A DNA stretch of 64,000 nucleotides from contig JALOBM010000001.1 in assembly GCA_023228285.1 (NCBI GenBank), forward strand, positions 1 through 64,000, in the 5' to 3' direction. The translations under genes were made by a program, and so were the position numbers. Below, piece by piece: positions 1 to 64,000 of this stretch. Position 1 is the stretch's first letter. Each line of letters opens with the position of its first letter. The notes beneath the pieces were generated by a model that worked only from the letters and a program-made list of their open reading frames with translations, was not told where the DNA came from and ran no database searches. The DNA comes from Candidatus Cloacimonadota bacterium. GTDB lineage: Bacteria > Cloacimonadota > Cloacimonadia > Cloacimonadales > Cloacimonadaceae.

Positions 1-1407
<1,407 letters not shown>

Positions 1408-1438
1408 CTATATGCTATAAGTGTTATTGGTTGATACA

Positions 1439-2287
1439 TCAGGGAGTTTCCACGGTGTTTTGCTGAAGATCTCTAAAATAGATCCAAGGATTCATGTCTG
1501 GTTCCAGATATTCCCGTGGGCTATGTGCAAAGTCCGGGTTAATACTCTTTACGGTGTCACGGATGTGTTGTGGCAGATCACTATAGCCATGCTCCAGCTT
1601 TCTGCCTCTCAGCACAAAGAGCATCTGTCCTTCGCGGTCTCCCATCCTCATGAAGGGTAACCAGGGGCATATCCAGGTAAAGGATATCTCAGCAGGCACA
1701 GAACTGGCTTGAACATTTTCCAGATCAGCCAGTTTTGCCCGATACTCGCGCAACTCGGCAGATTGAAAGTAGTCGCTCTGAACATGATCTCCAAAGAGTT
1801 TGCGGGAGAGTACGTGCGGATAGAAGGGAAAGAGCTCCGAGTGATATACGATGCTTTCTTCGATCACTGTGGAAGGCAGAAACTGCCGGATATAGGGGAT
1901 AGTCTTGGCATCGTATTCAAAGCGTTGGTTTACGGGATCGTTCCAGATGTGGATTACGGGGACCGTTGCTTGCGTGAAGGGATTTCTCCAGTTCTTTAGT
2001 ACCTCTGAAGTGCGATGATCCAAAAATAGCCCCACCTCTTTTCCCATCAGACGGTAGCCGGCCTCGCTGCTGTCAATTCTGGCGATGCTAAAACCCTCAA
2101 AATCAAAGAGCTCCATGCTCTTCTGATCTGGCACAATACTATATACAGTACCGGAATAATGGAAGACGGTCTCTGCTCCGTTGAGATCACCAATTACCCG
2201 CAGATAGTCTGTCAAATAGCGTTGTTCCGCTTCATTGGCGCTCAGAAAGAGCGGAAAGAAGAGCAGCAGGGCAAAGAGTCTGCGCAT
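1439..2287 (-). CDS. Exported DUF1838-family protein
   Basis: 282 residues from an ATG at 2287, chosen because GGAGG lies 7 bases upstream and a signal peptide (MRRLFALLLFFPLFLSANE) begins there; an in-frame ATG further upstream at 2374 lies behind the promoter box. The mature part has the DUF1838-like stretch LKNWRNPFTQATVPVIHIWN, followed by FTWICPWLPFMRMGDREGQM. DUF1838 proteins have no established reaction. It is a single gene between obg and an MFS transporter, transcribed from its own TTGACA promoter. The export signal is seen; the family assignment comes from recalled motif similarity. Confidence 0.7.
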   Translation of the reverse strand: MRRLFALLLFFPLFLSANEAEQRYLTDYLRVIGDLNGAETVFHYSGTVYSIVPDQKSMELFDFEGFSIARIDSSEAGYRLMGKEVGLFLDHRTSEVLKNWRNPFTQATVPVIHIWNDPVNQRFEYDAKTIPYIRQFLPSTVIEESIVYHSELFPFYPHVLSRKLFGDHVQSDYFQSAELREYRAKLADLENVQASSVPAEISFTWICPWLPFMRMGDREGQMLFVLRGRKLEHGYSDLPQHIRDTVKSINPDFAHSPREYLEPDMNPWIYFRDLQQNTVETP

Positions 2288-2315
2288 CAACGAGACCTCC
2301 ATCATATGTTTTTGC

Positions 2316-2344
2316 CATTTATGCAATAAGGCTGTGTGTGTCAA
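2316..2344 (-). promoter_or_regulatory. Candidate sigma-70 promoter for the DUF1838 gene
   Basis: On the minus strand an exact TTGACA at 2344-2339 is followed after 17 bases by TAAATG, a weak -10. It lies 52 bases upstream of the start codon. The same CTTGACA box recurs before many transcription units in this window. Confidence 0.45.
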
Positions 2345-2543
2345 GTGTTTTGGCTTCGCAGATGGAACGTGCAAGGTAGAAGACTAACGATAACTACCAT
2401 AGCATCGTGGTGGAAAGCCTGCATTGCAAGGATGCATATCCTGAAGCCCTGCATAAATGCTATACTAAAAGCCCTTAAGATGCATTGAATATCGATCCTG
2501 AATGCGAAAGTCAATAAATGCTCAGATAAACTGCAGCGTTTTC

Positions 2544-3962
2544 TCAATCCCGTTTACCTACCCTCAAACGCCAGCCAATCAATCGGCTGAAAGTGAAAGC
2601 AAGCGCTTCTCGTAGAGGCACGCTCCGATGTTCGCGCACCAGCATCAGAGGGATGATGGCTGCCCAGCGCAGGAGCGCACCCACTCCGAATACCACTTGT
2701 TCCGGATCCAGAGTGCGAAAACCGAGATCCAGGCTATTGGGGTAGAAGACACCGCTGGCCAGGGTTGAACTCATCATAAAGATACCTGTAACTGCCGCAT
2801 AGATGCCGCTATAAGCTTGCTCCCGCCGTTTTGGGGCAATGGAGAGCACAAAGTTTGTGGTCACAATCCCGGTTCCAGCCCACATAAATCCGCTTAACAC
2901 ACCTTCAAGCCAGAGCAGGGAGTAGTTCTGTGCACTCATAAAGAGCCAGAATACGGGGTTCAAACCGCCCAGACACACGCAAATCTTCATTGCGGTTTTA
3001 TTGCCGAAGCGATCGATGAATCTGCCCCAAAAGCTGAATGCCAATAGCGAAGAGCCCATGTGTAGAGTGTTATACATCTGCACTTGAAACAGGCCCATCT
3101 GCAGGTTCTTCAGCATGAAAGGCCCCCAGAAGGGACTGCCAACTCCAGTAGCAAACATCCATAGCGAGCCAAAAACAAGCAGCAAACGGAAGTCTTTGTC
3201 CATAAAAGGTTCACGGAATATCTCGCGCAGGCTTTTTGCATTGTGATGCAGCCGTTTACGCTCCGGTTGCCGGCTCAAAAAGAAGAGTCCGATGATGCCG
3301 ATGATGGAGGCAAAGATATATACAAAGGCCAAGAAGATGGCTTGATTCTGGGGCACAAAGAAGGCATCCAGCCCCAGCATGATCTTGTAGCGCATGGCTT
3401 TGGAACTGTGTTCAAAGAGATCCACATGGTAGGATATCAGATAGCTGAAGATCAAGCCAATAATCAGGAGGATCTGATTGCGGGTGGAAAAGAAGCGTCC
3501 CCGGATCCTGAGGGGGATGAGGTCGCTGATCCAGGCAATCCAGATATTGGCGCCCACTGCCTGAAACCCGGCACTGAAAAAGAGTAGTGCCAGCATAAAC
3601 CATATTCCCTGCTGTTGGTCTTTGAAGAGCAAGGCCAGTCCCAAAAAGAGCGTAAGAAAACGTCCCACAGCGGTTATCCACACGCAGGGCCACTTCCTTT
3701 GGGAGGTATGGTGGGAAAATGCCACTCCCAAAGGCTGCCAGATCGCCGAGAGTTGTCCCAAGGCTGAAAGCAGGCTGTATTGTAGCGGTGTGGCACCCAG
3801 CATCACCATCAGTTTGGTGATAAATGAGCTGCCGATCTGCGCCAGATTGCCATACACCTGTGCAAAGATACCTTCCCGCACAGAGTAGCGGAAGGTCTTG
3901 CGGATAATTTCCTGTTTTACCCGACGAGAAGGGACTGTGGTCGGCGTACTACTCAGTTGCAC
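2544..3962 (-). CDS. Major facilitator superfamily transporter
   Basis: 472 residues with about twelve hydrophobic segments and an MFS-type loop between TM2 and TM3 (SHHTSQRKW) and again in the second half (GRFIDRFGNKTA). This makes it an inner-membrane secondary transporter. The substrate cannot be told from sequence. The listed start is GTG at 3962 with only a weak GGAA upstream, so the start may be off by some residues. It is read after the frr terminator, which separates it from the ribosomal operon. The gap 2345-2543 after it holds nothing I can name. Confidence 0.85.
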   Translation of the reverse strand: MQLSSTPTTVPSRRVKQEIIRKTFRYSVREGIFAQVYGNLAQIGSSFITKLMVMLGATPLQYSLLSALGQLSAIWQPLGVAFSHHTSQRKWPCVWITAVGRFLTLFLGLALLFKDQQQGIWFMLALLFFSAGFQAVGANIWIAWISDLIPLRIRGRFFSTRNQILLIIGLIFSYLISYHVDLFEHSSKAMRYKIMLGLDAFFVPQNQAIFLAFVYIFASIIGIIGLFFLSRQPERKRLHHNAKSLREIFREPFMDKDFRLLLVFGSLWMFATGVGSPFWGPFMLKNLQMGLFQVQMYNTLHMGSSLLAFSFWGRFIDRFGNKTAMKICVCLGGLNPVFWLFMSAQNYSLLWLEGVLSGFMWAGTGIVTTNFVLSIAPKRREQAYSGIYAAVTGIFMMSSTLASGVFYPNSLDLGFRTLDPEQVVFGVGALLRWAAIIPLMLVREHRSVPLREALAFTFSRLIGWRLRVGKRD

Positions 3963-3985
3963 TAAAGAATTCCATTAATTTCACA

Positions 3986-4015
3986 TAAAAACCGGCTTCC
4001 CAGGGGAAACCGGTT
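3986..4015 (-). terminator. Rho-independent terminator of the rplM-frr operon
   Basis: On the minus strand a stem of about 12 pairs with one mismatch (AACCGG-TTCCC against GGGAA-CCGGTT, loop of 2-3 bases) runs straight into a T-run (TTTTTATG). It starts 23 bases after the frr stop codon. Confidence 0.8.
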
Positions 4016-4037
4016 CTATATATCGCAATGGAGTGCC

Positions 4038-4592
4038 TTACACTTCCATTATTTCTTTTTCTTTGGCTTTTTCCACTTCGTCGATCTTTTTGATCCACTC
4101 GTCGGTGATATCCTGTACTTCTTTGAGGAGTTTCTTTTCGTCGTCTTCGCTGATCTCGCTGTCTTTCTTCATTTTTTTGGCCTGATCATTGGCGTCACGA
4201 CGGATATTACGGATTGCCACGCGGGTTTCCTCGCTGATTTTCTTCAGGTTTTTCACGATATCTTTGCGTTTTTCCTCGGTGAGTGGCTGGAAGGGCAAGC
4301 GGATCACATTGCCGTCATTCTCTGGGGTAATGCCGATATTGGCGCCCAGGATGGCTTTTTCGATGTCTGCCAGAGTGGTTTTATCCCAGGGCTGCACTAC
4401 GATGGTGCGGGGCTCGGGAATGGAGATGTTGCAGAGCTGTTTCACGGGAGTGGGCTGTCCATAATAGTTTATCCGGATGTCATCCAGGATGGACGCACTT
4501 GCCCTTCCGGTACGCACTTTAGTATACTGGTGTAACAGCGAATCAAAGGATTTCTGCATTTTTTCCGTAGAGTTGTTTTTGAGTTCTTGCAT
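4038..4592 (-). CDS. frr: Ribosome recycling factor
   Basis: 184 residues, the usual RRF length. It shows the family stretches TGRASASILD, YYGQPTPVKQL, EPRTIVVQPWD and IRLPFQPLTEEKRKDI. RRF splits post-termination ribosomes with EF-G in the cytoplasm. It is the last gene of rplM-rpsI-rpsB-tsf-pyrH-frr, 14 bases after pyrH, with GAGGT before its ATG and a terminator just downstream. Nothing is unusual. Confidence 0.98.
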   Translation of the reverse strand: MQELKNNSTEKMQKSFDSLLHQYTKVRTGRASASILDDIRINYYGQPTPVKQLCNISIPEPRTIVVQPWDKTTLADIEKAILGANIGITPENDGNVIRLPFQPLTEEKRKDIVKNLKKISEETRVAIRNIRRDANDQAKKMKKDSEISEDDEKKLLKEVQDITDEWIKKIDEVEKAKEKEIMEV

Positions 4593-4606
4593 TGTGTACC
4601 TCGCTC

Positions 4607-5335
4607 TTAGGGATGGATATAAGTGCCGGTGTCGGCATCCTGGAGAGCAGCTTTCAGGTTTCCCGTTTTGGTTATGTTGAATATCTTGATGGGCATATTG
4701 TTGTCTGCGGCCAGGGAGAAGGCAGTGAGATCCATTACTCCGAGACGCTTCTCCAGACAGGTTTGGAAAGTAGCCTCGCGGATAAACTTCGCTCCGGGAT
4801 CTTTCATGGGATCTGCGCTGTAAAGACCATCCACTTTGGTAGCTTTCATTACGATATCCAGTTTCAGTTCGATAGAGCGCAGAACGGCGGCAGTATCGGT
4901 AGTAAAATACGGATTTCCGGTACCTCCGGCCACAAAGCAGATTTTGCCTTTGGCGAGAGCTTCCTGCACTTTTGCGGCGCTGTAATGCCTGGCAATCTTG
5001 TCCAATACAAAGCTGGAGAAGACTTCAGCGGCACAGCCTTTTGCCTGCAATATTTCGCAGAGAAAGAGGGCGTTTTGGATGGTGGCGAGCATACCGATGT
5101 TGTCCAGAGTAACCCGGTTCAGGCTTTCGCCTTTCCAGCTACCGCCTCGGAAGATGTTTCCACCGCCCAATACAACTGCAATCCCGTATCCTTCGTTTTT
5201 GATCTCGATCAATTCGTCTGTCAGCTTGTCGCACACTTTGTTATCGAAGCCGAAACCGGCGGGTCCGGCCAGGATTTCTCCGCTGAGCTTCAGCATCAGC
5301 CGGTTGATTTTTTCGGGTTTGAAAGCGCTGTTCAT
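4607..5335 (-). CDS. pyrH: UMP kinase
   Basis: 242 residues of the amino-acid-kinase fold: LMLKLSGE at the start, VLGGGNIFRG in the UMP/ATP site, GTGNPYFTTDTAA near residue 140, and KVDGLYSADP. It phosphorylates UMP to UDP in pyrimidine nucleotide synthesis. It lies 17 bases after tsf in the translation operon, the common tsf-pyrH-frr order. The ATG at 5335 has AAGG touching it rather than a well-spaced site, so initiation may be partly coupled to tsf. Confidence 0.98.
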   Translation of the reverse strand: MNSAFKPEKINRLMLKLSGEILAGPAGFGFDNKVCDKLTDELIEIKNEGYGIAVVLGGGNIFRGGSWKGESLNRVTLDNIGMLATIQNALFLCEILQAKGCAAEVFSSFVLDKIARHYSAAKVQEALAKGKICFVAGGTGNPYFTTDTAAVLRSIELKLDIVMKATKVDGLYSADPMKDPGAKFIREATFQTCLEKRLGVMDLTAFSLAADNNMPIKIFNITKTGNLKAALQDADTGTYIHP

Positions 5336-5352
5336 CCTTGGTTTAAGGCTTT

Positions 5353-5949
5353 TTACTCGCCCAGGGAGAAACGAACAAAGCGGGCTAATTGGATGTTTTC
5401 GCCGGTTTTGGCCACAGCGTCGGTCAACAGGTCTTTCACTGTTCTCTTCTCGTCGCTGATCAGTCCTTGTTCCATCAAAGCGTGTTCGCTACAATACTTA
5501 CGAATATTGCCTTCGATGATTTTGTCCATGAATTCAGGTTTCTTACCTTCGTTGATGGCTTTATTTTTGGCGATTTCTTTCTCGCGTTCGATAATGTCTG
5601 CAGGGATAGCATCAGCGGTGATAGCCAATGGATTGGTGGCAGCGATCTGCATGGCGATCTCTTCTGCCAAAGCTTTGAATTCGTCGGTTCTGGCCACAAA
5701 GTCGGATTCGCAATTCAGCTCGATCAATACACCAATCTTGTTGTTGAAATGGATGTACGAGTAGATGATTCCTTCTTTGGTCTCGCGCAGGCTTTTGGCC
5801 TCGGCTTTGGATATTCCGCGCTCGCGCAGATATTTGATGGCGTCATCCATATTGCCACCTGTTTCCACCAGAGCTTTACGGCACTCCATCATGCCTACTC
5901 CGGTTCTCTCGCGCAATTCTTTTACCATGGTTGCGGTAATCTCTGCCAT
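5353..5949 (-). CDS. tsf: Elongation factor Ts
   Basis: 198 residues from the ATG at 5949, chosen because AAGGAG is correctly spaced and the protein then begins MAEITATMVKELRERTG, as EF-Ts does; an upstream in-frame start at 6006 has no family similarity. The UBA-like N-domain carries RTGVGMMECRKAL. The core has NCESDFVARTDEF, where most homologues read TDFVARNE. It is the guanine-nucleotide exchange factor for EF-Tu. It sits between rpsB and pyrH. Confidence 0.98.
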   Translation of the reverse strand: MAEITATMVKELRERTGVGMMECRKALVETGGNMDDAIKYLRERGISKAEAKSLRETKEGIIYSYIHFNNKIGVLIELNCESDFVARTDEFKALAEEIAMQIAATNPLAITADAIPADIIEREKEIAKNKAINEGKKPEFMDKIIEGNIRKYCSEHALMEQGLISDEKRTVKDLLTDAVAKTGENIQLARFVRFSLGE

Positions 5950-6018
5950 TTTATTACTCCTTAAGATAAATGAGATGAGATGAAGCGTGCCGGAAATCAC
6001 CGGCACGCAAGGATTTCC

Positions 6019-6816
6019 TTATTGTTCTGAGGCAGCCATTTCGGCTACCAGTTCTTCTTGTCCTTCGCTTTGAGTTTCGGGGGCTTCTACTTCTTCTTCG
6101 GCTATCACTTCAGAGATATCTTGGCCTTCAGTAGCGGCTCCGCGGCCTTCCAATACGGCATTGGCCATGATGTCGGCGATCAAAGCTATGGCACGGGTGG
6201 CGTCGTCGTTTGAAGGGATTACATAATCCACCAGATCGGGATCGCAATTTGTATCCACCATGGCGATGATGGGTATACCCAATATGCGTGCTTCGTGGAT
6301 TGCAATGTCTTCATGCTCGGTGTCCACTACAAAGATCGCTCCCGGTTTGGCGTCCATATCGCGGATTCCGCCCAGGGAAAACTCGATCTTGTCGTGCATA
6401 CGTTTCATTTTCTGAGCTTCGAGCTTGGTGTAGCTGTTGAGGGTACCGTCAGCTTCTATTTCCTCGAAGTATTTCATCTTTTCAATGCTCTGGCGGATGG
6501 TGGACATATTGGTGAGCATACCGCCATACCAGCGTTGATTTACGTAAAAAACTCCTGCCTTTTCTGCAGCTTCGCGAATGGAGCTTTGAGCCTGCTTTTT
6601 GGTTCCCACAAAGAGGATATATTCCTGCCGGCTCGCCACTTCTTTCATGAACTGATAGGCTTCGTTGATGGCATCGACTGTCTGTTTGAGGTCGATGATG
6701 TGGATCCCATTGCGTTTGATGAAAATGTACTTTTTCATCTTGGGATTCCACTTGAAAGTCTGGTGGCCAAAGTGAACACCGGCTTCCAACAGTTGTTTCA
6801 TAGATACAACGGACAT
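6019..6816 (-). CDS. rpsB: 30S ribosomal protein S2
   Basis: 265 residues: LLEAGVHFGHQTFKWNPKM at the start, LFVGTKKQAQ, QRWYGGMLTN, and DTNCDPDLVDYVIPSNDDA near residue 205. The C-terminal 40 residues are Glu-rich, which is common in this clade. It is a 30S subunit protein. The ATG at 6816 has TAGGAG 9 bases upstream. It is separated from rpsI by 195 bases that may fold into a leader structure. Confidence 0.98.
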   Translation of the reverse strand: MSVVSMKQLLEAGVHFGHQTFKWNPKMKKYIFIKRNGIHIIDLKQTVDAINEAYQFMKEVASRQEYILFVGTKKQAQSSIREAAEKAGVFYVNQRWYGGMLTNMSTIRQSIEKMKYFEEIEADGTLNSYTKLEAQKMKRMHDKIEFSLGGIRDMDAKPGAIFVVDTEHEDIAIHEARILGIPIIAMVDTNCDPDLVDYVIPSNDDATRAIALIADIMANAVLEGRGAATEGQDISEVIAEEEVEAPETQSEGQEELVAEMAASEQ

Positions 6817-6842
6817 TTAATTTTCTCCTAATCTACGGTTAA

Positions 6843-6915
6843 GTGCTCCGCCAAAGGATATACGCAATTCAGAGGGGCTATCCCCTCACCGCCTTGCAAC
6901 TCGCTTTGGTGGTTA
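6843..6915 (-). promoter_or_regulatory. Possible structured leader upstream of rpsB
   Basis: The 195-base gap between rpsI and rpsB is long for this operon. On the minus strand CCACCAAAG (6912-6904) can pair with CTTTGGCGG (6856-6848) with one mismatch. This encloses a perfect 6-pair hairpin, GAGGGG with a four-base loop and CCCCTC (6887-6872). S2-binding leaders before rpsB exist in other bacteria; that this is one is inference from the fold alone. Confidence 0.4.
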
Positions 6916-7011
6916 ATTTTGGCTTTAGTGCCAAGTGTCTGTGAAAGATTCGCTATTCCAAATATCGTCATTGTTCCAATAAGGGAATTTGTTCCCCAAA
7001 CCCCGGATGTA

Positions 7012-7398
7012 TTAACGTTTTGAGAACTGGAATTTCTTTCTGGCTTTCGGACGTCCGGATTTCTTCCGCTCCACCATACGGGGGTCGCGAGTCAGGAATC
7101 CGTGGGCTTTGAGTGCAGGTCTCAAGTTTTCATCGTATTCACAAAGAGCGCGGGAAATGCCATGACGTATGGCTCCGGCCTGGCCGCTGAGACCACCACC
7201 GGTTACATTTACGTACACGTCGAAATTCTCGGACATTCCAACGGTCAGCAGAGGCTGCTCCACAACCATTTCCAAGGTTTCGCGTTGCAGATATTTCTTC
7301 ATGTGCACTTTGTTGATGATGCGCTTGCCGGTACCGGGTGTCAAACGAACCCTGGCGGTGGCGACTTTTCTTCTTCCTACGGAATCAAAGTTTTGCAT
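7012..7398 (-). CDS. rpsI: 30S ribosomal protein S9
   Basis: 128 residues with the S9 core: [12 protein letters not shown], then [21 protein letters not shown], and the basic tail ending KFQFSKR that reaches the P-site tRNA. The start ATG at 7398 follows AAGGAG. It lies 15 bases after rplM, the universal rplM-rpsI pair. Confidence 0.98.
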
Positions 7399-7413
7399 AC
7401 CTTATTAATCTCC

Positions 7414-7842
7414 TTACAGGCTAAGTTCCACCGGCTTCTGAGCGGCATGAGGATGCTCGCTGCCTGTGTAAACTTTCAGTTTTTTCATCATAGCGCGTCC
7501 CAGAGTATTCTTCGGCATCATGCCTCTTACGGCATGTTCGATAATACGCTCAGGATGCTCTTCCAATATTCTGGCATACGGGATCTCTTTCAGTCCACTG
7601 GGATATCCACTAAAAGATTTGTAAACCTTCTGCATGGCCTTGAGGCCGGTTACGCGAACTTTTTCAGCATTGATTACTACTACGTAATCTCCGCAATCAA
7701 GGTTCGGTGCAAAATACGGTTTGTTTTTACCACGTAAATAGGTGGCAATCTTTGTGGATAACCGACCAAGAGGCAGCCCCGTAGCATCTACAACATACCA
7801 CGCTTGCGTGATGTCGCTTGGGCTTGGAGTGAGGGTCTTCAT
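7414..7842 (-). CDS. rplM: 50S ribosomal protein L13
   Basis: 142 residues: WYVVDATGLPLGRLST, then GDYVVVINAEKVRVTG, GYPSGLKEIPYARILE and AVRGMMPKNTLGR. L13 is an early 50S assembly protein. It is the first gene of the six-gene translation operon. The ATG at 7842 follows AAGGAG, and a TTGACA box lies 56 bases upstream of the start. Confidence 0.98.
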   Translation of the reverse strand: MKTLTPSPSDITQAWYVVDATGLPLGRLSTKIATYLRGKNKPYFAPNLDCGDYVVVINAEKVRVTGLKAMQKVYKSFSGYPSGLKEIPYARILEEHPERIIEHAVRGMMPKNTLGRAMMKKLKVYTGSEHPHAAQKPVELSL

Positions 7843-7869
7843 CGATTCTCCTTTACGATTTTATTACAG

Positions 7870-7903
7870 AATGTCATGATTTTAGCAGCCTAAATAGTGT
7901 CAA
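7870..7903 (-). promoter_or_regulatory. Candidate promoter of the rplM operon
   Basis: An exact CTTGACA on the minus strand (TTGACA at 7903-7898) is followed 13 bases later by TAAAAT. The spacing is short for sigma-70, so the true -10 may be the AT-rich bases just after it. It is the only strong -35 before rplM. Confidence 0.45.
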
Positions 7904-8050
7904 GAGAAAACATTGCCGATTTCCTCGTCTGAATTTACAGCGGAGAGACGATCATGTGGATCTACGCAGATAAATGGGGCAGATTGCGCAGATTTTCTTG
8001 AGGGGGGGGTGGCGATATGTCGAATTCTCAGGGAACAGTGAAGCTTTGAT

Positions 8051-8076
8051 GTAGGCGGAACGGCGTCCGCCTCTAC
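8051..8076. repeat. GC-rich hairpin (GTAGGCGGA arm)
   Basis: GTAGGCGGA at 8051-8059 pairs with TCCGCCTCTAC at 8066-8076, with a small bulge. It looks like a short dispersed-repeat hairpin. No T-run follows on either strand, so it is not a classical terminator. Confidence 0.45.
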
Positions 8077-8193
8077 GGGGACAGCGAAACGAAGTGGAGC
8101 ATTCAACAGGTGCGCAGCACCACCAACCGCAGCACTGCAGAACTATTAAACTAAGAACTCTTCCCATTCCTCCTGTATAGATCAAGCCTTACC

Positions 8194-8257
8194 GAAGCTG
8201 ATATCAAGCCGTTATCAAACAGTGCTCACCCGATGATAACCCGATGATATCTGCTTC
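8194..8257 (+). repeat. 64-bp palindromic element, copy 1
   Basis: GAAGC and GCTTC form the ends. Inside lie GATATCA/TGATATC and GTTATCA/TGATAAC as nested inverted half-sites around a central AGTG-CT-CAC. It aligns without gaps to the five other copies in the window. It lies between divergent rplM and the GNAT gene, with CATTCCTCCTGTATA on its left flank. Confidence 0.85.
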
Positions 8258-8423
8258 AGCACGAGTGTAAGCAAAGCGGAATACCAGTCGTCCAAATCCA
8301 GATGAATGTCCTTCCCTCAGCACAGCAGTCACAGCCAATATCCGCAGGAGAAAACAGGGTTCAGACCAGTGTCATTAAGCTGTTAACGGCGGCGAAAAAC
8401 AAGCTGAATTCCCAAAATAGTAA

Positions 8424-8452
8424 TTGCCAAAATCACACAAAAGGCGTATTAT
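8424..8452 (+). promoter_or_regulatory. Sigma-70 promoter for the GNAT-DUF2156 pair
   Basis: TTGCCA at 8424-8429 and TATTAT at 8447-8452 are separated by exactly 17 bases. The start codon is about 30 bases further on, with GGAAAAGGA before it. Confidence 0.65.
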
Positions 8453-8482
8453 GTATGTAAAAGACAAAACTGGAAAAGGAAT

Positions 8483-8902
8483 ATGGAAGACATCTCCTAT
8501 CGTATTGTAAAAGAGACAGATGCAGCCCGAATCTTGGAATTGTACCGTGCAGCAGGATGGTGGCAAACGGACGAAAATCCTCAATACATCGAGACCGTGA
8601 AGGGCATCATCGCCAATAGTTTCTGCTTCGTAATAGCCAAGCGCGGAGAGGAAATCATCGGCATGGGGCGAGCTATATCCGACGGATTGAGCGATGCTTA
8701 TATCCAGGATGTGACGGTGTGGGAAGCAGAGCGGGGCAAGGGCATTGGCAAGGGCATCATCCGCGAATTGTTGCGCTATCTGAAAGAGCATAAACTGCAA
8801 TGGATAGGATTGATCAGCGAGCCTGGCTATGAAGCCTTTTACGGCAAACTGGGTTTCAATGTGATGAAATCCTACACTCCCTTTCTGTATTCGGAAGATT
8901 AA
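8483..8902 (+). CDS. GNAT family N-acetyltransferase
   Basis: 139 residues with the GNAT core. Motif A is visible as IQDVTVWEAERGKGIGKGII (acetyl-CoA pyrophosphate loop near residue 85), and motif B-like EPGYEAFYGKLGF near 118-130. Such enzymes move an acetyl group from acetyl-CoA to an amine; the acceptor cannot be told. The ATG at 8483 has AAAAGGA upstream. A DUF2156 gene follows after 3 bases; both are GNAT-fold proteins and probably cotranscribed. Confidence 0.88.
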   Translation: MEDISYRIVKETDAARILELYRAAGWWQTDENPQYIETVKGIIANSFCFVIAKRGEEIIGMGRAISDGLSDAYIQDVTVWEAERGKGIGKGIIRELLRYLKEHKLQWIGLISEPGYEAFYGKLGFNVMKSYTPFLYSED

Positions 8903-8905
8903 TAT

Positions 8906-9835
8906 ATGACTCCAGACCTTACTATGCCGGGGCTAAAAGCTCTGGACATCACCAATACGTTGATTCTGAGGGACTACCTTACCAAATATCCGCGGGAACA
9001 TTGTGATTATACCATTACAAATCTAATGGTATGGGGCAAGATCTACAACAACCACTACCTGATTTACAAAGATCGCCTGGTGATTGTGAATCCAAAATAC
9101 CAGTATATCCTCTTTCCGGTGGGGCCTTATCTGAATCCGGCAGAGCTCAAAGAGCTTGTTTTGATGTTTCGTCCCTACTTTCCGGAATCGCAGATCATTT
9201 TGTTTCCCCACGAATATTTCGAGCAGTATCCGGAAGTGCATGATGTGTTTGAGATATATGAAGATAGGGATTGGGCGGACTATGTTTACAGTGTGGAAAA
9301 TATGGTTCACCTTAGCGGTAAAAAACTGGCGAAAAAGAAGAACCTCATCTCTCAATTCAGGCGTGCATATCCAGAATATAAAGTGTTGAAAATGACGGAA
9401 GACCGCTTGAAATACATCCTGAGTTTCACACATAAATGGCGCCGGGAACGCAGTGCCGAAGGCATATATCTGATGACGGAGATCAAGGCGATCGAAAACA
9501 CACTGGAAGCTTGGCACAATCTGCCAGTGGAGGGGATCATCATTTGCCTGCACAACAAGATCGTCGCCTATTCCATCTTCAGTCCTCAGACCCAGGATAT
9601 GGTTACTGTGCATTTTGAGAAATTTGATCCCGAGAAAAAGGGATCGGCTCAGGTGATAACATGGGAGACGGCGCGCTATCTGGAAAACCGCTATAAATGG
9701 ATAAACCGCGAGCAGGACATCGGACTGGAAGGGTTAAGGCAAGCCAAGCTCAGCTATGTTCCGGATCGCTTTTCCCGCTTTTTTGGGTCCAGGCTAAAAG
9801 GAGATACAGTAGGGCGGTCAATGCCAGAAAACTGA
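8906..9835 (+). CDS. DUF2156 protein (phosphatidylglycerol lysyltransferase C-domain-like)
   Basis: 309 residues. The DUF2156 pattern is seen in CDYTITNLMVWGKIY near the start, the charged KKLAKKKNLISQFRRAYP in the middle, and NREQDIGLEGLRQAKLSY near the end. The family has two GNAT-like lobes related to aminoacyl-phosphatidylglycerol synthases. The role here is unknown; aminoacylation of a lipid or peptide is a guess. The last 86 bases overlap the end of the opposite-strand gene. The tail after SYVPDRFSRFF is longer than I expect for the family. Confidence 0.75.
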   Translation: MTPDLTMPGLKALDITNTLILRDYLTKYPREHCDYTITNLMVWGKIYNNHYLIYKDRLVIVNPKYQYILFPVGPYLNPAELKELVLMFRPYFPESQIILFPHEYFEQYPEVHDVFEIYEDRDWADYVYSVENMVHLSGKKLAKKKNLISQFRRAYPEYKVLKMTEDRLKYILSFTHKWRRERSAEGIYLMTEIKAIENTLEAWHNLPVEGIIICLHNKIVAYSIFSPQTQDMVTVHFEKFDPEKKGSAQVITWETARYLENRYKWINREQDIGLEGLRQAKLSYVPDRFSRFFGSRLKGDTVGRSMPEN

Positions 9836-10751
9836 GGACGAAAGCTGCAATGCGCCGGGGACGGGGGTTTAGCAGCATTTGCCAGATTATGGGCAGGCTA
9901 TCCGCATGTTGCCAGCGGTCGCGATAGTAGCGTAGAACTTTGTCCTGTCTGATCTCTAATAACTTGCCCAGGAGCATTATATGACGCTGGTGATACATTC
10001 TTCCGGCTTTGGTTCCGTCCAGATTGTAGTAAGAATAGCCATGATAATCAAATTCCGGTAGTTTGGCAGTAAGGGCACAAAAGCCTTTATCAAAGAGCTC
10101 CTGAGCCAGAGGATTCTTGGTAAGTTCTTGATATTTGTGCAAATGCAATAGAGTACTCATCATCCCGCTGAGTGAAAAGTAGGGTGTTTCCGCTGGGTAT
10201 TCCATAAACCAAATGCTGCTATCGGAAAGCGCTATGGAAAGATCCGCAACATCCGGATCCAGGCTGCGCAACATGTTTTCAGCGATGCCAAGTACTTCCA
10301 GATTCCGGTCCATGCCAGCGCGGTTTGCCAGGGCGTTCATACCTACGGACTGGGTGAGTGCGGATGCCCAGGGAGCCTTCTGATTGTACTTTGGATAATC
10401 GAAATCGTAGTATAGATAAGGGATGGAATCGCGAATAGATACCATATCCAGGAGTTTATCCGTAAGGGTGACAAAGTGTTCGGAACCTTCTCCCAGCAGG
10501 CGACGGTCATTTTCGTCCAGGGCTTCACTGGCGATGAAGAGGGCATTGTAGTGCTTTTCGCCGTCATTGTAGAGCTGCATTGGGATGTTCTGTTCATCCC
10601 GTACCGTCAATTGATTGAAGGGTCTACCGAAGATTGTGGCTGCCAGCTGTTCCGCCATACTGTATATCTTGGTTTCCGCCACTTGCCAGACTACGCTTAC
10701 AAAGAGCAGGGATACCACGCAGGCTATAATAATGATGTATTTTTTGGGCAT
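9750..10751 (-). CDS. Membrane-anchored D-glucuronyl C5-epimerase-like domain protein
   Basis: 333 residues with a hydrophobic segment at 4-22 and a second near 308-326, so both ends are membrane-inserted. The middle (about 125-295) resembles the C-terminal domain of glucuronyl C5-epimerases: PWASALTQSVGMNALANRAG, IWFMEYP, then the LPEFDYHGYSYYNLDG region and YHQRHIMLLGKLLEI. These enzymes act on uronic acids in polysaccharides, so a role in envelope glycan modification is plausible but unproven. It lies 3 bases after znuB. The gene ends inside the opposite DUF2156 gene. Confidence 0.6.
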   Translation of the reverse strand: MPKKYIIIIACVVSLLFVSVVWQVAETKIYSMAEQLAATIFGRPFNQLTVRDEQNIPMQLYNDGEKHYNALFIASEALDENDRRLLGEGSEHFVTLTDKLLDMVSIRDSIPYLYYDFDYPKYNQKAPWASALTQSVGMNALANRAGMDRNLEVLGIAENMLRSLDPDVADLSIALSDSSIWFMEYPAETPYFSLSGMMSTLLHLHKYQELTKNPLAQELFDKGFCALTAKLPEFDYHGYSYYNLDGTKAGRMYHQRHIMLLGKLLEIRQDKVLRYYRDRWQHADSLPIIWQMLLNPRPRRIAAFVLSFLALTALLYLLLAWTQKSGKSDPEHS

Positions 10752-10754
10752 GAC

Positions 10755-11543
10755 TTAGGTTCTTCTCCTTCTGATAATAAAGCTGGCGGCATATAATAGT
10801 GCTTGACATACAACTATCGTGGCGCCGGTGGGAAGATTTAAAGCAAAGGACAAGGCAAAACCTCCGAGAGCGGAGATAATGGCTACAATCACAGCAGTGA
10901 TGATGGCTGTGTGCAGTCTTTGTACCAAATTGAAGGCGATCACGGCGGGCAGGATCAATTGTGCGGTTACTAGGATGATGCCGGCACTTTTTAAGTTGAA
11001 GACGATATTTGCCGCCAATAGCAGATAAAACACTTTGTCCACAGCATCCGTGCGGATGCGAAACACACCAGACATTTCCGCATTGTAGCTAAGGTAAAAC
11101 AATTCTTTGTAAAAGAACATCACAAAAGCGATATTCAGAATATTCAGGATGCCCAGCGCCCACAGTTCATTGCCGGATATGAGCAGAACATTCCCAAAGA
11201 GGTAGCTGGAGAGGTCGAAGGTATAATTTCGGGAAAGAGAGATCAGAATGATACCCAAGGCCATGGAGAGGGAAAGAAAGATGGTGATGGTATTGGCTTC
11301 CTGGATCTTATGCTGTTTTGACAACCAAGAGATTCCCAGAGCAACGGCACACACAAAGATCAAGGCTCCCAGACTGAGGTTTATGCCGGTGATGATGGCG
11401 ATGGCAATGCCGGCAAAAGCTATGTGGGATAATGCTTCTCCCAGATATGAGATACGGCGCAGTGTAACATAGGGAGCAAAGACCGCAAGGGATATACCGC
11501 TCAGTAAAGCTCCGAAGAGCGCATTCAAGAGAAATCCCGGCAT
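10755..11543 (-). CDS. znuB: Metal ABC transporter permease (ZnuB-like)
   Basis: 262 residues of the ABC-3 permease family with about eight hydrophobic segments and the stretch YLGEALSHIAFAGIAIAI near residue 35. It would form the membrane channel for zinc or manganese. I take the ATG at 11543, which overlaps the znuC stop by one base (TGATG) and has AAAGGAC upstream, rather than the TTG one codon earlier. The metal is not settled by sequence. Confidence 0.92.
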   Translation of the reverse strand: MPGFLLNALFGALLSGISLAVFAPYVTLRRISYLGEALSHIAFAGIAIAIITGINLSLGALIFVCAVALGISWLSKQHKIQEANTITIFLSLSMALGIILISLSRNYTFDLSSYLFGNVLLISGNELWALGILNILNIAFVMFFYKELFYLSYNAEMSGVFRIRTDAVDKVFYLLLAANIVFNLKSAGIILVTAQLILPAVIAFNLVQRLHTAIITAVIVAIISALGGFALSFALNLPTGATIVVCQALLYAASFIIRRRRT

Positions 11544-12271
11544 CAATAGTCCTTTTCTATCAGGCGCACAGTGTCGCCAAAGGTTTTGTGGATGATTTCC
11601 GCATTCACCAGTTCAGAGTGATTGTGGTAGTGCAGACGGTGATTCAGGCAGATCAGGTAGTTGCAATATTCGCTGAGCGTATGCAGGTCGTGAGAGATGG
11701 TTATCACGGTCTTGCCGCTATCATTTAGCTTTTTCAGCAGTTCAAAAAAACTGCTTACGCCACTGCGGTCTATACCGGCTTCAGGTTCGTCCAGGATGAG
11801 GTACTTACTATCGGAAAGTATTGCGCGGGATAGTAATACACGTTGGAATTCGCCTCCGCTGAGGCTTCCGATCCGGGAAGAGGCTTTTGTATCGATGCCG
11901 CATTGCCGCATGGCATCCATTGCTTTTTGCTTGTGTTCTTTGCCGCATCTCCTGCCCCATCCCAAGGTTCCAGCAATGCCCATCAGAGAGATGTCCAGAG
12001 CGGTAGCGGGAAAGCTGCGGTCGTATTCTTCGCGTTGAGGTAGATAGCCGAAGCCATTGTTTTTCAGCCAGTTATCTCTGGGGATACCGTCTATGCTGAT
12101 GCTGCCTTCCTGGATATCCAACAAGCCTAGAATCAGTTTGATGAGGGTGGATTTTCCGGCTCCGTTGGGGCCGATGATGGCGGCGAATACTCCATCCGGG
12201 ATTTGGAGATTGATGTCTTCCAGAATGCTTTTGCCGCCGAGGCTGAACTGCAGGTCGCTTACTTGGATCAT
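11543..12271 (-). CDS. znuC: Metal ABC transporter ATP-binding protein (ZnuC-like)
   Basis: 242 residues: Walker A GPNGAGKST near residue 34, signature SLSGGEFQRVLLSRAI near 138, Walker B YLILDEPEAGID, and H-loop ISHDLHTLSEYC. It energises import by the ZnuB-like permease. It lies between znuA and znuB and is coupled to znuB by overlapping stop and start codons. Confidence 0.93.
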   Translation of the reverse strand: MIQVSDLQFSLGGKSILEDINLQIPDGVFAAIIGPNGAGKSTLIKLILGLLDIQEGSISIDGIPRDNWLKNNGFGYLPQREEYDRSFPATALDISLMGIAGTLGWGRRCGKEHKQKAMDAMRQCGIDTKASSRIGSLSGGEFQRVLLSRAILSDSKYLILDEPEAGIDRSGVSSFFELLKKLNDSGKTVITISHDLHTLSEYCNYLICLNHRLHYHNHSELVNAEIIHKTFGDTVRLIEKDY

Positions 12272-12302
12272 GTATAGCTCTTGGATACTATAGGATGGCT
12301 CA

Positions 12303-13235
12303 TCAGAATGCCTGTTTCATGGCATCCCAATTTTTCAGGATCAGTTCTGTGATGGTGGTAGCCTCGAAAGTGCTACCGATGGGATCCAGCGTGCCGATCT
12401 GCAGCTTGTATTCTTTGGCTAAAACTTCTGCGGATTTGGGATCCTGTTGGGGCTCCACAAATATGCGGCGCACACCGTGGTTGCGGATCTTTGTGCCCAG
12501 TTCAAGCAGTTCGCGAGGAGAGGGTTCTTTGCCCGGTGAGCTTTGCACCCAGCCCAGATACCGGATATCGTAATCGCGGCAGAAGTAATGGAAGCTATTG
12601 TGATATGTAATCAAGGCAGGCTCGTTGTATGTTTTGCGCTCGGTTCTGATCAGTTCATCAGCTGCGCTCAGTTCGCGGAAGATTTCATCGTAATTGTGAT
12701 TGATTAGCGGCACAAAATCGGTGAAGCGGGAACAAAGCTCTGTTTTTAGCTTTGTACTGAGCTTCATCATCATCTGCGGTGATGTCCAGAGATGAGGGTC
12801 TGTAGCCAGATGATCATGGTGATGCTCCCCGTCGTGGTTGTGTTGATGCATCAGTTGTTCACGCACTTGCTGCAGAGAATCCAAGGCGATCAAATCGCTG
12901 AGTAATAAAGAACAGTCGAGCAGTTTATCGGAAGCTTTGTCCAGGCTTTGTTTCATCATCTCTTCCAGTCCCATGCCGTTGATCACGATCAGTTCAGCTT
13001 TGTGAAGGTCTTTCAGATGAGAAGGCTGAGGGCTGAAGGAATGCACCGAGGCATTGGGCGGGATCATGCTTCTCACTTCGACAGCATCACCCACCATTTG
13101 CTTTAGCAGCAATTCGTAGGGATAGATGGATGTAAGGATCAAAGGCTTGGTCTCTGTCTTTTTTTGATCGATGGGAGCTTTGCAGGCACCCAGGATAAAT
13201 AGCAAGAGGATTAGGAAATAGGCTGCTTTTTTCAT
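12303..13235 (-). CDS. znuA: Metal ABC transporter substrate-binding lipoprotein (ZnuA-like)
   Basis: 310 residues. The N-terminus MKKAAYFLILLLFILGAC is a lipoprotein signal (lipobox LGAC). The body is the cluster A-I binding fold, with the His-rich loop HQHNHDGEHHHDH near residues 127-140, typical of zinc-specific members. PHLWTSPQMMMKL and ALITYHNSFHYF carry the expected metal-binding histidines. It delivers Zn2+ to the ABC permease encoded downstream. The start follows AAGGAGAAATT. Confidence 0.92.
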   Translation of the reverse strand: MKKAAYFLILLLFILGACKAPIDQKKTETKPLILTSIYPYELLLKQMVGDAVEVRSMIPPNASVHSFSPQPSHLKDLHKAELIVINGMGLEEMMKQSLDKASDKLLDCSLLLSDLIALDSLQQVREQLMHQHNHDGEHHHDHLATDPHLWTSPQMMMKLSTKLKTELCSRFTDFVPLINHNYDEIFRELSAADELIRTERKTYNEPALITYHNSFHYFCRDYDIRYLGWVQSSPGKEPSPRELLELGTKIRNHGVRRIFVEPQQDPKSAEVLAKEYKLQIGTLDPIGSTFEATTITELILKNWDAMKQAF

Positions 13236-13246
13236 AATTTCTCCTT

Positions 13247-13287
13247 GAAAAAGCTCATCCGGGATCTATCGCAGAATCCGGAAAAGC
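13247..13287 (-). promoter_or_regulatory. Dyad in the pepA-znuA gap
   Basis: On the minus strand AGCT-TTT-CCGGAT and ATCC-CGG-ATG-AGCT face each other across about 10 bases, followed by TTTTTC. It could end pepA transcription as a weak terminator or act as a metalloregulator operator before znuA. The sequence alone does not decide. Confidence 0.35.
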
Positions 13288-13302
13288 TAAATGAGAATAG
13301 GA

Positions 13303-14781
13303 TTACTCCATATTCCTGATAAGGTTTGTGAGTAAACGCACGCCCACACCGGTAGCTCCGGCAATCTCTCCACCGGCTGCTTTGTCTCTTGTGGCGGTGC
13401 CGGCGATGTCTATGTGGATCCATGGTTTATTCTGAACAAATTCCTGGATAAAGAGGGCTGCTGTGATGCATCCTGCCAGAGGTCCGCCGATGTTTTTGAG
13501 GTCTGCAACGTCGGATTTGAGCAGCTCTTTATAATCTTCATGCAGAGGCATGCGCCAGATTTTCTCCCCGCAAGCTTCGGAGGCTTTGGATAGCATTTCA
13601 TACCAGGCATCATCGTTGCTCAATACAGCGGAAAAGTCCTTTCCCAATGCAGCTACCGCTGCTCCGGTGAGGGTAGCGATATCTAGAACACAATCCACCT
13701 TTTCTTTCTCCAGAGCATAATGGATGGCGTCGATAAGGGTCAATCTGCCTTCGGCATCGGTATTGTGTACTTCAATGGTTTTGCCTGCCATAGAGGTAAT
13801 GATGTCACCTGGACGATAGGCGTTTGAGCCGATCATGTTTTCCGCAGCGCCGATCACGCCCAAAACGTTCACTTTCAGTTTCAGGGTAGCGATGGCCGCC
13901 AAGGTACCTATCACTGCCGCTGCACCGCTCATATCGCTTTTCATGCTGACCATGCTGGGTCCCGGTTTCAGGCTGTATCCGCCGGAATCGAAGGTGAGGC
14001 CTTTACCTACCAGGGCTACGGTGTGATGCTTTTTGTCCGGATTGCCGTTGTATCGCATCAGGATCAGTTTGGGTTCGGTTTTAGAGCCTTTGCCCACAGA
14101 GAGCAGGGCGTCCATTTTCAGGCGTCTCAGCTTGTCCATGGAGTAGATATCGATGGGGAAGCCATATTGCAGAGCAGCTTTTTTAGCATAGTCGGCAAGG
14201 CTTTCCGGGTTCATTACATTGGGGGGTTCGTTCACCAGATCACGGGCGAGATTTGTAGTTTCGGCGTAGATTCTGCCTTCCAGAATTCCGCTATTTAAGT
14301 GTCGGTTGGTTTTGGCAAAAAAGATGAGGTGGATGCTTTCGATCTCGTAGTTTTTATGTTCGCTGAGATATTTGTGGAACCTGTATGCGTTCAGGATGGC
14401 GGTTTCAGCCAGGACATGCCCCAGAGTCATCTCCGGCAGTGTGGGTTCAAAGCCAAACATCAGGTACACTTGATCGGCTTTCATGCGGTTTGCTTCGCAC
14501 CAGCAAAGCGAGAAGATCTTCCTTAGAATGGATGCATCCAGCTTCGTCTTGTCTCCTGCTCCGGCCACAATCACGTTTTGCGGCTTTTTGCCGATCATCC
14601 GGTTAAAACTGCGGATGGACGAGCTTTCGAAATGATAGTCCTCGGTATCAACGAAGTTTTCTATGGCTTCAATTGTATCTACATCCAACAGTTCCAGCTC
14701 CGATATCTTCGCGTTTTCTTCATGAATTATTATCAGGGTTTCGATATATTCCGGGATCTTACGGCAAACATCGATTTTCAT
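13303..14781 (-). CDS. pepA: Leucyl aminopeptidase (M17)
   Basis: 492 residues, full family length. Catalytic region: GKGLTFDSGGYSLKP near residue 260 with the active-site lysine and metal aspartate, MKSDMSGAAAV, the M17 signature NTDAEGRL near 340, and GGEIAGATGVGVRLL at the end. It is a two-metal cytosolic aminopeptidase releasing N-terminal residues. The ATG at 14781 follows AAGGAG. It lies 26 bases after the barrel fusion gene. In an organism that may live on amino acids this is a plausible peptide-utilising enzyme. Confidence 0.96.
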   Translation of the reverse strand: MKIDVCRKIPEYIETLIIIHEENAKISELELLDVDTIEAIENFVDTEDYHFESSSIRSFNRMIGKKPQNVIVAGAGDKTKLDASILRKIFSLCWCEANRMKADQVYLMFGFEPTLPEMTLGHVLAETAILNAYRFHKYLSEHKNYEIESIHLIFFAKTNRHLNSGILEGRIYAETTNLARDLVNEPPNVMNPESLADYAKKAALQYGFPIDIYSMDKLRRLKMDALLSVGKGSKTEPKLILMRYNGNPDKKHHTVALVGKGLTFDSGGYSLKPGPSMVSMKSDMSGAAAVIGTLAAIATLKLKVNVLGVIGAAENMIGSNAYRPGDIITSMAGKTIEVHNTDAEGRLTLIDAIHYALEKEKVDCVLDIATLTGAAVAALGKDFSAVLSNDDAWYEMLSKASEACGEKIWRMPLHEDYKELLKSDVADLKNIGGPLAGCITAALFIQEFVQNKPWIHIDIAGTATRDKAAGGEIAGATGVGVRLLTNLIRNME

Positions 14782-14807
14782 TATGTCTCCTTAATCTATA
14801 TGAATTC

Positions 14808-17800
14808 TTAAAAGTCTTCCGAAAGGCTGAGGTAGATCTGAGGCTTGCTGATGTGGGAGAAATCCGTAAGCCAAGCAACATCCATCTTCAGTACAAAATA
14901 TCCGAGATTGAATCTGGGGCCAAAACCGTAACCAAGCTTGATGTCTTCCAGTTTGCCGTCGATGACTCCCCGGAAATGCTTGTCTTTATCCCACACCGCA
15001 CCAGTATCTACATAGGCGGAACCGCGGATATTGCCCAAAGTGATGGGCAAGGGAAATGCCATGGCCAGATAATCAACAAGCGGGAAGCGTAATTCCACGG
15101 TGGCCAATGCCTTTTTGCGGTCTGCCAGATTGTAATCCAGCGCACGTACGCCATAGTATCCGCCCAGAGTAAAATAATCAGGATCGTCGCCGGTGCTGAT
15201 ACCAGCATTTAAGCGCAAAGCAAGTGAGTATCTGCGGCTAAAGAGAGTGTAGCTACGCAGATCCACATAGTTTGTGAAGTAATTGATATCTTTCTGGGCA
15301 AAGCTCTTGCTGATGCTGTAGATACCTTTGAAGCCCAATAGCGGCCCGGTGGCACCATACAGTGCGTTGTCGTAAACCAGGTTTATTCCAGGTGCATAAG
15401 CGAGGGTATTGGCTTTGTCCACATCGTTTTCCCAGTCTTCACCGGAGATGTCCAGGCTGATGAGTTTGTCCCAGTGTGTATCATATTCGAACAGCATGTT
15501 TTCCAGTTCGATGCGGGAAAAGCGGCTGAAGGGATAGCGCAGCAGAGTGTATATACCGGTTTGTCTTTGACGCAAGCGATAGTATTGATCTCCCTGGGGC
15601 ATGATGTAACGGTAGTAGGCCTCGTCGTAGAGGTTGTAAACTCCTATGCCATAATCCAATCTCTGTTTCAGATACAGGTATGAAAGTACGAGATTGGTAT
15701 TCTCCAGTTTATCGGCAATCCCGATACTGATGCCGATACCATGATCGCCCATCAGATCGCTAAGACCCAATTCCACATTGCCGAAAGCGCCATAGCTGGA
15801 ACTGTATGCCACTCCGCCCCAAAAGGTATCCAAAGCGAATTTGGGTCTGTAGTTCTTGATTTCTGGGGGATTGCTATGAGTTTCTTCAGGACGCTCATCC
15901 CAAGAGAAATTTGTGGAGATCAGGCTACTATCCGGAATCACGGGCTCGTATCCGCTTATAAAGGGACGCCGGGAGTCTGTATTCTGGTGTGGTTTGGAAT
16001 TGCGGGGGATCTTTACTTTGTCCCGCAGGCCGTATTTGTCCAGTTCATTAAAATCTATGCGGTCCAGCAAGTCATGATCTTTATCATAGAGCTTTGGCGC
16101 TGGAAAGTCCGAGTATTCGAGGTCCTCCGGCAATCCGCTCTCAAAATAGATATCCCAGGCACCATTAAAGTAGTTTGACATCAGCATGTAATTTCCGTCG
16201 GCGGAGATATCCGCACCATAGACTCCGGAAAGCACATTGCTAAGTGTTGCAATTTGCATGGTATTTAGATCGATTATTTCCAGATTTGTGATGTCGTTGC
16301 GAGCGGAAACAAAGACCAGTTTGTTTCCTCCGTCGCTGTAAAAGGGTTGACTGCAGTTGAAGGGCAGGCTGGTGATCTGGAGCAGTTGATCGTTGTCCAA
16401 GTGGTATTCAAAGATATCGGAGCTGTAGTTGGCGAAAAAGCCGTAGCGGCGGGACTCTGGTATCTCATCCCGCTGAGAGCTGAAGACTACTTTGCTGCCA
16501 TCCGGGCTGAAGCGGGGCTGAGTATCGAAAAAACTGTCGTTCGTAAGCCGGCGCAATTGCTTGCTTTTGATGTTATAGACAAAGATATCGGTCTGCATAT
16601 TGTGCTGGCCGCTGAGTACAATACTTTGCCCATCCGGAGCTACATCCAGTTCAAAGATCGCGCGCAGTTCGGGGATCTCTATCGTGCTGGTGATCTTGCC
16701 ATTATCTGCATCCAGGATGTGAATGCGGTCACCACTCGCAGTTTTGGTATTGAAGGCCAGATGTTTGCCGTCCGGGAACCAGCTGAGATTTGTGCGCATA
16801 TAGTAAAATTCTTCCATCTTACCGTTGCGTTCACCGGTTATCAATTTGCGTGGACTGGCGAATCCGTGGGTTCCTGCCACCCAAATGCTGTATCTGGCAC
16901 CGGCATCGGAGAAATAAGCGTAGCGGCTGCCATCGGGGCTGAAACGCGGAGAGAAATTGAAGTAAGAGCCTTCTTCCTTGCTCTTGGTGCGCTTTTCATA
17001 CTCTTCCACAGGGATCTTGTGCTTGGTTATCAAAGGATAGTAATCACGCTTCAATTGAAACTTCCAGCGCGATTGCAAGTCCGCAAACTTGACACCGAAT
17101 ACACGTTTGGTGGCCTCTTCCGTGTCGTTCATGGTCCTTAGCGAGTAGAAGTATTCACTTACCTTTTCTCTGCCGTAAGTATCTGCTATATATGTGATAA
17201 AGCTTTCTCCGAGGCGGTAGGCAAGATAGCCATCGATATTATCCAAACGGGGAAGATTGTCGTTTACCACCATATCCAGGATGAACATGTTGTTGTATTC
17301 ATCCTCGCCGCCGATGGAGAGAAACTCCGGCAATCCCTCAGAAAACCAGAATGGGAAAGAGCTGGGTCTCAGAGAATCCAGTGTGTTTGTAATCCGTTTG
17401 TCCAGAGCGTTTATATAGGCATGGGTCAGCTCGTGTGCCAGTAGTTCTTCCAGATTGCTGTAGCTGCCGTCAAAAGGCACCACCACGCGGTTTCTGAGGC
17501 TTTCTGTGAATCCGCCCACACCTTCGGTTAGCAGGGGATAGATGATGTTTGTAACTTGAAAATCGCTCTTTGTGCTGTAAAACACTATGGGGATTCTGGT
17601 TAATACCGGATACTTCAGATCCGCTTTCAGGTAATAATAGATATCTTCCGCCATCAAAGCTGCAGTCTTGCCGAAATCATCCTCATTCTTGGGAAAATAG
17701 ATGTCGAAGTGCATGGTTTTCAGCACAGCCCAATCCTGCGGGACGGCATTAACCTTGTTCTGACCGAAGTTCACTGCCTGCAGCAGAACCCACGAAAGGA

Positions 17801-17828
17801 GGATCAACACAAAAAGTGGCTTTTTCAT
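14808..17828 (-). CDS. Gluzincin-like peptidase / PD40 propeller / outer-membrane barrel fusion
   Basis: 1006 residues from the ATG at 17828, chosen for the signal peptide MKKPLFVLILLSWVLLQAVN. Residues 30-260 look like a peptidase-MA domain with zinc motif HELTHAY near 132 and a downstream FSEGLPEF. About 290-600 holds repeated TolB/PD40 propeller strands (PRFSPDGSRYAYFSD, PRFSPDGSKVVFSS). About 680-1006 looks like a BamA/D15-type barrel, with GGYYGVRALDYN resembling the GG-x-RG motif and a final aromatic. It would sit in the outer membrane with periplasmic domains. It begins 7 bases after mlaD. Substrate and role are unknown. Confidence 0.8.
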   Translation of the reverse strand: MKKPLFVLILLSWVLLQAVNFGQNKVNAVPQDWAVLKTMHFDIYFPKNEDDFGKTAALMAEDIYYYLKADLKYPVLTRIPIVFYSTKSDFQVTNIIYPLLTEGVGGFTESLRNRVVVPFDGSYSNLEELLAHELTHAYINALDKRITNTLDSLRPSSFPFWFSEGLPEFLSIGGEDEYNNMFILDMVVNDNLPRLDNIDGYLAYRLGESFITYIADTYGREKVSEYFYSLRTMNDTEEATKRVFGVKFADLQSRWKFQLKRDYYPLITKHKIPVEEYEKRTKSKEEGSYFNFSPRFSPDGSRYAYFSDAGARYSIWVAGTHGFASPRKLITGERNGKMEEFYYMRTNLSWFPDGKHLAFNTKTASGDRIHILDADNGKITSTIEIPELRAIFELDVAPDGQSIVLSGQHNMQTDIFVYNIKSKQLRRLTNDSFFDTQPRFSPDGSKVVFSSQRDEIPESRRYGFFANYSSDIFEYHLDNDQLLQITSLPFNCSQPFYSDGGNKLVFVSARNDITNLEIIDLNTMQIATLSNVLSGVYGADISADGNYMLMSNYFNGAWDIYFESGLPEDLEYSDFPAPKLYDKDHDLLDRIDFNELDKYGLRDKVKIPRNSKPHQNTDSRRPFISGYEPVIPDSSLISTNFSWDERPEETHSNPPEIKNYRPKFALDTFWGGVAYSSSYGAFGNVELGLSDLMGDHGIGISIGIADKLENTNLVLSYLYLKQRLDYGIGVYNLYDEAYYRYIMPQGDQYYRLRQRQTGIYTLLRYPFSRFSRIELENMLFEYDTHWDKLISLDISGEDWENDVDKANTLAYAPGINLVYDNALYGATGPLLGFKGIYSISKSFAQKDINYFTNYVDLRSYTLFSRRYSLALRLNAGISTGDDPDYFTLGGYYGVRALDYNLADRKKALATVELRFPLVDYLAMAFPLPITLGNIRGSAYVDTGAVWDKDKHFRGVIDGKLEDIKLGYGFGPRFNLGYFVLKMDVAWLTDFSHISKPQIYLSLSEDF

Positions 17829-17835
17829 ATAATTC

Positions 17836-18735
17836 CTAAAACAATGAGAATTTGATGTATTTACGGGGATTCTTCTTGATGTCACCGATCAGTTCATCCA
17901 AACTCTGGATGGATTGCATCAGTTTGTTATAAAGATCATCTTCGCTTAGCAGTTTACCGGCACTGCCACTGCCCTCGGATAACGCTTTTGCCTGACGGTT
18001 CAGATTTGCAGAAAGCACGCGCAGACTATCCAGAGTGCTGTTTACTTTACCCATGGTTTCCGGGGCCATGGCCAGAGTGTTTTGCAGAGGTTCACTGCTT
18101 TCGGATACCAGTCTGTTTGCCTGCCAGGTGAGGCTGTCCACTTTGCCGATTACTCCGGAAAGCTCTGTTTTCAGCTCTTCAATGCTGTGTTTGGCACTTC
18201 TCACGGTACCGTCGGCATTGCGGACAAGGGATTGTCCCAGATCCAGCAGTCCGCCATCGGAATCTATGTCTGCCATGATCTTATCCAGTTTACTCAGCAT
18301 ATGCCCTGCTTGGGTAATCATGGACATCAGGCTGATGGATTTTTCACCACGTTGTTGGTATGCCAGATCCAAGTATTTATCGGAGTTCACCGGCATAATA
18401 TTCATGCTTTTGCTGCCCATCAGACTGTCTTCGATGTAAAACCGGCTGCCGGCAGGGATGCGGATATCCCTGTCGATCTTGCCGCTTACCAAGATGCCGT
18501 CCTTGTGCAATTGCACACTCTTCACTCTGCCTGCTTCCATCCCGCGGAACATTATTTTATCTCCGGTTTCCAATCCCATCACATCCGTAAATACTACCTG
18601 CAGTACCTGTTGCTTCTTCATGGTGATTCGGTTTGAAAGCCATAAATAGCCAAACAGCAGGATCAATAAGATTATCACGGTCCAGACGCCGGTTTTAATG
18701 CGTGTGCTGCGTAAGTGCTGATAAAACTTTGCCAC
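17836..18735 (-). CDS. MlaD/Mce-family lipid transport protein
   Basis: 299 residues: an N-terminal membrane anchor at about 17-34, one MCE domain at about 40-115 (VFTDVMGLETGDKIMFRGME, IRIPAGSRFYIEDSLMGSK), then a long helical tail of about 150 residues. In Gram-negatives MCE proteins pass phospholipids between the inner and outer membranes with a MlaE permease and MlaF ATPase, neither of which is in this window. The start is GTG at 18735 with AAGGCGG upstream. It shares an operon with an outer-membrane barrel protein. Confidence 0.85.
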   Translation of the reverse strand: MAKFYQHLRSTRIKTGVWTVIILLILLFGYLWLSNRITMKKQQVLQVVFTDVMGLETGDKIMFRGMEAGRVKSVQLHKDGILVSGKIDRDIRIPAGSRFYIEDSLMGSKSMNIMPVNSDKYLDLAYQQRGEKSISLMSMITQAGHMLSKLDKIMADIDSDGGLLDLGQSLVRNADGTVRSAKHSIEELKTELSGVIGKVDSLTWQANRLVSESSEPLQNTLAMAPETMGKVNSTLDSLRVLSANLNRQAKALSEGSGSAGKLLSEDDLYNKLMQSIQSLDELIGDIKKNPRKYIKFSLF

Positions 18736-18748
18736 AGAGCCGCCTTCT

Positions 18749-20020
18749 TTATGTTTTCAGTTTTTTCTTCTCTGCTGCCGGGAAGAGTATGTTGTTCAGG
18801 ATCAACCGGTATCCCGGAGAGTTCTTGTGCAGATCCAGTATGGTCTCTGGATCCCCTACCATGTGCTGATAGTCTTCGGGATCATGACCGCCATAAAAGG
18901 TGAAAGTGCCTTTTCCCAGATTGCCGTGAATGTACTTTACATCGTTTTGCTGCGGTACTTCAGCCAGAATTATTACGTTTTTCTTCACTTTATCACGGAA
19001 GAAAGAGGTGGTCTGACCCATAAAGCCGTCGATGATGTTGCTGTGATTTTGAGTGAGCATGGTGGGCACGGGATCGTATTTGGCAGAGAAATCGAAGAGC
19101 TGAAAATAGTCGCCTTCAGCGCCACGTAGCTTGCTGTAGTCGCTGGCATCGATGTCGGAAAACTCATACTCAAAGGGGCTTGTTTTCAACTTGAAGCCTT
19201 CAAAGGCAAAGCAGCGCTCATAATCCAAACGATCCAGGTAATCTGCCTCGATGCCGTCGCCGTCGATAAGCACATCCACCACGTCTATCCCTCTGGCGGC
19301 CAATGCGATGTCGATGGTATCTACCGCTCCGCACATGGCAAAAAGAAAACCACCTGAGGTCACAAATTCCCTTATTTTCATGGCGATGTCGTGCTTCAAC
19401 TGCCATACCTTACGATATCCGTGTTTGGCTGCCATTGCTTCGTTTACACGCACATCGGTCTGATACCACTCCGTGTGGCGATAGGAGCTATAGAACTTGC
19501 CATATTGTCCGGTGAAATCCTCGTGATGCAGATGCAGCCAATCGTAATCAGCCAATTTACCGCTGAGAACCTCGTCGTCCCAAAGCCGGTCATAATCGAT
19601 CTCAGCATATTCCAGGGCCATGCTCACCGCATCGTCCCAAGGTAGAGTGTTGGGGGGAATATACACTGCTATTTTGGGCTCTTTCTCCAGAGTTACGGCT
19701 TCCATGTTGGCTTCCTGAATCTCTTGATAGATAGCGGCTACTTCAGCAGAAGAGATGCTTTCAAAACGCACCCCGCGGATGTTGCAGATAGCGATGATTT
19801 CCGGAGCGCTTTGGAGTAGGAAACTGCCGCCACGGTAGTTCAGTAGCCATTTCACGGTCATCTGCTCCTTTAAGGCTTCAAAGGCCACGCCATAAGCCTT
19901 GAGGTGGTTGCTCTGTCTGCTATCCATCGGGATCAGAATTTCAGCGCATAAAGCTTGTACCAATAAGGACAGTGATAGCAGAAGAACAGCTATTCTAAGT
20001 GCTTTTATTGGATAATGCAT
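18749..20020 (-). CDS. Exported protein with amidotransferase-like segment
   Basis: 423 residues from the ATG at 20020, chosen because a signal-peptide-like stretch begins there (ALRIAVLLLSLSLLVQALCAE). AGGAG lies 13 bases upstream, which is far. The centre contains IREFVTSGGFLFAMCGAVDT, which resembles the nucleophile-elbow region of class I glutamine-amidotransferase-like folds. I cannot place it in a named family with certainty. It heads a unit with mlaD and the barrel fusion, so a role in the envelope is plausible. Confidence 0.6.
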   Translation of the reverse strand: MHYPIKALRIAVLLLSLSLLVQALCAEILIPMDSRQSNHLKAYGVAFEALKEQMTVKWLLNYRGGSFLLQSAPEIIAICNIRGVRFESISSAEVAAIYQEIQEANMEAVTLEKEPKIAVYIPPNTLPWDDAVSMALEYAEIDYDRLWDDEVLSGKLADYDWLHLHHEDFTGQYGKFYSSYRHTEWYQTDVRVNEAMAAKHGYRKVWQLKHDIAMKIREFVTSGGFLFAMCGAVDTIDIALAARGIDVVDVLIDGDGIEADYLDRLDYERCFAFEGFKLKTSPFEYEFSDIDASDYSKLRGAEGDYFQLFDFSAKYDPVPTMLTQNHSNIIDGFMGQTTSFFRDKVKKNVIILAEVPQQNDVKYIHGNLGKGTFTFYGGHDPEDYQHMVGDPETILDLHKNSPGYRLILNNILFPAAEKKKLKT

Positions 20021-20079
20021 CAGTCGAACTAATCTCCTATCTATCAATTTTGGCAACCAATATACCAATGGTTTTTGCC

Positions 20080-20109
20080 ATTTTCCTGCGTAAGCATGGA
20101 TAGTGTCAA
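20080..20109 (-). promoter_or_regulatory. Candidate promoter upstream of the amidotransferase-like/mlaD unit
   Basis: CTTGACA on the minus strand (TTGACA at 20109-20104) is followed after 18 bases by GAAAAT. It lies 84 bases before the chosen start codon. The -10 is poor. Confidence 0.4.
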
Positions 20110-20168
20110 GTAAAATCTGTTTTTAGCTCTATTGAAGGGACTTTTAGCGGTATCAGTAAACAGATGAT

Positions 20169-20894
20169 TCATCCACCAATGGGCTCAGGGGGAAAATCTG
20201 GCAGTTCCAGGCCAAATTCATGAAATAATGCCTTTGCTTGTTCCAATTTGCCCGCAGCCACGATTTTACCGACTTCTCTTTGGATGGCACGTGCGCTCAG
20301 CCTACTTGTTTGCTGGGCGTATTTACGCATGGCAGTCTTGCTCTCAGCTCCGATCTCAAAGCCCAGAACAGCGGAGAAACGCAGGGCTCGGATGATGCGC
20401 AGGAGGTCTTCCGCAAACACTTTATCCGGCTCCCGAATGCTATTGATCATGCCTTGTTCCAGGTCTTGCCTGCCTCTGCCGCAGGGATCGGATATCTCCG
20501 AAGAAAAAAGCTCTAGATAGAGTGCATTGATGCAAAAATCACGCCGGTAGACATCATCCCGGATAGAGCTGAAAGTGATCCTGGGATATCGGCGTCCAGG
20601 GCGATACACTTCCTTACGGGTCTGGACAAAATCCAGTTTAGTCCCCATTGTTTCCATCTTGGCAGTGCCAAACTTGGGAAAGGTTTCATAATAATCGGGA
20701 TGCCAGCGATGACTGAGGTAAGCTCCCAGCTTCAATCCGCCATAAGGCATCTCCACCACCAGGTCGAAGTCATCAAAATCCTGCCTGCCCAAAAGATGAT
20801 CTCTCACCACTCCGCCCACGATATAGCATTTTCCTTCAAAGGTAGTGCCCTCTAGAGTGCTACGCATCAGGGAGAGAAACTCGGCAAGTGTCAT
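20169..20894 (-). CDS. Head-only tRNA nucleotidyltransferase/poly(A) polymerase family protein
   Basis: 241 residues from the ATG at 20894, which shares ATGA with the hemW stop; an upstream in-frame start lies inside hemW. It has the class II head: YIVGGVVRDHLLG near residue 26, FDDFDLVV with the metal aspartates, YRRDFCINALYLEL near 120, and EDLLRIIRALRFSAVLGFEI. CCA-adding enzymes are usually about 400-450 residues; the neck, body, tail and HD domain are missing here. It may be a reduced nucleotidyltransferase or a partner of another subunit encoded elsewhere. Confidence 0.8.
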   Translation of the reverse strand: MTLAEFLSLMRSTLEGTTFEGKCYIVGGVVRDHLLGRQDFDDFDLVVEMPYGGLKLGAYLSHRWHPDYYETFPKFGTAKMETMGTKLDFVQTRKEVYRPGRRYPRITFSSIRDDVYRRDFCINALYLELFSSEISDPCGRGRQDLEQGMINSIREPDKVFAEDLLRIIRALRFSAVLGFEIGAESKTAMRKYAQQTSRLSARAIQREVGKIVAAGKLEQAKALFHEFGLELPDFPPEPIGG

Positions 20895-21985
20895 AGAAGC
20901 TCCGTTATAACGGCGTTTGAGATGAAGAACGCATCGGGCAGCAAGCGTAATCCGGAAGCATCCAGATGGATAAATCCCAGTTCTTCCAGTTTTCTGATTC
21001 CATGTTCCCGGCCTTTTGTAAAGCATTTGCCAAAGCGGGCTTGGTATTCGGCATAATCCAAGCCTTTTACGAGGCGCAACCGCATCATTATATAGTCGCT
21101 CTCTTCCTGGGCAGATTCATCGGTATCGCCGCCGGTTCTGCCTGAAGCGATATATTGGCTGTAGAGCTTGAGATCGGCGGGATTCTGATAGCGTCTGCCC
21201 TTGTAATATCCGGAAGCAGATGCTCCCCAGGCGAGGCATTCCCGAGATTCCCAGTATAGCAGATTGTGGCGGGATTCCCGGCCGGGCAGGGCAAAGTTCG
21301 AAATCTCATATTGGATAAAGCCGTGTTCCTCAAGCAAATCCCGGATTAGCTGATATTGACGGTTGCTTTCATCGTCATCGGGCAGGAGGGGAATATCGGC
21401 TGCCAGGGGACAGTCCTCTGCCAATTCCAGCAGGTAGCAGGAGATGTGCTCAAAGGGTATGTCCAGCAGGCGGCTCAAGCTTTCACACACTTTCTTGTTA
21501 TGGCTATTGGGCAGACCGTAGATGAAATCCGCAGAGATATTGGTGAATCCGGCATCCCGCAGGATTTGTAGTTTTTGGGGGATGTCTGCGGCTCGATGCC
21601 TGCGACCGAGGTAGAGCAGATCATCATCCAACATGGATTGCACTCCTAAAGACAGTCTGTTTACGGGAGTATCTGCCAGTTCACTAGCAAAAGACTTGGT
21701 GACCTGGATGGGATTCAGCTCCATGGTAATCTCTGCTCCTGGAAGCAGTTCCAAGCTATTCACAATAGTTCTAATCTGTTGTGCAGAGAGCAGCGAAGGA
21801 GTGCCACCGCCAAAGTAAATGGAACTTAGCGGCGGGATGCCATTTTGTCGCCACAGCTCCTTCTCTCGCAGCAGAGTGGCAAAGTAGTCGTCAAAATCCT
21901 TACGATTATAGTTATCGGCAAAGAAGCTGCAATATGGGCAGCGGCTCAGGCACCAAGGGATGTGAATATAAAGCCCTAGTGTCAT
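20891..21985 (-). CDS. hemW: Radical SAM protein HemW (HemN-like)
   Basis: 364 residues: YIHIPWCLSRCPYCSF with the CxxxCxxC cluster ligands near residue 12, YFGGGTPSLL, NRLSLGVQSM, ISADFIYGLP and the HemW C-terminal domain (YEISNFALPG, WGASASGYY). It is a heme chaperone family, not true coproporphyrinogen oxidase. No good ribosome site is visible before the ATG at 21985, although the protein begins correctly. Confidence 0.9.
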   Translation of the reverse strand: MTLGLYIHIPWCLSRCPYCSFFADNYNRKDFDDYFATLLREKELWRQNGIPPLSSIYFGGGTPSLLSAQQIRTIVNSLELLPGAEITMELNPIQVTKSFASELADTPVNRLSLGVQSMLDDDLLYLGRRHRAADIPQKLQILRDAGFTNISADFIYGLPNSHNKKVCESLSRLLDIPFEHISCYLLELAEDCPLAADIPLLPDDDESNRQYQLIRDLLEEHGFIQYEISNFALPGRESRHNLLYWESRECLAWGASASGYYKGRRYQNPADLKLYSQYIASGRTGGDTDESAQEESDYIMMRLRLVKGLDYAEYQARFGKCFTKGREHGIRKLEELGFIHLDASGLRLLPDAFFISNAVITELL

Positions 21986-22039
21986 GTCAGGTTTGAAGGG
22001 GCAATCTCCGTATTGCCACAGCGACCGAAGGGAACTTTA

Positions 22040-22174
22040 GAATCATGCTCCTCATTCCCTTTGTTCGATCCAGTGTTGAAGCTGATATCAAGGTGTTATC
22101 ATCCTGTGCTCACCCGATGATAACCCGATGATATCAGGTTCAAGTATCGATAATCCCAGGAGGAATGAAGCTTC
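22040..22174 (+). repeat. 64-bp palindromic element, copy 2, with extended flanks
   Basis: The core is 22078-22141. Nested half-sites GATATCA/TGATATC and GTTATCA/TGATAAC are intact; the right end reads GGTTC instead of GCTTC. Flanks on both sides match those of the copy at 40.2 kb when one is reverse-complemented, including TATCGATACTTGAACC and an ATTCC-type motif, giving a unit of about 135 bases. It lies in the 268-base gap between hemW and lepB, which holds nothing else visible. Confidence 0.85.
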
Positions 22175-22253
22175 TGAATCATCGGCAGAAGTATCAGGGA
22201 GATTGGAGTTTGGCAGCGCAACATCAAAACAACATTCATGCCTGTACGAGTCA

Positions 22254-23174
22254 CTAGCGAGCCAGTCTGAATATCCTGTTCCACCGGATGTGGGGTGTGT
22301 CGTATAGTTTGTTGTATTCTATGCCTTTGGACCAGAAAATCAGCCAGGGAGACCCGGTGATATCGGTGCGGTCCAAAAAGCCCCAATAGCGGCTGTCTTC
22401 GCTCACATCGCGGTTGTCTCCCATTACAAAGTATTTGCCTTCCGGCACTTTGATGGGGCCGAACCAATCGCGGTTGAAGCGGGTATTGGCAGCGCTGGAA
22501 TCTGCATCTACGCGATAGAGATCATACCAATTTGAATAGCTGACGGGATCCATCAAACCGGGCTTGAAGGTGCGTTCTGTAACCACTCGGGGAGCTTGCG
22601 GCGGGCTGGGATACGCCTCGCCGTAGCACTCGTAGCCGCGGTTGAATTCTTCTCCATTGATATATACTATCTTGTCGCGGATTTCGATGGTGTCTCCGGG
22701 CATGCCGATCACACGCTTCACTATGTTCTTGCGGGCGTAGTAAGTGATGTGGAAAGCAGTTAAGGGAAAGCGCGAGAAGGATTGGGTTTTGTTGATGTAG
22801 ATCGGATGGAAGATCTTGATGAATTGATCCTTGTAATCGGGGTGTTCAGGCGTGTTTTCTTCGATCTTGGGATAGCGGAAAGTTACGATGTCTTCCCGCT
22901 TGGGGTCGGTAAAGTAGTACTTCAGCTTGTTTGCTACCAGAAAGTCTCCGGTCAATAGAGTCTTTTCCATCGATGAAGAGGGGATCATAAAGTTCTGGAA
23001 AGTGTAGTTGCGTATGATCATAGCTACTACAAAGGCAAAGAGGATGGCTTCGGCCCAGTCCTGGAACTGTGGTTTGCGTTTGTGGAACTTTCGATCGGTT
23101 GGCAGAGGGCTGCGGCTGGGCATTTTAGCCAGATTTTCGCGGTTGTTCTTTACTATTTTCATGCGTTCTTTCAT
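22254..23174 (-). CDS. lepB: Signal peptidase I
   Basis: 306 residues. A single hydrophobic segment near 40-57 is followed by FMIPSSSMEKTLLTGDFL with the catalytic serine, VKRVIGMPGDTIEI with the general-base lysine, and box E GDNRDVSEDSRYWG. It cleaves signal peptides at the outer face of the inner membrane. A large insert between the Ser and Lys boxes matches the long form found in Bacteroidota-like bacteria. It is 13 bases after the YfhO gene. Confidence 0.95.
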   Translation of the reverse strand: MKERMKIVKNNRENLAKMPSRSPLPTDRKFHKRKPQFQDWAEAILFAFVVAMIIRNYTFQNFMIPSSSMEKTLLTGDFLVANKLKYYFTDPKREDIVTFRYPKIEENTPEHPDYKDQFIKIFHPIYINKTQSFSRFPLTAFHITYYARKNIVKRVIGMPGDTIEIRDKIVYINGEEFNRGYECYGEAYPSPPQAPRVVTERTFKPGLMDPVSYSNWYDLYRVDADSSAANTRFNRDWFGPIKVPEGKYFVMGDNRDVSEDSRYWGFLDRTDITGSPWLIFWSKGIEYNKLYDTPHIRWNRIFRLAR

Positions 23175-23187
23175 GCTTAATATATCC

Positions 23188-25719
23188 TTAATCTCTGATT
23201 TCGGCAGAAATGCTGTTTGCGCCTGACGTAGAGCCTGGCTTGGTTTTATAATGATAATAAGCGCCGATTATAACGGCCAGGATGGTGATCAGGATGCCGG
23301 CCAAACTCAGTTTGGTACCTATGCTGTAACTACTGGGTGCCATTACGAGCTGCAGTTTGTGTGTTCCTGCCGGCACTTTCAGTGCGCGCAGAATGTGATT
23401 GGCGGGGTATATGGGGATTTCGATGCCGTCGACGTATGCTTTCCAGCCCCCTGGGTAATAGACTTCGCTTAGAACCAGTAGAGCATCGGTATCGGAGGAG
23501 TATTCATAGGCCAATTCGTGCAATTCTGCTTTGATCTGGCTTACTTTTGCACTCTCCGGAGCACTAATCCCTTCTATAACCTCTTCCACAATGGCGGTGG
23601 AGGCGGGGTCAAAGCTTTCATCACGCAGTATCCGGAGGCGATCCTCGGCTGATTCGGCCAGGATGGTGTCCTGCACAAACCATGCTCTGGGCAGGGCTTT
23701 CAAATTCCGGTAGATGGATACTCTGCCGTTATTGAATACGGGCTGAATGTTTTGCAGTAAATAGGCATTGGGCAGGGAATCCGGCACGATGATGTACTTG
23801 GTGGACAACATATCCAATACGGGAGTGGAGAGTTCCACCGGCTGCTCCTGATAAACTCCCTTCAGATAGCGCAAAAATTCGCCATCAGCATCGCGGCTAC
23901 CATTTATAATTGGCAGGATGTCGTCATAGCGCTTCAACTTTGCCGCAGAATAGCCGTCTATGGTCTGGTGATAATATGCCCATTCCCCGGCACTGCGGAT
24001 TTGATTGGTGTTGAAGGGATAGATGCGGAAGTTATCTTGGTCTTGCTTCAAAAACGCATCGTAGTCCTGCATACGGAAAGTGCTTTTGCGCATTTCGACG
24101 GGATGCAGATCCTTGAGGTGCTTGCCGGTATATACCCAGAGATCAATAAAGGTGATGATCGTGATGAGCATGATGAAGGTGAAGGCTTTCAGTTTGTTGA
24201 TGCTCTTCAGATAAGCCAGACCGAGGCTTACTGCCAGCAGCATCAACGCCAGTATCCCGCTCTTTACCAGTATTTCCTGCCGTGTCATGATGAGGTTTAA
24301 CAACTGGTTTTGGGCATTGGCTTCAGCATAACGCATCTGCTCCAGCGCTGTAGTGTAGGGCAGGTTTGCAAATACAGACTTGGCAAACAGCAGCCAGAGC
24401 AGGAAGATGAAGCCAAACACCCAGAACAGGCGCAGATACCGCTTTTGCCATTGGGTATCGCCGCTGTGTTCCAGCACATCCTTCAAACCCAATGCACCAA
24501 GGATTACGGCATTGAATTGCACGATGGTGAGTGTCATCGAAGGCACACGGAATTTATTGAAATAGGGCAGATAGTTCAAAAAGAGGTCGGATAGCCCGGG
24601 AGTGGCGCTGCCAAAGCTCATCAGGGTAAAGATGGCACTGGATATCCACAGAAACAGCGCCAGAGTTCTGCGTTTGCCCCACAGAGCCAATGCTCCGAAG
24701 GCCAGCACGACTATGCCAAAGTAGTTATATACCTGAGTGAAAGGCATATAGCCCCAATATGTCTGATTGATGCCGCCCCAGAAATCCGGGATGATGAAGC
24801 CGATGATCTCTTTGGGATGGAAGCTCCAGCCTTGTGCGTAGGCTTTATCCAATCCTCCGGAACTGCCACGCTGGGTATATTTGCTGTATTCCATCGTGCT
24901 CAGATAGGGGTTCATCACCGCCAGAGCAGTCAAACCAAAAGCTAGGATCAAGAGCAGTGTCCAGATGCCAAAGCGCTTCAGGTTTTTCTGGCGGATGGCA
25001 ACGATGCCTTGATATATCCAGTACATTGCAATCAGAAGATACAGGTAATAGGTGATCTGAGGATGGTTTTCCCGCAGTTGTGTAATCAAGAATGTGGCAC
25101 TGAGGCCTACAGAGAGCAGACTGGGTTTTGCCCGCAGATACATGATTGCCCACATCACCCAGGGTACATACATCATGGCCCGGAACTTTGTGTTGTGCCC
25201 AATCTCCAAAAGACCTGCCCAATGGCAACTGAAGATGAAGGCAACGGCGCCGAAGAATGCGATAGTAGGATCCAGCTTCAGATGCAGCAGCAGCACAAAC
25301 ATGCCCAAGCCGCCTACTATCAGCAGAAAGATGCGCCAGTTTATTACTTTGTCCGTAATCTTGGTGATGCTCTCCAGAAAAGGATAACGGTTTGGGAATG
25401 ATATCATGTAGGATGGCATTCCCGAAAACATACTCTGAGTCCACAGCGCTCTATCTTTGTGTTCGGCATTGTATTCCACAATGCTCTGAGCCGCCCCGCG
25501 CCACTGATTGATGTCGCTGGCCTGAGGTTCCAGATGCTGGTATGAGACCGGGAAGTAGAGCAAGCTCACAAAAAGGAAGATTATCGCCGCCAGGATCCAG
25601 CTCAGGTACTTGGGATTGACAATGGCCATAGCAGCCTTATGTTTACCAGGAGAAGTACTCTGGGGTGCTTTAATGCCTTTTGGCGGCTTTATTTTTGGGT
25701 TGACTTTTTTCTGGCTCAT
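23188..25719 (-). CDS. YfhO-family polytopic membrane protein
   Basis: 843 residues. A cytoplasmic Lys/Pro-rich N-terminus is followed by about a dozen hydrophobic segments between 37 and 520, then a long extracytoplasmic domain (about 520-805) and a last membrane helix near 807-829. It matches the YfhO/GT-C-like fold of multi-membrane proteins linked to glycosylation of lipids or teichoic acids. ENHPQITYYLYLL and QGWSFHPKEIIGFIIPDFWG are the loops I recognise as YfhO-like. Substrate unknown. Confidence 0.8.
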   Translation of the reverse strand: MSQKKVNPKIKPPKGIKAPQSTSPGKHKAAMAIVNPKYLSWILAAIIFLFVSLLYFPVSYQHLEPQASDINQWRGAAQSIVEYNAEHKDRALWTQSMFSGMPSYMISFPNRYPFLESITKITDKVINWRIFLLIVGGLGMFVLLLHLKLDPTIAFFGAVAFIFSCHWAGLLEIGHNTKFRAMMYVPWVMWAIMYLRAKPSLLSVGLSATFLITQLRENHPQITYYLYLLIAMYWIYQGIVAIRQKNLKRFGIWTLLLILAFGLTALAVMNPYLSTMEYSKYTQRGSSGGLDKAYAQGWSFHPKEIIGFIIPDFWGGINQTYWGYMPFTQVYNYFGIVVLAFGALALWGKRRTLALFLWISSAIFTLMSFGSATPGLSDLFLNYLPYFNKFRVPSMTLTIVQFNAVILGALGLKDVLEHSGDTQWQKRYLRLFWVFGFIFLLWLLFAKSVFANLPYTTALEQMRYAEANAQNQLLNLIMTRQEILVKSGILALMLLAVSLGLAYLKSINKLKAFTFIMLITIITFIDLWVYTGKHLKDLHPVEMRKSTFRMQDYDAFLKQDQDNFRIYPFNTNQIRSAGEWAYYHQTIDGYSAAKLKRYDDILPIINGSRDADGEFLRYLKGVYQEQPVELSTPVLDMLSTKYIIVPDSLPNAYLLQNIQPVFNNGRVSIYRNLKALPRAWFVQDTILAESAEDRLRILRDESFDPASTAIVEEVIEGISAPESAKVSQIKAELHELAYEYSSDTDALLVLSEVYYPGGWKAYVDGIEIPIYPANHILRALKVPAGTHKLQLVMAPSSYSIGTKLSLAGILITILAVIIGAYYHYKTKPGSTSGANSISAEIRD

Positions 25720-25751
25720 GAAAACCTCTGTTCAAACCGATATTTGCATCC

Positions 25752-25780
25752 AGCTTATTTTGAACGCCTCTATCGGTCAA
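25752..25780 (-). promoter_or_regulatory. Candidate promoter for YfhO-lepB
   Basis: TTGACC at 25780-25775 and TAAGCT at 25757-25752 on the minus strand are 17 bases apart, inside the 82-base gap to the divergent thioesterase gene. Confidence 0.45.
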
Positions 25781-25801
25781 GCAAAAACAAAAGGACAAGT
25801 G

Positions 25802-26209
25802 ATGATCTTCGAGTACAAAAAGAAAATCTATGGTTATGAATGCGATATCTATAGTCATTTGAACAACGCCAACTATCTGATGTTGTTGGAAGCTGCGCGC
25901 AGTGAAGCCATGGAAGTGATGGATACTCCCCTCGCAAAGCTCTTGCAGATGGGCATTCAGTTCTTTGTACTGCGCTATGAATTGGATTATCTGAAAGCGG
26001 TGGAATTGGAGGACACGGTTCTGGTTCGGAGCTGGTTCTACAGCACAAACCGGATCAAGGGCTTATGGCAGCAGGAAATCTACAACTCCCGCGGGGATCT
26101 CTGTTTCGTGGCGCATCTCACGGTGGTCTATGCCCAAAACGGTAAAGCGAAGCGCTTGCCCCCGGAGATATCCGATCACTTCCTCAAATACGTCCATTTG
26201 GAAAGCTAA
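25802..26209 (+). CDS. Acyl-CoA thioesterase (hot-dog fold)
   Basis: 135 residues from the ATG at 25802, chosen because AAAGGA lies 6 bases upstream and the hot-dog core begins at once; the open frame reaches back into the opposite YfhO gene. YSHLNNANYLMLLEAAR near residue 12 corresponds to the DxxGHVNN-type 4HBT motif with its general acid/base region. YGYECDIYSHLNN suggests a YbgC/FadM-like enzyme. It hydrolyses acyl-CoA thioesters; the chain is unknown. Its stop codon overlaps that of the convergent chrA gene (CTAA). Confidence 0.85.
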   Translation: MIFEYKKKIYGYECDIYSHLNNANYLMLLEAARSEAMEVMDTPLAKLLQMGIQFFVLRYELDYLKAVELEDTVLVRSWFYSTNRIKGLWQQEIYNSRGDLCFVAHLTVVYAQNGKAKRLPPEISDHFLKYVHLES

Positions 26210-26730
26210 CCACTGCCAAACAGCATCCCAAATACAGCTGCGCTGATAAGCATGGTAAAGGGATTCAGCTTAAAGCGCCAGGTGGCAACAAAGCACACCG
26301 TAAAGATCCCGATTGAATACCAATCCTGCACGGCATTGCCCATGATCATTATCAATGCCGCGGCAATCAGCCCTACGGACAGCAGACGCAGCCTGCGGAA
26401 GATCTGCTGAAACCACGGTAACTTCTTTAGTTTCAGATAGCTTACGGTGATGATCAGCATGATGATCAACGAGGGCAATATCACTCCAAAAGTGCAGATC
26501 AGAGAACCTATGATCCCTGCTTTTTGATAGCCGATAAAGGTAGCTGCATTGATCGCGATAGGCCCCGGTGTCATCTGCGAGATCGCCACCACCTGCATAA
26601 ATTCCGCCTCAGTAATCCAGGCGTTGCTTATTACCACCTCTTGCCGGATCATCGCTAATATGGCATAGCCCCCACCAAAGCTGAACAGTCCGATCTTGAA
26701 GAAAGTGATAAGCATTTGTAGCAGGATCAT
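26206..26730 (-). CDS. chrA: Chromate transporter family protein, half-size (second)
   Basis: 174 residues with five or six hydrophobic segments and the CHR-domain signature FFKIGLFSFGGGYAILAMI near the start, then QVVAISQMTPGPIAINAATFIGY. Half-size ChrA proteins normally work in pairs as here. The physiological substrate need not be chromate. The ATG at 26730 shares ATGA with the upstream half. Confidence 0.9.
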   Translation of the reverse strand: MILLQMLITFFKIGLFSFGGGYAILAMIRQEVVISNAWITEAEFMQVVAISQMTPGPIAINAATFIGYQKAGIIGSLICTFGVILPSLIIMLIITVSYLKLKKLPWFQQIFRRLRLLSVGLIAAALIMIMGNAVQDWYSIGIFTVCFVATWRFKLNPFTMLISAAVFGMLFGSG

Positions 26731-27248
26731 TTGTGCGCCTCATATACAGCATAAACGATGGTGAGCAGGATCAGATATACTGGAGACACATTCAGTACAC
26801 CTACTAAAATCGCTACGGAAAGGGGAAACCAGGCATTCTTCCACACAAGTCCGCTTTTCTGTGCCATCTGGATGAGGGGGACGGCGATGAGTGCCACCAC
26901 CGCAGGATTAAGTGCGGTAAATGCCCGCTTCACCAATGCCTGATCTGTGTATTGACGGAACAGCATGGCAATAATGATGATCGACACGGTGGAAGGCAAT
27001 ATAGTTCCCAATAGCGCCATCAGCATTCCCAATTTTCCCCGCACATGATACCCCGTATAAATGCTTATATTCACGGCGATTGGGCCAGGGCAGCTCTGAG
27101 CCGCCGCCAAGCCGTCCAAAAAATCGTCTTCCGTGATCCAACCATGCCGGGAGCATACTTCCCGCTTGATCAGCGGGATCATGGCGTAACCTCCGCCAAT
27201 GGTGAACGCACCTATCTTCAAAAAGGTTAGAAAGATCCTCCACAGCAT
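26727..27248 (-). CDS. chrA: Chromate transporter family protein, half-size (first)
   Basis: 173 residues from the ATG at 27248, chosen because the CHR domain starts there (MLWRIFLTFLKIGAFTIGGG); an in-frame ATG 9 codons earlier lies inside ispG. AAAQSCPGPIAVNISIYTGY is the second family motif. It pairs with the following half-size gene. It begins one base after the ispG stop. Confidence 0.9.
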   Translation of the reverse strand: MLWRIFLTFLKIGAFTIGGGYAMIPLIKREVCSRHGWITEDDFLDGLAAAQSCPGPIAVNISIYTGYHVRGKLGMLMALLGTILPSTVSIIIIAMLFRQYTDQALVKRAFTALNPAVVALIAVPLIQMAQKSGLVWKNAWFPLSVAILVGVLNVSPVYLILLTIVYAVYEAHK

Positions 27249-27249
27249 A

Positions 27250-28308
27250 CTACAGACTTTCCCGGATAAGCTCAACTAAGGCAGAGAGCAACTGCTCTTC
27301 AGGGACTTTCTTGATGATCTCCCCACGCGCAAAGACCAGCCCTTCCTTGTTGCCTCCGGCGATGCCAAAATCTGCTTCCCGAGCCTCTCCGGGACCGTTT
27401 ACCGCACAGCCCATCACGGCTATGCACAGTTCCAGGTCCCTGAATTCCTCCAGAGCCTGCTCAACTTTCTGCGCCAAACCGATGAGGTCAATGCGAGTGC
27501 GCCCGCAGGTGGGGCAGGATACTATCTGTAAGCCCTTTCTAATGCCCAATCCGATCAGGATTTGCCGCGCTACATATACCTCTTTCACCGGATCATCGGT
27601 GAGGGATACCCTTATGGTGTCTCCGATGCCCTCTTCCAACAGGATGCCCAGTCCGATGGCGCTTTTGATGCTGCCGGACAAGGCTGTTCCGGCTTCGGTG
27701 ACGCCCAGGTGCAGGGGGTAGTCGCAGCGTTTACTCAGTTCCCGGTAGCTGGCGAGCATCAGCGGGATATTGGATGCTTTCGCTGAGATCTTGATATCGT
27801 AGAAACCCAGCTTTTCCAGGATGTTTACGTGGCTTAGCGCCGCTTCCATCATCGCTGTGCTGCCATGTCCATATCGGGACAAGAGATCCTTGGGCAGCGA
27901 ACCGCTGTTTACTCCGATGCGAATGGGGATACCATGGTTTTTTGCCGCTGCGGCCAAGCTTTTCACCCCGCTTTCGGAACCAATGTTGCCGGGATTGATG
28001 CGCAGTCCGTCGATACCATTTTCTATGGCTGCAATTGCCAGTTTGTGATCGAAGTGAATATCCGCTACCATCGGCACCTGAAAGTCCTTCTTGATCTCCC
28101 TGATAGCTGCAGCGTCTTCCATATCCATCACGGAAAAGCGGATGATCTCGCAGCCTGCTGAAACCAGGCGCTTGATCTGATTGCGAACCGCAGGAACATT
28201 GGCTGTTTTTACATTCAGCATGCTTTGGATGGAAATGGGGGCATCTGAGCCTATCCGTATATTTCCCAGTTTAATGGTGCGTGTATTACGTCTCGAAATC
28301 GGTGTCAT
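27250..28308 (-). CDS. ispG: 4-hydroxy-3-methylbut-2-enyl diphosphate synthase
   Basis: 352 residues of the short bacterial GcpE form. SIQSMLNVKTANV near the start is the substrate region; LRINPGNIG, GVNSGSLPKDLL and LGVTEAG follow in the TIM barrel. The 4Fe-4S ligands are seen in VSCPTCGRTRID (two Cys) and AVMGCAVNGPGEA (one Cys), with the family Glu after it. It makes HMBPP in the MEP isoprenoid pathway, feeding ispA in this window. Confidence 0.97.
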   Translation of the reverse strand: MTPISRRNTRTIKLGNIRIGSDAPISIQSMLNVKTANVPAVRNQIKRLVSAGCEIIRFSVMDMEDAAAIREIKKDFQVPMVADIHFDHKLAIAAIENGIDGLRINPGNIGSESGVKSLAAAAKNHGIPIRIGVNSGSLPKDLLSRYGHGSTAMMEAALSHVNILEKLGFYDIKISAKASNIPLMLASYRELSKRCDYPLHLGVTEAGTALSGSIKSAIGLGILLEEGIGDTIRVSLTDDPVKEVYVARQILIGLGIRKGLQIVSCPTCGRTRIDLIGLAQKVEQALEEFRDLELCIAVMGCAVNGPGEAREADFGIAGGNKEGLVFARGEIIKKVPEEQLLSALVELIRESL

Positions 28309-28328
28309 CCGGCGTTTCTATCTCCTGT

Positions 28329-30671
28329 TCAGTTTTTGATGGTGTCGAGGCTGTCTGCAATCGTAATCATCTCCAGGTGGTTTTCCGTAATGCTTTTGGG
28401 AACATCTGTTTGAATAACCGTCTTCGGCTTTGGTGTATAAAGTGCTTCGATTTTGGGAGAGTATGTTACCACAAAGCCGCCAAAGACGATGGAAACCATA
28501 CTCATCAGTTTGATCAGGATATTCATGCAGGGGCCGGCAGTATCCTTGAAGGGATCACCCACCGTATCGCCCACGATCGTGGCTTTATGTACCGATGAAC
28601 CGCTGCCGCCCTCCGCACCGGTTTCCACATACTTTTTGGCGTTGTCCCAAGCGCCGCCGGAATTGTTCATCATCACTGCGGTTACAAAACCGGTGGTGAG
28701 TCCGCCGATTAAGAGTCCTAAAACACCTGCTACTCCGAAGATCAGTCCCACTACTACAGGACTTGCTATACCGATGATGGCGGGCAATACCATCTGTTGC
28801 TGTGCACCGATGGTAGAGATTTTTACGCACTGGGCATAATCCGGCTTGGTCTTGCCTTGCAGGATGCCGGGAATGGTGGTAAACTGCCGGCGAACCTCTT
28901 TCACCATCAGCCCTGCGGCTTTACCAACCGCTTTGATGGTGAGTGCACTGAATACATAGACCACCATTGAGCCGATGAAAATACCCAGGAGGAACTTGGG
29001 ATTGAGCGGATTTACCTGATAATATTCGATGAACTGACTCAGGCTGGCCAGAGGAGCTGCCACGGTCTCTGTGATCTTGCCGGAACCGATGGTCAACATC
29101 TGTACTTCACCCATTTTTTCACCTAGCATCACAAAGGCATCTCTCACCTTTTCCAGATATGCCGCCAACAGCGCCATAGCTGTAAGTGCGGCACTACCGA
29201 TGGCAAATCCTTTGCCGATGGCAGCGGTGGTGTTTCCCACGGAATCTAGGCTGTCCGTGCGTTCCCGCACTTCTTTGGGCAGGTAAGACATTTGTGCATT
29301 GCCTCCGGCATTATCGGCGATAGGCCCAAAAGCGTCCATAGCCAGCGTGACGCCCAGAGTTGCCAACATGCCCACTGCTCCGAAACCGATGCCATACAGC
29401 CCTAGCTCGATGTGTTCAAAACCGCCTGAGAGTACAAAGGAAATCATAATCGCTGCGGAGATGATGATCACCGGCATGGCGGTGGACAGCATTCCCACGC
29501 TAAAACCTTCCAATATCACCGTAGCCGAGCCGTATTCGCCCTGTTTCGCTATATTGCGGGTAGCCTTGTATGAATGGGATGTCCACAGCTCTGTGGTGTA
29601 TCCTATCAATACACCAGCCAAAAGACCTACTACACTGGAAATGAAGATGCCCAGATAGTACTCTTGCGGCAACAGTATCTTGCAGACAAAGAAAGAGGCG
29701 ATTGCGATCAGGATGGAACTAAGATAAATGCTCTTGTTCAAAGCTGCCATCAGTTCCTTCATCCCGGCATTTTCCTTTGTGGATACGGCAAAGATGCCAA
29801 GAATAGATAGTAAAGCTCCTATGCCCGCCAAAATCAGCGGAGCGGAGATAAAATTGACCATAAATTCCTTCATGGCGGGATTGGTGACGGAGAGCCGTAA
29901 GACTGCGCTCATTCCCAATGCCGCCGTTGCAAGGATGCTGCCTGCATAAGATTCATACAGATCGGCGCCCATTCCCGCTACGTCACCCACATTGTCACCC
30001 ACATTGTCGGCAATGGTTGCGGGGTTGCGGGGATCGTCTTCAGGAATGTCAGCTTCCACTTTGCCTACTAGATCGGCGCCCACATCCGCAGCTTTGGTAT
30101 AGATACCACCGCCCAGACGGGCAAAGAGGGCCTGAGAGCTGGCGCCCATGCCAAATGAGAGCATCACTACGGCTATTTTCTCCAGACTATAACCCATAGT
30201 ATTGAGCAGGAAAAACCAGAATGAGATATCCCACAAAGCCAGTCCCACCACTGTGAGACCCATCACACCCCCTGCGCGGTAGGCTACTTTCAGCCCTTTG
30301 TTCAAACTCTCAGAACATGCTTGAGCGGTGCGGCTGGAAGCCATAGTAGCCGTATTCATCCCGATAAACCCCGCCAATCCGCTCATGATGCCGCCGCTTA
30401 GAAAGCCCCATGGTATCATAGGATCCAGCACTTTCAGCCCATAGGCGGAGAACAGGAATATACCAAGGGCAATCAGGAAGAATAATCCCACGCCTTTATA
30501 TTGTTGCAAAAGATAAGCGTAAGCTCCTTCGCGAACATAACCTGCAATCTCCTGCATACGAGCATTGCCAGGATTTGCAATCTTTACATTGTGATAGAAA
30601 TAATAGGCAAAAAACAGTGCAGAAATGGCGCCAAGAGGGGCCAAATACCATATCAGCGGCAGATGCGGCAT
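28329..30671 (-). CDS. hppA: K+-dependent membrane-bound pyrophosphatase
   Basis: 780 residues from the ATG at 30671, chosen because GGAGG lies 5 bases upstream; the longer open frame starts earlier without a site. About sixteen membrane segments. Pyrophosphate motifs: [20 protein letters not shown] near residue 215, [28 protein letters not shown], and [12 protein letters not shown] near the end. [10 protein letters not shown] has Ala where K+-independent enzymes have Lys, so it is K+-dependent. It may pump H+ or Na+. It conserves energy from pyrophosphate. Confidence 0.96.
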
Positions 30672-30731
30672 ATATACCTCCATATTATTCGAGGGATAAA
30701 TCACGTATTCACATGAAATCCCATGCACTTT

Positions 30732-30760
30732 CATTTTTATACGGACTTTTATTTTGTCAA
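30732..30760 (-). promoter_or_regulatory. Candidate promoter of hppA
   Basis: On the minus strand an exact TTGACA at 30760-30755 is followed by an AT-rich stretch containing TATAAAAAT. The spacing to the best TATAAA is short (13), so the exact -10 is uncertain. It lies 84 bases before the start codon. Confidence 0.4.
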
Positions 30761-30812
30761 TTTCTTTTTTTGGAATGGCTTAAGCTGTCGGTCTTTACGT
30801 CCAGAACCAGAG

Positions 30813-31004
30813 TTCTATAGGTTCAGTATTTATAACATCAAAGGCCAGCTGATTCGAAGTCCCGGCAAAAGCTCCAATTCATCAGGCGATCACACTTTCC
30901 AATGGGACGGCAGAGATGATTCTGGTAAACAGGTAAGCGGCGGTATCTACTTTGTAGTGGTTGAAGCTGGTAGGAAAAAAGCAGGTAGTAGATTTTATAT
31001 CTGA
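30813..31004 (+). pseudogene. Remnant C-terminal FlgD-like / T9SS-like sorting domain
   Basis: In the plus frame at 30813-31004, FYRFSIYNIKGQLIRS, then HTFQWDGRDDSGKQVSGGIY and a closing strand ending FYI and a stop reproduce the last 60 residues of FlgD-Ig-like or type-9-sorting-like C-terminal domains. Nothing upstream encodes the rest of such a protein. There is no ribosome site or plausible start, so this is a decayed gene end left in the hppA-xseB gap. The remainder of the 756-base gap holds one palindromic repeat. Confidence 0.65.
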
Positions 31005-31109
31005 AATAAGCATTATGAGCGGATTGAACAGCATCAAATTGAGTGAATACAGATCCGGGTAAAGAAAGAGGGTAATTCCGTGCAATCTGCGTACTATTCA
31101 AGCAGTGCC

Positions 31110-31173
31110 GAAGCTGATATAAAGGCGTTATCATCCAGTGCTCACTCGATAATAACGGGATGATATCTGCTTT
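31110..31173 (+). repeat. 64-bp palindromic element, copy 3
   Basis: Same length and half-site order as the other copies, with GATATAA for the first GATATCA and the right end GCTTT. The centre is AGTGCTCACT, a perfect inverted centre. It lies between divergent hppA and xseB. Confidence 0.85.
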
Positions 31174-31373
31174 TAAACAGGATAATATAGAGAGGTAGAA
31201 CGCTGTGGATTACCGCTTAAACAGCCGAAATGATTCAATATGAAGCTTCTGCAATATAAAAGTTTCAACATCAACTTCGAATATAGTATCGTATGACTAC
31301 TAATCTTTGCTGCTATTTCCAGAAATATCAGCCCTGCAATTATCTGTATTTGAACAAAGAATGAATTTTTTGT

Positions 31374-31401
31374 TTGACAGAATCCATGAATTGCTTATAC
31401 T
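31374..31401 (+). promoter_or_regulatory. Sigma-70 promoter of the xseB operon
   Basis: TTGACA at 31374-31379 and TATACT at 31396-31401 with a 16-base spacer; the ATG of xseB is 27 bases after the -10. It is the best matching promoter in the window. Confidence 0.75.
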
Positions 31402-31427
31402 CGGTCAAAAAGATAAGGGAGAGAAGC

Positions 31428-31664
31428 ATGGAAAATACAAATCCCGAAGAGCTCAGTTTTGAAGAGGCTTTGAAAGCCTTGGAGGAGATCGTTGACCGGC
31501 TCTCGAATAATGCGACAAATCTTGATGAGATGCTACAGCTCTATGCCCGGGGAGTGGACTATCTCAAGCGCTGTCAAGCGAAGCTGGGTGAGGCGGAAGC
31601 CAAGATCAAGATCCTCAGCGAAGAACTCCCGGGTAAGGTTCAGGAGATGAATAATGGATCCTAA
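31428..31664 (+). CDS. xseB: Exodeoxyribonuclease VII small subunit
   Basis: 78 residues from the ATG at 31428 (AAGGGAGAG upstream); the longer open frame would start inside the promoter. It has the XseB pattern SFEEALKALEEIVDRL, LDEMLQLYARGVDYLKRCQ and a helical tail. With XseA it degrades single-stranded DNA. xseA is not in the window. It overlaps ispA by 11 bases. Confidence 0.92.
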   Translation: MENTNPEELSFEEALKALEEIVDRLSNNATNLDEMLQLYARGVDYLKRCQAKLGEAEAKIKILSEELPGKVQEMNNGS

Positions 31665-32544
31665 AGTACTCTTAAAAAAGGACATGAAAGAAAAACAGGA
31701 ATTGGTGAATATCATCCTGGATCGTTATCTGCCCCGCAAGGACGAATACCCCAAGGATATACATAAAGCTCTCAGATACAGTACCTTTGCCGGTGGAAAA
31801 CGCTTGCGCCCATATCTCACATTTCTGGCTTATCAACTCTATAAAGACGAATTGGATGCCATCGCTCCGGTTGCCGCTGCCATCGAGATGATCCACACCT
31901 ACACGCTCATCCATGATGATCTGCCGGACATCGATGACGATGAATACCGTCGCGGCAAGAAATCCTGTCATGCCGTATTCGGAGAAGGTGTAGCGCTATT
32001 GGCAGGGGATTCTCTTTTGGTAAATGCCTTTGAACTGATTACCTATGCCGAGATCGACGATGCCCTGAAAGTGCAATTTGTGCGCGAATTGGCTCAGGAA
32101 GCGGGCATCAAAGGTGTGATCGCCGGACAGATGATGGATATCGATTCCGAGGGTAAGAATGTGGATAAAAAGACCCTGAACTTTATTCATAACAATAAAA
32201 CTGCGAAGCTGATCAATGTGAGCCTGCGTTTTGGCGCCCTTGCCGCAAAAGCCAGTGCCAAAGACCTGGCCATTATCGAAGATTATGGCACCAAAATCGG
32301 TCTGGTCTTCCAGATTGTCGATGACCTGCTGGATATAGAAGGTAGCGAGGCAAAACTGGGTAAGAGCATTGGTAAAGACGAAGCTCAGGGCAAAGCTACT
32401 TTCCCTGCTATTTATGGTATCGAACAAAGCCGGCAGATGGCCATGGATCTTACCGCAAAGGCCAAAGAAAGCATCTCTCACTTTGGCGAACGCGGTTTGC
32501 GCCTGATGGTATTGGCGGATTATCTATTGAACCGCAAGTCATGA
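31654..32544 (+). CDS. ispA: Farnesyl/geranyl diphosphate synthase
   Basis: 296 residues: [10 protein letters not shown], first Asp-rich motif [15 protein letters not shown] near residue 88, and second motif [12 protein letters not shown] near 217. It condenses IPP with allylic diphosphates. The xseB-ispA pairing is widespread. The ATG at 31654 lies inside the end of xseB. Confidence 0.95.
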
Positions 32545-32975
32545 AAATCAGCTATCAAAAGCTGCATCCCGACGCCGTCGAACCCCGGCGGATGAGCAGC
32601 GGTGCCGCCGGATACGATCTCTATGCCTGCATCCCAGAAGACATCCTTCTGGAGCCTATTGAGCGGATAGCGGTGCCTACCGGTCTGGCGATCTCTCTGC
32701 CCGAAAACCATGAAGCGCAGATTCGCCCGCGCAGCGGTCTGGCTCTGAAGCTGGGGTTGAGTGTATTGAACGCTCCGGGAACCATCGATTCGGATTATCG
32801 GGGCGAGATCAGAGTGATCCTGATCAATCTGAGTAGAAAAACAGTAACGATTACGCCCGGTATGCGCATCGCCCAGATGGTCATACAGCGGGTGGAAAGC
32901 ATAGAATTTGAGCAGTGTGAACGCCTGGACGAAACCCACAGAGCAGCGGGGGGATTTGGCTCCAGCGGACACTAA
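32541..32975 (+). CDS. dut: dUTP diphosphatase
   Basis: 144 residues with all five dUTPase motifs: [38 protein letters not shown], the [10 protein letters not shown] motif and the C-terminal GGFGSSGH. It is a homotrimeric enzyme that removes dUTP and supplies dUMP. It overlaps ispA by ATGA. Confidence 0.97.
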
Positions 32976-32987
32976 AAGGAACAGATA

Positions 32988-33890
32988 ATGAACGATATAA
33001 TCGATAGAATATTGCTGCTTAAAAAACAGCATAATGCACTGATTTTGGCGCATAACTATCAGGCTGTGGAAATCCAGGATTTGGCGGATTATCGCGGGGA
33101 TTCACTGCAATTGGCAATGCTCTCGCGGGATCTGAAGAATCCCATGATCGTCTTTTGCGGCGTGAGATTCATGGCAGAAACTGCAGCCATTCTGAATGAA
33201 AGCTCCACAGTGCTCCTGCCCGTGCTGGACGCAGGATGCCCCATGGCGGACATGATAAGTGCGGACCAATTGCGGCAGTTCAAAGCCCAGCATCCCGGCA
33301 GTCCGGTGGTGTGTTATGTAAACAGCACGGTGGAAGTGAAAGCCGAAAGCGATATCTGCTGTACATCCTCCAATGCTGTGAAGGTGTTGCAATCACTGCC
33401 GGCGGATAAGGATATACTCTTTGTGCCGGATCGAAACCTGGGCTCCTGGGCAGCGCATCAGAGCGGGCGTAAGGTGATCACCTGGAACGGTTACTGTCCC
33501 ACCCATCAATGGGGCTTTGGACTGGGAGACATCCGCAATCTGAAAACCAAGTATCCAGATTACGCACTGCTGGCGCATCCGGAATGTGATCCCGTCATCG
33601 TGAATGAAGCAGATATGGTGATGTCCACCGGAGGCATGATGAAGTATGTGGAGCAAAACGACAAGGTGATAATAGCCACAGAGAACGGGCTGACGGACTA
33701 TCTGAAGCATATTTATCCGAATAAAAAGATCATTACGCTATCTCCCAAAGCGGTGTGTCAGAACATGAAAAAGACCACAGTGCGGGATGTATTGAAGGCT
33801 TTAGAAGAAAGCCGCCATCACATTGTGGTGGATGAAGCAATAGCAAAGAAAGCAAGAGAAAGCATAGACCGCATGCTGGCTCTGTCCTGA
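32988..33890 (+). CDS. nadA: Quinolinate synthase
   Basis: 300 residues of the short NadA. AHNYQAVEIQDLADYRGDSL at the start binds substrate. The three 4Fe-4S ligands are visible in VCYVNSTVE, AHPECDPVI and KAVCQNMKKTT; STGGMMKYV lies between. It makes quinolinate from iminoaspartate and DHAP in NAD synthesis. The ATG follows AAAAGGAACAGATA. nadB and nadC are not nearby. Confidence 0.97.
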   Translation: MNDIIDRILLLKKQHNALILAHNYQAVEIQDLADYRGDSLQLAMLSRDLKNPMIVFCGVRFMAETAAILNESSTVLLPVLDAGCPMADMISADQLRQFKAQHPGSPVVCYVNSTVEVKAESDICCTSSNAVKVLQSLPADKDILFVPDRNLGSWAAHQSGRKVITWNGYCPTHQWGFGLGDIRNLKTKYPDYALLAHPECDPVIVNEADMVMSTGGMMKYVEQNDKVIIATENGLTDYLKHIYPNKKIITLSPKAVCQNMKKTTVRDVLKALEESRHHIVVDEAIAKKARESIDRMLALS

Positions 33891-33902
33891 GGTGGGCTGC
33901 CT

Positions 33903-34520
33903 TTGGCGACATATCAGGAAGTGCTGCTGCCCTTTGCAGGCAAAAAGATCAAGCAGGATTCCTCCGGTCAGGGAGTATCAATTGCCGCAGAATTGCTATA
34001 TCGGGAAGTGATTGCCACCGGTGGGCATGGAGCTCTACGAGCAGTGGAACTGGGCTGCGGCTGTGGGATTGTAAGCATCATGTGCGCACTTTCCCGGCCT
34101 CTGTGGAAAATTTCCGCCATTGAGATTCAGACGCATCTGGCGGCTCTGGCATGGCAGAATGCGGCGGCTTGCGGAGTGGAACTGGAGCTGCATTGCGGTA
34201 ACATGAAAGAGCTTACCGGGCAATATGATCTGGTTTTTACCAATCCGCCCTGGCGCAAGCTGAACAGCGGGCATCTGAGTCCCAATAGCGAACGTAATAT
34301 CTGCCGCTTTGAGCTGGAAATCAATATGGAAGAGCTGCTGGCATCCATCCAGCGTTTGATGGCACCGCAGGGAAAGGCAATACTGATCTATCCCGCACAG
34401 CGGTGGGAAGACCTTCAGCAGCTCATCGGGAACACTCTACTTGACATAATCAAGCACACAATACATTATGGTAACAAGGCCTTCTTATTGGCCATCATAA
34501 AACACAGGGATGTTATATGA
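33903..34520 (+). CDS. TrmN6-like N6-adenine methyltransferase
   Basis: 205 residues from a TTG at 33903 with GAGGTGG upstream. A SAM-binding motif (AVELGCGCGIVSIMCAL) near residue 45 and catalytic NPPW (DLVFTNPPWRKLNSG) near 110 define a class I N6-adenine or similar methyltransferase; the overall size matches tRNA1(Val) A37 methyltransferase. The target is inferred, not shown. It overlaps the next gene by ATGA. Confidence 0.8.
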   Translation: MATYQEVLLPFAGKKIKQDSSGQGVSIAAELLYREVIATGGHGALRAVELGCGCGIVSIMCALSRPLWKISAIEIQTHLAALAWQNAAACGVELELHCGNMKELTGQYDLVFTNPPWRKLNSGHLSPNSERNICRFELEINMEELLASIQRLMAPQGKAILIYPAQRWEDLQQLIGNTLLDIIKHTIHYGNKAFLLAIIKHRDVI

Positions 34521-35374
34521 ACGCAAGATTTTATCTGATCCTGGTGCTGCTGAGTCTGCTCTTTGGAGCCTGGGCATATCTGGCACACAATCAGGGAGAA
34601 AGCGTGAAGGCTTGTTATAATGAGCTTTCATTGCTTCCAGTTTATGCCTATGTGGCGGATACCACTCATGTGGAGCCCATCAGAAATGGACTGGAGGGAA
34701 TTTCTCCCTTAAAAGGCTATGAATACGAGACTGGGTATCAGGCGGCGCTGGAGCTGATTGAAGCTTATGCCTTGCCGCTCACCAATGATATGGTGTCCAC
34801 ATATAGTTTTCCGGATGTCTTCACTATCACTTTTCCCTCGAACAAAGCGGGGATCGAGGCCAAAGCCCGGGTGATGGATCTCTTGCGCATGTATCTGCCG
34901 GAAGAAGATATCGACGCTCAGACAAGCGCTTACGGCAAGATAATGGAAGAATTGGACAGGCTGTCCCATCGTAATCTGATCCTGAATATCTTTGTGGGAT
35001 TGCTCTTGTTTCTCATCTTTATCTTCAGCCGCCTCAGCTATGAATTGCACATCTATCTGAAGCAAAAACGACAGTTGATCAGTGTGGTGGATGTGATGCG
35101 TCACAATAAACTCAATGCAGCCCATAGCTGGTTGATGATGCTGGTTCCCGGTGGAGTGGTGAGCGGATTGTATTATCTGGGGGTGTATCTGGAGCGCTGG
35201 GAAAACCTGGCTTCGTGGTGGAGCTTTGCCTCGATGGGGATATTGAGCCTGATTGCCACGCTTGTGATTTACTTCAACCTCAGAGTGTATGAACACGAAG
35301 CGATCCTGGGAAACGCAGAACCAGTGGTGGTGGTTAGTGAAAAGCCGGAGAATAAGGAGGCGGATAATGCGTAA
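34517..35374 (+). CDS. FtsX-like four-helix membrane protein
   Basis: 285 residues: TM1 at about 4-22, an extracytoplasmic domain of about 130 residues, then TM2 near 153-172, TM3 near 203-224 and TM4 near 236-257, with a Pro/Glu tail. This is the FtsX topology. I see no clear FtsX sequence signature and no FtsE ATPase next to it, so the name rests on topology only. It overlaps pgsA by 8 bases. Confidence 0.5.
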   Translation: MNARFYLILVLLSLLFGAWAYLAHNQGESVKACYNELSLLPVYAYVADTTHVEPIRNGLEGISPLKGYEYETGYQAALELIEAYALPLTNDMVSTYSFPDVFTITFPSNKAGIEAKARVMDLLRMYLPEEDIDAQTSAYGKIMEELDRLSHRNLILNIFVGLLLFLIFIFSRLSYELHIYLKQKRQLISVVDVMRHNKLNAAHSWLMMLVPGGVVSGLYYLGVYLERWENLASWWSFASMGILSLIATLVIYFNLRVYEHEAILGNAEPVVVVSEKPENKEADNA

Positions 35375-35924
35375 ATATATCCCCAATGCTCTCACAATCC
35401 TGCGTTTCCTCCTGGTTCCGCTGTTTCTGTATCTGCTATTTCTGCATAGTGGTACGAATGCGCCGATGTTGAGTCTGATCGTGTTTGCGCTGGCATCGCT
35501 CACGGATTACGTGGATGGGATGTTGGCGCGCAAATGGGATGTAATCAGCGATTTTGGCAAGATCATGGATCCCCTGGCAGATAAGTTGCTGGTGCTTTCG
35601 GCGCTGTTGGGATTGTGTTTGCTTCAGCCTTGGAGACTCAACATCCTGATCTTCATCATAATCCTGATTCGTGAAGCGGGAATTACGGTATTGCGTGAAG
35701 TCTTGCAGCAGCGGGGGACGGTGTTGCCGGCCGACAAACTAGGTAAAGCAAAGACTGTAATGCAGATGTTTGGCATCATCTTTGCGCTTGCTGCCTGGGG
35801 CATGCTGCCTTCGATCAGTGATGGCCTGCGGCTGGTTGTCCAAACTTGGTTTTGGCTGGTGGTACTGATCACTATATTCAGCGGATTCAATTACCTGAAG
35901 CTACTCTTTGTAAAGGAGGGATAA
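35367..35924 (+). CDS. pgsA: CDP-diacylglycerol-glycerol-3-phosphate phosphatidyltransferase family
   Basis: 185 residues from the ATG at 35367 (AAGGAGG upstream), chosen over a longer frame inside the previous gene. The CDP-alcohol phosphotransferase signature DGMLARKWDVISDFGKIMD with DPLADK lies near residue 50, in a protein of about five to six membrane helices. It likely makes phosphatidylglycerophosphate. It overlaps the following gene by one base (TAATG). Confidence 0.92.
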   Translation: MRKYIPNALTILRFLLVPLFLYLLFLHSGTNAPMLSLIVFALASLTDYVDGMLARKWDVISDFGKIMDPLADKLLVLSALLGLCLLQPWRLNILIFIIILIREAGITVLREVLQQRGTVLPADKLGKAKTVMQMFGIIFALAAWGMLPSISDGLRLVVQTWFWLVVLITIFSGFNYLKLLFVKEG

Positions 35925-36976
35925 TGCGTTACATAATGGTATTACTAAGCCTTTTGCTACTCTTTGCCTGTTCCGGAGGTGAGAAAGAGCCGGCACGCTA
36001 CGATAGATTTGATGATGTGATAGACCATTCCAAACCTCTGGCTATGGGTGACGAAAGGGATGTGTATCTCTTTTGTGATGATGACAATTGGAAAGCGCTC
36101 AAGCCTTTTGTGCAAAGCAGTATTGAGCGCGAACTGATCCTGGTCTATGGGGAAAAGTATTTCCGCCTGATTCATACTCCGATTGCCGAAGCTGAGACCT
36201 ATTCCAAACATCGCAATCTGCTCTTTATCGGCGATCTGGAATCCAACGCAAAGGTGTCCCAGTATATGCGGTCAAGCTTGGCGGAAGACTTTATCAACCG
36301 CGTGAAATCCAGCGGAGGCGATCTGTTTATCGCCAACAATCACAATAGCCGGGATCAGTTGATCATGTATCTGATGGGATCAAACCAGCTCAATCTGGAG
36401 AAGATCGGCGCCATTCAGAGCGATAAGATATTTGAACTGCTCATCAAGCGCTATGCAGAACGCCTGGGATATCAGGCCTATCAACAGCCTGTCATTCCAT
36501 CTACCTTTTGGAAAGATTATCCTTTCAGCCTGAAGATACCCAATAACTACAGCCTGTATTCTAACGACAAGCTGGGACGCTTTATTAGCTTCATCTATCG
36601 TGCCCGCATGCAGGATAGCCAGATTCCGGATAAATATATAAATGTGTATTATGAGGATATGCCCGAGAACGTGATCGATCATCAATGGCTGATCGATAAA
36701 CGTAAGATGTTGGGAGAAAAGTACTTTGAAGGCGATACCTTCGATGAAGAAGTGATCCGCAAAGAGCAGACCAAGCTCGCCGGATATGACGCCTATCGTA
36801 TTGTGGGAGCGTGGAAAAACATGACTCACCTCATCGGCGGGGCTTTCCAGTCCTATGCCTTCTGGAACAATGGCAAGGCTTACATCGTGGACAACAGTGT
36901 GTACTTCCCTGCGGGAGATAAACTGTCCCTCCTGGTGGAACTATATGTAATATCCTCCAGCATTGAGGTCAAATGA
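35924..36976 (+). CDS. DUF4837-like lipoprotein
   Basis: 350 residues from the ATG at 35924 after AAAGGAGGG. The N-terminus MRYIMVLLSLLLLFACSGG is a lipoprotein signal (lipobox LFAC). The body shows two similar domains, the second from about 200 (PSTFWKDYPFSLKIPNNYSL) with IGGAFQSYAFW near the end. This resembles DUF4837 proteins seen in Bacteroidota relatives. Function is unknown. It overlaps the TPR lipoprotein by ATGA, so they are coupled. Confidence 0.65.
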   Translation: MRYIMVLLSLLLLFACSGGEKEPARYDRFDDVIDHSKPLAMGDERDVYLFCDDDNWKALKPFVQSSIERELILVYGEKYFRLIHTPIAEAETYSKHRNLLFIGDLESNAKVSQYMRSSLAEDFINRVKSSGGDLFIANNHNSRDQLIMYLMGSNQLNLEKIGAIQSDKIFELLIKRYAERLGYQAYQQPVIPSTFWKDYPFSLKIPNNYSLYSNDKLGRFISFIYRARMQDSQIPDKYINVYYEDMPENVIDHQWLIDKRKMLGEKYFEGDTFDEEVIRKEQTKLAGYDAYRIVGAWKNMTHLIGGAFQSYAFWNNGKAYIVDNSVYFPAGDKLSLLVELYVISSSIEVK

Positions 36977-38694
36977 CGCGAACGCTGCATTACACAGTCC
37001 TTACCATGGTGCTTCTTGCTTTGGCTGCCTGCGCCACAGTGCCGAAGAAGGCAGCATCCGATGCCTCAGAGATTGATGAGGCTTGGGAGGATGCATCCCG
37101 CCCCAATCTGGCTTCCATGTACTATCTGATGAGCGGGAGCTATCTATCTCTGTGGGGGGATTACGCCGTGGCAGATCAGGTATTAAACTTGGCTATAGCA
37201 CAGGATTCCGGCAGTCCGCAATTGCGCAAAGCATACTTTGAAAATGCTGTAAATTACTACCGCTCAGCTCGCAATGCGGATGCCTCTCTGCGTTTGCAGG
37301 AATTGCTGAGTGAGGCACGGCTGAACTATCAATTTGATCGTTCCATGCTGCATGAAGCCTACAAAGCCTACGAAAGCCTGGGCGATATGGAAGGTATGGC
37401 CTGGGCAGTGGATGAACTGGAAAGCAAGTATCCCGATGCCTGGACGCTGTTCTACAAATACACGCTGCAAAAAGAGCGTTACGGCACAGCGGATACCAAG
37501 CTTCTGCAGCAAGCGGAGAAGCTGAATAAGGACGATACGCGGCTGGATCAACTGATCGCACTGTCCTGGATGGGAGAGGACGACGACAAGGCCATCTCGA
37601 TCCTGCAAGAACTGCCTTCGGGTATCCTGAATGAGGCCTTGCTGCTGTCTCTGCTCGATAAAAAAGGCGATCCGGACATTGTGGACAAACGCTTCGAAAG
37701 CTTTAGCTATCCCGAAGACAGTCAGGCCATGACGGGGTTTCTGTTCTATTACAATCAGAAACCGGATGCACAGAGAATCTTCGCTCATCAGGATAAGATA
37801 CTGGCAACTGGGGATACAGGGATGTTGGTGGTGCTTGCCACCAGTGTGGTGCAGGCAGAATCTGACGAAAGCTACTACAGAATGCTGGATTATCTGGAAC
37901 ACAAAGTACCAAGCCCTCAAGCGGACAGCAAATACGCAGCTATCCTGCTCTTTCATGCCATCAGGATATCAGATCAGAGAGGTATCCGCGAGCTGTCCGA
38001 CCGTATCTTTGCCTCCGGTGACCTCAATTCCGCCCTCTATACGGCAATCCTGCCTTCCGGCATCAGCGAAGAAGAATTGGCAAACCGCCGCCAGAAGATT
38101 GTGGCAGACATCCGTAAGAACCTTGATAACGGCCTGCTAAGTAACTACTTGCTCTATATACTCAGTGAAGATGAAGACCCGGAATCTCCGGCTCAGCTAC
38201 AATTCAGCGAAGCGCTGTGGGACAGAGGTTATGGCGACAAGAACGATGTGATGGCAATGCTGGATTTCTTTATGCAAGCGGGCGATGAACGCAGCCAGAT
38301 ATTCTATCTGAGAGATGCCTTGAAACGCTGGCCAAACGACGCTATGCTAATGAATAACCTGGGTTATTTACTGCTCTCTTCCCCGGAGGATTGGGATGAA
38401 GCAGAACGCTTGATATCTGCTGCGATAAAGCAGGAACCAAATTCGGTAAGTTACCTCGATTCCATGGCTTGGCTGCACTATCTGCGCGGTGAATACGGTA
38501 AAGCCCTGGAATATATCCCCACCATCGAAGCCTCCTCGGTGAAATCTGCCGAACTCTTCTATCACATAGGCATGATCTATCTGGCTCTGGAACAACGGGA
38601 TACTGCCCTCAGGTATCTGCAGATGTCCGTGGATGCAGCCTATCCTGAAAACTATAGCAATATGGCCAAAGAACAGCTCAAGATCCTGAAATAG
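36973..38694 (+). CDS. TPR-repeat lipoprotein
   Basis: 573 residues. MTRTLHYTVLTMVLLALAAC is a lipoprotein signal (lipobox LAAC). The rest is helical repeats; the clearest TPRs are near 445-560 (MLMNNLGYLLLSS, SYLDSMAWLHYLRGEYGKAL, LFYHIGMIYLALEQRDTALR). It is probably a periplasmic scaffold. The gene is coupled to the DUF4837-like lipoprotein and is followed 15 bases later by an ABC ATPase. Confidence 0.85.
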   Translation: MTRTLHYTVLTMVLLALAACATVPKKAASDASEIDEAWEDASRPNLASMYYLMSGSYLSLWGDYAVADQVLNLAIAQDSGSPQLRKAYFENAVNYYRSARNADASLRLQELLSEARLNYQFDRSMLHEAYKAYESLGDMEGMAWAVDELESKYPDAWTLFYKYTLQKERYGTADTKLLQQAEKLNKDDTRLDQLIALSWMGEDDDKAISILQELPSGILNEALLLSLLDKKGDPDIVDKRFESFSYPEDSQAMTGFLFYYNQKPDAQRIFAHQDKILATGDTGMLVVLATSVVQAESDESYYRMLDYLEHKVPSPQADSKYAAILLFHAIRISDQRGIRELSDRIFASGDLNSALYTAILPSGISEEELANRRQKIVADIRKNLDNGLLSNYLLYILSEDEDPESPAQLQFSEALWDRGYGDKNDVMAMLDFFMQAGDERSQIFYLRDALKRWPNDAMLMNNLGYLLLSSPEDWDEAERLISAAIKQEPNSVSYLDSMAWLHYLRGEYGKALEYIPTIEASSVKSAELFYHIGMIYLALEQRDTALRYLQMSVDAAYPENYSNMAKEQLKILK

Positions 38695-38709
38695 GACTAT
38701 CCTGGCACA

Positions 38710-39477
38710 GTGATCAAAGTACAAAACCTCTACTGCGGATATGATGAGAAGGACATCCTGAGCGATGTTTCTTTTGAATTGCCAGCAGCGGAATTTACCG
38801 CACTACTGGGACCAAACGGAGCGGGTAAATCTACTCTGCTCTTCGCTCTGATGGGCTTTCTGAAAGCTCGCAAGGGTAAGATCCTGATCCGGGACAAACA
38901 GCTGGGAGCTTACAGCAGGACAGAACTGGCTGGCATCTTTGCCTACATTCCCCAAGAGCTGCATAGTGAATTTGACTACAGTGTGGCCGATACTGTATTG
39001 ATGGGGCGATACCCCTTTATGGACATCATGCAGAATCACAGCGAAGAGGATCGGGAACTAGTCGATATCACTCTTAGGCGGCTGGAACTGCATCACTTGC
39101 GCCACAGATTTCTACACCAACTCAGTGGAGGCGAGAAACAGCGCGTTTACATCGCCAGAGCCTTGGTGCAGCAAACTCCTTACATCCTGCTGGATGAAAG
39201 CCTTTCCCAATTGGACATCAACTATCAGCTGGAGATCATGCGCCTGTTACGCAGTATTTGCAGTGAAGAGCACAAGGGTATCCTGCTTATCTCGCACAAC
39301 CTAAATCTTTCTGCAAACTATGCCGACCGTATGCTCTTCATCAGAAATGGCAGTCTGCTGCATAACGGTAAGCCCGATACATTGATGCAAGACGATATCC
39401 TCAGCGATCTCTATGGAATCAGGCTTAGCACTGCCCGCAATCCCATTTCCGGTACCAACAACATCATTTATCCCTAA
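38710..39477 (+). CDS. ABC transporter ATP-binding protein (FecE/BtuD-like)
   Basis: 255 residues from a GTG at 38710. Walker A GPNGAGKST, Q-loop with YIPQELHSE, VADTVLMGRYPFMD typical of iron-siderophore/B12 ATPases, signature LSGGEKQRVYIARAL, Walker B ILLDESLSQLD. The Walker B region has DES where DEP is usual. No permease or binding protein lies next to it, so its partners must be elsewhere. It is 4 bases upstream of a nuclease gene. Confidence 0.85.
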   Translation: MIKVQNLYCGYDEKDILSDVSFELPAAEFTALLGPNGAGKSTLLFALMGFLKARKGKILIRDKQLGAYSRTELAGIFAYIPQELHSEFDYSVADTVLMGRYPFMDIMQNHSEEDRELVDITLRRLELHHLRHRFLHQLSGGEKQRVYIARALVQQTPYILLDESLSQLDINYQLEIMRLLRSICSEEHKGILLISHNLNLSANYADRMLFIRNGSLLHNGKPDTLMQDDILSDLYGIRLSTARNPISGTNNIIYP

Positions 39478-39481
39478 CACC

Positions 39482-40138
39482 ATGAAATACGTTCTTATCA
39501 TCACGATGCTTCTCATCATTCTGCTGGGTATCTTTACATGCCCGGAAAAGAGCTCTATAGCTACAGATACCTACAGAGTAGTGCGGGTAGTGGATGGAGA
39601 CACATTCATCGCTTACATCGACGGCAAGGACGAGCGCATCCGTCTGATCGGAGTGGATACCCCGGAATCTGTGCATCCAAACAAAGACGTGGAGCACTAT
39701 GCTCTGGAGGCAAGCGATTATCTGAAAACCTTACTGAAGGATGAAAGGGTATATTTCAAGTACGACCAAAGCAACAGTGCTACTAACCACAAAGACCGCT
39801 ATGACAGGACATTGGCTTATGCATATCGCGCCAGTGACTCCCTCTTCATAAACGCCGAAATCATCAAGCAAGGCTATGGCTTTGTCTATACTTCCTATCC
39901 TTTCACTTATCTGGAGGATTTTCTGAAGCTGGAACGTGATGCCCGGATGCAACAGCTCGGTCTTTGGGGCGAAGCGGAAGACACTGTGGCGTCATCTGAT
40001 AGCCTGGTCTGGTTCAATCCCGGAAGTAGTAAATACCATCGCAACAGCTGCCGCTACACAAAGGAAGGTTCTCTGCCCATTCCACTCTCCGAGGCTTTAC
40101 TAAAGGGCTATGAGGCATGCAAGGTCTGCAAACCATAG
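39482..40138 (+). CDS. Thermonuclease-family nuclease, exported
   Basis: 218 residues from the ATG at 39482, where a hydrophobic signal or anchor begins (YVLIITMLLIILLGIF). The TNase domain has VVDGDTFIAYIDG, RIRLIGVDTPES, DRYDRTLAYAY and QLGLWG with the Arg/Glu residues of the family. The tail KYHRNSCRYT and ACKVCKP is a small Cys-bearing module often found at the C-terminus of such nucleases. It probably acts outside the cytoplasm. Confidence 0.88.
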   Translation: MKYVLIITMLLIILLGIFTCPEKSSIATDTYRVVRVVDGDTFIAYIDGKDERIRLIGVDTPESVHPNKDVEHYALEASDYLKTLLKDERVYFKYDQSNSATNHKDRYDRTLAYAYRASDSLFINAEIIKQGYGFVYTSYPFTYLEDFLKLERDARMQQLGLWGEAEDTVASSDSLVWFNPGSSKYHRNSCRYTKEGSLPIPLSEALLKGYEACKVCKP

Positions 40139-40188
40139 TGACTCGTCGCTGAACTCCAATTTTGCAGATACTTCTACAGAACGATGCA

Positions 40189-40322
40189 AAAGCTTCATTC
40201 CCCCTTTGGTTTATCGATACTTGAACCTGATATTATCGGGTTATCATCGAGTGAACACAGGATGATAACGGCTTGATATCAGCTTCAACACTGTATCAAA
40301 CAAAGGGAAAGAGGAGGAATTC
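40189..40322 (-). repeat. 64-bp palindromic element, copy 4, with extended flanks
   Basis: The core is 40223-40286, in the opposite orientation to copies 1-3. Its flanks match those of the copy at 22.1 kb over both sides (CAACACTG, AACAAAGGGAA, TATCGATACTTGAACC), so the whole unit is about 134 bases. It lies between the convergent nuclease and thiN genes. The rest of that gap has no gene; a TTGACA at about 40372 has no credible gene downstream. Confidence 0.85.
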
Positions 40323-40431
40323 ACAAGTTGCCCTCGGTTGCTGTGGTATTACAGATATTCCCATACCTAGCTTGACATGACCCTAGATAGTATATACGGC
40401 AAACACCGGTTCTATATATAGTCCGCAAGCC

Positions 40432-41070
40432 CTACAGCGGGGTATATATAGCCAGAACCTCACCTTCTGCCACTTTCAGGCTGATCTCTTCTCGGTCAAA
40501 CACATTGCTGATGCCGCGGCTTTGGTGTTGATGTATCCTAAGGCCTTTCAGCGGATACTCAAGCCCCTCGGACGCAATGAAACACACGCAGGGACTGTAG
40601 GCAACCAGCGAGAGCAAATCTCCCTTTTTACCCTTCAATGTCAGTGATTCCCGAATGAAGAAGATGCGCTGGCTATCGCTCTCTATGAATGCCATGATCC
40701 CTTGCCGGTGCAGATCAAGAAGGTTCTGAACGATTGCCAGACAGTGATCAAAGCGTCCCTGCATATCATTGCAGATAATTATGCGGGTATATCCCTGCGT
40801 TACACACCAATCCAGCGCCAATTCGGTGTCCGTGGCATTCTTGCGGGATTCATGACGCAACAGGGGTGTATCCGGATACTCATTAAATAAAGCCGGATTG
40901 AGCGAATCCAGATCTCCTACAATTATCTTGGGTGAAAGCTTTTGTTCAAAGACGGTTTGCAGCCCGCCATCCACAGCTATAATATCGCCATCGATGCCGG
41001 TATATGAGGAGAGAATCCTATTCGGAGCATGATTGGTGATCAACCATGCGCTCTTATCAGCGCATAGCAT
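40432..41070 (-). CDS. thiN: Thiamine pyrophosphokinase
   Basis: 212 residues: IIAVDGGLQTVFEQ and IIVGDLDSL in the N-terminal domain, LRHESRKNATDTELALDW in the nucleotide/thiamine site, and NDMQGRFDHCLAIVQNL. The C-terminal domain ends with ISLKVAEGEVLAIYTPL, as in ThiN/Tnr3. It converts thiamine to TPP with ATP. It overlaps the M23 peptidase gene by 14 bases and ends the ECF-transporter unit. Confidence 0.93.
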   Translation of the reverse strand: MLCADKSAWLITNHAPNRILSSYTGIDGDIIAVDGGLQTVFEQKLSPKIIVGDLDSLNPALFNEYPDTPLLRHESRKNATDTELALDWCVTQGYTRIIICNDMQGRFDHCLAIVQNLLDLHRQGIMAFIESDSQRIFFIRESLTLKGKKGDLLSLVAYSPCVCFIASEGLEYPLKGLRIHQHQSRGISNVFDREEISLKVAEGEVLAIYTPL

Positions 41071-41947
41071 AGCGGTCCACGCGGTTGAGGTAGTTTGCCG
41101 GATTCACCTTGCGTTCGTTCAGGTGCACTTCATAATGCAGGTGTGGCCCGGTGGAGAGCCCGCTATTGCCCATCAGAGCGATGATCTGCCCTTTTGTAAC
41201 GGTCTCGCCTGCCTTTACGCGGGAGGTATAGAGATGGGCATACATACTGCGATAACCATTGCCATGATCCACCAGTATCCGTTTGCCATAGCCATCATCA
41301 TAATCGGCATAAACTACTGTGCCCGCAGCTGTAGCATAGACTGGAGTTCCCATCTCATTGGCGATGTCTATACCATAATGAAATTCCAGACTGTTTGTGA
41401 TGGGGTGAATGCGAGTGCCCCAGGCGTCTGAGATGCGACCGAAAGTGGGATATATCGAGGGGATATCTCCATCCACGATCTCTGTGTCCTCTTGCAGAAG
41501 AGGGCTTTCAGGGAGATTTGGTACCAAAACCTGCATGATATGAACCAGTTTCTTCTCGGTATCTTCAATCTTCAGTTTCAGTTTTGGATCAGCGAAACTA
41601 TGATTTGTGAGGCTTGCTCCACCGCGATAGAGAGCAGGATTGTTCTTCTTTTCACTCTTCAGACCCAGGGAATCAAGCATGCAGTGGATGGAATCGACCG
41701 TGGCATCGTAGAGCTCTATTTTGGCGCGCAAAAGCCTGTTCTCTTCTTCCAAAAGAGCAAGCTTGCGGCTTTCCGACATCGCGTTCATTAGGTAACCAAA
41801 TCCGGCTGAAAGCACCAGCAAAAGCAGCAGTATCGCCAATTTGGCATACAAGGGTCCCTTCTCTGGACGCAATTCTCCCAAGCCTGTGGGACTTAATTCA
41901 TTATTGTTGATAATCTTTGTATCTTGTTGTTCTGTCATAACATTCAT
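41057..41947 (-). CDS. M23-family peptidase, membrane-anchored
   Basis: 296 residues from the ATG at 41947 (start uncertain; no good ribosome site). One membrane anchor lies near 35-55, then a coiled-coil of about 40 residues, a linker, and the LytM domain with zinc residues in HYGIDIANEMGTPVYA, VVYADYDDGYG and HLHYEVHLN. All metal ligands appear present, so it can be an active peptidoglycan endopeptidase. It is between the ECF genes and thiN. Confidence 0.9.
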   Translation of the reverse strand: MNVMTEQQDTKIINNNELSPTGLGELRPEKGPLYAKLAILLLLLVLSAGFGYLMNAMSESRKLALLEEENRLLRAKIELYDATVDSIHCMLDSLGLKSEKKNNPALYRGGASLTNHSFADPKLKLKIEDTEKKLVHIMQVLVPNLPESPLLQEDTEIVDGDIPSIYPTFGRISDAWGTRIHPITNSLEFHYGIDIANEMGTPVYATAAGTVVYADYDDGYGKRILVDHGNGYRSMYAHLYTSRVKAGETVTKGQIIALMGNSGLSTGPHLHYEVHLNERKVNPANYLNRVDRYAMR

Positions 41948-41973
41948 ACTATGATGCAATTAATATTCCAAGA

Positions 41974-42699
41974 TCATGATAAACGGTAGATCAGCACTGC
42001 AACTCCCAGTATCCAAAGCAGGATGCCAAGGTCATACAGTCCAAAGGCATAGCGGTTCAAACTGCTGCGTTTCCCCTTGCTGCGAAAACCTCTGATCTCC
42101 AAAGCAATGGCTTGCCTGCCGCTCATCATGATGAGATCCGCAATGGCCGTGATGGCCAGGATCTTATAAATCTGAAGCTTATCATTCATTCTCAAGCGGC
42201 GAATACTGATTCCGCGGTCCCTCAGCTCTTGCATCTGTTCCTTGAACTTTCCGCTATAATAGGGGATCAATTGCGCCATGTAGGATATCATAAATGATAT
42301 CTCCTCAGGCAGATTCAGTGCGGCAAATGCGGCTCTGTACTGGCTGAAATCCATTCCACTGAGGCTGATGGCACAAAGGTAGATGATCAGGATGCGTAGA
42401 GATAGAAAGGCACTGCTTACCAGAGCGTAGTTATGGATGTGCACGATGCCCAGATCCAGTGCGATGCCCCCTCCCTTGCGAAAGAGTAGCTGGATAATCA
42501 CCAAACTCAGCACCAGCCACATCAGCTTTTTGAGCCCAAGTAATCTGTTCCACAGCGCTTTTGCTCCGCTGCGATACTCGCACAGCCAGGCCAGGAAAAA
42601 GACGATCAGGAGTGAATCCGGACTCTGCAAGATGATGGCAAGGCTGCTGTAAAACACACAAAGTACAAAAAAGCTCAGAGGATGTAAAAGCCGCTTCAC
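41974..42699 (-). CDS. ecfT: ECF transporter transmembrane T component
   Basis: 241 residues with five or six hydrophobic segments and the EcfT coupling motif region QELRDRGISIRRLR and IALEIRGFRSKGKR near the end (Ala/Arg-Gly type). It links the S component to the two ATPases. GTG start at 42699 overlaps the ATPase gene by GTGA. Confidence 0.9.
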   Translation of the reverse strand: MKRLLHPLSFFVLCVFYSSLAIILQSPDSLLIVFFLAWLCEYRSGAKALWNRLLGLKKLMWLVLSLVIIQLLFRKGGGIALDLGIVHIHNYALVSSAFLSLRILIIYLCAISLSGMDFSQYRAAFAALNLPEEISFMISYMAQLIPYYSGKFKEQMQELRDRGISIRRLRMNDKLQIYKILAITAIADLIMMSGRQAIALEIRGFRSKGKRSSLNRYAFGLYDLGILLWILGVAVLIYRLS

Positions 42700-43271
42700 A
42701 CCAGCTTTCCTTCCGCTAGCAAAAGTGTTCTATCCGGTATCAGCAGTCCCTGGATGTGGCTTACGATCAGCATCCCTTTGCGCAGAGCCAATAAATCCGC
42801 CAACAGCTTTCTGCGATCGTTGTCCAGAGCAGTAAAGGGCTCATCCAAAACCAGATAGTGATCCTTTAAACACAAGGCAAGGCTTAGAAGATAGCACTGC
42901 CGGGTGCCTTTGGATAACTCCCGCAGAGGTAAGCGCCAGATATCGCCAAAACCCTGCATCAGAGCATGTCCTTTTACCGCATCCACAGCCATACCGGCCA
43001 TCTGCCAGATGCTAAGATCCTGCTCCAGAGTGATCCCCAATATCCTTCCGTCAGCCTCCTGAGGCAGGTAAAACAAGGGATGCTCACAAGTGTCTATCTT
43101 TCCTGCATTGGGACTCAGTTTACCGCACAAAAGCTTCAGCAGCGTACTTTTACCGCTGCCGTTTTCTCCACACAGCAGGATGTTTTCTTCCCTGTTGAAA
43201 TGGTGTGATAGCGCCGTAAACAGTGCTTCCCGCTCAGGATAGGTAAAGCCAAGCTTATGCAGGGTGAACAC
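42696..43271 (-). CDS. ecfA: ECF transporter ATP-binding protein (second)
   Basis: 191 residues, short for an EcfA. Walker A CGENGSGKST near residue 37, signature-like LSKGTRQCYLLSLAL, Walker B YLVLDEPFTALD, and H-loop VSHIQG. The C-terminal regulatory region is reduced. GTG start at 43271, inside the end of the first ATPase gene. Confidence 0.87.
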   Translation of the reverse strand: MFTLHKLGFTYPEREALFTALSHHFNREENILLCGENGSGKSTLLKLLCGKLSPNAGKIDTCEHPLFYLPQEADGRILGITLEQDLSIWQMAGMAVDAVKGHALMQGFGDIWRLPLRELSKGTRQCYLLSLALCLKDHYLVLDEPFTALDNDRRKLLADLLALRKGMLIVSHIQGLLIPDRTLLLAEGKLV

Positions 43272-43911
43272 TTGTCTTCTCCAGATGAATCCGGCTATCG
43301 GCCATGCTAATGATGTGCGGATTGTGGCTGGCCAACACGATTCCCTTCCCCAGTTTGCGCAGTTCCATTAGCCATTCGCAGAGCAGCGCCAGTGAGCTTT
43401 CGGACAGCCCTGTTTCGGGCTCATCCATCAGCAATACCGGGTTTTGCATGGAATCGCATATAGCACAAAGCAGCAAACGCTGTTCACCTCCGCTAAGGTT
43501 CTGCGGTGCAGCTTGCAGCAAATGATATATGCCAAAACGATCTGCAGCGCTATCAATGCGCTTGCGTATCTCGGAGGGTGGCAAGCCCATATTTTCCAGT
43601 GCGAAAGCCAGTTCCAGTTCTACTGTGGGCATCAGCATCTGCTCTCTTGTTTCAGCTGGAGCAAGGCTGATGAAGCGGTATATTTCGCACAACGGGATTT
43701 CTTTCAGACTGCGGTCTCCCCAGCGGATACTTCCGGACACACGAGCCGGGATCCCTTTTGGGATAATGCCGCACAGGCAATTGATCAGGCTACTTTTACC
43801 GCTGGAATTGCCTCCTGAGATCACTAGGATTTGCCCTGCGTCCAAGTCCAGATTCAAGCCTTGAAACAGGGTTGCCGGAGCATCGGGAAATTGTAGCTCC
43901 AGCTCGCGCAT
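43255..43911 (-). CDS. ecfA: ECF transporter ATP-binding protein (first)
   Basis: 218 residues from the internal ATG at 43911, which fits the ABC fold start (MRELELQFPDAPATLF); a start at 43950 would add 13 residues but overlap the previous gene. Walker A SGGNSSGKSS has SS for the usual GS-type spacing, signature LSGGEQRLLLCAI, Walker B VLLMDEPETGLSE, and H-loop ASHNPHII. It pairs with the second ATPase gene. Confidence 0.85.
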   Translation of the reverse strand: MRELELQFPDAPATLFQGLNLDLDAGQILVISGGNSSGKSSLINCLCGIIPKGIPARVSGSIRWGDRSLKEIPLCEIYRFISLAPAETREQMLMPTVELELAFALENMGLPPSEIRKRIDSAADRFGIYHLLQAAPQNLSGGEQRLLLCAICDSMQNPVLLMDEPETGLSESSLALLCEWLMELRKLGKGIVLASHNPHIISMADSRIHLEKTSVHPA

Positions 43912-43918
43912 CTGAAGT

Positions 43919-44845
43919 TTAGGGAACAAGCTCGAAATATAGGGTATCATTCAAGAGCATTGGCTCTGCCAGAACGTCTCCCAATTCCATCACTTCCGTG
44001 GCACGGGGGAAGTGCATATTCAGCTTTACATTCGGGCTCAACTGCCACTGAAGTGCCTTTGCCAGAGGTACAAGGACAGAGGCATTGTAGGTATCGATCA
44101 GCGCTTGATAATCCACCTGAATATAGCTGATATTCTTCATCCACATTCCACCCGGGATTTGCGGACTTTTCACGTTGTATGTACCTTCTTCAGTAAGTTC
44201 TAAAACCGCTCCCGCCAGTTGCGAAGGGTACACAAGCGTCTGAATCAAACCGTCACGGCTATATATCACCACATCCTTGATCGGCAGGTCGCTCAGTTTT
44301 CCCACAAAGTCGTCAAAGCGATAGCCCTTCATTTTCACAAAGGGTTTGGGATCCTGCACAAGTTCCTGTTTGGAAAGAAACTCTGCTAAAGAGTAGAACT
44401 TTACAGGGATGGGTATCTCTTTGTAATGTTCCAGGGAGATTCTCTTTACATCCCGCACCCAGTACATGCTACGCAGATGGGGGAAGATAATGCGAAGTTG
44501 CTCATTGGGAAAGATATTGCCTTCGCCTGTATGCGCCAAAAAGCAGGTGAGAGTATCCCATTCTGCTTTATTGAATTTTACTTCGTAACGATCTCCGGAT
44601 AGAAACTTAATCACGGCAAAATCGCCCAGATTCTGCTCTTTCAACCAGGTGTCGAAGCGTATGCCTTTCCAGGTATTTATCACGGTCTCACCATCCACTT
44701 CCTTGCTGGTAGAAAATTCCTGAGCTGGTATCTTGAAGAATTGTTCATAGGAATATTCGTGGCTAATGCCTTGATTGTCAGTAATAATCAGAGCCGCCAG
44801 GGGGTCCATCAAAACCAGTATCAGTATTAATAAATAGTATCTCAT
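43919..44845 (-). CDS. Exported protein with molybdopterin-oxidoreductase-like domains
   Basis: 308 residues: an N-terminal signal-like stretch (MRYYLLILILVLMDPLAAL), then a domain at about 55-140 (TWKGIRFDTWLKEQ, LRIIFPHLRSMYWVRDVKRI) that resembles the sulfite-oxidase/YedY molybdopterin-binding fold but lacks an obvious catalytic Cys. A second similar region is from about 175. It is coupled by ATGA to the S component, so a role in substrate capture or handling for the ECF transporter is a guess. Confidence 0.6.
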   Translation of the reverse strand: MRYYLLILILVLMDPLAALIITDNQGISHEYSYEQFFKIPAQEFSTSKEVDGETVINTWKGIRFDTWLKEQNLGDFAVIKFLSGDRYEVKFNKAEWDTLTCFLAHTGEGNIFPNEQLRIIFPHLRSMYWVRDVKRISLEHYKEIPIPVKFYSLAEFLSKQELVQDPKPFVKMKGYRFDDFVGKLSDLPIKDVVIYSRDGLIQTLVYPSQLAGAVLELTEEGTYNVKSPQIPGGMWMKNISYIQVDYQALIDTYNASVLVPLAKALQWQLSPNVKLNMHFPRATEVMELGDVLAEPMLLNDTLYFELVP

Positions 44846-45375
44846 TGTATCATCCTCGTTTCTTTTAAACTCTTATAGATTCCATAACTTAAGACTCCAC
44901 CCACCGCCCCGGAAACCAGCGCCATGGCCAATACAATCAGCATGATAAGAGGCGGATGCCGAAACATTACATAGACCGAAATCAAGGCTCCGGCACCATT
45001 GGCTAGTGCGCATATAAAGATCTGTGAAAGTATGTGGTTACGCTTGGCAAAGGTCATATATACCAAGTCAGCCACCAAGCCGGGAACCGTGTAGGATATC
45101 AGCGATAAAGCACCCTGATTGCCGGATATGCCAAAGATCAACACGCCGATCGCTTGGATGAGGCCAAACATAAAGCCGGTAAAGGGTTTATTTACGATTA
45201 CAATCGCTAACACCAGCCACATCATATAGAAACCTCCGGCAAAGGAACCACCAGGGATGCCCAAAGGGCGGGATAGAAGCTTGAAAATAGGCCCTACCAA
45301 GGGTTTCACCGCAATACCGAGTGCCGCCAGGGATGCAATCAGGATCAATTCTTTCACAGAGAAGTGTTTCAGCAA
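44842..45375 (-). CDS. ECF transporter S component, YkoE-like
   Basis: 177 residues, mostly hydrophobic with about five to six helices, from a TTG at 45375 (AAGGATGAC upstream). The run GFYMMWLVLAIVIVNKPFTG and the Gly-Asn-Gln stretch after it align by eye with YkoE-type S components for thiamin or hydroxymethylpyrimidine. The operon ends with thiN, which supports but does not prove such a substrate. It is one base after comEB. Confidence 0.75.
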   Translation of the reverse strand: MLKHFSVKELILIASLAALGIAVKPLVGPIFKLLSRPLGIPGGSFAGGFYMMWLVLAIVIVNKPFTGFMFGLIQAIGVLIFGISGNQGALSLISYTVPGLVADLVYMTFAKRNHILSQIFICALANGAGALISVYVMFRHPPLIMLIVLAMALVSGAVGGVLSYGIYKSLKETRMIQ

Positions 45376-45376
45376 G

Positions 45377-45853
45377 TTAAGTCATCCTTGTCATGTGCCC
45401 ACTTTCCAAATCCAAAAGGATCATCTCGATCCCGGATTCCCGGAAGAGGTTGGTGGCCAATTCATCGGGATAGGAGTTGGCAATGTAAACGGTTTTGATT
45501 TCAGCATTTATGATCATCTTGGCGCAGATGCTGCAGGGTTGGTGAGTACAGTACAAAATCGCCCCGCGTGTGCTGCTGCCATTGATTGCCGCCTGAATGA
45601 TGGCGTTTTGCTCCGCATGAACTCCACGGCAAAGCTCGTGTTTCTCGCCGGAGGGGATGTTGTTCTGCTCTCTCAAACAACCGGTTTCGGCGCAATGAGG
45701 ACTGCCTTTGGGGCTACCATTGTATCCGGTGGAGATCAGTTGATTATCCCGCACCAAAGCGGCACCAACTGCTCGGCGCAGACAGGTACTGCGGGTGGAT
45801 GCCAAAAATGCCATCTTCATGAAGTACTGCTGCCAGGAGGGACGTTTATCCAT
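45377..45853 (-). CDS. dCMP/CMP deaminase family (ComEB-like)
   Basis: 158 residues from the ATG at 45853 (AGGTGA upstream; a GTG three codons earlier is the alternative). The zinc site is complete: HAEQNAI with Glu, and CTHQPCSICAKM. An extra Cys/His-bearing insert (HCAETGCLREQ) is typical of dCMP deaminases. It forms dUMP for dTMP synthesis. It heads the ECF/thiN unit, an odd partner by function. Confidence 0.9.
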   Translation of the reverse strand: MDKRPSWQQYFMKMAFLASTRSTCLRRAVGAALVRDNQLISTGYNGSPKGSPHCAETGCLREQNNIPSGEKHELCRGVHAEQNAIIQAAINGSSTRGAILYCTHQPCSICAKMIINAEIKTVYIANSYPDELATNLFRESGIEMILLDLESGHMTRMT

Positions 45854-45884
45854 ATATATCACCTGATTGATACGATATTTTTAC

Positions 45885-45913
45885 TAAAAAGACATTGGAC
45901 ACTATTCTGTCAA
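45885..45913 (-). promoter_or_regulatory. Candidate promoter of the comEB-ECF-thiN unit
   Basis: Exact CTTGACA on the minus strand (TTGACA at 45913-45908) followed after 17 bases by TTTTTA, a weak -10. It lies 55 bases before the start codon. Confidence 0.4.
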
Positions 45914-45994
45914 GCAGGAACTTGGGCTGAAGCTGCTTAACAGCCCAAAAGCATATGGAATGAATAATCCTTCCCCTGAGAATCATCCTCTGCT

Positions 45995-46058
45995 GAAGCA
46001 GATATCATCGTGTTATCATCGAGTGACCACTGCTTGATAACGGCTTTATATTGGCTTC
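45995..46058 (-). repeat. 64-bp palindromic element, copy 5
   Basis: Opposite orientation to copies 1-3. One outer arm is degenerate (TATATTGGCTTC on the plus strand) but the GTTATCA/TGATAAC inner pair and the AGTG-CAC centre are kept. Its right flank reads ACAGGAGGAATAG, the inverse of the left flank of copy 1. It lies between divergent comEB and aroA. Confidence 0.8.
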
Positions 46059-46388
46059 GGTACCACTTGATGTATACAGGAGGAATAGCACACATAAGGT
46101 TGAACGTTCCGCTTCGCTTCACTGTTGAACGGCCTTCGGCCTGTTGAATGCTCAGGTTTTGCCTTCGCTGTTGAACGGTGTTGCAGTTCTGCAGTTGGGG
46201 GTTTGTACCTCGTGCCTCAGACACGTCTTGGTCAGTTAAACTTCCCACTTTCGATCGTGATAATTTGTGAAGATCAGTGTAAATCTGTGGACAGAAAGAA
46301 GCATCTCGCACAAAGCGGATTAGACTATATTTCAGGCGGAGATGTGGTATATTTTTGCCCATGAAGAGACGAATGAAGGATACCATCA
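46059..46388. other. Repeat-rich gap upstream of aroA
   Basis: 330 bases without a credible gene. It includes short inverted pieces (GGCCTTCGGCC), GTTGAACGG repeated three times between about 46104 and 46178, and a 66-67 base repeat at 46178-46244 shared with 56.2 kb. The last 100 bases before aroA carry no clear promoter; the start has GAAGGA upstream. Confidence 0.5.
46178..46244 (-). repeat. Second dispersed repeat, copy at 46.2 kb
   Basis: The reverse complement of this stretch matches 56238-56304 at about 58 of 66 positions by hand alignment. It contains GTCTGAGGCAC, a near palindrome, and ends CCAACTGCAGAAC. The two copies each lie on the same gap as a 64-bp palindromic element. Confidence 0.75.
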
Positions 46389-47612
46389 ATGAAACTTACG
46401 ATGCTACCCAAAATACCCGGATCAAAATCCATATTACAGCGGATAATGGTGCTGGCAGCCCATGCCAGGGCGGATATCAGGCTGGAAAACTACAATCCTT
46501 GCGCTGATGTAGTGGAATTGGAAAGCGCAATGAAGACATTCGGCTATCATGTAGAGAAAAAACAAGATGGCATGCATTTCCACTTCAATGAGAACGCACA
46601 TCTGGCAAGTTCGCATAAGTATCAGTTTCAGGAATCCGCCACCGCCTTCAGATTGTGGCTTTCGGTGTTGGCAAACCTCAAGGGAACAAAGTCTTACATA
46701 GCAATTTCGGATATCCTGCAAAAGCGGGGTTATACTCCTTTACGCAATGCTCTGGAATCAATGGGAGCAGCGTTTTCACCTAACGAAAACATCCTGACTA
46801 TAGACTCAAGCTGTCTGAACGGTGGAAAGGTCGATTTACGAGATTCAATCAGCAGTCAATTCGCCAGTTCTCTTGTGCTTGCCGCACCTTACATGCAGAA
46901 TGACCTCTGGTTGAGGCGGGATCAATATCAGGTTTCGCTGCCCTATCTTCAGCTTAGTCTGCAGATGTTGAAGACCTTTGGGGCAGAGATCATGGAAGAG
47001 GGAGATTATCTTCGGGTATTGCGGGGTAAGTACAGCCTTCCCCGGCACTTTACTGTGGATTCAGATATCTCTACTGCAGCATTTTACGCCGCCCTTGGTG
47101 CTGTGCAGCCGGAAGGTGTGCGGATGCAGCTACAAATCAATCCGGAATATCCTCAGGCCGATATGGCAATCTTCCCAATCCTGACTCAGATGGGGGCGCA
47201 AGTAGATTGGTCTGGAAGCGTTTGTAATATCAAACCGGGAAGGATGAAGGCTGTGGACTTGGATCTGAGGGATTGTCCTGATCTGATGCCTATCCTTAGC
47301 ATTCTGGCGCTCTTTTGTGATGGTAAAACTGTTCTGCGGGGCATTGCCAGGTTGAAGCATAAAGAGAGTGACCGGGTATTGGGAATAGCTCGGGTGCTGG
47401 ATTTGATCGGGGTGGCTTATGTGCTGAATGAGGACTATTTGGAGCTATATCCTATCGGGAACAGGGAACTGCCTGCAGTGCAGTTGGATACGCAAAACGA
47501 TCACCGCTTGGTGATGGCCTTCAGTTTGCTGCGGAAACGCTATGTACAAATATCGCTGAAAGAGACTGCATCGCTGGCGAAGTCTATACCGGGTGCAGAG
47601 TTAGATAAATAG
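46389..47612 (+). CDS. aroA: 3-phosphoshikimate 1-carboxyvinyltransferase
   Basis: 407 residues. EPSP synthase marks are seen in IPGSKSILQRIMVLAA, QFASSLVLAAPY, DISTAAFYAALG, RLKHKESDR and DTQNDHRLVMAFSLL. The N-terminal GNSGTxxR region is QESATAFRLWL, so the usual GN-GT pattern is altered while the Arg is kept. It makes EPSP in the shikimate pathway. No other aro gene is adjacent. Confidence 0.92.
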   Translation: MKLTMLPKIPGSKSILQRIMVLAAHARADIRLENYNPCADVVELESAMKTFGYHVEKKQDGMHFHFNENAHLASSHKYQFQESATAFRLWLSVLANLKGTKSYIAISDILQKRGYTPLRNALESMGAAFSPNENILTIDSSCLNGGKVDLRDSISSQFASSLVLAAPYMQNDLWLRRDQYQVSLPYLQLSLQMLKTFGAEIMEEGDYLRVLRGKYSLPRHFTVDSDISTAAFYAALGAVQPEGVRMQLQINPEYPQADMAIFPILTQMGAQVDWSGSVCNIKPGRMKAVDLDLRDCPDLMPILSILALFCDGKTVLRGIARLKHKESDRVLGIARVLDLIGVAYVLNEDYLELYPIGNRELPAVQLDTQNDHRLVMAFSLLRKRYVQISLKETASLAKSIPGAELDK

Positions 47613-47621
47613 ATAGAGGTG

Positions 47622-49055
47622 TTATTCTTTAGTTTGCGGAGGGGCAAACTGCTGTTGTACCTGGTTTATGACGGCATCCAGAAAGAGATCGCCCTGTTCT
47701 ACTACATCAAAAGGCTTGAATCCCAGATACTTGTCCCACTGACTGAGAATGTAGTCGTGACTCACTATGCGGTAAACTCTATCCAATTCCAAGGGTTTAT
47801 TATCGATGCGGAAGTCGGTGGTAGAATCCTGCAGCCATGAGGCTTCACTTACAGTCATGATATCGTAGGGCTTTGTTTCCAATATCTGCAGGTTTTTGGT
47901 CTGGGCGGTCAAGATATCTCGGCCGTAACAGGAGAAAAACACTATGGTATTGCCAAAAGGGATGCATTCATGCAGATCGCGCAGAGTAATCTCGCCTTGG
48001 GGCAGATTGCGCCTGAAACCGCCGTTGTTTACCATGGCGAGTTCGGTTTCCGGATACTCTTTCACCAAAGATTGAGCGACCCACATAATGCTGGGCGTAA
48101 CGCTGAATTTGTCGGAGATAAAAGGCTCCGGTAGAATGCCAACTGTTTTACTGAGTTTGCGCTCCATCTCACCTACACTTTCCTCCAGAAAGCTCGCCAG
48201 ATCGCTCTGATAGTCTGCAGGGGGCTGGGACAGCGGGATCAAGCGATTGGAAAAGTGCGTGATCCGGTCTTGCCGAAGCTTTAGATCAACTTGACCCAAC
48301 GATTGTAAGTGACTGCCGGTGGATACTATATAGATGCCGTTAACTACTTGTGCGGGTTCAAAAGCCAGATGCGAATGGCCGCCGATGATCATATCAACTC
48401 GCTCGTCCAATTGAGTGGCGAGCAGGCTGTCCGCTTCCCAGCCGTTGTGACTGAGGAGTACCAGCAGATCGCTCTTGGCATCTGCTTCATCCAGTACCCG
48501 GTCGATGGCCTCTTTGTAAGGCAAGATGTTCAGGTTTGCCACGTTTTCTGGTTTCACCCTTTCGGGCAGACTGTCTATAGTGAGGCCTATCACTGCGATT
48601 CTGGTATGTCCCTTGTGGAAGACTTGATAAGGCGCATGGCCAAAACTGCTGCCATCAGCATTCAGTAAGTTTGCGCTGAGGAAGGGAAATTTGGAGCGCT
48701 CCACCAATGCCCGGGAGTGAACCTCGGAGACATCGAACTCGTGGTTGCCAAAAGTGGCGGCATCAAGATCGAGTCGTTCAAATACTTCCAATACGGCTCC
48801 GCCCTTCAGAGCATCGTATTCCATGGAGGAGAAGATGGAGCCGGTTTGCATATCTCCGGCATCCAGCCATAATGTGTTCTTATGACCCTTGCGGGCTTCG
48901 TCCAGATGGTATTCCAAGGCAAGGTATCCGCCTTGGCCGTTGCGGGCAGGTTCGTAGGCGGCGTGACTGTCGTTTGTGTGCAGTATTCTCAGGTTTTGGG
49001 CACAGGCAGTGAGTAACAAGAATAGAAATAGGCAGAAGTAGAGGCTATATTTCAT
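47622..49055 (-). CDS. 5'-nucleotidase/UshA-like metallophosphatase lipoprotein
   Basis: 477 residues with lipoprotein signal MKYSLYFCLFLFLLLTAC. The metallophosphatase domain has ILHTNDSHA, WLDAGDMQTGS, TFGNHEFD, LLSHNGWEADSLL and IIGGHSHLAF. The C-terminal nucleotidase domain has MVNNGGFRRNLPQGEITLRD and VSHDYIL. It likely hydrolyses nucleotides in the periplasm. It ends 9 bases from the convergent aroA gene and shares ATGA with kdsB. Confidence 0.92.
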   Translation of the reverse strand: MKYSLYFCLFLFLLLTACAQNLRILHTNDSHAAYEPARNGQGGYLALEYHLDEARKGHKNTLWLDAGDMQTGSIFSSMEYDALKGGAVLEVFERLDLDAATFGNHEFDVSEVHSRALVERSKFPFLSANLLNADGSSFGHAPYQVFHKGHTRIAVIGLTIDSLPERVKPENVANLNILPYKEAIDRVLDEADAKSDLLVLLSHNGWEADSLLATQLDERVDMIIGGHSHLAFEPAQVVNGIYIVSTGSHLQSLGQVDLKLRQDRITHFSNRLIPLSQPPADYQSDLASFLEESVGEMERKLSKTVGILPEPFISDKFSVTPSIMWVAQSLVKEYPETELAMVNNGGFRRNLPQGEITLRDLHECIPFGNTIVFFSCYGRDILTAQTKNLQILETKPYDIMTVSEASWLQDSTTDFRIDNKPLELDRVYRIVSHDYILSQWDKYLGFKPFDVVEQGDLFLDAVINQVQQQFAPPQTKE

Positions 49056-49789
49056 AGAGATTTACCTTTGGCAAGCGCTGCGGATACCTTTTTTAAGTCC
49101 TCGGGAGTGTCGATGCCGATGCCTTTGTAATTAGTTATGGTCATGCGGATGGGGATGCTGTTTTCCAAAGCGCGCAATTGCTCCAGCTTCTCGATGGCCT
49201 CCAATTTGCCCACGGGTAGGCTAACGAAACGCATCAGCGCGGGATGACGGAAGCCATACACTCCGATATGGCGGAAATAGCGGCAATCCGGGTCTTTATC
49301 GCGATTGTAGGGGATGGGGCAGCGGGAAAAATAGATGGCGTTCTGCAGGGAGTCAGTCACCACTTTCACCATATTGGGATTTGTAATGTCTTCATCGTTT
49401 TCAAAAGGTGTCATCAGGCTGGCCATCATCACCGCTTCATCTTTGAAGGACTGTAGTAAAGCCGTTAGTGCCTCAATACTTATGAGCGGTTCGTCTCCCT
49501 GAATGTTCAGGATCACGCTTTCTTCCTCCAGATATTCCGCCACGGCTGCTACACGGTCGGTTCCGCTGGGCAGGCTGCTGTCGGTAAGCATCACCACGGC
49601 TCCAAAGTCTTGTGCCACAGAGGATATCTTCAGATCGTCGGTGGCGATAATCACATCGTTGAAGAGTTTAGAGCGGCTTGCTCTTTCCCAGACATGTTGA
49701 AGGATGGGTTTTCCGGCCAGCAATGCCAGAGGCTTTCCGGGAAAGCGACTGGATGCATAGCGGGCAGGGATCACAGCATAGCTTATCAT
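49052..49789 (-). CDS. kdsB: CMP-Kdo synthetase
   Basis: 245 residues: VIPARYASSRFPGKPLALL at the start, IIATDD, MLTDSSLPSGTDRVAAVAE, ILNIQGDEPLI, and GVYGFRHPAL with PLGK-like SLPVGKLEAIEKLEQLRALE. It activates Kdo for lipid A assembly, which implies an LPS outer membrane. Confidence 0.97.
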   Translation of the reverse strand: MISYAVIPARYASSRFPGKPLALLAGKPILQHVWERASRSKLFNDVIIATDDLKISSVAQDFGAVVMLTDSSLPSGTDRVAAVAEYLEEESVILNIQGDEPLISIEALTALLQSFKDEAVMMASLMTPFENDEDITNPNMVKVVTDSLQNAIYFSRCPIPYNRDKDPDCRYFRHIGVYGFRHPALMRFVSLPVGKLEAIEKLEQLRALENSIPIRMTITNYKGIGIDTPEDLKKVSAALAKGKSL

Positions 49790-49811
49790 CTCTCATCTCC
49801 CCGGCAGAGGC

Positions 49812-51662
49812 TTATCCGGAAGGATCCTCCGCCTTGTTGTAGTGCTTTTTCAGCCAGATCAACAGGGCTGACGTATCGGTGTAGTTCACACCGGGGATGC
49901 GCATAGCCTGCGCTAAGTTGAGTGGCTTGATTAGCGCCAGCTTTTCCCGCGCTTCCCAAGCTAGGCTCTGTATATTATGGTAGTCGATATCTAAAGGAAT
50001 GCTATAGTTTTCTGCCTTTTGGTGTCGCGCCAGTTCCTCGTGCATACGGTCCAGATAGCCGGAGTACTTTATTTCCAGTTCCACTCTTTGTTGGGTATCG
50101 GTGCTAAAGTCCTCGGGAATCCGGTAACCATAGCGCTCCAGATCTTCCAGATGCAGTTCGGGACGTTTCAGTAGCAGAGCCAGCTTGACGGGTTCCTTCA
50201 AATCCGGATGCATAGTGCTGTTGTGAGTCTGCAGATACTCTGTCTCGCGCTGCTTTACACTCAGCATGGTTTGAAAAGCTTGCCAGCGTGTGTCTGAGAC
50301 CAAGCCCAATCGGTAACCGAGCGGCATCAAGCGCTCATCAGCATTGTCCTGACGTAGCAGCAGACGATATTCAGCACGGGAAGTGAACATGCGGTAGGGT
50401 TCGTTTGTGCCGCAACTCACTAGATCGTCGATCAAAACACCGATGTATGCCTCGCTGCGTGACAGGATGAGGGGGTCTTTGCCTTCCAGTGCCAAGCTGG
50501 CGTTTATTCCTGCCATCAATCCTTGAGCGGCGGCTTCCTCATAACCGCTGGTACCGTTTATCTGTCCGGCAAGATACAATCCCTTGATCTGCTTGCATTC
50601 CAAAGAGGGATAAATCTCGGAGGGATCCACATAGTCATACTCGATGGCATAGGCATAGCGCATGATGCGGGCTTTTTCCAGTCCGGGGATACTGTGTACG
50701 ATGCGTTCCTGCACCTCTGTGGGCAAGCTGGTGGATATTCCGTTCACGTAGCCTTCGATAGTATTCAGGCCTTCGGGTTCGATGAAGACATGATGGCTGT
50801 CACGTTGGGGAAACTTTACAATCTTATCTTCGATGGAGGGGCAATAGCGGGGTCCGATTCCCTTGATGACACCGCCATAGAGAGCCGATTCATGCAAATG
50901 ATCGCGGATGATGCGATGAGTTTCCGGTGTGGTGCGGGTCATGTAGCAACTCACCAGGTTCTTCAGGGGGATGTTGCGGTAATATGAGAAGCCGCTGGGA
51001 TCGGGATCGCCCGGTTGAGCTTCTAGCACGCTGTAATCCAGACTATTGAGGTCAACTCTGGGCGGGGTTCCTGTCTTGAATCGAAGCACCTTCAGTCCCA
51101 AATCTGCCAGGGAGCGGGAAAGCTCGTCTGAGGACGGTTCTCCGCTGCGTCCGCCGTGATAACTCTTCTTGCCGATATGAATAAGTCCCGCCAGAAATGT
51201 TCCTGAGGCGATGATCACTTTAGAGGCGTAGTATCTGTGTCCAATCTCGCTGATGCAGCCTTTTATAATGCCGTTTTCCACGATCAATTGTGCGATATTG
51301 GCTTCGATGAGCTGGAGTCCGGCACAGTTCTCCACCGCTTCCCGCATCAGAAGCGAGTATTGGGAGCGGTCGTTTTGTGTGCGGGGTGCCCATACAGCCG
51401 GGCCTTTGCTGTGGTTCAACATCCGAAAGTGAATCCCGCTGAGGTCGGCAACGCGTGCCATTTCACCACCCAGGGCGTCAATTTCCCGTGCCAGATTACC
51501 CTTGGCGGGGCCTCCGATGGATGGATTGCAGCTCATGCGGCCAATAGCTTCCAGCTTCATTGTAAACAGCGCAGTGTTTGCGCCCCGGCGTGCTGCCGCC
51601 AAGGCCGCTTCGATGCCGGCATGACCGGCTCCGACCACGATTACATCAAAGTGCTCGAACAT
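49812..51662 (-). CDS. mnmG: tRNA uridine-5-carboxymethylaminomethyl modification enzyme MnmG
   Basis: 616 residues, full length. FAD motif [80 protein letters not shown] and [16 protein letters not shown]. With MnmE it builds cmnm5U34 in tRNA. It sits 10 bases after engB. Confidence 0.98.
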
Positions 51663-51671
51663 ATATGGCTG

Positions 51672-52280
51672 CTACAATTTACTCTGTAAAAAGTCACAAA
51701 TCTGCTGAATCCCGGTGTTTTTCAGGGAAGAGACAGCGTAGATGGGTTTATCAGCAAGCGCCAGCCCTTTTGCCAGATCCTCCAGAAGCTTCTTGTGCTT
51801 GGTCTTGGGCACTTTATCTACTTTGGTGGCGATCACACAGTGGTCGATCTTCTTGATGCGCAGTATATCAAGCATCATGATGTCCTTTTTGTCGGCTGGA
51901 TGCCGGATGTCCACAAGCACAAACATAGCTTTCAACTGGTTGCGTTGTTCAAAGTACCTATTTACCATCCGGCGCCATTTTTCCTGCTCTTTCTGGCTAA
52001 CCTCGGCAAATCCGTAGCCCGGCAGATCGGTAAATTGCATAAAACCTGCGTCTTCGCTGTCATCGATCTTGTAGCGGGTCAGGAAGAAGTTCAATAGTCT
52101 GGTTTTTCCCGGTGTACCAGAGGTCTTGGCTAGTTCATGATGATTTGTAAGCAGGTTTATGAGGGAGGATTTTCCCACGTTACTACGTCCGGCAAAAGCA
52201 AATTCGGGGTATGCGGAAGCGGGGTAGTCTACCGGTTCCACCGCACTTTTTACGAAGTATGAATCTACTATTCTAAGCAT
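51672..52280 (-). CDS. engB: Ribosome biogenesis GTPase YsxC/EngB
   Basis: 202 residues: FAFAGRSNVGKSSLINLLT (P-loop), SGTPGKTRLLNFF, FTDLPGYGFAEVS (G3), IATKVDKV (G4) and AVSSLKNTG (G5). It acts in 50S assembly. Overlaps queD by 8 bases. Confidence 0.97.
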   Translation of the reverse strand: MLRIVDSYFVKSAVEPVDYPASAYPEFAFAGRSNVGKSSLINLLTNHHELAKTSGTPGKTRLLNFFLTRYKIDDSEDAGFMQFTDLPGYGFAEVSQKEQEKWRRMVNRYFEQRNQLKAMFVLVDIRHPADKKDIMMLDILRIKKIDHCVIATKVDKVPKTKHKKLLEDLAKGLALADKPIYAVSSLKNTGIQQICDFLQSKL

Positions 52281-52644
52281 TACTATAGATTACGCTGCTG
52301 CGTTCGGATTCGTAGATTTCCACTTCTTTGATCTTCGCAGGATAATTGACCAAGCCTCTTTCCATTTCTTTGTAGATGATGCGTGCCAGATTCTCGGAAG
52401 TGGGATTTTGCCCTTCCAGTAGGGGCATATCGTTCAGATATTCGTGATCAAATTGGTCCAGGATGCAGGTCAGAATGTCTTTGATGACGCCATAATCCAG
52501 GCCCATCCCGATCTCATCCAGCGTTTCACACTCAATTCCCACCCGCACTTTCCAATTGTGTCCGTGCAGGTTTGAACAGGCTCCCTGGTAACCGCACAGC
52601 CGGTGTGCGGCGGAAAATTGATCACTCACGTTCAATAAAAACAT
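52273..52644 (-). CDS. queD: 6-carboxytetrahydropterin synthase QueD
   Basis: 123 residues from the ATG at 52644, since AGGAG lies 5 bases upstream; a GTG two codons earlier overlaps the ribosome site. Zinc histidines are in SAAHRL and NLHGHNW, the catalytic Cys in GACSNLHGH, and LDQFDHEYLND, NPTSENLA, YESERSSVIY complete the PTPS pattern. First steps of queuosine synthesis; no queE or queC nearby. Confidence 0.93.
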   Translation of the reverse strand: MFLLNVSDQFSAAHRLCGYQGACSNLHGHNWKVRVGIECETLDEIGMGLDYGVIKDILTCILDQFDHEYLNDMPLLEGQNPTSENLARIIYKEMERGLVNYPAKIKEVEIYESERSSVIYSNA

Positions 52645-52652
52645 ACTCACTC

Positions 52653-53585
52653 CTAAAAATACTTTTTGCGGATGAAGATAAAGACTAAAAGCATCGAGAG
52701 CAACACCGAAAATCCCATCACTATGAAGAATGCGTGGGGATGGGATTGTAGGGGTAGAATCAGATTCATACCGTAGATGCTGGCTATCAGTGTGGGCAGT
52801 GCCAGGATGATGGTGATCGAAGTAAGAAACTTCATCACCACATTCAGATTGTTCGATATGATCGAGGCAAAAGCATCCATCATGCCACTGAGGATGCTGC
52901 TGTGGATGATCGCCATCTCGATAGCCTGTTTGTTTTCGATGATCACATCCTCGATGAGATCTTCAGCCTCCGGATCCTCCAGCAGCCAGCGAGAGCGCTG
53001 CATCCGTTCCAGAATGATCTCGTTGCTCTTCAAAGATGTATTGAAAAAAACCAGCGATTTCTCCATCCGGAGCAAGCGGATTAGCTCCTTATTGCGCATA
53101 GATTGGTGAAGTTCGCTTTCGATATTGTTTGTGCGCCGGTTGATCTCTTTCAAAAACTTTAGATAGTAGATGGCCGTGCGCAGATTGATGGCCAGAATGA
53201 AGCTTTGTTGGGTGATGTTGAAGGCTTTGTGCTTGCCGTCCAGATACTGCGTGAGTATCTCATTTTCGTAGAAAGACACAGTGATCACCTTGTCTTCCAC
53301 AACGATGATCCCCAGAGGTGCAGTGGCAAAGCTGACGCTGGCAGAACGATGACGGTAATACAACGGTACACGCAGGATGATGAGCATTGCCCCTTCGTCA
53401 TGCTCCATACGTGAGTTCTCATCGGCATCCTGAAGGTCTGTGATAAAGTCTTCCGGGAGGTCATATTTATCCAATACAGTTTTCACTTCTTCCGGGTCAG
53501 GGTTTTCCAGATGCACCCAAAAGGATTCATCCCAATTGAGTGCAGGGACAAAGCGCTGACCGGCAATCTTGTAATACAGAATCAA
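52653..53585 (-). CDS. corA: Magnesium/cobalt transporter CorA
   Basis: 310 residues: a long cytoplasmic N-domain, then two C-terminal helices with the YGMN motif near residue 268 and a basic end (IRKKYF). TTG start at 53585 with a perfect AAAGGAGGT 7 bases before it; no ATG fits. It heads the corA-queD-engB-mnmG-kdsB-ushA unit. Confidence 0.94.
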   Translation of the reverse strand: MILYYKIAGQRFVPALNWDESFWVHLENPDPEEVKTVLDKYDLPEDFITDLQDADENSRMEHDEGAMLIILRVPLYYRHRSASVSFATAPLGIIVVEDKVITVSFYENEILTQYLDGKHKAFNITQQSFILAINLRTAIYYLKFLKEINRRTNNIESELHQSMRNKELIRLLRMEKSLVFFNTSLKSNEIILERMQRSRWLLEDPEAEDLIEDVIIENKQAIEMAIIHSSILSGMMDAFASIISNNLNVVMKFLTSITIILALPTLIASIYGMNLILPLQSHPHAFFIVMGFSVLLSMLLVFIFIRKKYF

Positions 53586-53721
53586 TTCCGATACCTCCTT
53601 TCTTTATCATGTGATGCCAGTTTCCCAAAGGCGATACAATTTGGCAAGGTATTTTCATCTTGAGGCAATGCACGGGGCACAACCATGCCTTCACAATCTA
53701 TATAGCGGACACAACTGGGAC

Positions 53722-53749
53722 AAAAAATGGCGCACCCCAAGGATGCGCC
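53722..53749 (-). terminator. Rho-independent terminator of the rrf2-nifS-nifU operon
   Basis: On the minus strand GGCGCA and TGCGCC form a 6-pair stem (extended by flanking bases) with a GC-rich loop, followed by ATTTTTTG. It lies 23 bases after the nifU stop and separates it from corA. Confidence 0.8.
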
Positions 53750-53772
53750 GCTTGCTTATGGATGTGCTTTAT

Positions 53773-54396
53773 TTAGGGGAAATTGATCTGGATCGTTTTC
53801 ACTTCGGGATACTTTTCCAGGTGTTCATGAATCTCTTCTGCTACGTTGTCCCGCCAACTGTCGAAGCTCATCATATTCAGGTCGATCAGCACTTCTCCAT
53901 CCATAAAACCGATATACTTCACCATTTTCAGGCTTACGATGTCTTCACCCACCTGGGGATAGATGATCTTTTTCAGCTCTTCCAGGATGGTCTCTTTGCC
54001 AAAGTTTGGCACTTCTTTCAAACCGTGGGCAATCTCGTAATTCGAGATCGCAGTCTGCAGAGTATCAGCCGCCAATACGGAGCAATGCACTTTCACCGGA
54101 GGCAGACCGTCCAGGGCTTCCATGGCATCACGCCAGGTGATCTTTTTCGCCTCATCCAGGCTTTTGCCTTTGGCCAGATCGGTGATGATGGAGGCGGTGG
54201 CAATGTTTGACGCACAACCATAGGACAGGAAGCTGACGTCTTCTATTACTTTGTTCTCTTCATTTACTTTCAGATACACAGTCACCTGATCGCCGCAAGC
54301 GGGACTGCCTTCCGTGGCAGTGGCATCGGGATTTTCCATTTTGCCCACATTGTGAGGGTGCATAAAGTGGTCTAAAACCTTCTGTGAGTATTGCAT
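53773..54396 (-). CDS. nifU: IscU/NifU-type scaffold fused to a DUF59-like domain
   Basis: 207 residues. Residues 1-128 are the IscU fold with ligands C34 (ACGD), C61 (YGCAS) and C105 (VHCSV) and the assisting D36. From about 138 a second domain (EDIVSLKMVKYIGF, PEVKTIQINF) resembles MIP18/DUF59 domains as in SufT but lacks their Cys. Standard NifU C-terminal CxxC is absent. It assembles 2Fe-2S/4Fe-4S clusters with the NifS next to it. Confidence 0.85.
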   Translation of the reverse strand: MQYSQKVLDHFMHPHNVGKMENPDATATEGSPACGDQVTVYLKVNEENKVIEDVSFLSYGCASNIATASIITDLAKGKSLDEAKKITWRDAMEALDGLPPVKVHCSVLAADTLQTAISNYEIAHGLKEVPNFGKETILEELKKIIYPQVGEDIVSLKMVKYIGFMDGEVLIDLNMMSFDSWRDNVAEEIHEHLEKYPEVKTIQINFP

Positions 54397-55584
54397 TTAT
54401 CTCTCCTGTTTCTTCATAGCATTGTAAAGCGGGCTGCGCTGGCGCAATTCTGCAGTGATCTCCGCCAGTTTATCCACTGTAAAATCCAGGTCTTCCTTTG
54501 TGTTGTAGCGGTTGACGGTAAATTTCATCGAACCATGCGATTGCACGTGGCTCTTGCCGATTGCCATCAGTACGTAGTTTGCTTTCAATCCCTGAGACGC
54601 ACAGGCGGAACCGGTGGCAACCGTGATGCCATGCATGTCCAGCATCATCGTAATGGCTTCGCCTTCAATGTAGTCGATGGAGATATTGATATTGTGCGGA
54701 GCGCGGCCTTCGCCTTCGGCGCCGTTCAACTCGATATACTCAATCTTTTCCTTTAGACGCTCCAGCAGATGGTTCGAAAGCTCCCGCAAGTGCCTGATAC
54801 CTCCATCCAGATCTGCAAATGTAAGCTCCACCGCCTTGGCAAAGCCGGCGATCAGTGCGATGGAAAGACCTCCGGTCTGCAATCCGTCCACTCGTTTTAC
54901 TCCGTGGATTACTTGCCCCAGTTTCGTGCCTTTGCGCACATACAGTGCGCCAATGCCCTGTGGACCGTGAATCTTGTGTGCAGACACGCTCAGGGTATCG
55001 ATGCCATAGTCATTCACGTTCAAGGGTATTTTCCCGTAGGCTTGCCCGGCATCCACATGGAAATAGACCTTGTTTGGTGCCCGTGAGAGTATTTCGTGAA
55101 TCTCTTTCAAGGGCTGAATCGTGCCCACCACGTGGTTTACAGCAGTGGTCATAAATAGTACTGTATCAGGACGTATCACGTCTCTTAGCTGATCTAGGTC
55201 GATGCGGGCTTTGCTGTCTGTTTCAAGATAGCTTACCTCAAAACCTTTTTTCTCCAGCCAGGCGGCATTGGTGAGCAGATCGGGATAATCCACCACGCTC
55301 ACGATAACATGACCTCGCTTCAAGGATGCGGCAAGGCCCTTGATGGCGATGTTGTTTGCTATTGTTCCGCCAGAGGTAAAGTGAATTTCCTCTGGACTTG
55401 CACCCAGCGAATGTGCCACAATCTGACTAAAGCCTTCCAAGGCGTCGTTAGCGCTTTCACCTGTGCTGATGAAGCTGCCGGGAAACCAAAACTTTTCCCG
55501 GAAATAAGGCATCATGGCATCCAATACTTCCGGAGCCATGGGGCTGCTTACGCAGTTATCCAAATAGATTGAACCGGGCTTCAT
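54397..55584 (-). CDS. nifS: Cysteine desulfurase (NifS/IscS)
   Basis: 395 residues from the ATG at 55584, which shares ATGA with rrf2 and has AAGGAAAG upstream. PLP lysine in SVSAHKIHGPQG near residue 205; catalytic Cys loop GSACASQG near 327; YFHVDAGQAYGK and NNIAIKGL are other family marks. It supplies sulfur to the IscU scaffold encoded one base later. Confidence 0.95.
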   Translation of the reverse strand: MKPGSIYLDNCVSSPMAPEVLDAMMPYFREKFWFPGSFISTGESANDALEGFSQIVAHSLGASPEEIHFTSGGTIANNIAIKGLAASLKRGHVIVSVVDYPDLLTNAAWLEKKGFEVSYLETDSKARIDLDQLRDVIRPDTVLFMTTAVNHVVGTIQPLKEIHEILSRAPNKVYFHVDAGQAYGKIPLNVNDYGIDTLSVSAHKIHGPQGIGALYVRKGTKLGQVIHGVKRVDGLQTGGLSIALIAGFAKAVELTFADLDGGIRHLRELSNHLLERLKEKIEYIELNGAEGEGRAPHNINISIDYIEGEAITMMLDMHGITVATGSACASQGLKANYVLMAIGKSHVQSHGSMKFTVNRYNTKEDLDFTVDKLAEITAELRQRSPLYNAMKKQER

Positions 55585-55991
55585 TTGTCTTTCCTTTGCC
55601 ATATTTTCAGTATATCCTTCAATGTGTAGGAACTGAAAACCTGCTGTAGTTCATTTTGTATTTCGTTGAAGAATGAAGATAAAGTGCAGGAATCTCCCAA
55701 ACAATGCTCTCTGGAGGTATCCACACAAGCAGTATTGAAACTATAGTCTTCCACGGCTGCTAATACATCTGCAAAACTAATCTCTTCAGGCTTTTTTGCC
55801 AGAGCATAACCTCCCAGACTGCCGGGGCTACTATTCACCAATCCGGCAGTTTTGAGCATCGCCATAAGGTGCTCAATATACTTCTTGGGCAAATTCTGGG
55901 CTTCACAAATTTTCTGTGCCGACACATGGCCTTGCTCCTGGATTTCGAGGAGTACCCGTAAAGCATACTCTGTCTTGGTATTCAGCGCCAT
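55581..55991 (-). CDS. Rrf2-family regulator (IscR-like)
   Basis: 136 residues: N-terminal winged helix (TEYALRVLLEI, PKKYIEHLMAMLKTAGLV, GSLGGYALAK) and three cysteines in ACVDTSREHCLGDSC near 91-105 that can bind an Fe-S cluster. It probably senses cluster status and controls the operon it heads (rrf2-nifS-nifU), and possibly the divergent hydrogenase. Confidence 0.9.
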   Translation of the reverse strand: MALNTKTEYALRVLLEIQEQGHVSAQKICEAQNLPKKYIEHLMAMLKTAGLVNSSPGSLGGYALAKKPEEISFADVLAAVEDYSFNTACVDTSREHCLGDSCTLSSFFNEIQNELQQVFSSYTLKDILKIWQRKDK

Positions 55992-56038
55992 TTCATTCTC
56001 CTTTGTTTATCTACGGCTGTTTCTTGTTTCTATAATAC

Positions 56039-56067
56039 ATACTAATTCTCTATGCTATATCTGTCAA
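56039..56067 (-). promoter_or_regulatory. Sigma-70 promoter of the rrf2-nifS-nifU operon
   Basis: TTGACA (56067-56062) and TAGTAT (56044-56039) on the minus strand with a 17-base spacer. The rrf2 start is 48 bases below the -10. No operator could be defined with certainty. Confidence 0.65.
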
Positions 56068-56147
56068 GTATGATTTTGGCTTATGATGATTGTTCGAATC
56101 TCCAAAACGGAAGGCAGTACAGGTTGGGGTGAAGGCGACCTGTCTAG

Positions 56148-56213
56148 CCGCAGTTCCGATCCGTAACGGAGCTTTCCGCAGCTCCGATCTGTAACGGAGG
56201 ATTCCGATCCTCC
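56148..56213. repeat. Tandem 24-base repeat with hairpin
   Basis: Units at 56148-56171 and 56176-56199 (CCGCAG, TCCGATC, GTAACGGAG) differ at two positions, with a 28-base period. GGAGGAT-TCCG-ATCCTCC at 56196-56213 is a perfect 7-pair hairpin without a T-run. Confidence 0.65.
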
Positions 56214-56237
56214 AAAAGAAAAGAGAAGTAGTATCGG

Positions 56238-56304
56238 AAAGTTCAACTGACAAAGACGTGCCTGAGGCACAAGCTACAAACCTCCAACTGCAGAACCGCA
56301 GCAC
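56238..56304 (+). repeat. Second dispersed repeat, copy at 56.2 kb
   Basis: Matches the reverse complement of 46178-46244 at about 58 of 66 positions by hand alignment. GTGCCTGAGGCAC is a perfect palindrome around one base. It lies 82 bases from a 64-bp palindromic element. Confidence 0.75.
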
Positions 56305-56385
56305 TGTAGCACTGTAGCACCGTTCAGCTACGAAAGGGGAACAGCCATCTGCGTTCCATTCATCCTCTATGCATCAAGTCGTGAT

Positions 56386-56449
56386 GAAGCAGATATCATC
56401 GGGTTATTATCGAGTGAGCACTGCTTGATAACAGCTTGATATCAGCTTC
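56386..56449 (-). repeat. 64-bp palindromic element, copy 6
   Basis: All four GATATC/TTAT half-sites are present with one change (GTTATTA on the plus strand); ends GAAGC and GCTTC pair fully. Opposite orientation to copies 1-3. It lies between divergent rrf2 and hydA, 120 bases before the hydA promoter. Confidence 0.88.
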
Positions 56450-56568
56450 AACTCTGGTTGAAATAGAGAGAATGAATGGCACGTGAGCATTCACCTGCAG
56501 AACCACAACACCGCAACACCCCCTTTATACATACTTCATTCATTACTAGAATGCAATCAGCTATTCGC

Positions 56569-56597
56569 TTGACACTTTTTTCAGGGTTGCACAAAAT
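56569..56597 (+). promoter_or_regulatory. Candidate promoter of hydA
   Basis: TTGACA at 56569-56574 and CAAAAT at 56592-56597 with a 17-base spacer; the start is 37 bases after the -10, with GAAGGGAGAG before it. Confidence 0.55.
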
Positions 56598-56633
56598 GGA
56601 ACAAGCATCAATAAAAGCCCGAAGGGAGAGTAT

Positions 56634-58385
56634 ATGATTACAGTATTTGTAAACGGCAAGGCCACCAAGGTGCTCAAGAATACCAAGGTTTTGCATGCAT
56701 GCACAAAAGCCGGATACCCGGTTCCCCATCTATGTTATCATGAGGATCTGCCCGCATTTGGCAATTGCGGTGTATGCATGGTTGAGATCAACGGCCGCAC
56801 TGTGCGGGCTTGTTCCACTCCTTGTGAAGATGGGATGCAGATAAAGACTACTGGCAAAAAGCTATTGGATCTGAGACGGGAAGCGGTGGAGATTATCCTA
56901 TCGAACCATCCCAACAACTGTCCGGAATGTATCAAAAACGGACGCTGTGAATTGCAGGATTTGGCTCAGGAGCTCGCCATCCGCCACATGCATCTGAAGA
57001 AGGTAAAACGTAAGTATAAGGGTCGTGATGAATCCTCTCCCTCCATCACTTTAGACCCATCATATTGTGTTCAGTGCGGACGCTGTACCTATGTGTGCAA
57101 CGAGGTTCAGGACGTTCATGCTCTGCAAAACAGTGATCGCGGTTTCGAAACCTACGTGGGACCCACCTTTGATCGTCCGCTGGAGAGCAGCGAATGTGTA
57201 AAATGCGGACAATGCAGCGCTTATTGCCCCGTGGCAGCCATCTATGAATGTGACGACAGCGATCCCTTGTGGGTAGCGCTGGACAATCCCGATCTGGTGC
57301 TGGTGGCTCAGGAAGCTCCGGCGGTGCGCGTGGCTTTGGGTGAAGAATTTGGCTACAAACCCGGAACGAACGTGAAAGGCAAGATGTACAGCGCTTTACG
57401 TGAATTGGGCTTCAAATATGTGTTTGACACAAACTTCGGGGCAGACCTCACCATCATGGAAGAGGCCAGCGAATTTGTACATATCTTCACAGAACATCCG
57501 GAGAAATTCCCGCTCATCACCACCTGTTGCCCTTCCTGGGTGGATTATCTGGAGAAGTTCCACAGCGACCTCATCCCGCAATTCTCTTCCTCAAAGAGTC
57601 CGCATCAGATGGTGGGTACAATGGTGAAGACATATTGGGCAGAAAAGATGGGCATCGACCCCAACAAAATCTTCCTGGTGTCCGTAATGCCATGCACGGC
57701 AAAGAAATATGAGATCGAACGCATGGAAGACATGTATGCCAGCGGCCGCAAGGACGTGGATCTCACCATCACCACTCGCGAATTGGCGCGGATGCTGAAA
57801 ACCCGCGGCATAGATATGGCGAAGCTGGAAGAAGGCCATGCAGATAATCCTCTGGGCGAATACAGTGGTGCAGGCACTATCTTCGGAGCCACCGGAGGTG
57901 TGATGGAAGCGGCTCTGCGTACTGCTTACAAATTGGCTACTGGCGAAGAATTGCCGAATCCCAAGATCGACTTTGTGCGCGGTTCCAGAGGGATCAAAAA
58001 AGGCACGATCAATCTGCTAGGCAAGGAAATCCGCATCGGAGTAGCCTCAGGTTTGGGCAATGTAAGCAAATTGATGAACGAAATCCGTGAGGCAAAGCAA
58101 GCCGGCAAAGAACCTCCCTACCACTTTGTGGAAGTGATGGCCTGCAGCGGTGGTTGTGTGGGCGGTGGCGGTCAGCCATATCGCAGCACAAACCGGGTTC
58201 GCTCAGCCCGTGCCAAGGGACTGTACAAAGAGGACGAACTTGCAGAACGCAGAGAGTCTCACAACAATGAATCCATCCTAAACCTTTATAAAGAGTATCT
58301 GGGTGCGCCCAACAGCGATAGAGCCAAAAAGCTCTTGCACACCAAATATATAGCGCGTCCCGTGAAGATCATACAAGAAGATTGA
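56634..58385 (+). CDS. hydA: [FeFe] hydrogenase, ferredoxin-domain type
   Basis: 583 residues. N-terminal 2Fe-2S domain with C34, C45, C48, C60; His/Cys 4Fe-4S site H92, C96, C99, C105; two 4Fe-4S clusters at C145-C155 and C188-C198; the H-cluster motifs TTCCPSW (C298, C299), MPCTAKKYE (C354) and MACSGGCVGGGGQP (C504, C508). All cluster ligands are present. This is the CpI-like M3 layout, producing H2 from reduced ferredoxin or, with partners elsewhere, by bifurcation. The first H-cluster motif has TT for TS. No maturases in the window. Confidence 0.96.
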   Translation: MITVFVNGKATKVLKNTKVLHACTKAGYPVPHLCYHEDLPAFGNCGVCMVEINGRTVRACSTPCEDGMQIKTTGKKLLDLRREAVEIILSNHPNNCPECIKNGRCELQDLAQELAIRHMHLKKVKRKYKGRDESSPSITLDPSYCVQCGRCTYVCNEVQDVHALQNSDRGFETYVGPTFDRPLESSECVKCGQCSAYCPVAAIYECDDSDPLWVALDNPDLVLVAQEAPAVRVALGEEFGYKPGTNVKGKMYSALRELGFKYVFDTNFGADLTIMEEASEFVHIFTEHPEKFPLITTCCPSWVDYLEKFHSDLIPQFSSSKSPHQMVGTMVKTYWAEKMGIDPNKIFLVSVMPCTAKKYEIERMEDMYASGRKDVDLTITTRELARMLKTRGIDMAKLEEGHADNPLGEYSGAGTIFGATGGVMEAALRTAYKLATGEELPNPKIDFVRGSRGIKKGTINLLGKEIRIGVASGLGNVSKLMNEIREAKQAGKEPPYHFVEVMACSGGCVGGGGQPYRSTNRVRSARAKGLYKEDELAERRESHNNESILNLYKEYLGAPNSDRAKKLLHTKYIARPVKIIQED

Positions 58386-59282
58386 ATGAAGCAGCCGGAT
58401 AAGAGCCTCATTTATCCCCTCTTCATACCCATGCAAGGGTGTCCCGGAACCTGCGTATATTGCGACCAGCGCAAGATCAGCGGGGCCGGAACGTTCAACA
58501 TGGAAAAGGCGGAAGCCGAGGTAGCGGCTTTTATCCGGCGTAATCCTGGCAGAAAGAAGGAAGTAGCCTTCTATGGAGGCACCTTTACGGCATTACCGGA
58601 AGCTATCCAGGAAGACTATCTGAAGAAGATCAGCCGTCTTTTGGATGAGGGCGACAGCCTGAGGGTGAGCACGCATCCTTTGTACATCAGTGATGATGTC
58701 CTGGTGCGCTTATGGCGATACCGGGTGAGAACCATCGAACTGGGCGTTCAGGATTTTTGTGATGAAGTATTGCTGGCTGCCGGGCGAAAATACACTGCGG
58801 AGTCCGCTCTATCTGCAGCAGGGGCAGTACGCAAAGCAGGCTTCACTCTGGGCATTCAGTTGATGCCGGGGTTGCCGCACAGCAATCCGGAGAGTTTGGA
58901 ACTAAATATGCGTGTATTGGTAAGGATGAAGCCTGATCTACTGCGTCTGTATCCCACGGTTGTAATCCAAGATACCCCTCTATCCCGGCTTTATAAGCAG
59001 GGAGACTATCTGCCGCTTTCCCTGAAACAGGCGGTTGGTATCTGCGCCGATTATGCTGAATTATGTGCCGCAAACGGGATCAGAATCATCAAGTATGGCG
59101 TACCCTCCAATCTGAATACGGTAGATGTCGTGGCAGGGCCATATCATCCTGCCTTTGGTGAATTGGTGAAACAAGAACTCTTGCGGCGGGAGATCCAGCG
59201 CGATCCGGAGCGAGGCAAGCATCTATATCCCAAAGAAGTACAGCTACTAGGAGCCCATAATGCCGGAGAGATGTATCCATGA
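58386..59282 (+). CDS. Elp3-like radical SAM protein
   Basis: 298 residues. CPGTCVYCDQ near residue 19 gives the CxxxCxxC cluster; EVAFYGGTFTAL, RTIELGVQDFCDEVL, LGIQLMPGLP and LRLYPTVVIQDTPL are the Elp3/YhcC-type radical SAM core. No acetyltransferase domain follows, unlike true Elp3. It starts right after the hydA stop (ATG at 58386), so it is cotranscribed. Not a HydE or HydG maturase by motif. Substrate unknown. Confidence 0.85.
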   Translation: MKQPDKSLIYPLFIPMQGCPGTCVYCDQRKISGAGTFNMEKAEAEVAAFIRRNPGRKKEVAFYGGTFTALPEAIQEDYLKKISRLLDEGDSLRVSTHPLYISDDVLVRLWRYRVRTIELGVQDFCDEVLLAAGRKYTAESALSAAGAVRKAGFTLGIQLMPGLPHSNPESLELNMRVLVRMKPDLLRLYPTVVIQDTPLSRLYKQGDYLPLSLKQAVGICADYAELCAANGIRIIKYGVPSNLNTVDVVAGPYHPAFGELVKQELLRREIQRDPERGKHLYPKEVQLLGAHNAGEMYP

Positions 59283-59350
59283 AGAGCTTTATACACGAAA
59301 ATGATTATTCTATAAATTACCGGGCATATAGACCTGGTGAAGGAAAAGCT

Positions 59351-60877
59351 ATGAAAGCAAAAATCGCAGTTATTCTTAGCATCTTGCTATTACTTGCTGC
59401 CTGTACCGTGAAAAATCCCTCTCTGCCGGTATGGGATATTGATCTCAAGATTCCTCTGGTAAACGACCTTTATTATGCATCTGATCTTGTAGACAGCGTA
59501 AATATCATAATCCAGGAACATGAAGATTATGGTGAAATGTTGTATCTCACCAGTTCCGGAGAAGTGGAGACTCCCATGGTTGGTAACATCGATTTGCAGC
59601 CTGCTATCGACGCACATTTCCCCTTGCTTTCCGGAATCACAATCAGCCAGGGGCTACCTTTTGCAGACACGCAGAACAATGCCAATCTCTCCTATGGAAA
59701 GGTTGCTACTGGAAGCCTCCGCTATCGCTTCGTCGATATCGTGGCCCAGACTCAGGAGATTGAGATTACTGTAGCGGAGATCAAAGATCCCGCGGGTGAT
59801 CCCTTGCGGATAGTATATGAAGGGCAGGTAGGCTGGCAGGAGATCAATCTGGCTGCCTACACTTTCGGTACTTTGAACGCCACCGATCCTTTGGATGAAT
59901 TGACCTGCGGTTTAACCACCACCTCCTCATTACCTGGTTATAGTCCATTGGGCACGATGGACTTGCAAATGGTGGAGACGCTTAGTTTCTCGATGTTTCA
60001 GGGCAAGATACAGACTCTGGAATTGAGTTTGGACAGCTCTGCAGCTCAGATCGACATCGAATATCCTTACGGCCTCAATCAGGCTGTAACGGCGAATGGG
60101 GCAAAATTGCAAATCGATTTGTTTAACCGCATGGGATTCAGTTGTGAATTCAGGGGGTTCCTGGAAGCCAGAGTGGATAGCTTCACTCCTCCCACCAGAA
60201 TTGCGATCCAAGATGACCAGGGACAGAACTTCATCATCAATCCAGCCACCGGCAATGAACCCGGTTATACCCGGGTTACCCTGGAAGAAGGCATCAGCGA
60301 CCTTATCCAACAGATGCCGGAGCATGTGGAGATCGTGGATGCGGTGGTGAAGATCGGTACCGCCTCTGGATATGGCAGCATCAGGAATACAGACTATCTG
60401 AATGCGGATTACGTAGTCGATCTGCCCTTCCGCTTCATGCTTCACGATTACCCCATATTGATGAGGGAAGTTCAACAAATCGACATCAGTGCGGACAACC
60501 GTGATAACATCAGTAAAAACCTGCAAAATGCAGAACTGGATATGGATATAATGAATAAAATCCCCGTGGGACTATGCGCCCGGGCATATTTTGGCCATAC
60601 TGCGGAGATTGATCCTCAGAATCCGGATTCCTATGTGTTTTACAAAGAAGTCCATATCGATTCTGCGGAAACAAATGACCAATGGCAAAAGATTGAGGGA
60701 CTGGCTTTGAACAAAGCCGAGCTGGATCTTTTTACCAATGAAACGGTGTATCTCAGATGGGAGTTTCGCTTTGCGGAAAGCCAGGATTGGGTAAATATCA
60801 CTGCTGGCAGCGGAGATTACATAGCCATAAAGAGCATGTTGCTGGGTAAACTGAGAATTGAAGAATCGGGGAAATAG
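59351..60877 (+). CDS. Large lipoprotein of unknown family
   Basis: 508 residues from the ATG at 59351, where GAAGGAAAAG precedes and a lipobox (LLLLAAC) follows; the longer frame starts at the end of the previous gene. The rest is mainly beta-rich, acidic and without a motif I can name. The order lipoprotein, barrel protein, VWA-like protein suggests an outer-membrane assembly. I do not recognise a function. Confidence 0.75.
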   Translation: MKAKIAVILSILLLLAACTVKNPSLPVWDIDLKIPLVNDLYYASDLVDSVNIIIQEHEDYGEMLYLTSSGEVETPMVGNIDLQPAIDAHFPLLSGITISQGLPFADTQNNANLSYGKVATGSLRYRFVDIVAQTQEIEITVAEIKDPAGDPLRIVYEGQVGWQEINLAAYTFGTLNATDPLDELTCGLTTTSSLPGYSPLGTMDLQMVETLSFSMFQGKIQTLELSLDSSAAQIDIEYPYGLNQAVTANGAKLQIDLFNRMGFSCEFRGFLEARVDSFTPPTRIAIQDDQGQNFIINPATGNEPGYTRVTLEEGISDLIQQMPEHVEIVDAVVKIGTASGYGSIRNTDYLNADYVVDLPFRFMLHDYPILMREVQQIDISADNRDNISKNLQNAELDMDIMNKIPVGLCARAYFGHTAEIDPQNPDSYVFYKEVHIDSAETNDQWQKIEGLALNKAELDLFTNETVYLRWEFRFAESQDWVNITAGSGDYIAIKSMLLGKLRIEESGK

Positions 60878-60879
60878 AA

Positions 60880-62130
60880 ATGAAGAAGATGTTTATTTGC
60901 CTGCTGATTGCCGTTGTAGCTCTGTCGCTGTACGCCACACCCTCCGCGAAATCTCTTTTCTATGCCGATAGCTATATGCTGCGTGCCACCGGTGTGGAAG
61001 CAAACTATTGGAATCCCGCCAGATTGAGTGCGGACGGCCCCAGGGATATCTGGATGCCCCTTCTAAACTCCGGAATCCAAGTGAGCAACAATGCCCTGGA
61101 TCTGGATACCTACAACTACTTCATGAGTCGTGACACCCTGAATGTGGACGATAAAGAGCGCATCCTGAAGGATGTGGATGGTTCCCTGTCCTTTGGAGTA
61201 AACTCGAACATCAGCCTCTTTGGCATCACTATGGATAATACCGCTTTCTCAGCTTCTGCCCATATCTACGGCAAAGGCAAGTTGTCCGAAGATTTCCTGC
61301 GCCTTGCCCTATACGGCAACACAGAGGACGAATATACTTTCCATAAGGGCTCAAACAATGCTTCGGCGATCTCCTATCTGGATTTTACATATGGTATTGG
61401 TAATATCCGGATTCCCTTCCTTCCGGAAAACTGGCCTCAGATCAAAGCCGGAGCCTCCGCCAGCTTGCTAACCGGAGCCATGAGCATAGATACTCAGGAA
61501 TTCAAGATAGACTATGTGAGCAACAGCGATGTGGGCGCCAATCTGGATTCCGAGCTGCTGGTACGTACCGGCCTCATCGGTGCAGGATTCAAGGGCATGC
61601 TGGGCTTCTATAGCGAGGTCACTCCCCGGCTGGTTGCGGGGCTTACCGTGGACAACATCGCCGGTTTCATTAAATGGGGTACGGATACCAAGAATTATCG
61701 CTACTATGCTACCGCGGATTCTGTATTCATTATCGATCTGGATGATGACATAGTCGATTACGAGGATATAGAAGAGGATACCGGTTCGTTCAGTTCGCCA
61801 CTGGGCACAGAATTGCGCCTTGCCGTACTGTACAAGCGCCGTTTCTTCGATGTTTCCGCAGATTGGGTGCAGGGCTTTTCCGAAAGCGCAGTAAGCAGCA
61901 AAGTGGGACGCCTGTCTCTGGGAGCTTCACTGATGCCGCTACCGGTACTGCCCATCTCTCTGGGTATCTCGTTACCAAACAGCAATAACCCTCTCAAGGT
62001 ATCCTACGGAATCGGAATCAAGGGAGGAAACAACGAGTTCAGACTCGCTTTACAGAGTTTTGACAGCATCATCCCAGGTTACAAATCCAAGGGGATTTCC
62101 TTTGGTATAGCTACAAAGATCGGCTTCTGA
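60880..62130 (+). CDS. Outer-membrane barrel-like protein (DUF5723-like)
   Basis: 416 residues with signal peptide MKKMFICLLIAVVALSLYA and alternating aromatic strands typical of an outer-membrane barrel, ending GISFGIATKIGF with a terminal Phe. ANYWNPARLS near residue 42 resembles the start of PorV/DUF5723-type barrels. Starts 2 bases after the lipoprotein stop. Family call is by resemblance. Confidence 0.7.
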   Translation: MKKMFICLLIAVVALSLYATPSAKSLFYADSYMLRATGVEANYWNPARLSADGPRDIWMPLLNSGIQVSNNALDLDTYNYFMSRDTLNVDDKERILKDVDGSLSFGVNSNISLFGITMDNTAFSASAHIYGKGKLSEDFLRLALYGNTEDEYTFHKGSNNASAISYLDFTYGIGNIRIPFLPENWPQIKAGASASLLTGAMSIDTQEFKIDYVSNSDVGANLDSELLVRTGLIGAGFKGMLGFYSEVTPRLVAGLTVDNIAGFIKWGTDTKNYRYYATADSVFIIDLDDDIVDYEDIEEDTGSFSSPLGTELRLAVLYKRRFFDVSADWVQGFSESAVSSKVGRLSLGASLMPLPVLPISLGISLPNSNNPLKVSYGIGIKGGNNEFRLALQSFDSIIPGYKSKGISFGIATKIGF

Positions 62131-64000
62131 TGTCCTTTCTCTTTGCGGCGATATTTGCACTGCTACTTGCTGCCTTGCTGTATCACCGAAGCCGTCCCGA
62201 ACTCAGCAGGGGCAGGTTGTTCCTGCTCTGTGCCCTGCGATTTGTAGCACTGTTTATCTTGTTGATTGTGCTGCTTAGTCCCGTATTGCACTTCTTCAGC
62301 ACGCGCAAGAATGCTCCGCAAATCCTGGTGCTAAAGGACGAAAGCCTCTCTATGGATATCTCCCGCGAGGGCAAAAGCAAAAGCAAAGCGCTGAAAGAGC
62401 CCCTGAACACCTTGAAGAGGAAGTATCAGGATGCCGGATATCGCATACTGGAGTATAGCTTTGCCGACGGCATCGATGGGGAGAGGTCAAACAGCCTGCT
62501 GGGTAAAAGCTTGGCGGAGATAAGCAAGAAGGAGGATTTCCGCAATATCAGTTCAGTCCTACTGGCCTCAGATGGCTGGCTAAGAGACGAGGATTTCAAG
62601 CAGGTATCCCGCCTTGGATACCCCATCTACGCACTTGCAGATACCACCCGCTACAGCAGCGGAGATCTCGCAATCCGGGAACTGCAAGCCAATCGCTATG
62701 CCTATCGCAATGAAAACACCTTTATCCGTGCCAAAGTAGCGGCAACAGGCTACAGCGGTCAGGCAAAAGTGCATCTCTACCTTGGTCAGCAGCGCATTAG
62801 CAGCCAAACGCTGAAGCTAGAGGACAATGTAGAGCAAATCGTGGAATTTATGCATCGCTTTCCTCAGCTTGGCTTCTTCAACTACCGGGTGGAGCTGGAA
62901 GCCCTGGACAAGGAACAAAGCCTGGGCAACAACGTGTATCCCGGCGCCATCGAGGTATTGGCGGAAAAGGAATTGATTGCTGTATTGAGTGATGCTCCCG
63001 GTTGGGACAACAAATTCATCCTGGATGCCATCGCCACAAATCCGCGCTGGCAAAGCGTGTCCTATCAGGTTCGCAACGGTGTTGCCTACCGGGGTGAAGA
63101 GATGGCAACTCTGTCTGATAACGAACGTCCAGCGGTGATTGTGATCTTGAACAACGGTAATCTGCGCCTTGATCCCAGCTTGCGCCGATACATTGAAGAC
63201 CGTCTCAAAAGCGGGGCCGGATTGCTCTATCAAGGGCTTCCGCTTAGCGAACTGGCAGATTATCTGCCGTTTACCCGATCCAATCTCACTAGCCCCTATC
63301 AGGGTTTTGTGCAGTTACAACCGGCAGCAGATATGTATCCCATGCTGTCTCAATTGGGCTTGGAGCAGGCAAAACTACCTCCTTTGGACTATTATTATTG
63401 CAATCCCGCACCCGGCAGCGAGCTTCTGGGCGTGATGAACAATCCCCAAAAGTCCCCAGCCATCGCTATCAAGCTCCAGGGCAAGAACCGCGCCCTGGCA
63501 TTCAGCTTTTTGAATCTCTGGCGCTGGCAAATGCAACGCGCGGAATCCGGCTATCAGAAGATGATGGTAAACATCCTCACCTGGCTTAGCAACAAGGCAT
63601 TGGGCAGCTACAGCACTATCTACAAAAGCAGCTATCTTCAGGGAGAAGAAGTGCTGTTGAGCCTGAGGGCAGAAGACGATATTCGCAGTCACGATCTGGA
63701 CAAAAACCCCCGGATCAGCATCTATGATGCCGAAGGAAAGCTCTTGGAGCAAGACTTCATGACCAGTTCCGGAGACGAATACCGCTACACCAGCAAGCTT
63801 ACTGAACCGGGTAACTACCGTTTTGAGATTCGCGAAGCTGATAGCGAAAAGAGCAGCAAGGGAAGCTTTGCCATCTCCGAAATCTCGGCTGAAGAACGTG
63901 ATTTCGATTTTAACCTGCCGCTTTTGGGCTACCTTGCTCAGACCACCCGCGGCAAGCTCATCAGTCTTGAGGATGCAGCCTTGCACAATCCCCTGCCCCC
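62130..64000 (+). CDS. Membrane protein with VWA-like domain (cut by window edge)
   Basis: Open from the ATG at 62130 (overlapping the previous stop as TGATG) to the window edge, 623 codons with no stop. Two helices lie at about 2-18 and 32-52, then a possible von Willebrand-A start ILVLKDESLSMDIS, whose DESLS fits the MIDAS DxSxS. The layout resembles BatA/aerotolerance-like or gliding-type membrane proteins. The end is outside the window. Confidence 0.7.
   Translation, partial: MSFLFAAIFALLLAALLYHRSRPELSRGRLFLLCALRFVALFILLIVLLSPVLHFFSTRKNAPQILVLKDESLSMDISREGKSKSKALKEPLNTLKRKYQDAGYRILEYSFADGIDGERSNSLLGKSLAEISKKEDFRNISSVLLASDGWLRDEDFKQVSRLGYPIYALADTTRYSSGDLAIRELQANRYAYRNENTFIRAKVAATGYSGQAKVHLYLGQQRISSQTLKLEDNVEQIVEFMHRFPQLGFFNYRVELEALDKEQSLGNNVYPGAIEVLAEKELIAVLSDAPGWDNKFILDAIATNPRWQSVSYQVRNGVAYRGEEMATLSDNERPAVIVILNNGNLRLDPSLRRYIEDRLKSGAGLLYQGLPLSELADYLPFTRSNLTSPYQGFVQLQPAADMYPMLSQLGLEQAKLPPLDYYYCNPAPGSELLGVMNNPQKSPAIAIKLQGKNRALAFSFLNLWRWQMQRAESGYQKMMVNILTWLSNKALGSYSTIYKSSYLQGEEVLLSLRAEDDIRSHDLDKNPRISIYDAEGKLLEQDFMTSSGDEYRYTSKLTEPGNYRFEIREADSEKSSKGSFAISEISAEERDFDFNLPLLGYLAQTTRGKLISLEDAALHNPLP

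What the first reader, a model, noticed from the sequence alone, without database searches (positions are those of the whole stretch)
8194..56449. Six copies of a 64-bp near-palindromic intergenic element
At 8194-8257, 22078-22141, 31110-31173, 40223-40286, 45995-46058 and 56386-56449 the same 64-base element occurs with no gaps in alignment. Half-sites run GAAGC, GATATCA, GTTATCA, then AGTG-CT-CAC at the centre, then TGATAAC, TGATATC, GCTTC. Dyad symmetry runs through the centre at position 32.5. Symmetry, constant length and intergenic position suggest a REP/MITE-like element or a repeated protein-binding or RNA-folding unit. I do not know it as a described family.
Basis: seen in the sequence. 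Interest (0 to 1): 0.75.

Follow-up and report, generated by a model that had tools for sequence, protein, structure and literature searches.

The report
Evenly spaced intergenic DNA dyad sites
The six repeats belong to a set of more than 120 look-alike sites spread at roughly even distances between genes of a Cloacimonadota bacterium, and related bacteria carry the same layout in different DNA words, which suggests a chromosome-organising landmark rather than an ordinary repeat.

Summary
The 64-base element is the centre of a dyad of about 124 bp built from 11-bp units. The genome holds 134 copies (<=3 mismatches; reversed control 0). None of 50 copies studied lies inside a called gene. Copies are spaced evenly: 70 intervals, minimum 5.4 kb, mean 12.8 kb, CV 0.45. 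A sister species (G034) has 32 copies in 400 kb, minimum 5.9 kb; 0 of 20,000 random placements into its own gaps match this. Words differ between species while layout and some sites persist: at 4 of 6 window sites G034 has a copy in the corresponding intergenic region, no more alike than unrelated copies. Other genera carry such dyads with other words. In one single-contig genome two word families keep 14 kb apart (P about 0.001), but a third does not. Dyad pairing shows no covariation, so this is a duplex site, not a hairpin. Two window copies sit inside MITE insertions. The one RAYT found lies beside a different repeat. Best reading: a duplex site bound as a phased array by an unidentified protein, for chromosome organisation. 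Main rival: a mobile repeat with target immunity.

The parts
8164..8287 (-). E1: full dyad element (reported core 8194-8257), between L13 ribosomal protein gene (-) and a GNAT gene (+); G034 has a copy in the corresponding gap
22048..22171 (-). E2: full dyad element (core 22078-22141), between signal peptidase and HemN-like genes
21976..22257 (.). ~282-bp MITE with ends CTAGTGTC../..CACTAG carrying E2 in its middle; the genes abut (0 bp) in G034
31080..31203 (-). E3: full dyad element (core 31110-31173), upstream of H+-pyrophosphatase (-) and of an exonuclease VII small-subunit gene (+); G034 and G039 have copies upstream of the H+-pyrophosphatase
40193..40316 (+). E4: full dyad element (core 40223-40286), between convergent SNase and thiamin pyrophosphokinase genes
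40135..40386 (.). ~252-bp MITE of the same family carrying E4 (one mismatch in each end word); gap is 9 bp in G034
45965..46088 (+). E5: full dyad element (core 45995-46058), between a deaminase gene (-) and an EPSP-synthase-family gene (+); G034 has a copy in the same gap
56356..56479 (+). E6: full dyad element (core 56386-56449), between Rrf2 regulator (-) and Fe-hydrogenase (+) genes; G034 has a copy in the same gap

Best explanation
The element is a site in double-stranded DNA. Each half is three to four tandem 11-bp units, one per helical turn, and the halves meet head to head. A protein (not identified) probably binds as a phased, two-fold-symmetric array along one face of the DNA, touching a base-specific box and, through the W-S-S linker, groove width or bendability, once per turn. 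I infer that the bound sites mark the chromosome every 5-20 kb between transcription units as loop anchors, domain boundaries or topological insulators. Shown: duplex-type conservation, 11-bp units, intergenic placement, minimum spacing, words shared within a species and different between species at shared sites. Inferred: the protein, and the architectural role.
For: Spacing: G000 70 intervals, min 5395, CV 0.45; G034 30 intervals, min 5929, CV 0.41; uniform null CV about 0.95, with 0 of 20,000 simulations reaching the observed CV for G000 contig C1 or for G034. Random choice among G034's own gaps: 0 of 20,000 reach the observed minimum or CV. G022 (another genus): 28 intervals, min 4878. G001 single contig: families A (36) and B (13) together have min 10,543, and no B lies within 14 kb of an A, P 0.00015 by rotation and 0.00115 by random B. 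Duplex code: linkers -19,-18,-17 are W,S,S in 100 of 100 halves while base identity is about 50/50; G034 keeps W,S,S at -8,-7,-6 in 30 of 30 copies (found with the G000 model, which favours W and S there). No covariation. Few relics in G034's 400 kb: 15 of 15 full-element hits on C12 stay from cut-off 0 to 40 and 15 of 17 on C58, control 0. Copies in matching G000/G034 sites are 0.47-0.55 identical, other cross-species pairs 0.52-0.56 on average, within G000 0.70-0.77.
Against: No reader protein was found and no binding or domain data exist. Word family C of G001 (6 places) has 2 within 88 and 513 bp of an A site. Some copies ride on a MITE, so part of the spread is transposition. Elements occupy the six largest gaps of the window (once the Pfam-supported gene at 8906-9835 that my finder missed is counted), so 4 of 6 shared sites is weaker evidence than it looks. 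A half-element scan finds some hits above the control maximum away from known elements: 5 in the window, at least 12 on C12, 4 on C58, which could be relics or chance. One G000 copy (L243) has a damaged centre. The 50 copies studied matched the box pattern exactly and are 50 of 134, so box conservation is biased (linkers were unconstrained). Unit phase and number differ in G022.
Confidence: 0.5

Rival explanations
1. A non-autonomous mobile element (MITE or foldback type) whose arms are tandem transposase-binding units; cis target immunity of Mu/Tn7 type would forbid insertion within about 5 kb of an existing copy, and gene conversion would homogenise words.
For: A 252-282-bp MITE subfamily with terminal inverted repeats carries the core; E2 and E4 are missing from otherwise matching neighbourhoods in G034; immunity would give hard-core spacing.
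Against: The arms are in the middle of that MITE, not at its ends; half-site search gave 14 forward and 26 reverse matches against 11 and 15 for the control, and the four that I read are full elements with altered centres; full-element hits in G034 separate cleanly from background; copies without these MITE ends at matching sites in two species whose proteins are 55-93% identical there; two different word families avoid each other. Transposase families other than Y1_Tnp were not searched for.
Confidence: 0.25
2. Dedicated strong DNA gyrase sites, one per supercoiling domain.
For: The E. coli gyrase motif is 130 bp, symmetric, with arms of 10.75-bp GC periodicity (PMC6379681, passages read); our element is about 124 bp with W/S period 11-11.5 in G000 and G034.
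Against: Words are far more specific than the degenerate gyrase motif; unit phase relative to the dyad and array length differ between genera (G022 is one unit shorter).
Confidence: 0.12
3. A hairpin acting in RNA or as a cruciform: terminator, RNA-stability element or REP/RAYT substrate.
For: Strong dyad, well above slid controls; near-perfect hairpins in G022; 3 of 6 window copies fold with z below -4.
Against: Pairing equals shuffled expectation, no covariation; pairing avoided at -19,-18,-6 (10-12% against about 50% expected) and in G034 at -7 (3%) and -6 (10%); E3 and E5 fold no better than shuffles; 17 of 50 copies lie between divergent genes; no Rfam match in the window at the gathering cut-off; RAYT beside another repeat.
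Confidence: 0.05
4. Operators of one large regulon.
For: Many copies lie upstream of genes; dyad and box conservation look like an operator.
Against: 10 of 50 copies lie between convergent genes; neighbouring genes in the window are unrelated; even spacing is not expected of a regulon.
Confidence: 0.05

Closest known systems
REP/BIME elements and REPINs with RAYT transposases (E. coli, Pseudomonas)
   Same: Extragenic, palindromic, >100 copies, species-specific words
   Different: No RAYT linkage here, longer, built of 11-bp units, evenly spaced, pairing not maintained
Dispersed chromosome-organising sites (matS/MatP, SBS/SlmA, NBS/Noc; recalled)
   Same: Short dyad sites scattered on a chromosome and read by one protein
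   Different: These sites are far longer, occur throughout the contigs with a minimum spacing, and change words between species
DNA gyrase strong sites (Mu SGS; E. coli gyrase motif, PMC6379681)
   Same: About 124-130 bp, symmetric, helically phased arms
   Different: Specific words; phase and length vary between genera
parC of plasmid R1 bound by ParR (11-bp direct repeats; recalled)
   Same: Tandem 11-bp units, one per turn, suited to a protein array
   Different: Here inverted halves, >100 dispersed sites; no ParR or ParM searched for
MITEs and foldback elements
   Same: A subfamily is a true MITE; arms with tandem subrepeats resemble foldback ends (recalled)
   Different: Most of the 50 copies lack these MITE ends; layout holds across word families

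Membership tests
REP/RAYT | Y1_Tnp (RAYT) gene flanked by the repeat | tested here: not met
   One PF01797 match (30 bits) in G000, beside a different repeat by eye; nearest listed element on that contig about 12.5 kb away
REP/RAYT | Hairpin pairing maintained | tested here: not met
   No covariation; pairing avoided at linkers
MITE | Terminal inverted repeats and empty sites in relatives | tested here: inconclusive
   Met for E2 and E4; not seen for E1, E3, E5, E6
Transposon ends (Mu/Tn7-like) | Half-elements flanking transposase genes | tested here: inconclusive
   Few half-sites, near the control count; some weak half-like hits; transposase families not searched
Gyrase strong site | About 130 bp, dyad, 10.5-11 bp W/S phasing with fixed phase | tested here: inconclusive
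   Length and period fit G000 and G034; phase and array length differ in G022
Gyrase strong site | Gyrase cleavage or binding | not testable with these tools
   Needs an experiment
Dispersed chromosome-organising site | Scattered between genes over the chromosome, not confined to one regulon | tested here: met
Dispersed chromosome-organising site | Dedicated reader protein and effect on folding | not testable with these tools
   None identified
Structured RNA (Rfam) | Match to a known family | tested here: not met
   0 matches in the window at the gathering cut-off

The most novel reading that the evidence does not exclude
Cloacimonadaceae chromosomes carry a ruler-like series of architecture sites, inverted arrays of 11-bp units with a minimum spacing of 5-10 kb, whose sequence words change in concert from species to species while the layout stays. 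It would be a dispersed, co-evolving landmark system with no bacterial counterpart known to me, perhaps a distributed centromere-like or loop-anchor system.
Probability: 0.35. Interest if true: 0.93.

Novelty: categorically new. Interest (0 to 1): 0.85.

Why it matters
Bacterial supercoil and loop domains of about 10 kb are usually described as stochastic, without fixed sequence borders (recalled). A clade with fixed, evenly spaced, specifically built sites would make it directly testable whether sequence can set domain size. Concerted word change at shared sites would also be a new case of co-evolution between a reader and hundreds of sites.

Tried and rejected
RAYT substrate: rejected. RNA or cruciform hairpin: rejected on missing covariation. 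Spread outside Cloacimonadota: exact-pattern hits in a Desulfobacteraceae MAG and in one IMG/VR contig score like, or little above, reversed controls and far below true copies, so chance. Other genus members with the G000 words: no match in 9 of 12 genomes and 1 marginal match in G039; the layout was then found with other words in some of them. De novo statistic: in G044, G042, G014 and the order and class genomes G050, G057, G103, G121 nothing rose clearly above controls, with little DNA sampled; G032 had one hit above its controls (42.5 against 33.5 and, N runs apart, 38.75; L209:18793) that I did not follow; G038 was only just above (37.75 against 35.25). In G001 period 11 gives 12 hits at or above 38, against 0-7 for eight other periods but 2-18 for mirror controls, so that statistic alone is not clean; words A, B and C were confirmed by pattern search with control 0. 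Element polarity against gene direction in the 21 codirectional pairs: 9 same, 12 opposite, counted by eye. Family C of G001 breaks the spacing rule.

Full report
Observation. The six copies are real and stand far apart from anything else in the window. Pattern search of the whole genome G000 (2.06 Mb, 90 contigs) finds 134 places with up to 3 mismatches and 124 with up to 2, control 0. I fetched and compared 50 of the 134; these match the box pattern exactly, so boxes are conserved by choice, but the linkers were free.

Anatomy. Conservation reaches about +-62. From the dyad outward: GTGnnCAC at the centre, then boxes GTTATCA and GATATCA each followed by a W-S-S-n linker, then two weaker units in the same 11-bp phase, then a pyrimidine-rich tract (purine-rich on the other side). 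At -19,-18,-17 all 100 halves are W,S,S although A/T and C/G are each near 50/50. The two halves are usually opposite at linkers: pairing 10% at -19 and 12% at -18 against 50% expected. This may descend from an asymmetric ancestor, but it recurs in G034 at -7 and -6 (3% and 10%, 30 copies). Tested as a hairpin on the 50-row alignment, pairing is 65.6% against 65.3% in shuffles, and no measure stands out from the shuffles, though all exceed the slid versions. Two of six window copies fold no better than shuffles, three fold with z below -4. I conclude that the duplex, not a hairpin, is conserved in this genus.

Place. None of 50 copies lies inside a called gene: 17 divergent, 21 codirectional, 10 convergent, 2 at contig edges (own simple gene finder, which missed at least one real gene, 8906-9835). 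In the window they occupy the six largest gaps once that gene is counted.

Spacing. A covariance model without base pairs lists 150 scored rows in G000 (a cap, both strands counted), which I merged by hand to 125 places; 70 intervals within contigs have min 5395, mean 12.8 kb, CV 0.45. Intervals up to 30 kb occur, some perhaps because copies beyond the cap are missing. Assembly breaks at repeats could hide short intervals in G000, but the long contigs of G034 (200 kb each read) give 15 and 17 copies with min 5929 and CV 0.41. Choosing the same numbers of G034's own gaps of at least 100, 150 or 200 bp never matched this in 20,000 trials each; 31 of 32 copies fell in called gaps.

Relatives. With the G000 words at up to 2 mismatches, 2 of 124 phylum genomes match, G000 and G034. 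Its words differ but the 11-bp layout is the same. Further diverged copies appear in G039 (3 in 20 kb) and G038 (2 clear, 1 weak in 80 kb). A search for dyads with 11-bp direct periodicity finds arrays with other words in G035, G036, G040, G041, G010, G022 and G001. G022 has 80 forward matches to its word; 28 intervals from the 56 listed places I used have min 4878. The array in G022 is about one unit shorter, with another W/S phase.

Sites kept, words changed. Gene order of the window is largely kept in blocks in G034. E1, E5 and E6 have a G034 copy in the same gap, and E3 has one upstream of the same H+-pyrophosphatase gene although the other neighbour differs. E2 and E4 do not, and their gaps are 0 and 9 bp there. 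The matching copies are no more alike (0.47-0.55) than unrelated cross-species pairs (0.52-0.56), while copies within G000 average 0.70-0.77. Words have therefore changed together within a species.

Mobile part. E2 and E4 are the centres of insertions of about 282 and 252 bp with CTAGTG-type ends. Eighteen of the 50 fetched copies were aligned as this subfamily; 7 of 50 show both ends with at most one mismatch and 6 more show one end at the expected distance. The core is therefore spread in part by a MITE. This keeps the immunity rival alive at about 0.25. A half-element scan also finds 5 hits in the window, at least 12 on C12 and 4 on C58 above the control maximum and away from elements, unexplained.

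Several words in one chromosome. In G001 (one contig of 2,246,820 bp) family A has 36 places, B 13, C 6. A and B together never come closer than 10.5 kb, and A-B pairs not closer than 14 kb (P 0.00015 and 0.00115). The listed A and B sites are sparse (mean 46 kb, CV 0.87), so here it is the exclusion, not an even spacing, that is shown. This argues that exclusion does not depend on the word. Family C does not obey: two of its six places are 88 and 513 bp from an A site. C may be something else, or the rule may be weaker than it looks.

Comparison. E. coli gyrase recognises a symmetric 130-bp motif with 10.75-bp periodic arms (PMC6379681, passages only), a good match in size and period but not in word specificity or in constancy of phase. 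Full-text searches that might have shown earlier descriptions (listings only, open-licence papers) showed none; subscription papers are not covered. REP/RAYT was tested and not met.

Judgement. Solid: the family, its anatomy, the spacing in G000 and G034, and the species-specific words. Inferred: a protein array and a role in chromosome organisation (0.5).

Noticed in passing
L065:189-839 (G000:C46): One RAYT-like gene (216 aa, Y1_Tnp) with, by eye, a separate repeat around ACGTGCCAGAGGCACGAGGT on both sides, apparently its own REP-RAYT pair.
   Followed up: partly
window 21976-22257 and 40135-40386: A MITE with CTAGTG-type ends; its end supplies the predicted start codon of the HemN-like gene at 21985 and the stop codon of the SNase gene at 40138.
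   Followed up: partly
G034:C12 near 56316 (in L139): A synteny break between G000 and G034 falls at an element (block ending at window 19927 joined to block starting at 47622).
   Followed up: no
L206:299 (G022), L200:261 (G010), L176:18298 and L177:1400 (G041): Second word families of 11-bp inverted arrays in genomes that already have another word.
   Followed up: no
L209:18793 (G032) and L202:2282 (G014): Possible 11-bp-unit arrays with GC-rich words in further genera; the first is above its controls, the second is not.
   Followed up: no
G001 1843336 and 2122172: Family C arrays lie 513 and 88 bp from family A arrays, against the spacing rule.
   Followed up: partly
G000 contig ends (for example C4:6, C42:213, C63:182, C66:214): About 15 contigs start within 500 bases of an element in the list, so the assembly breaks at these repeats.
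   Followed up: no
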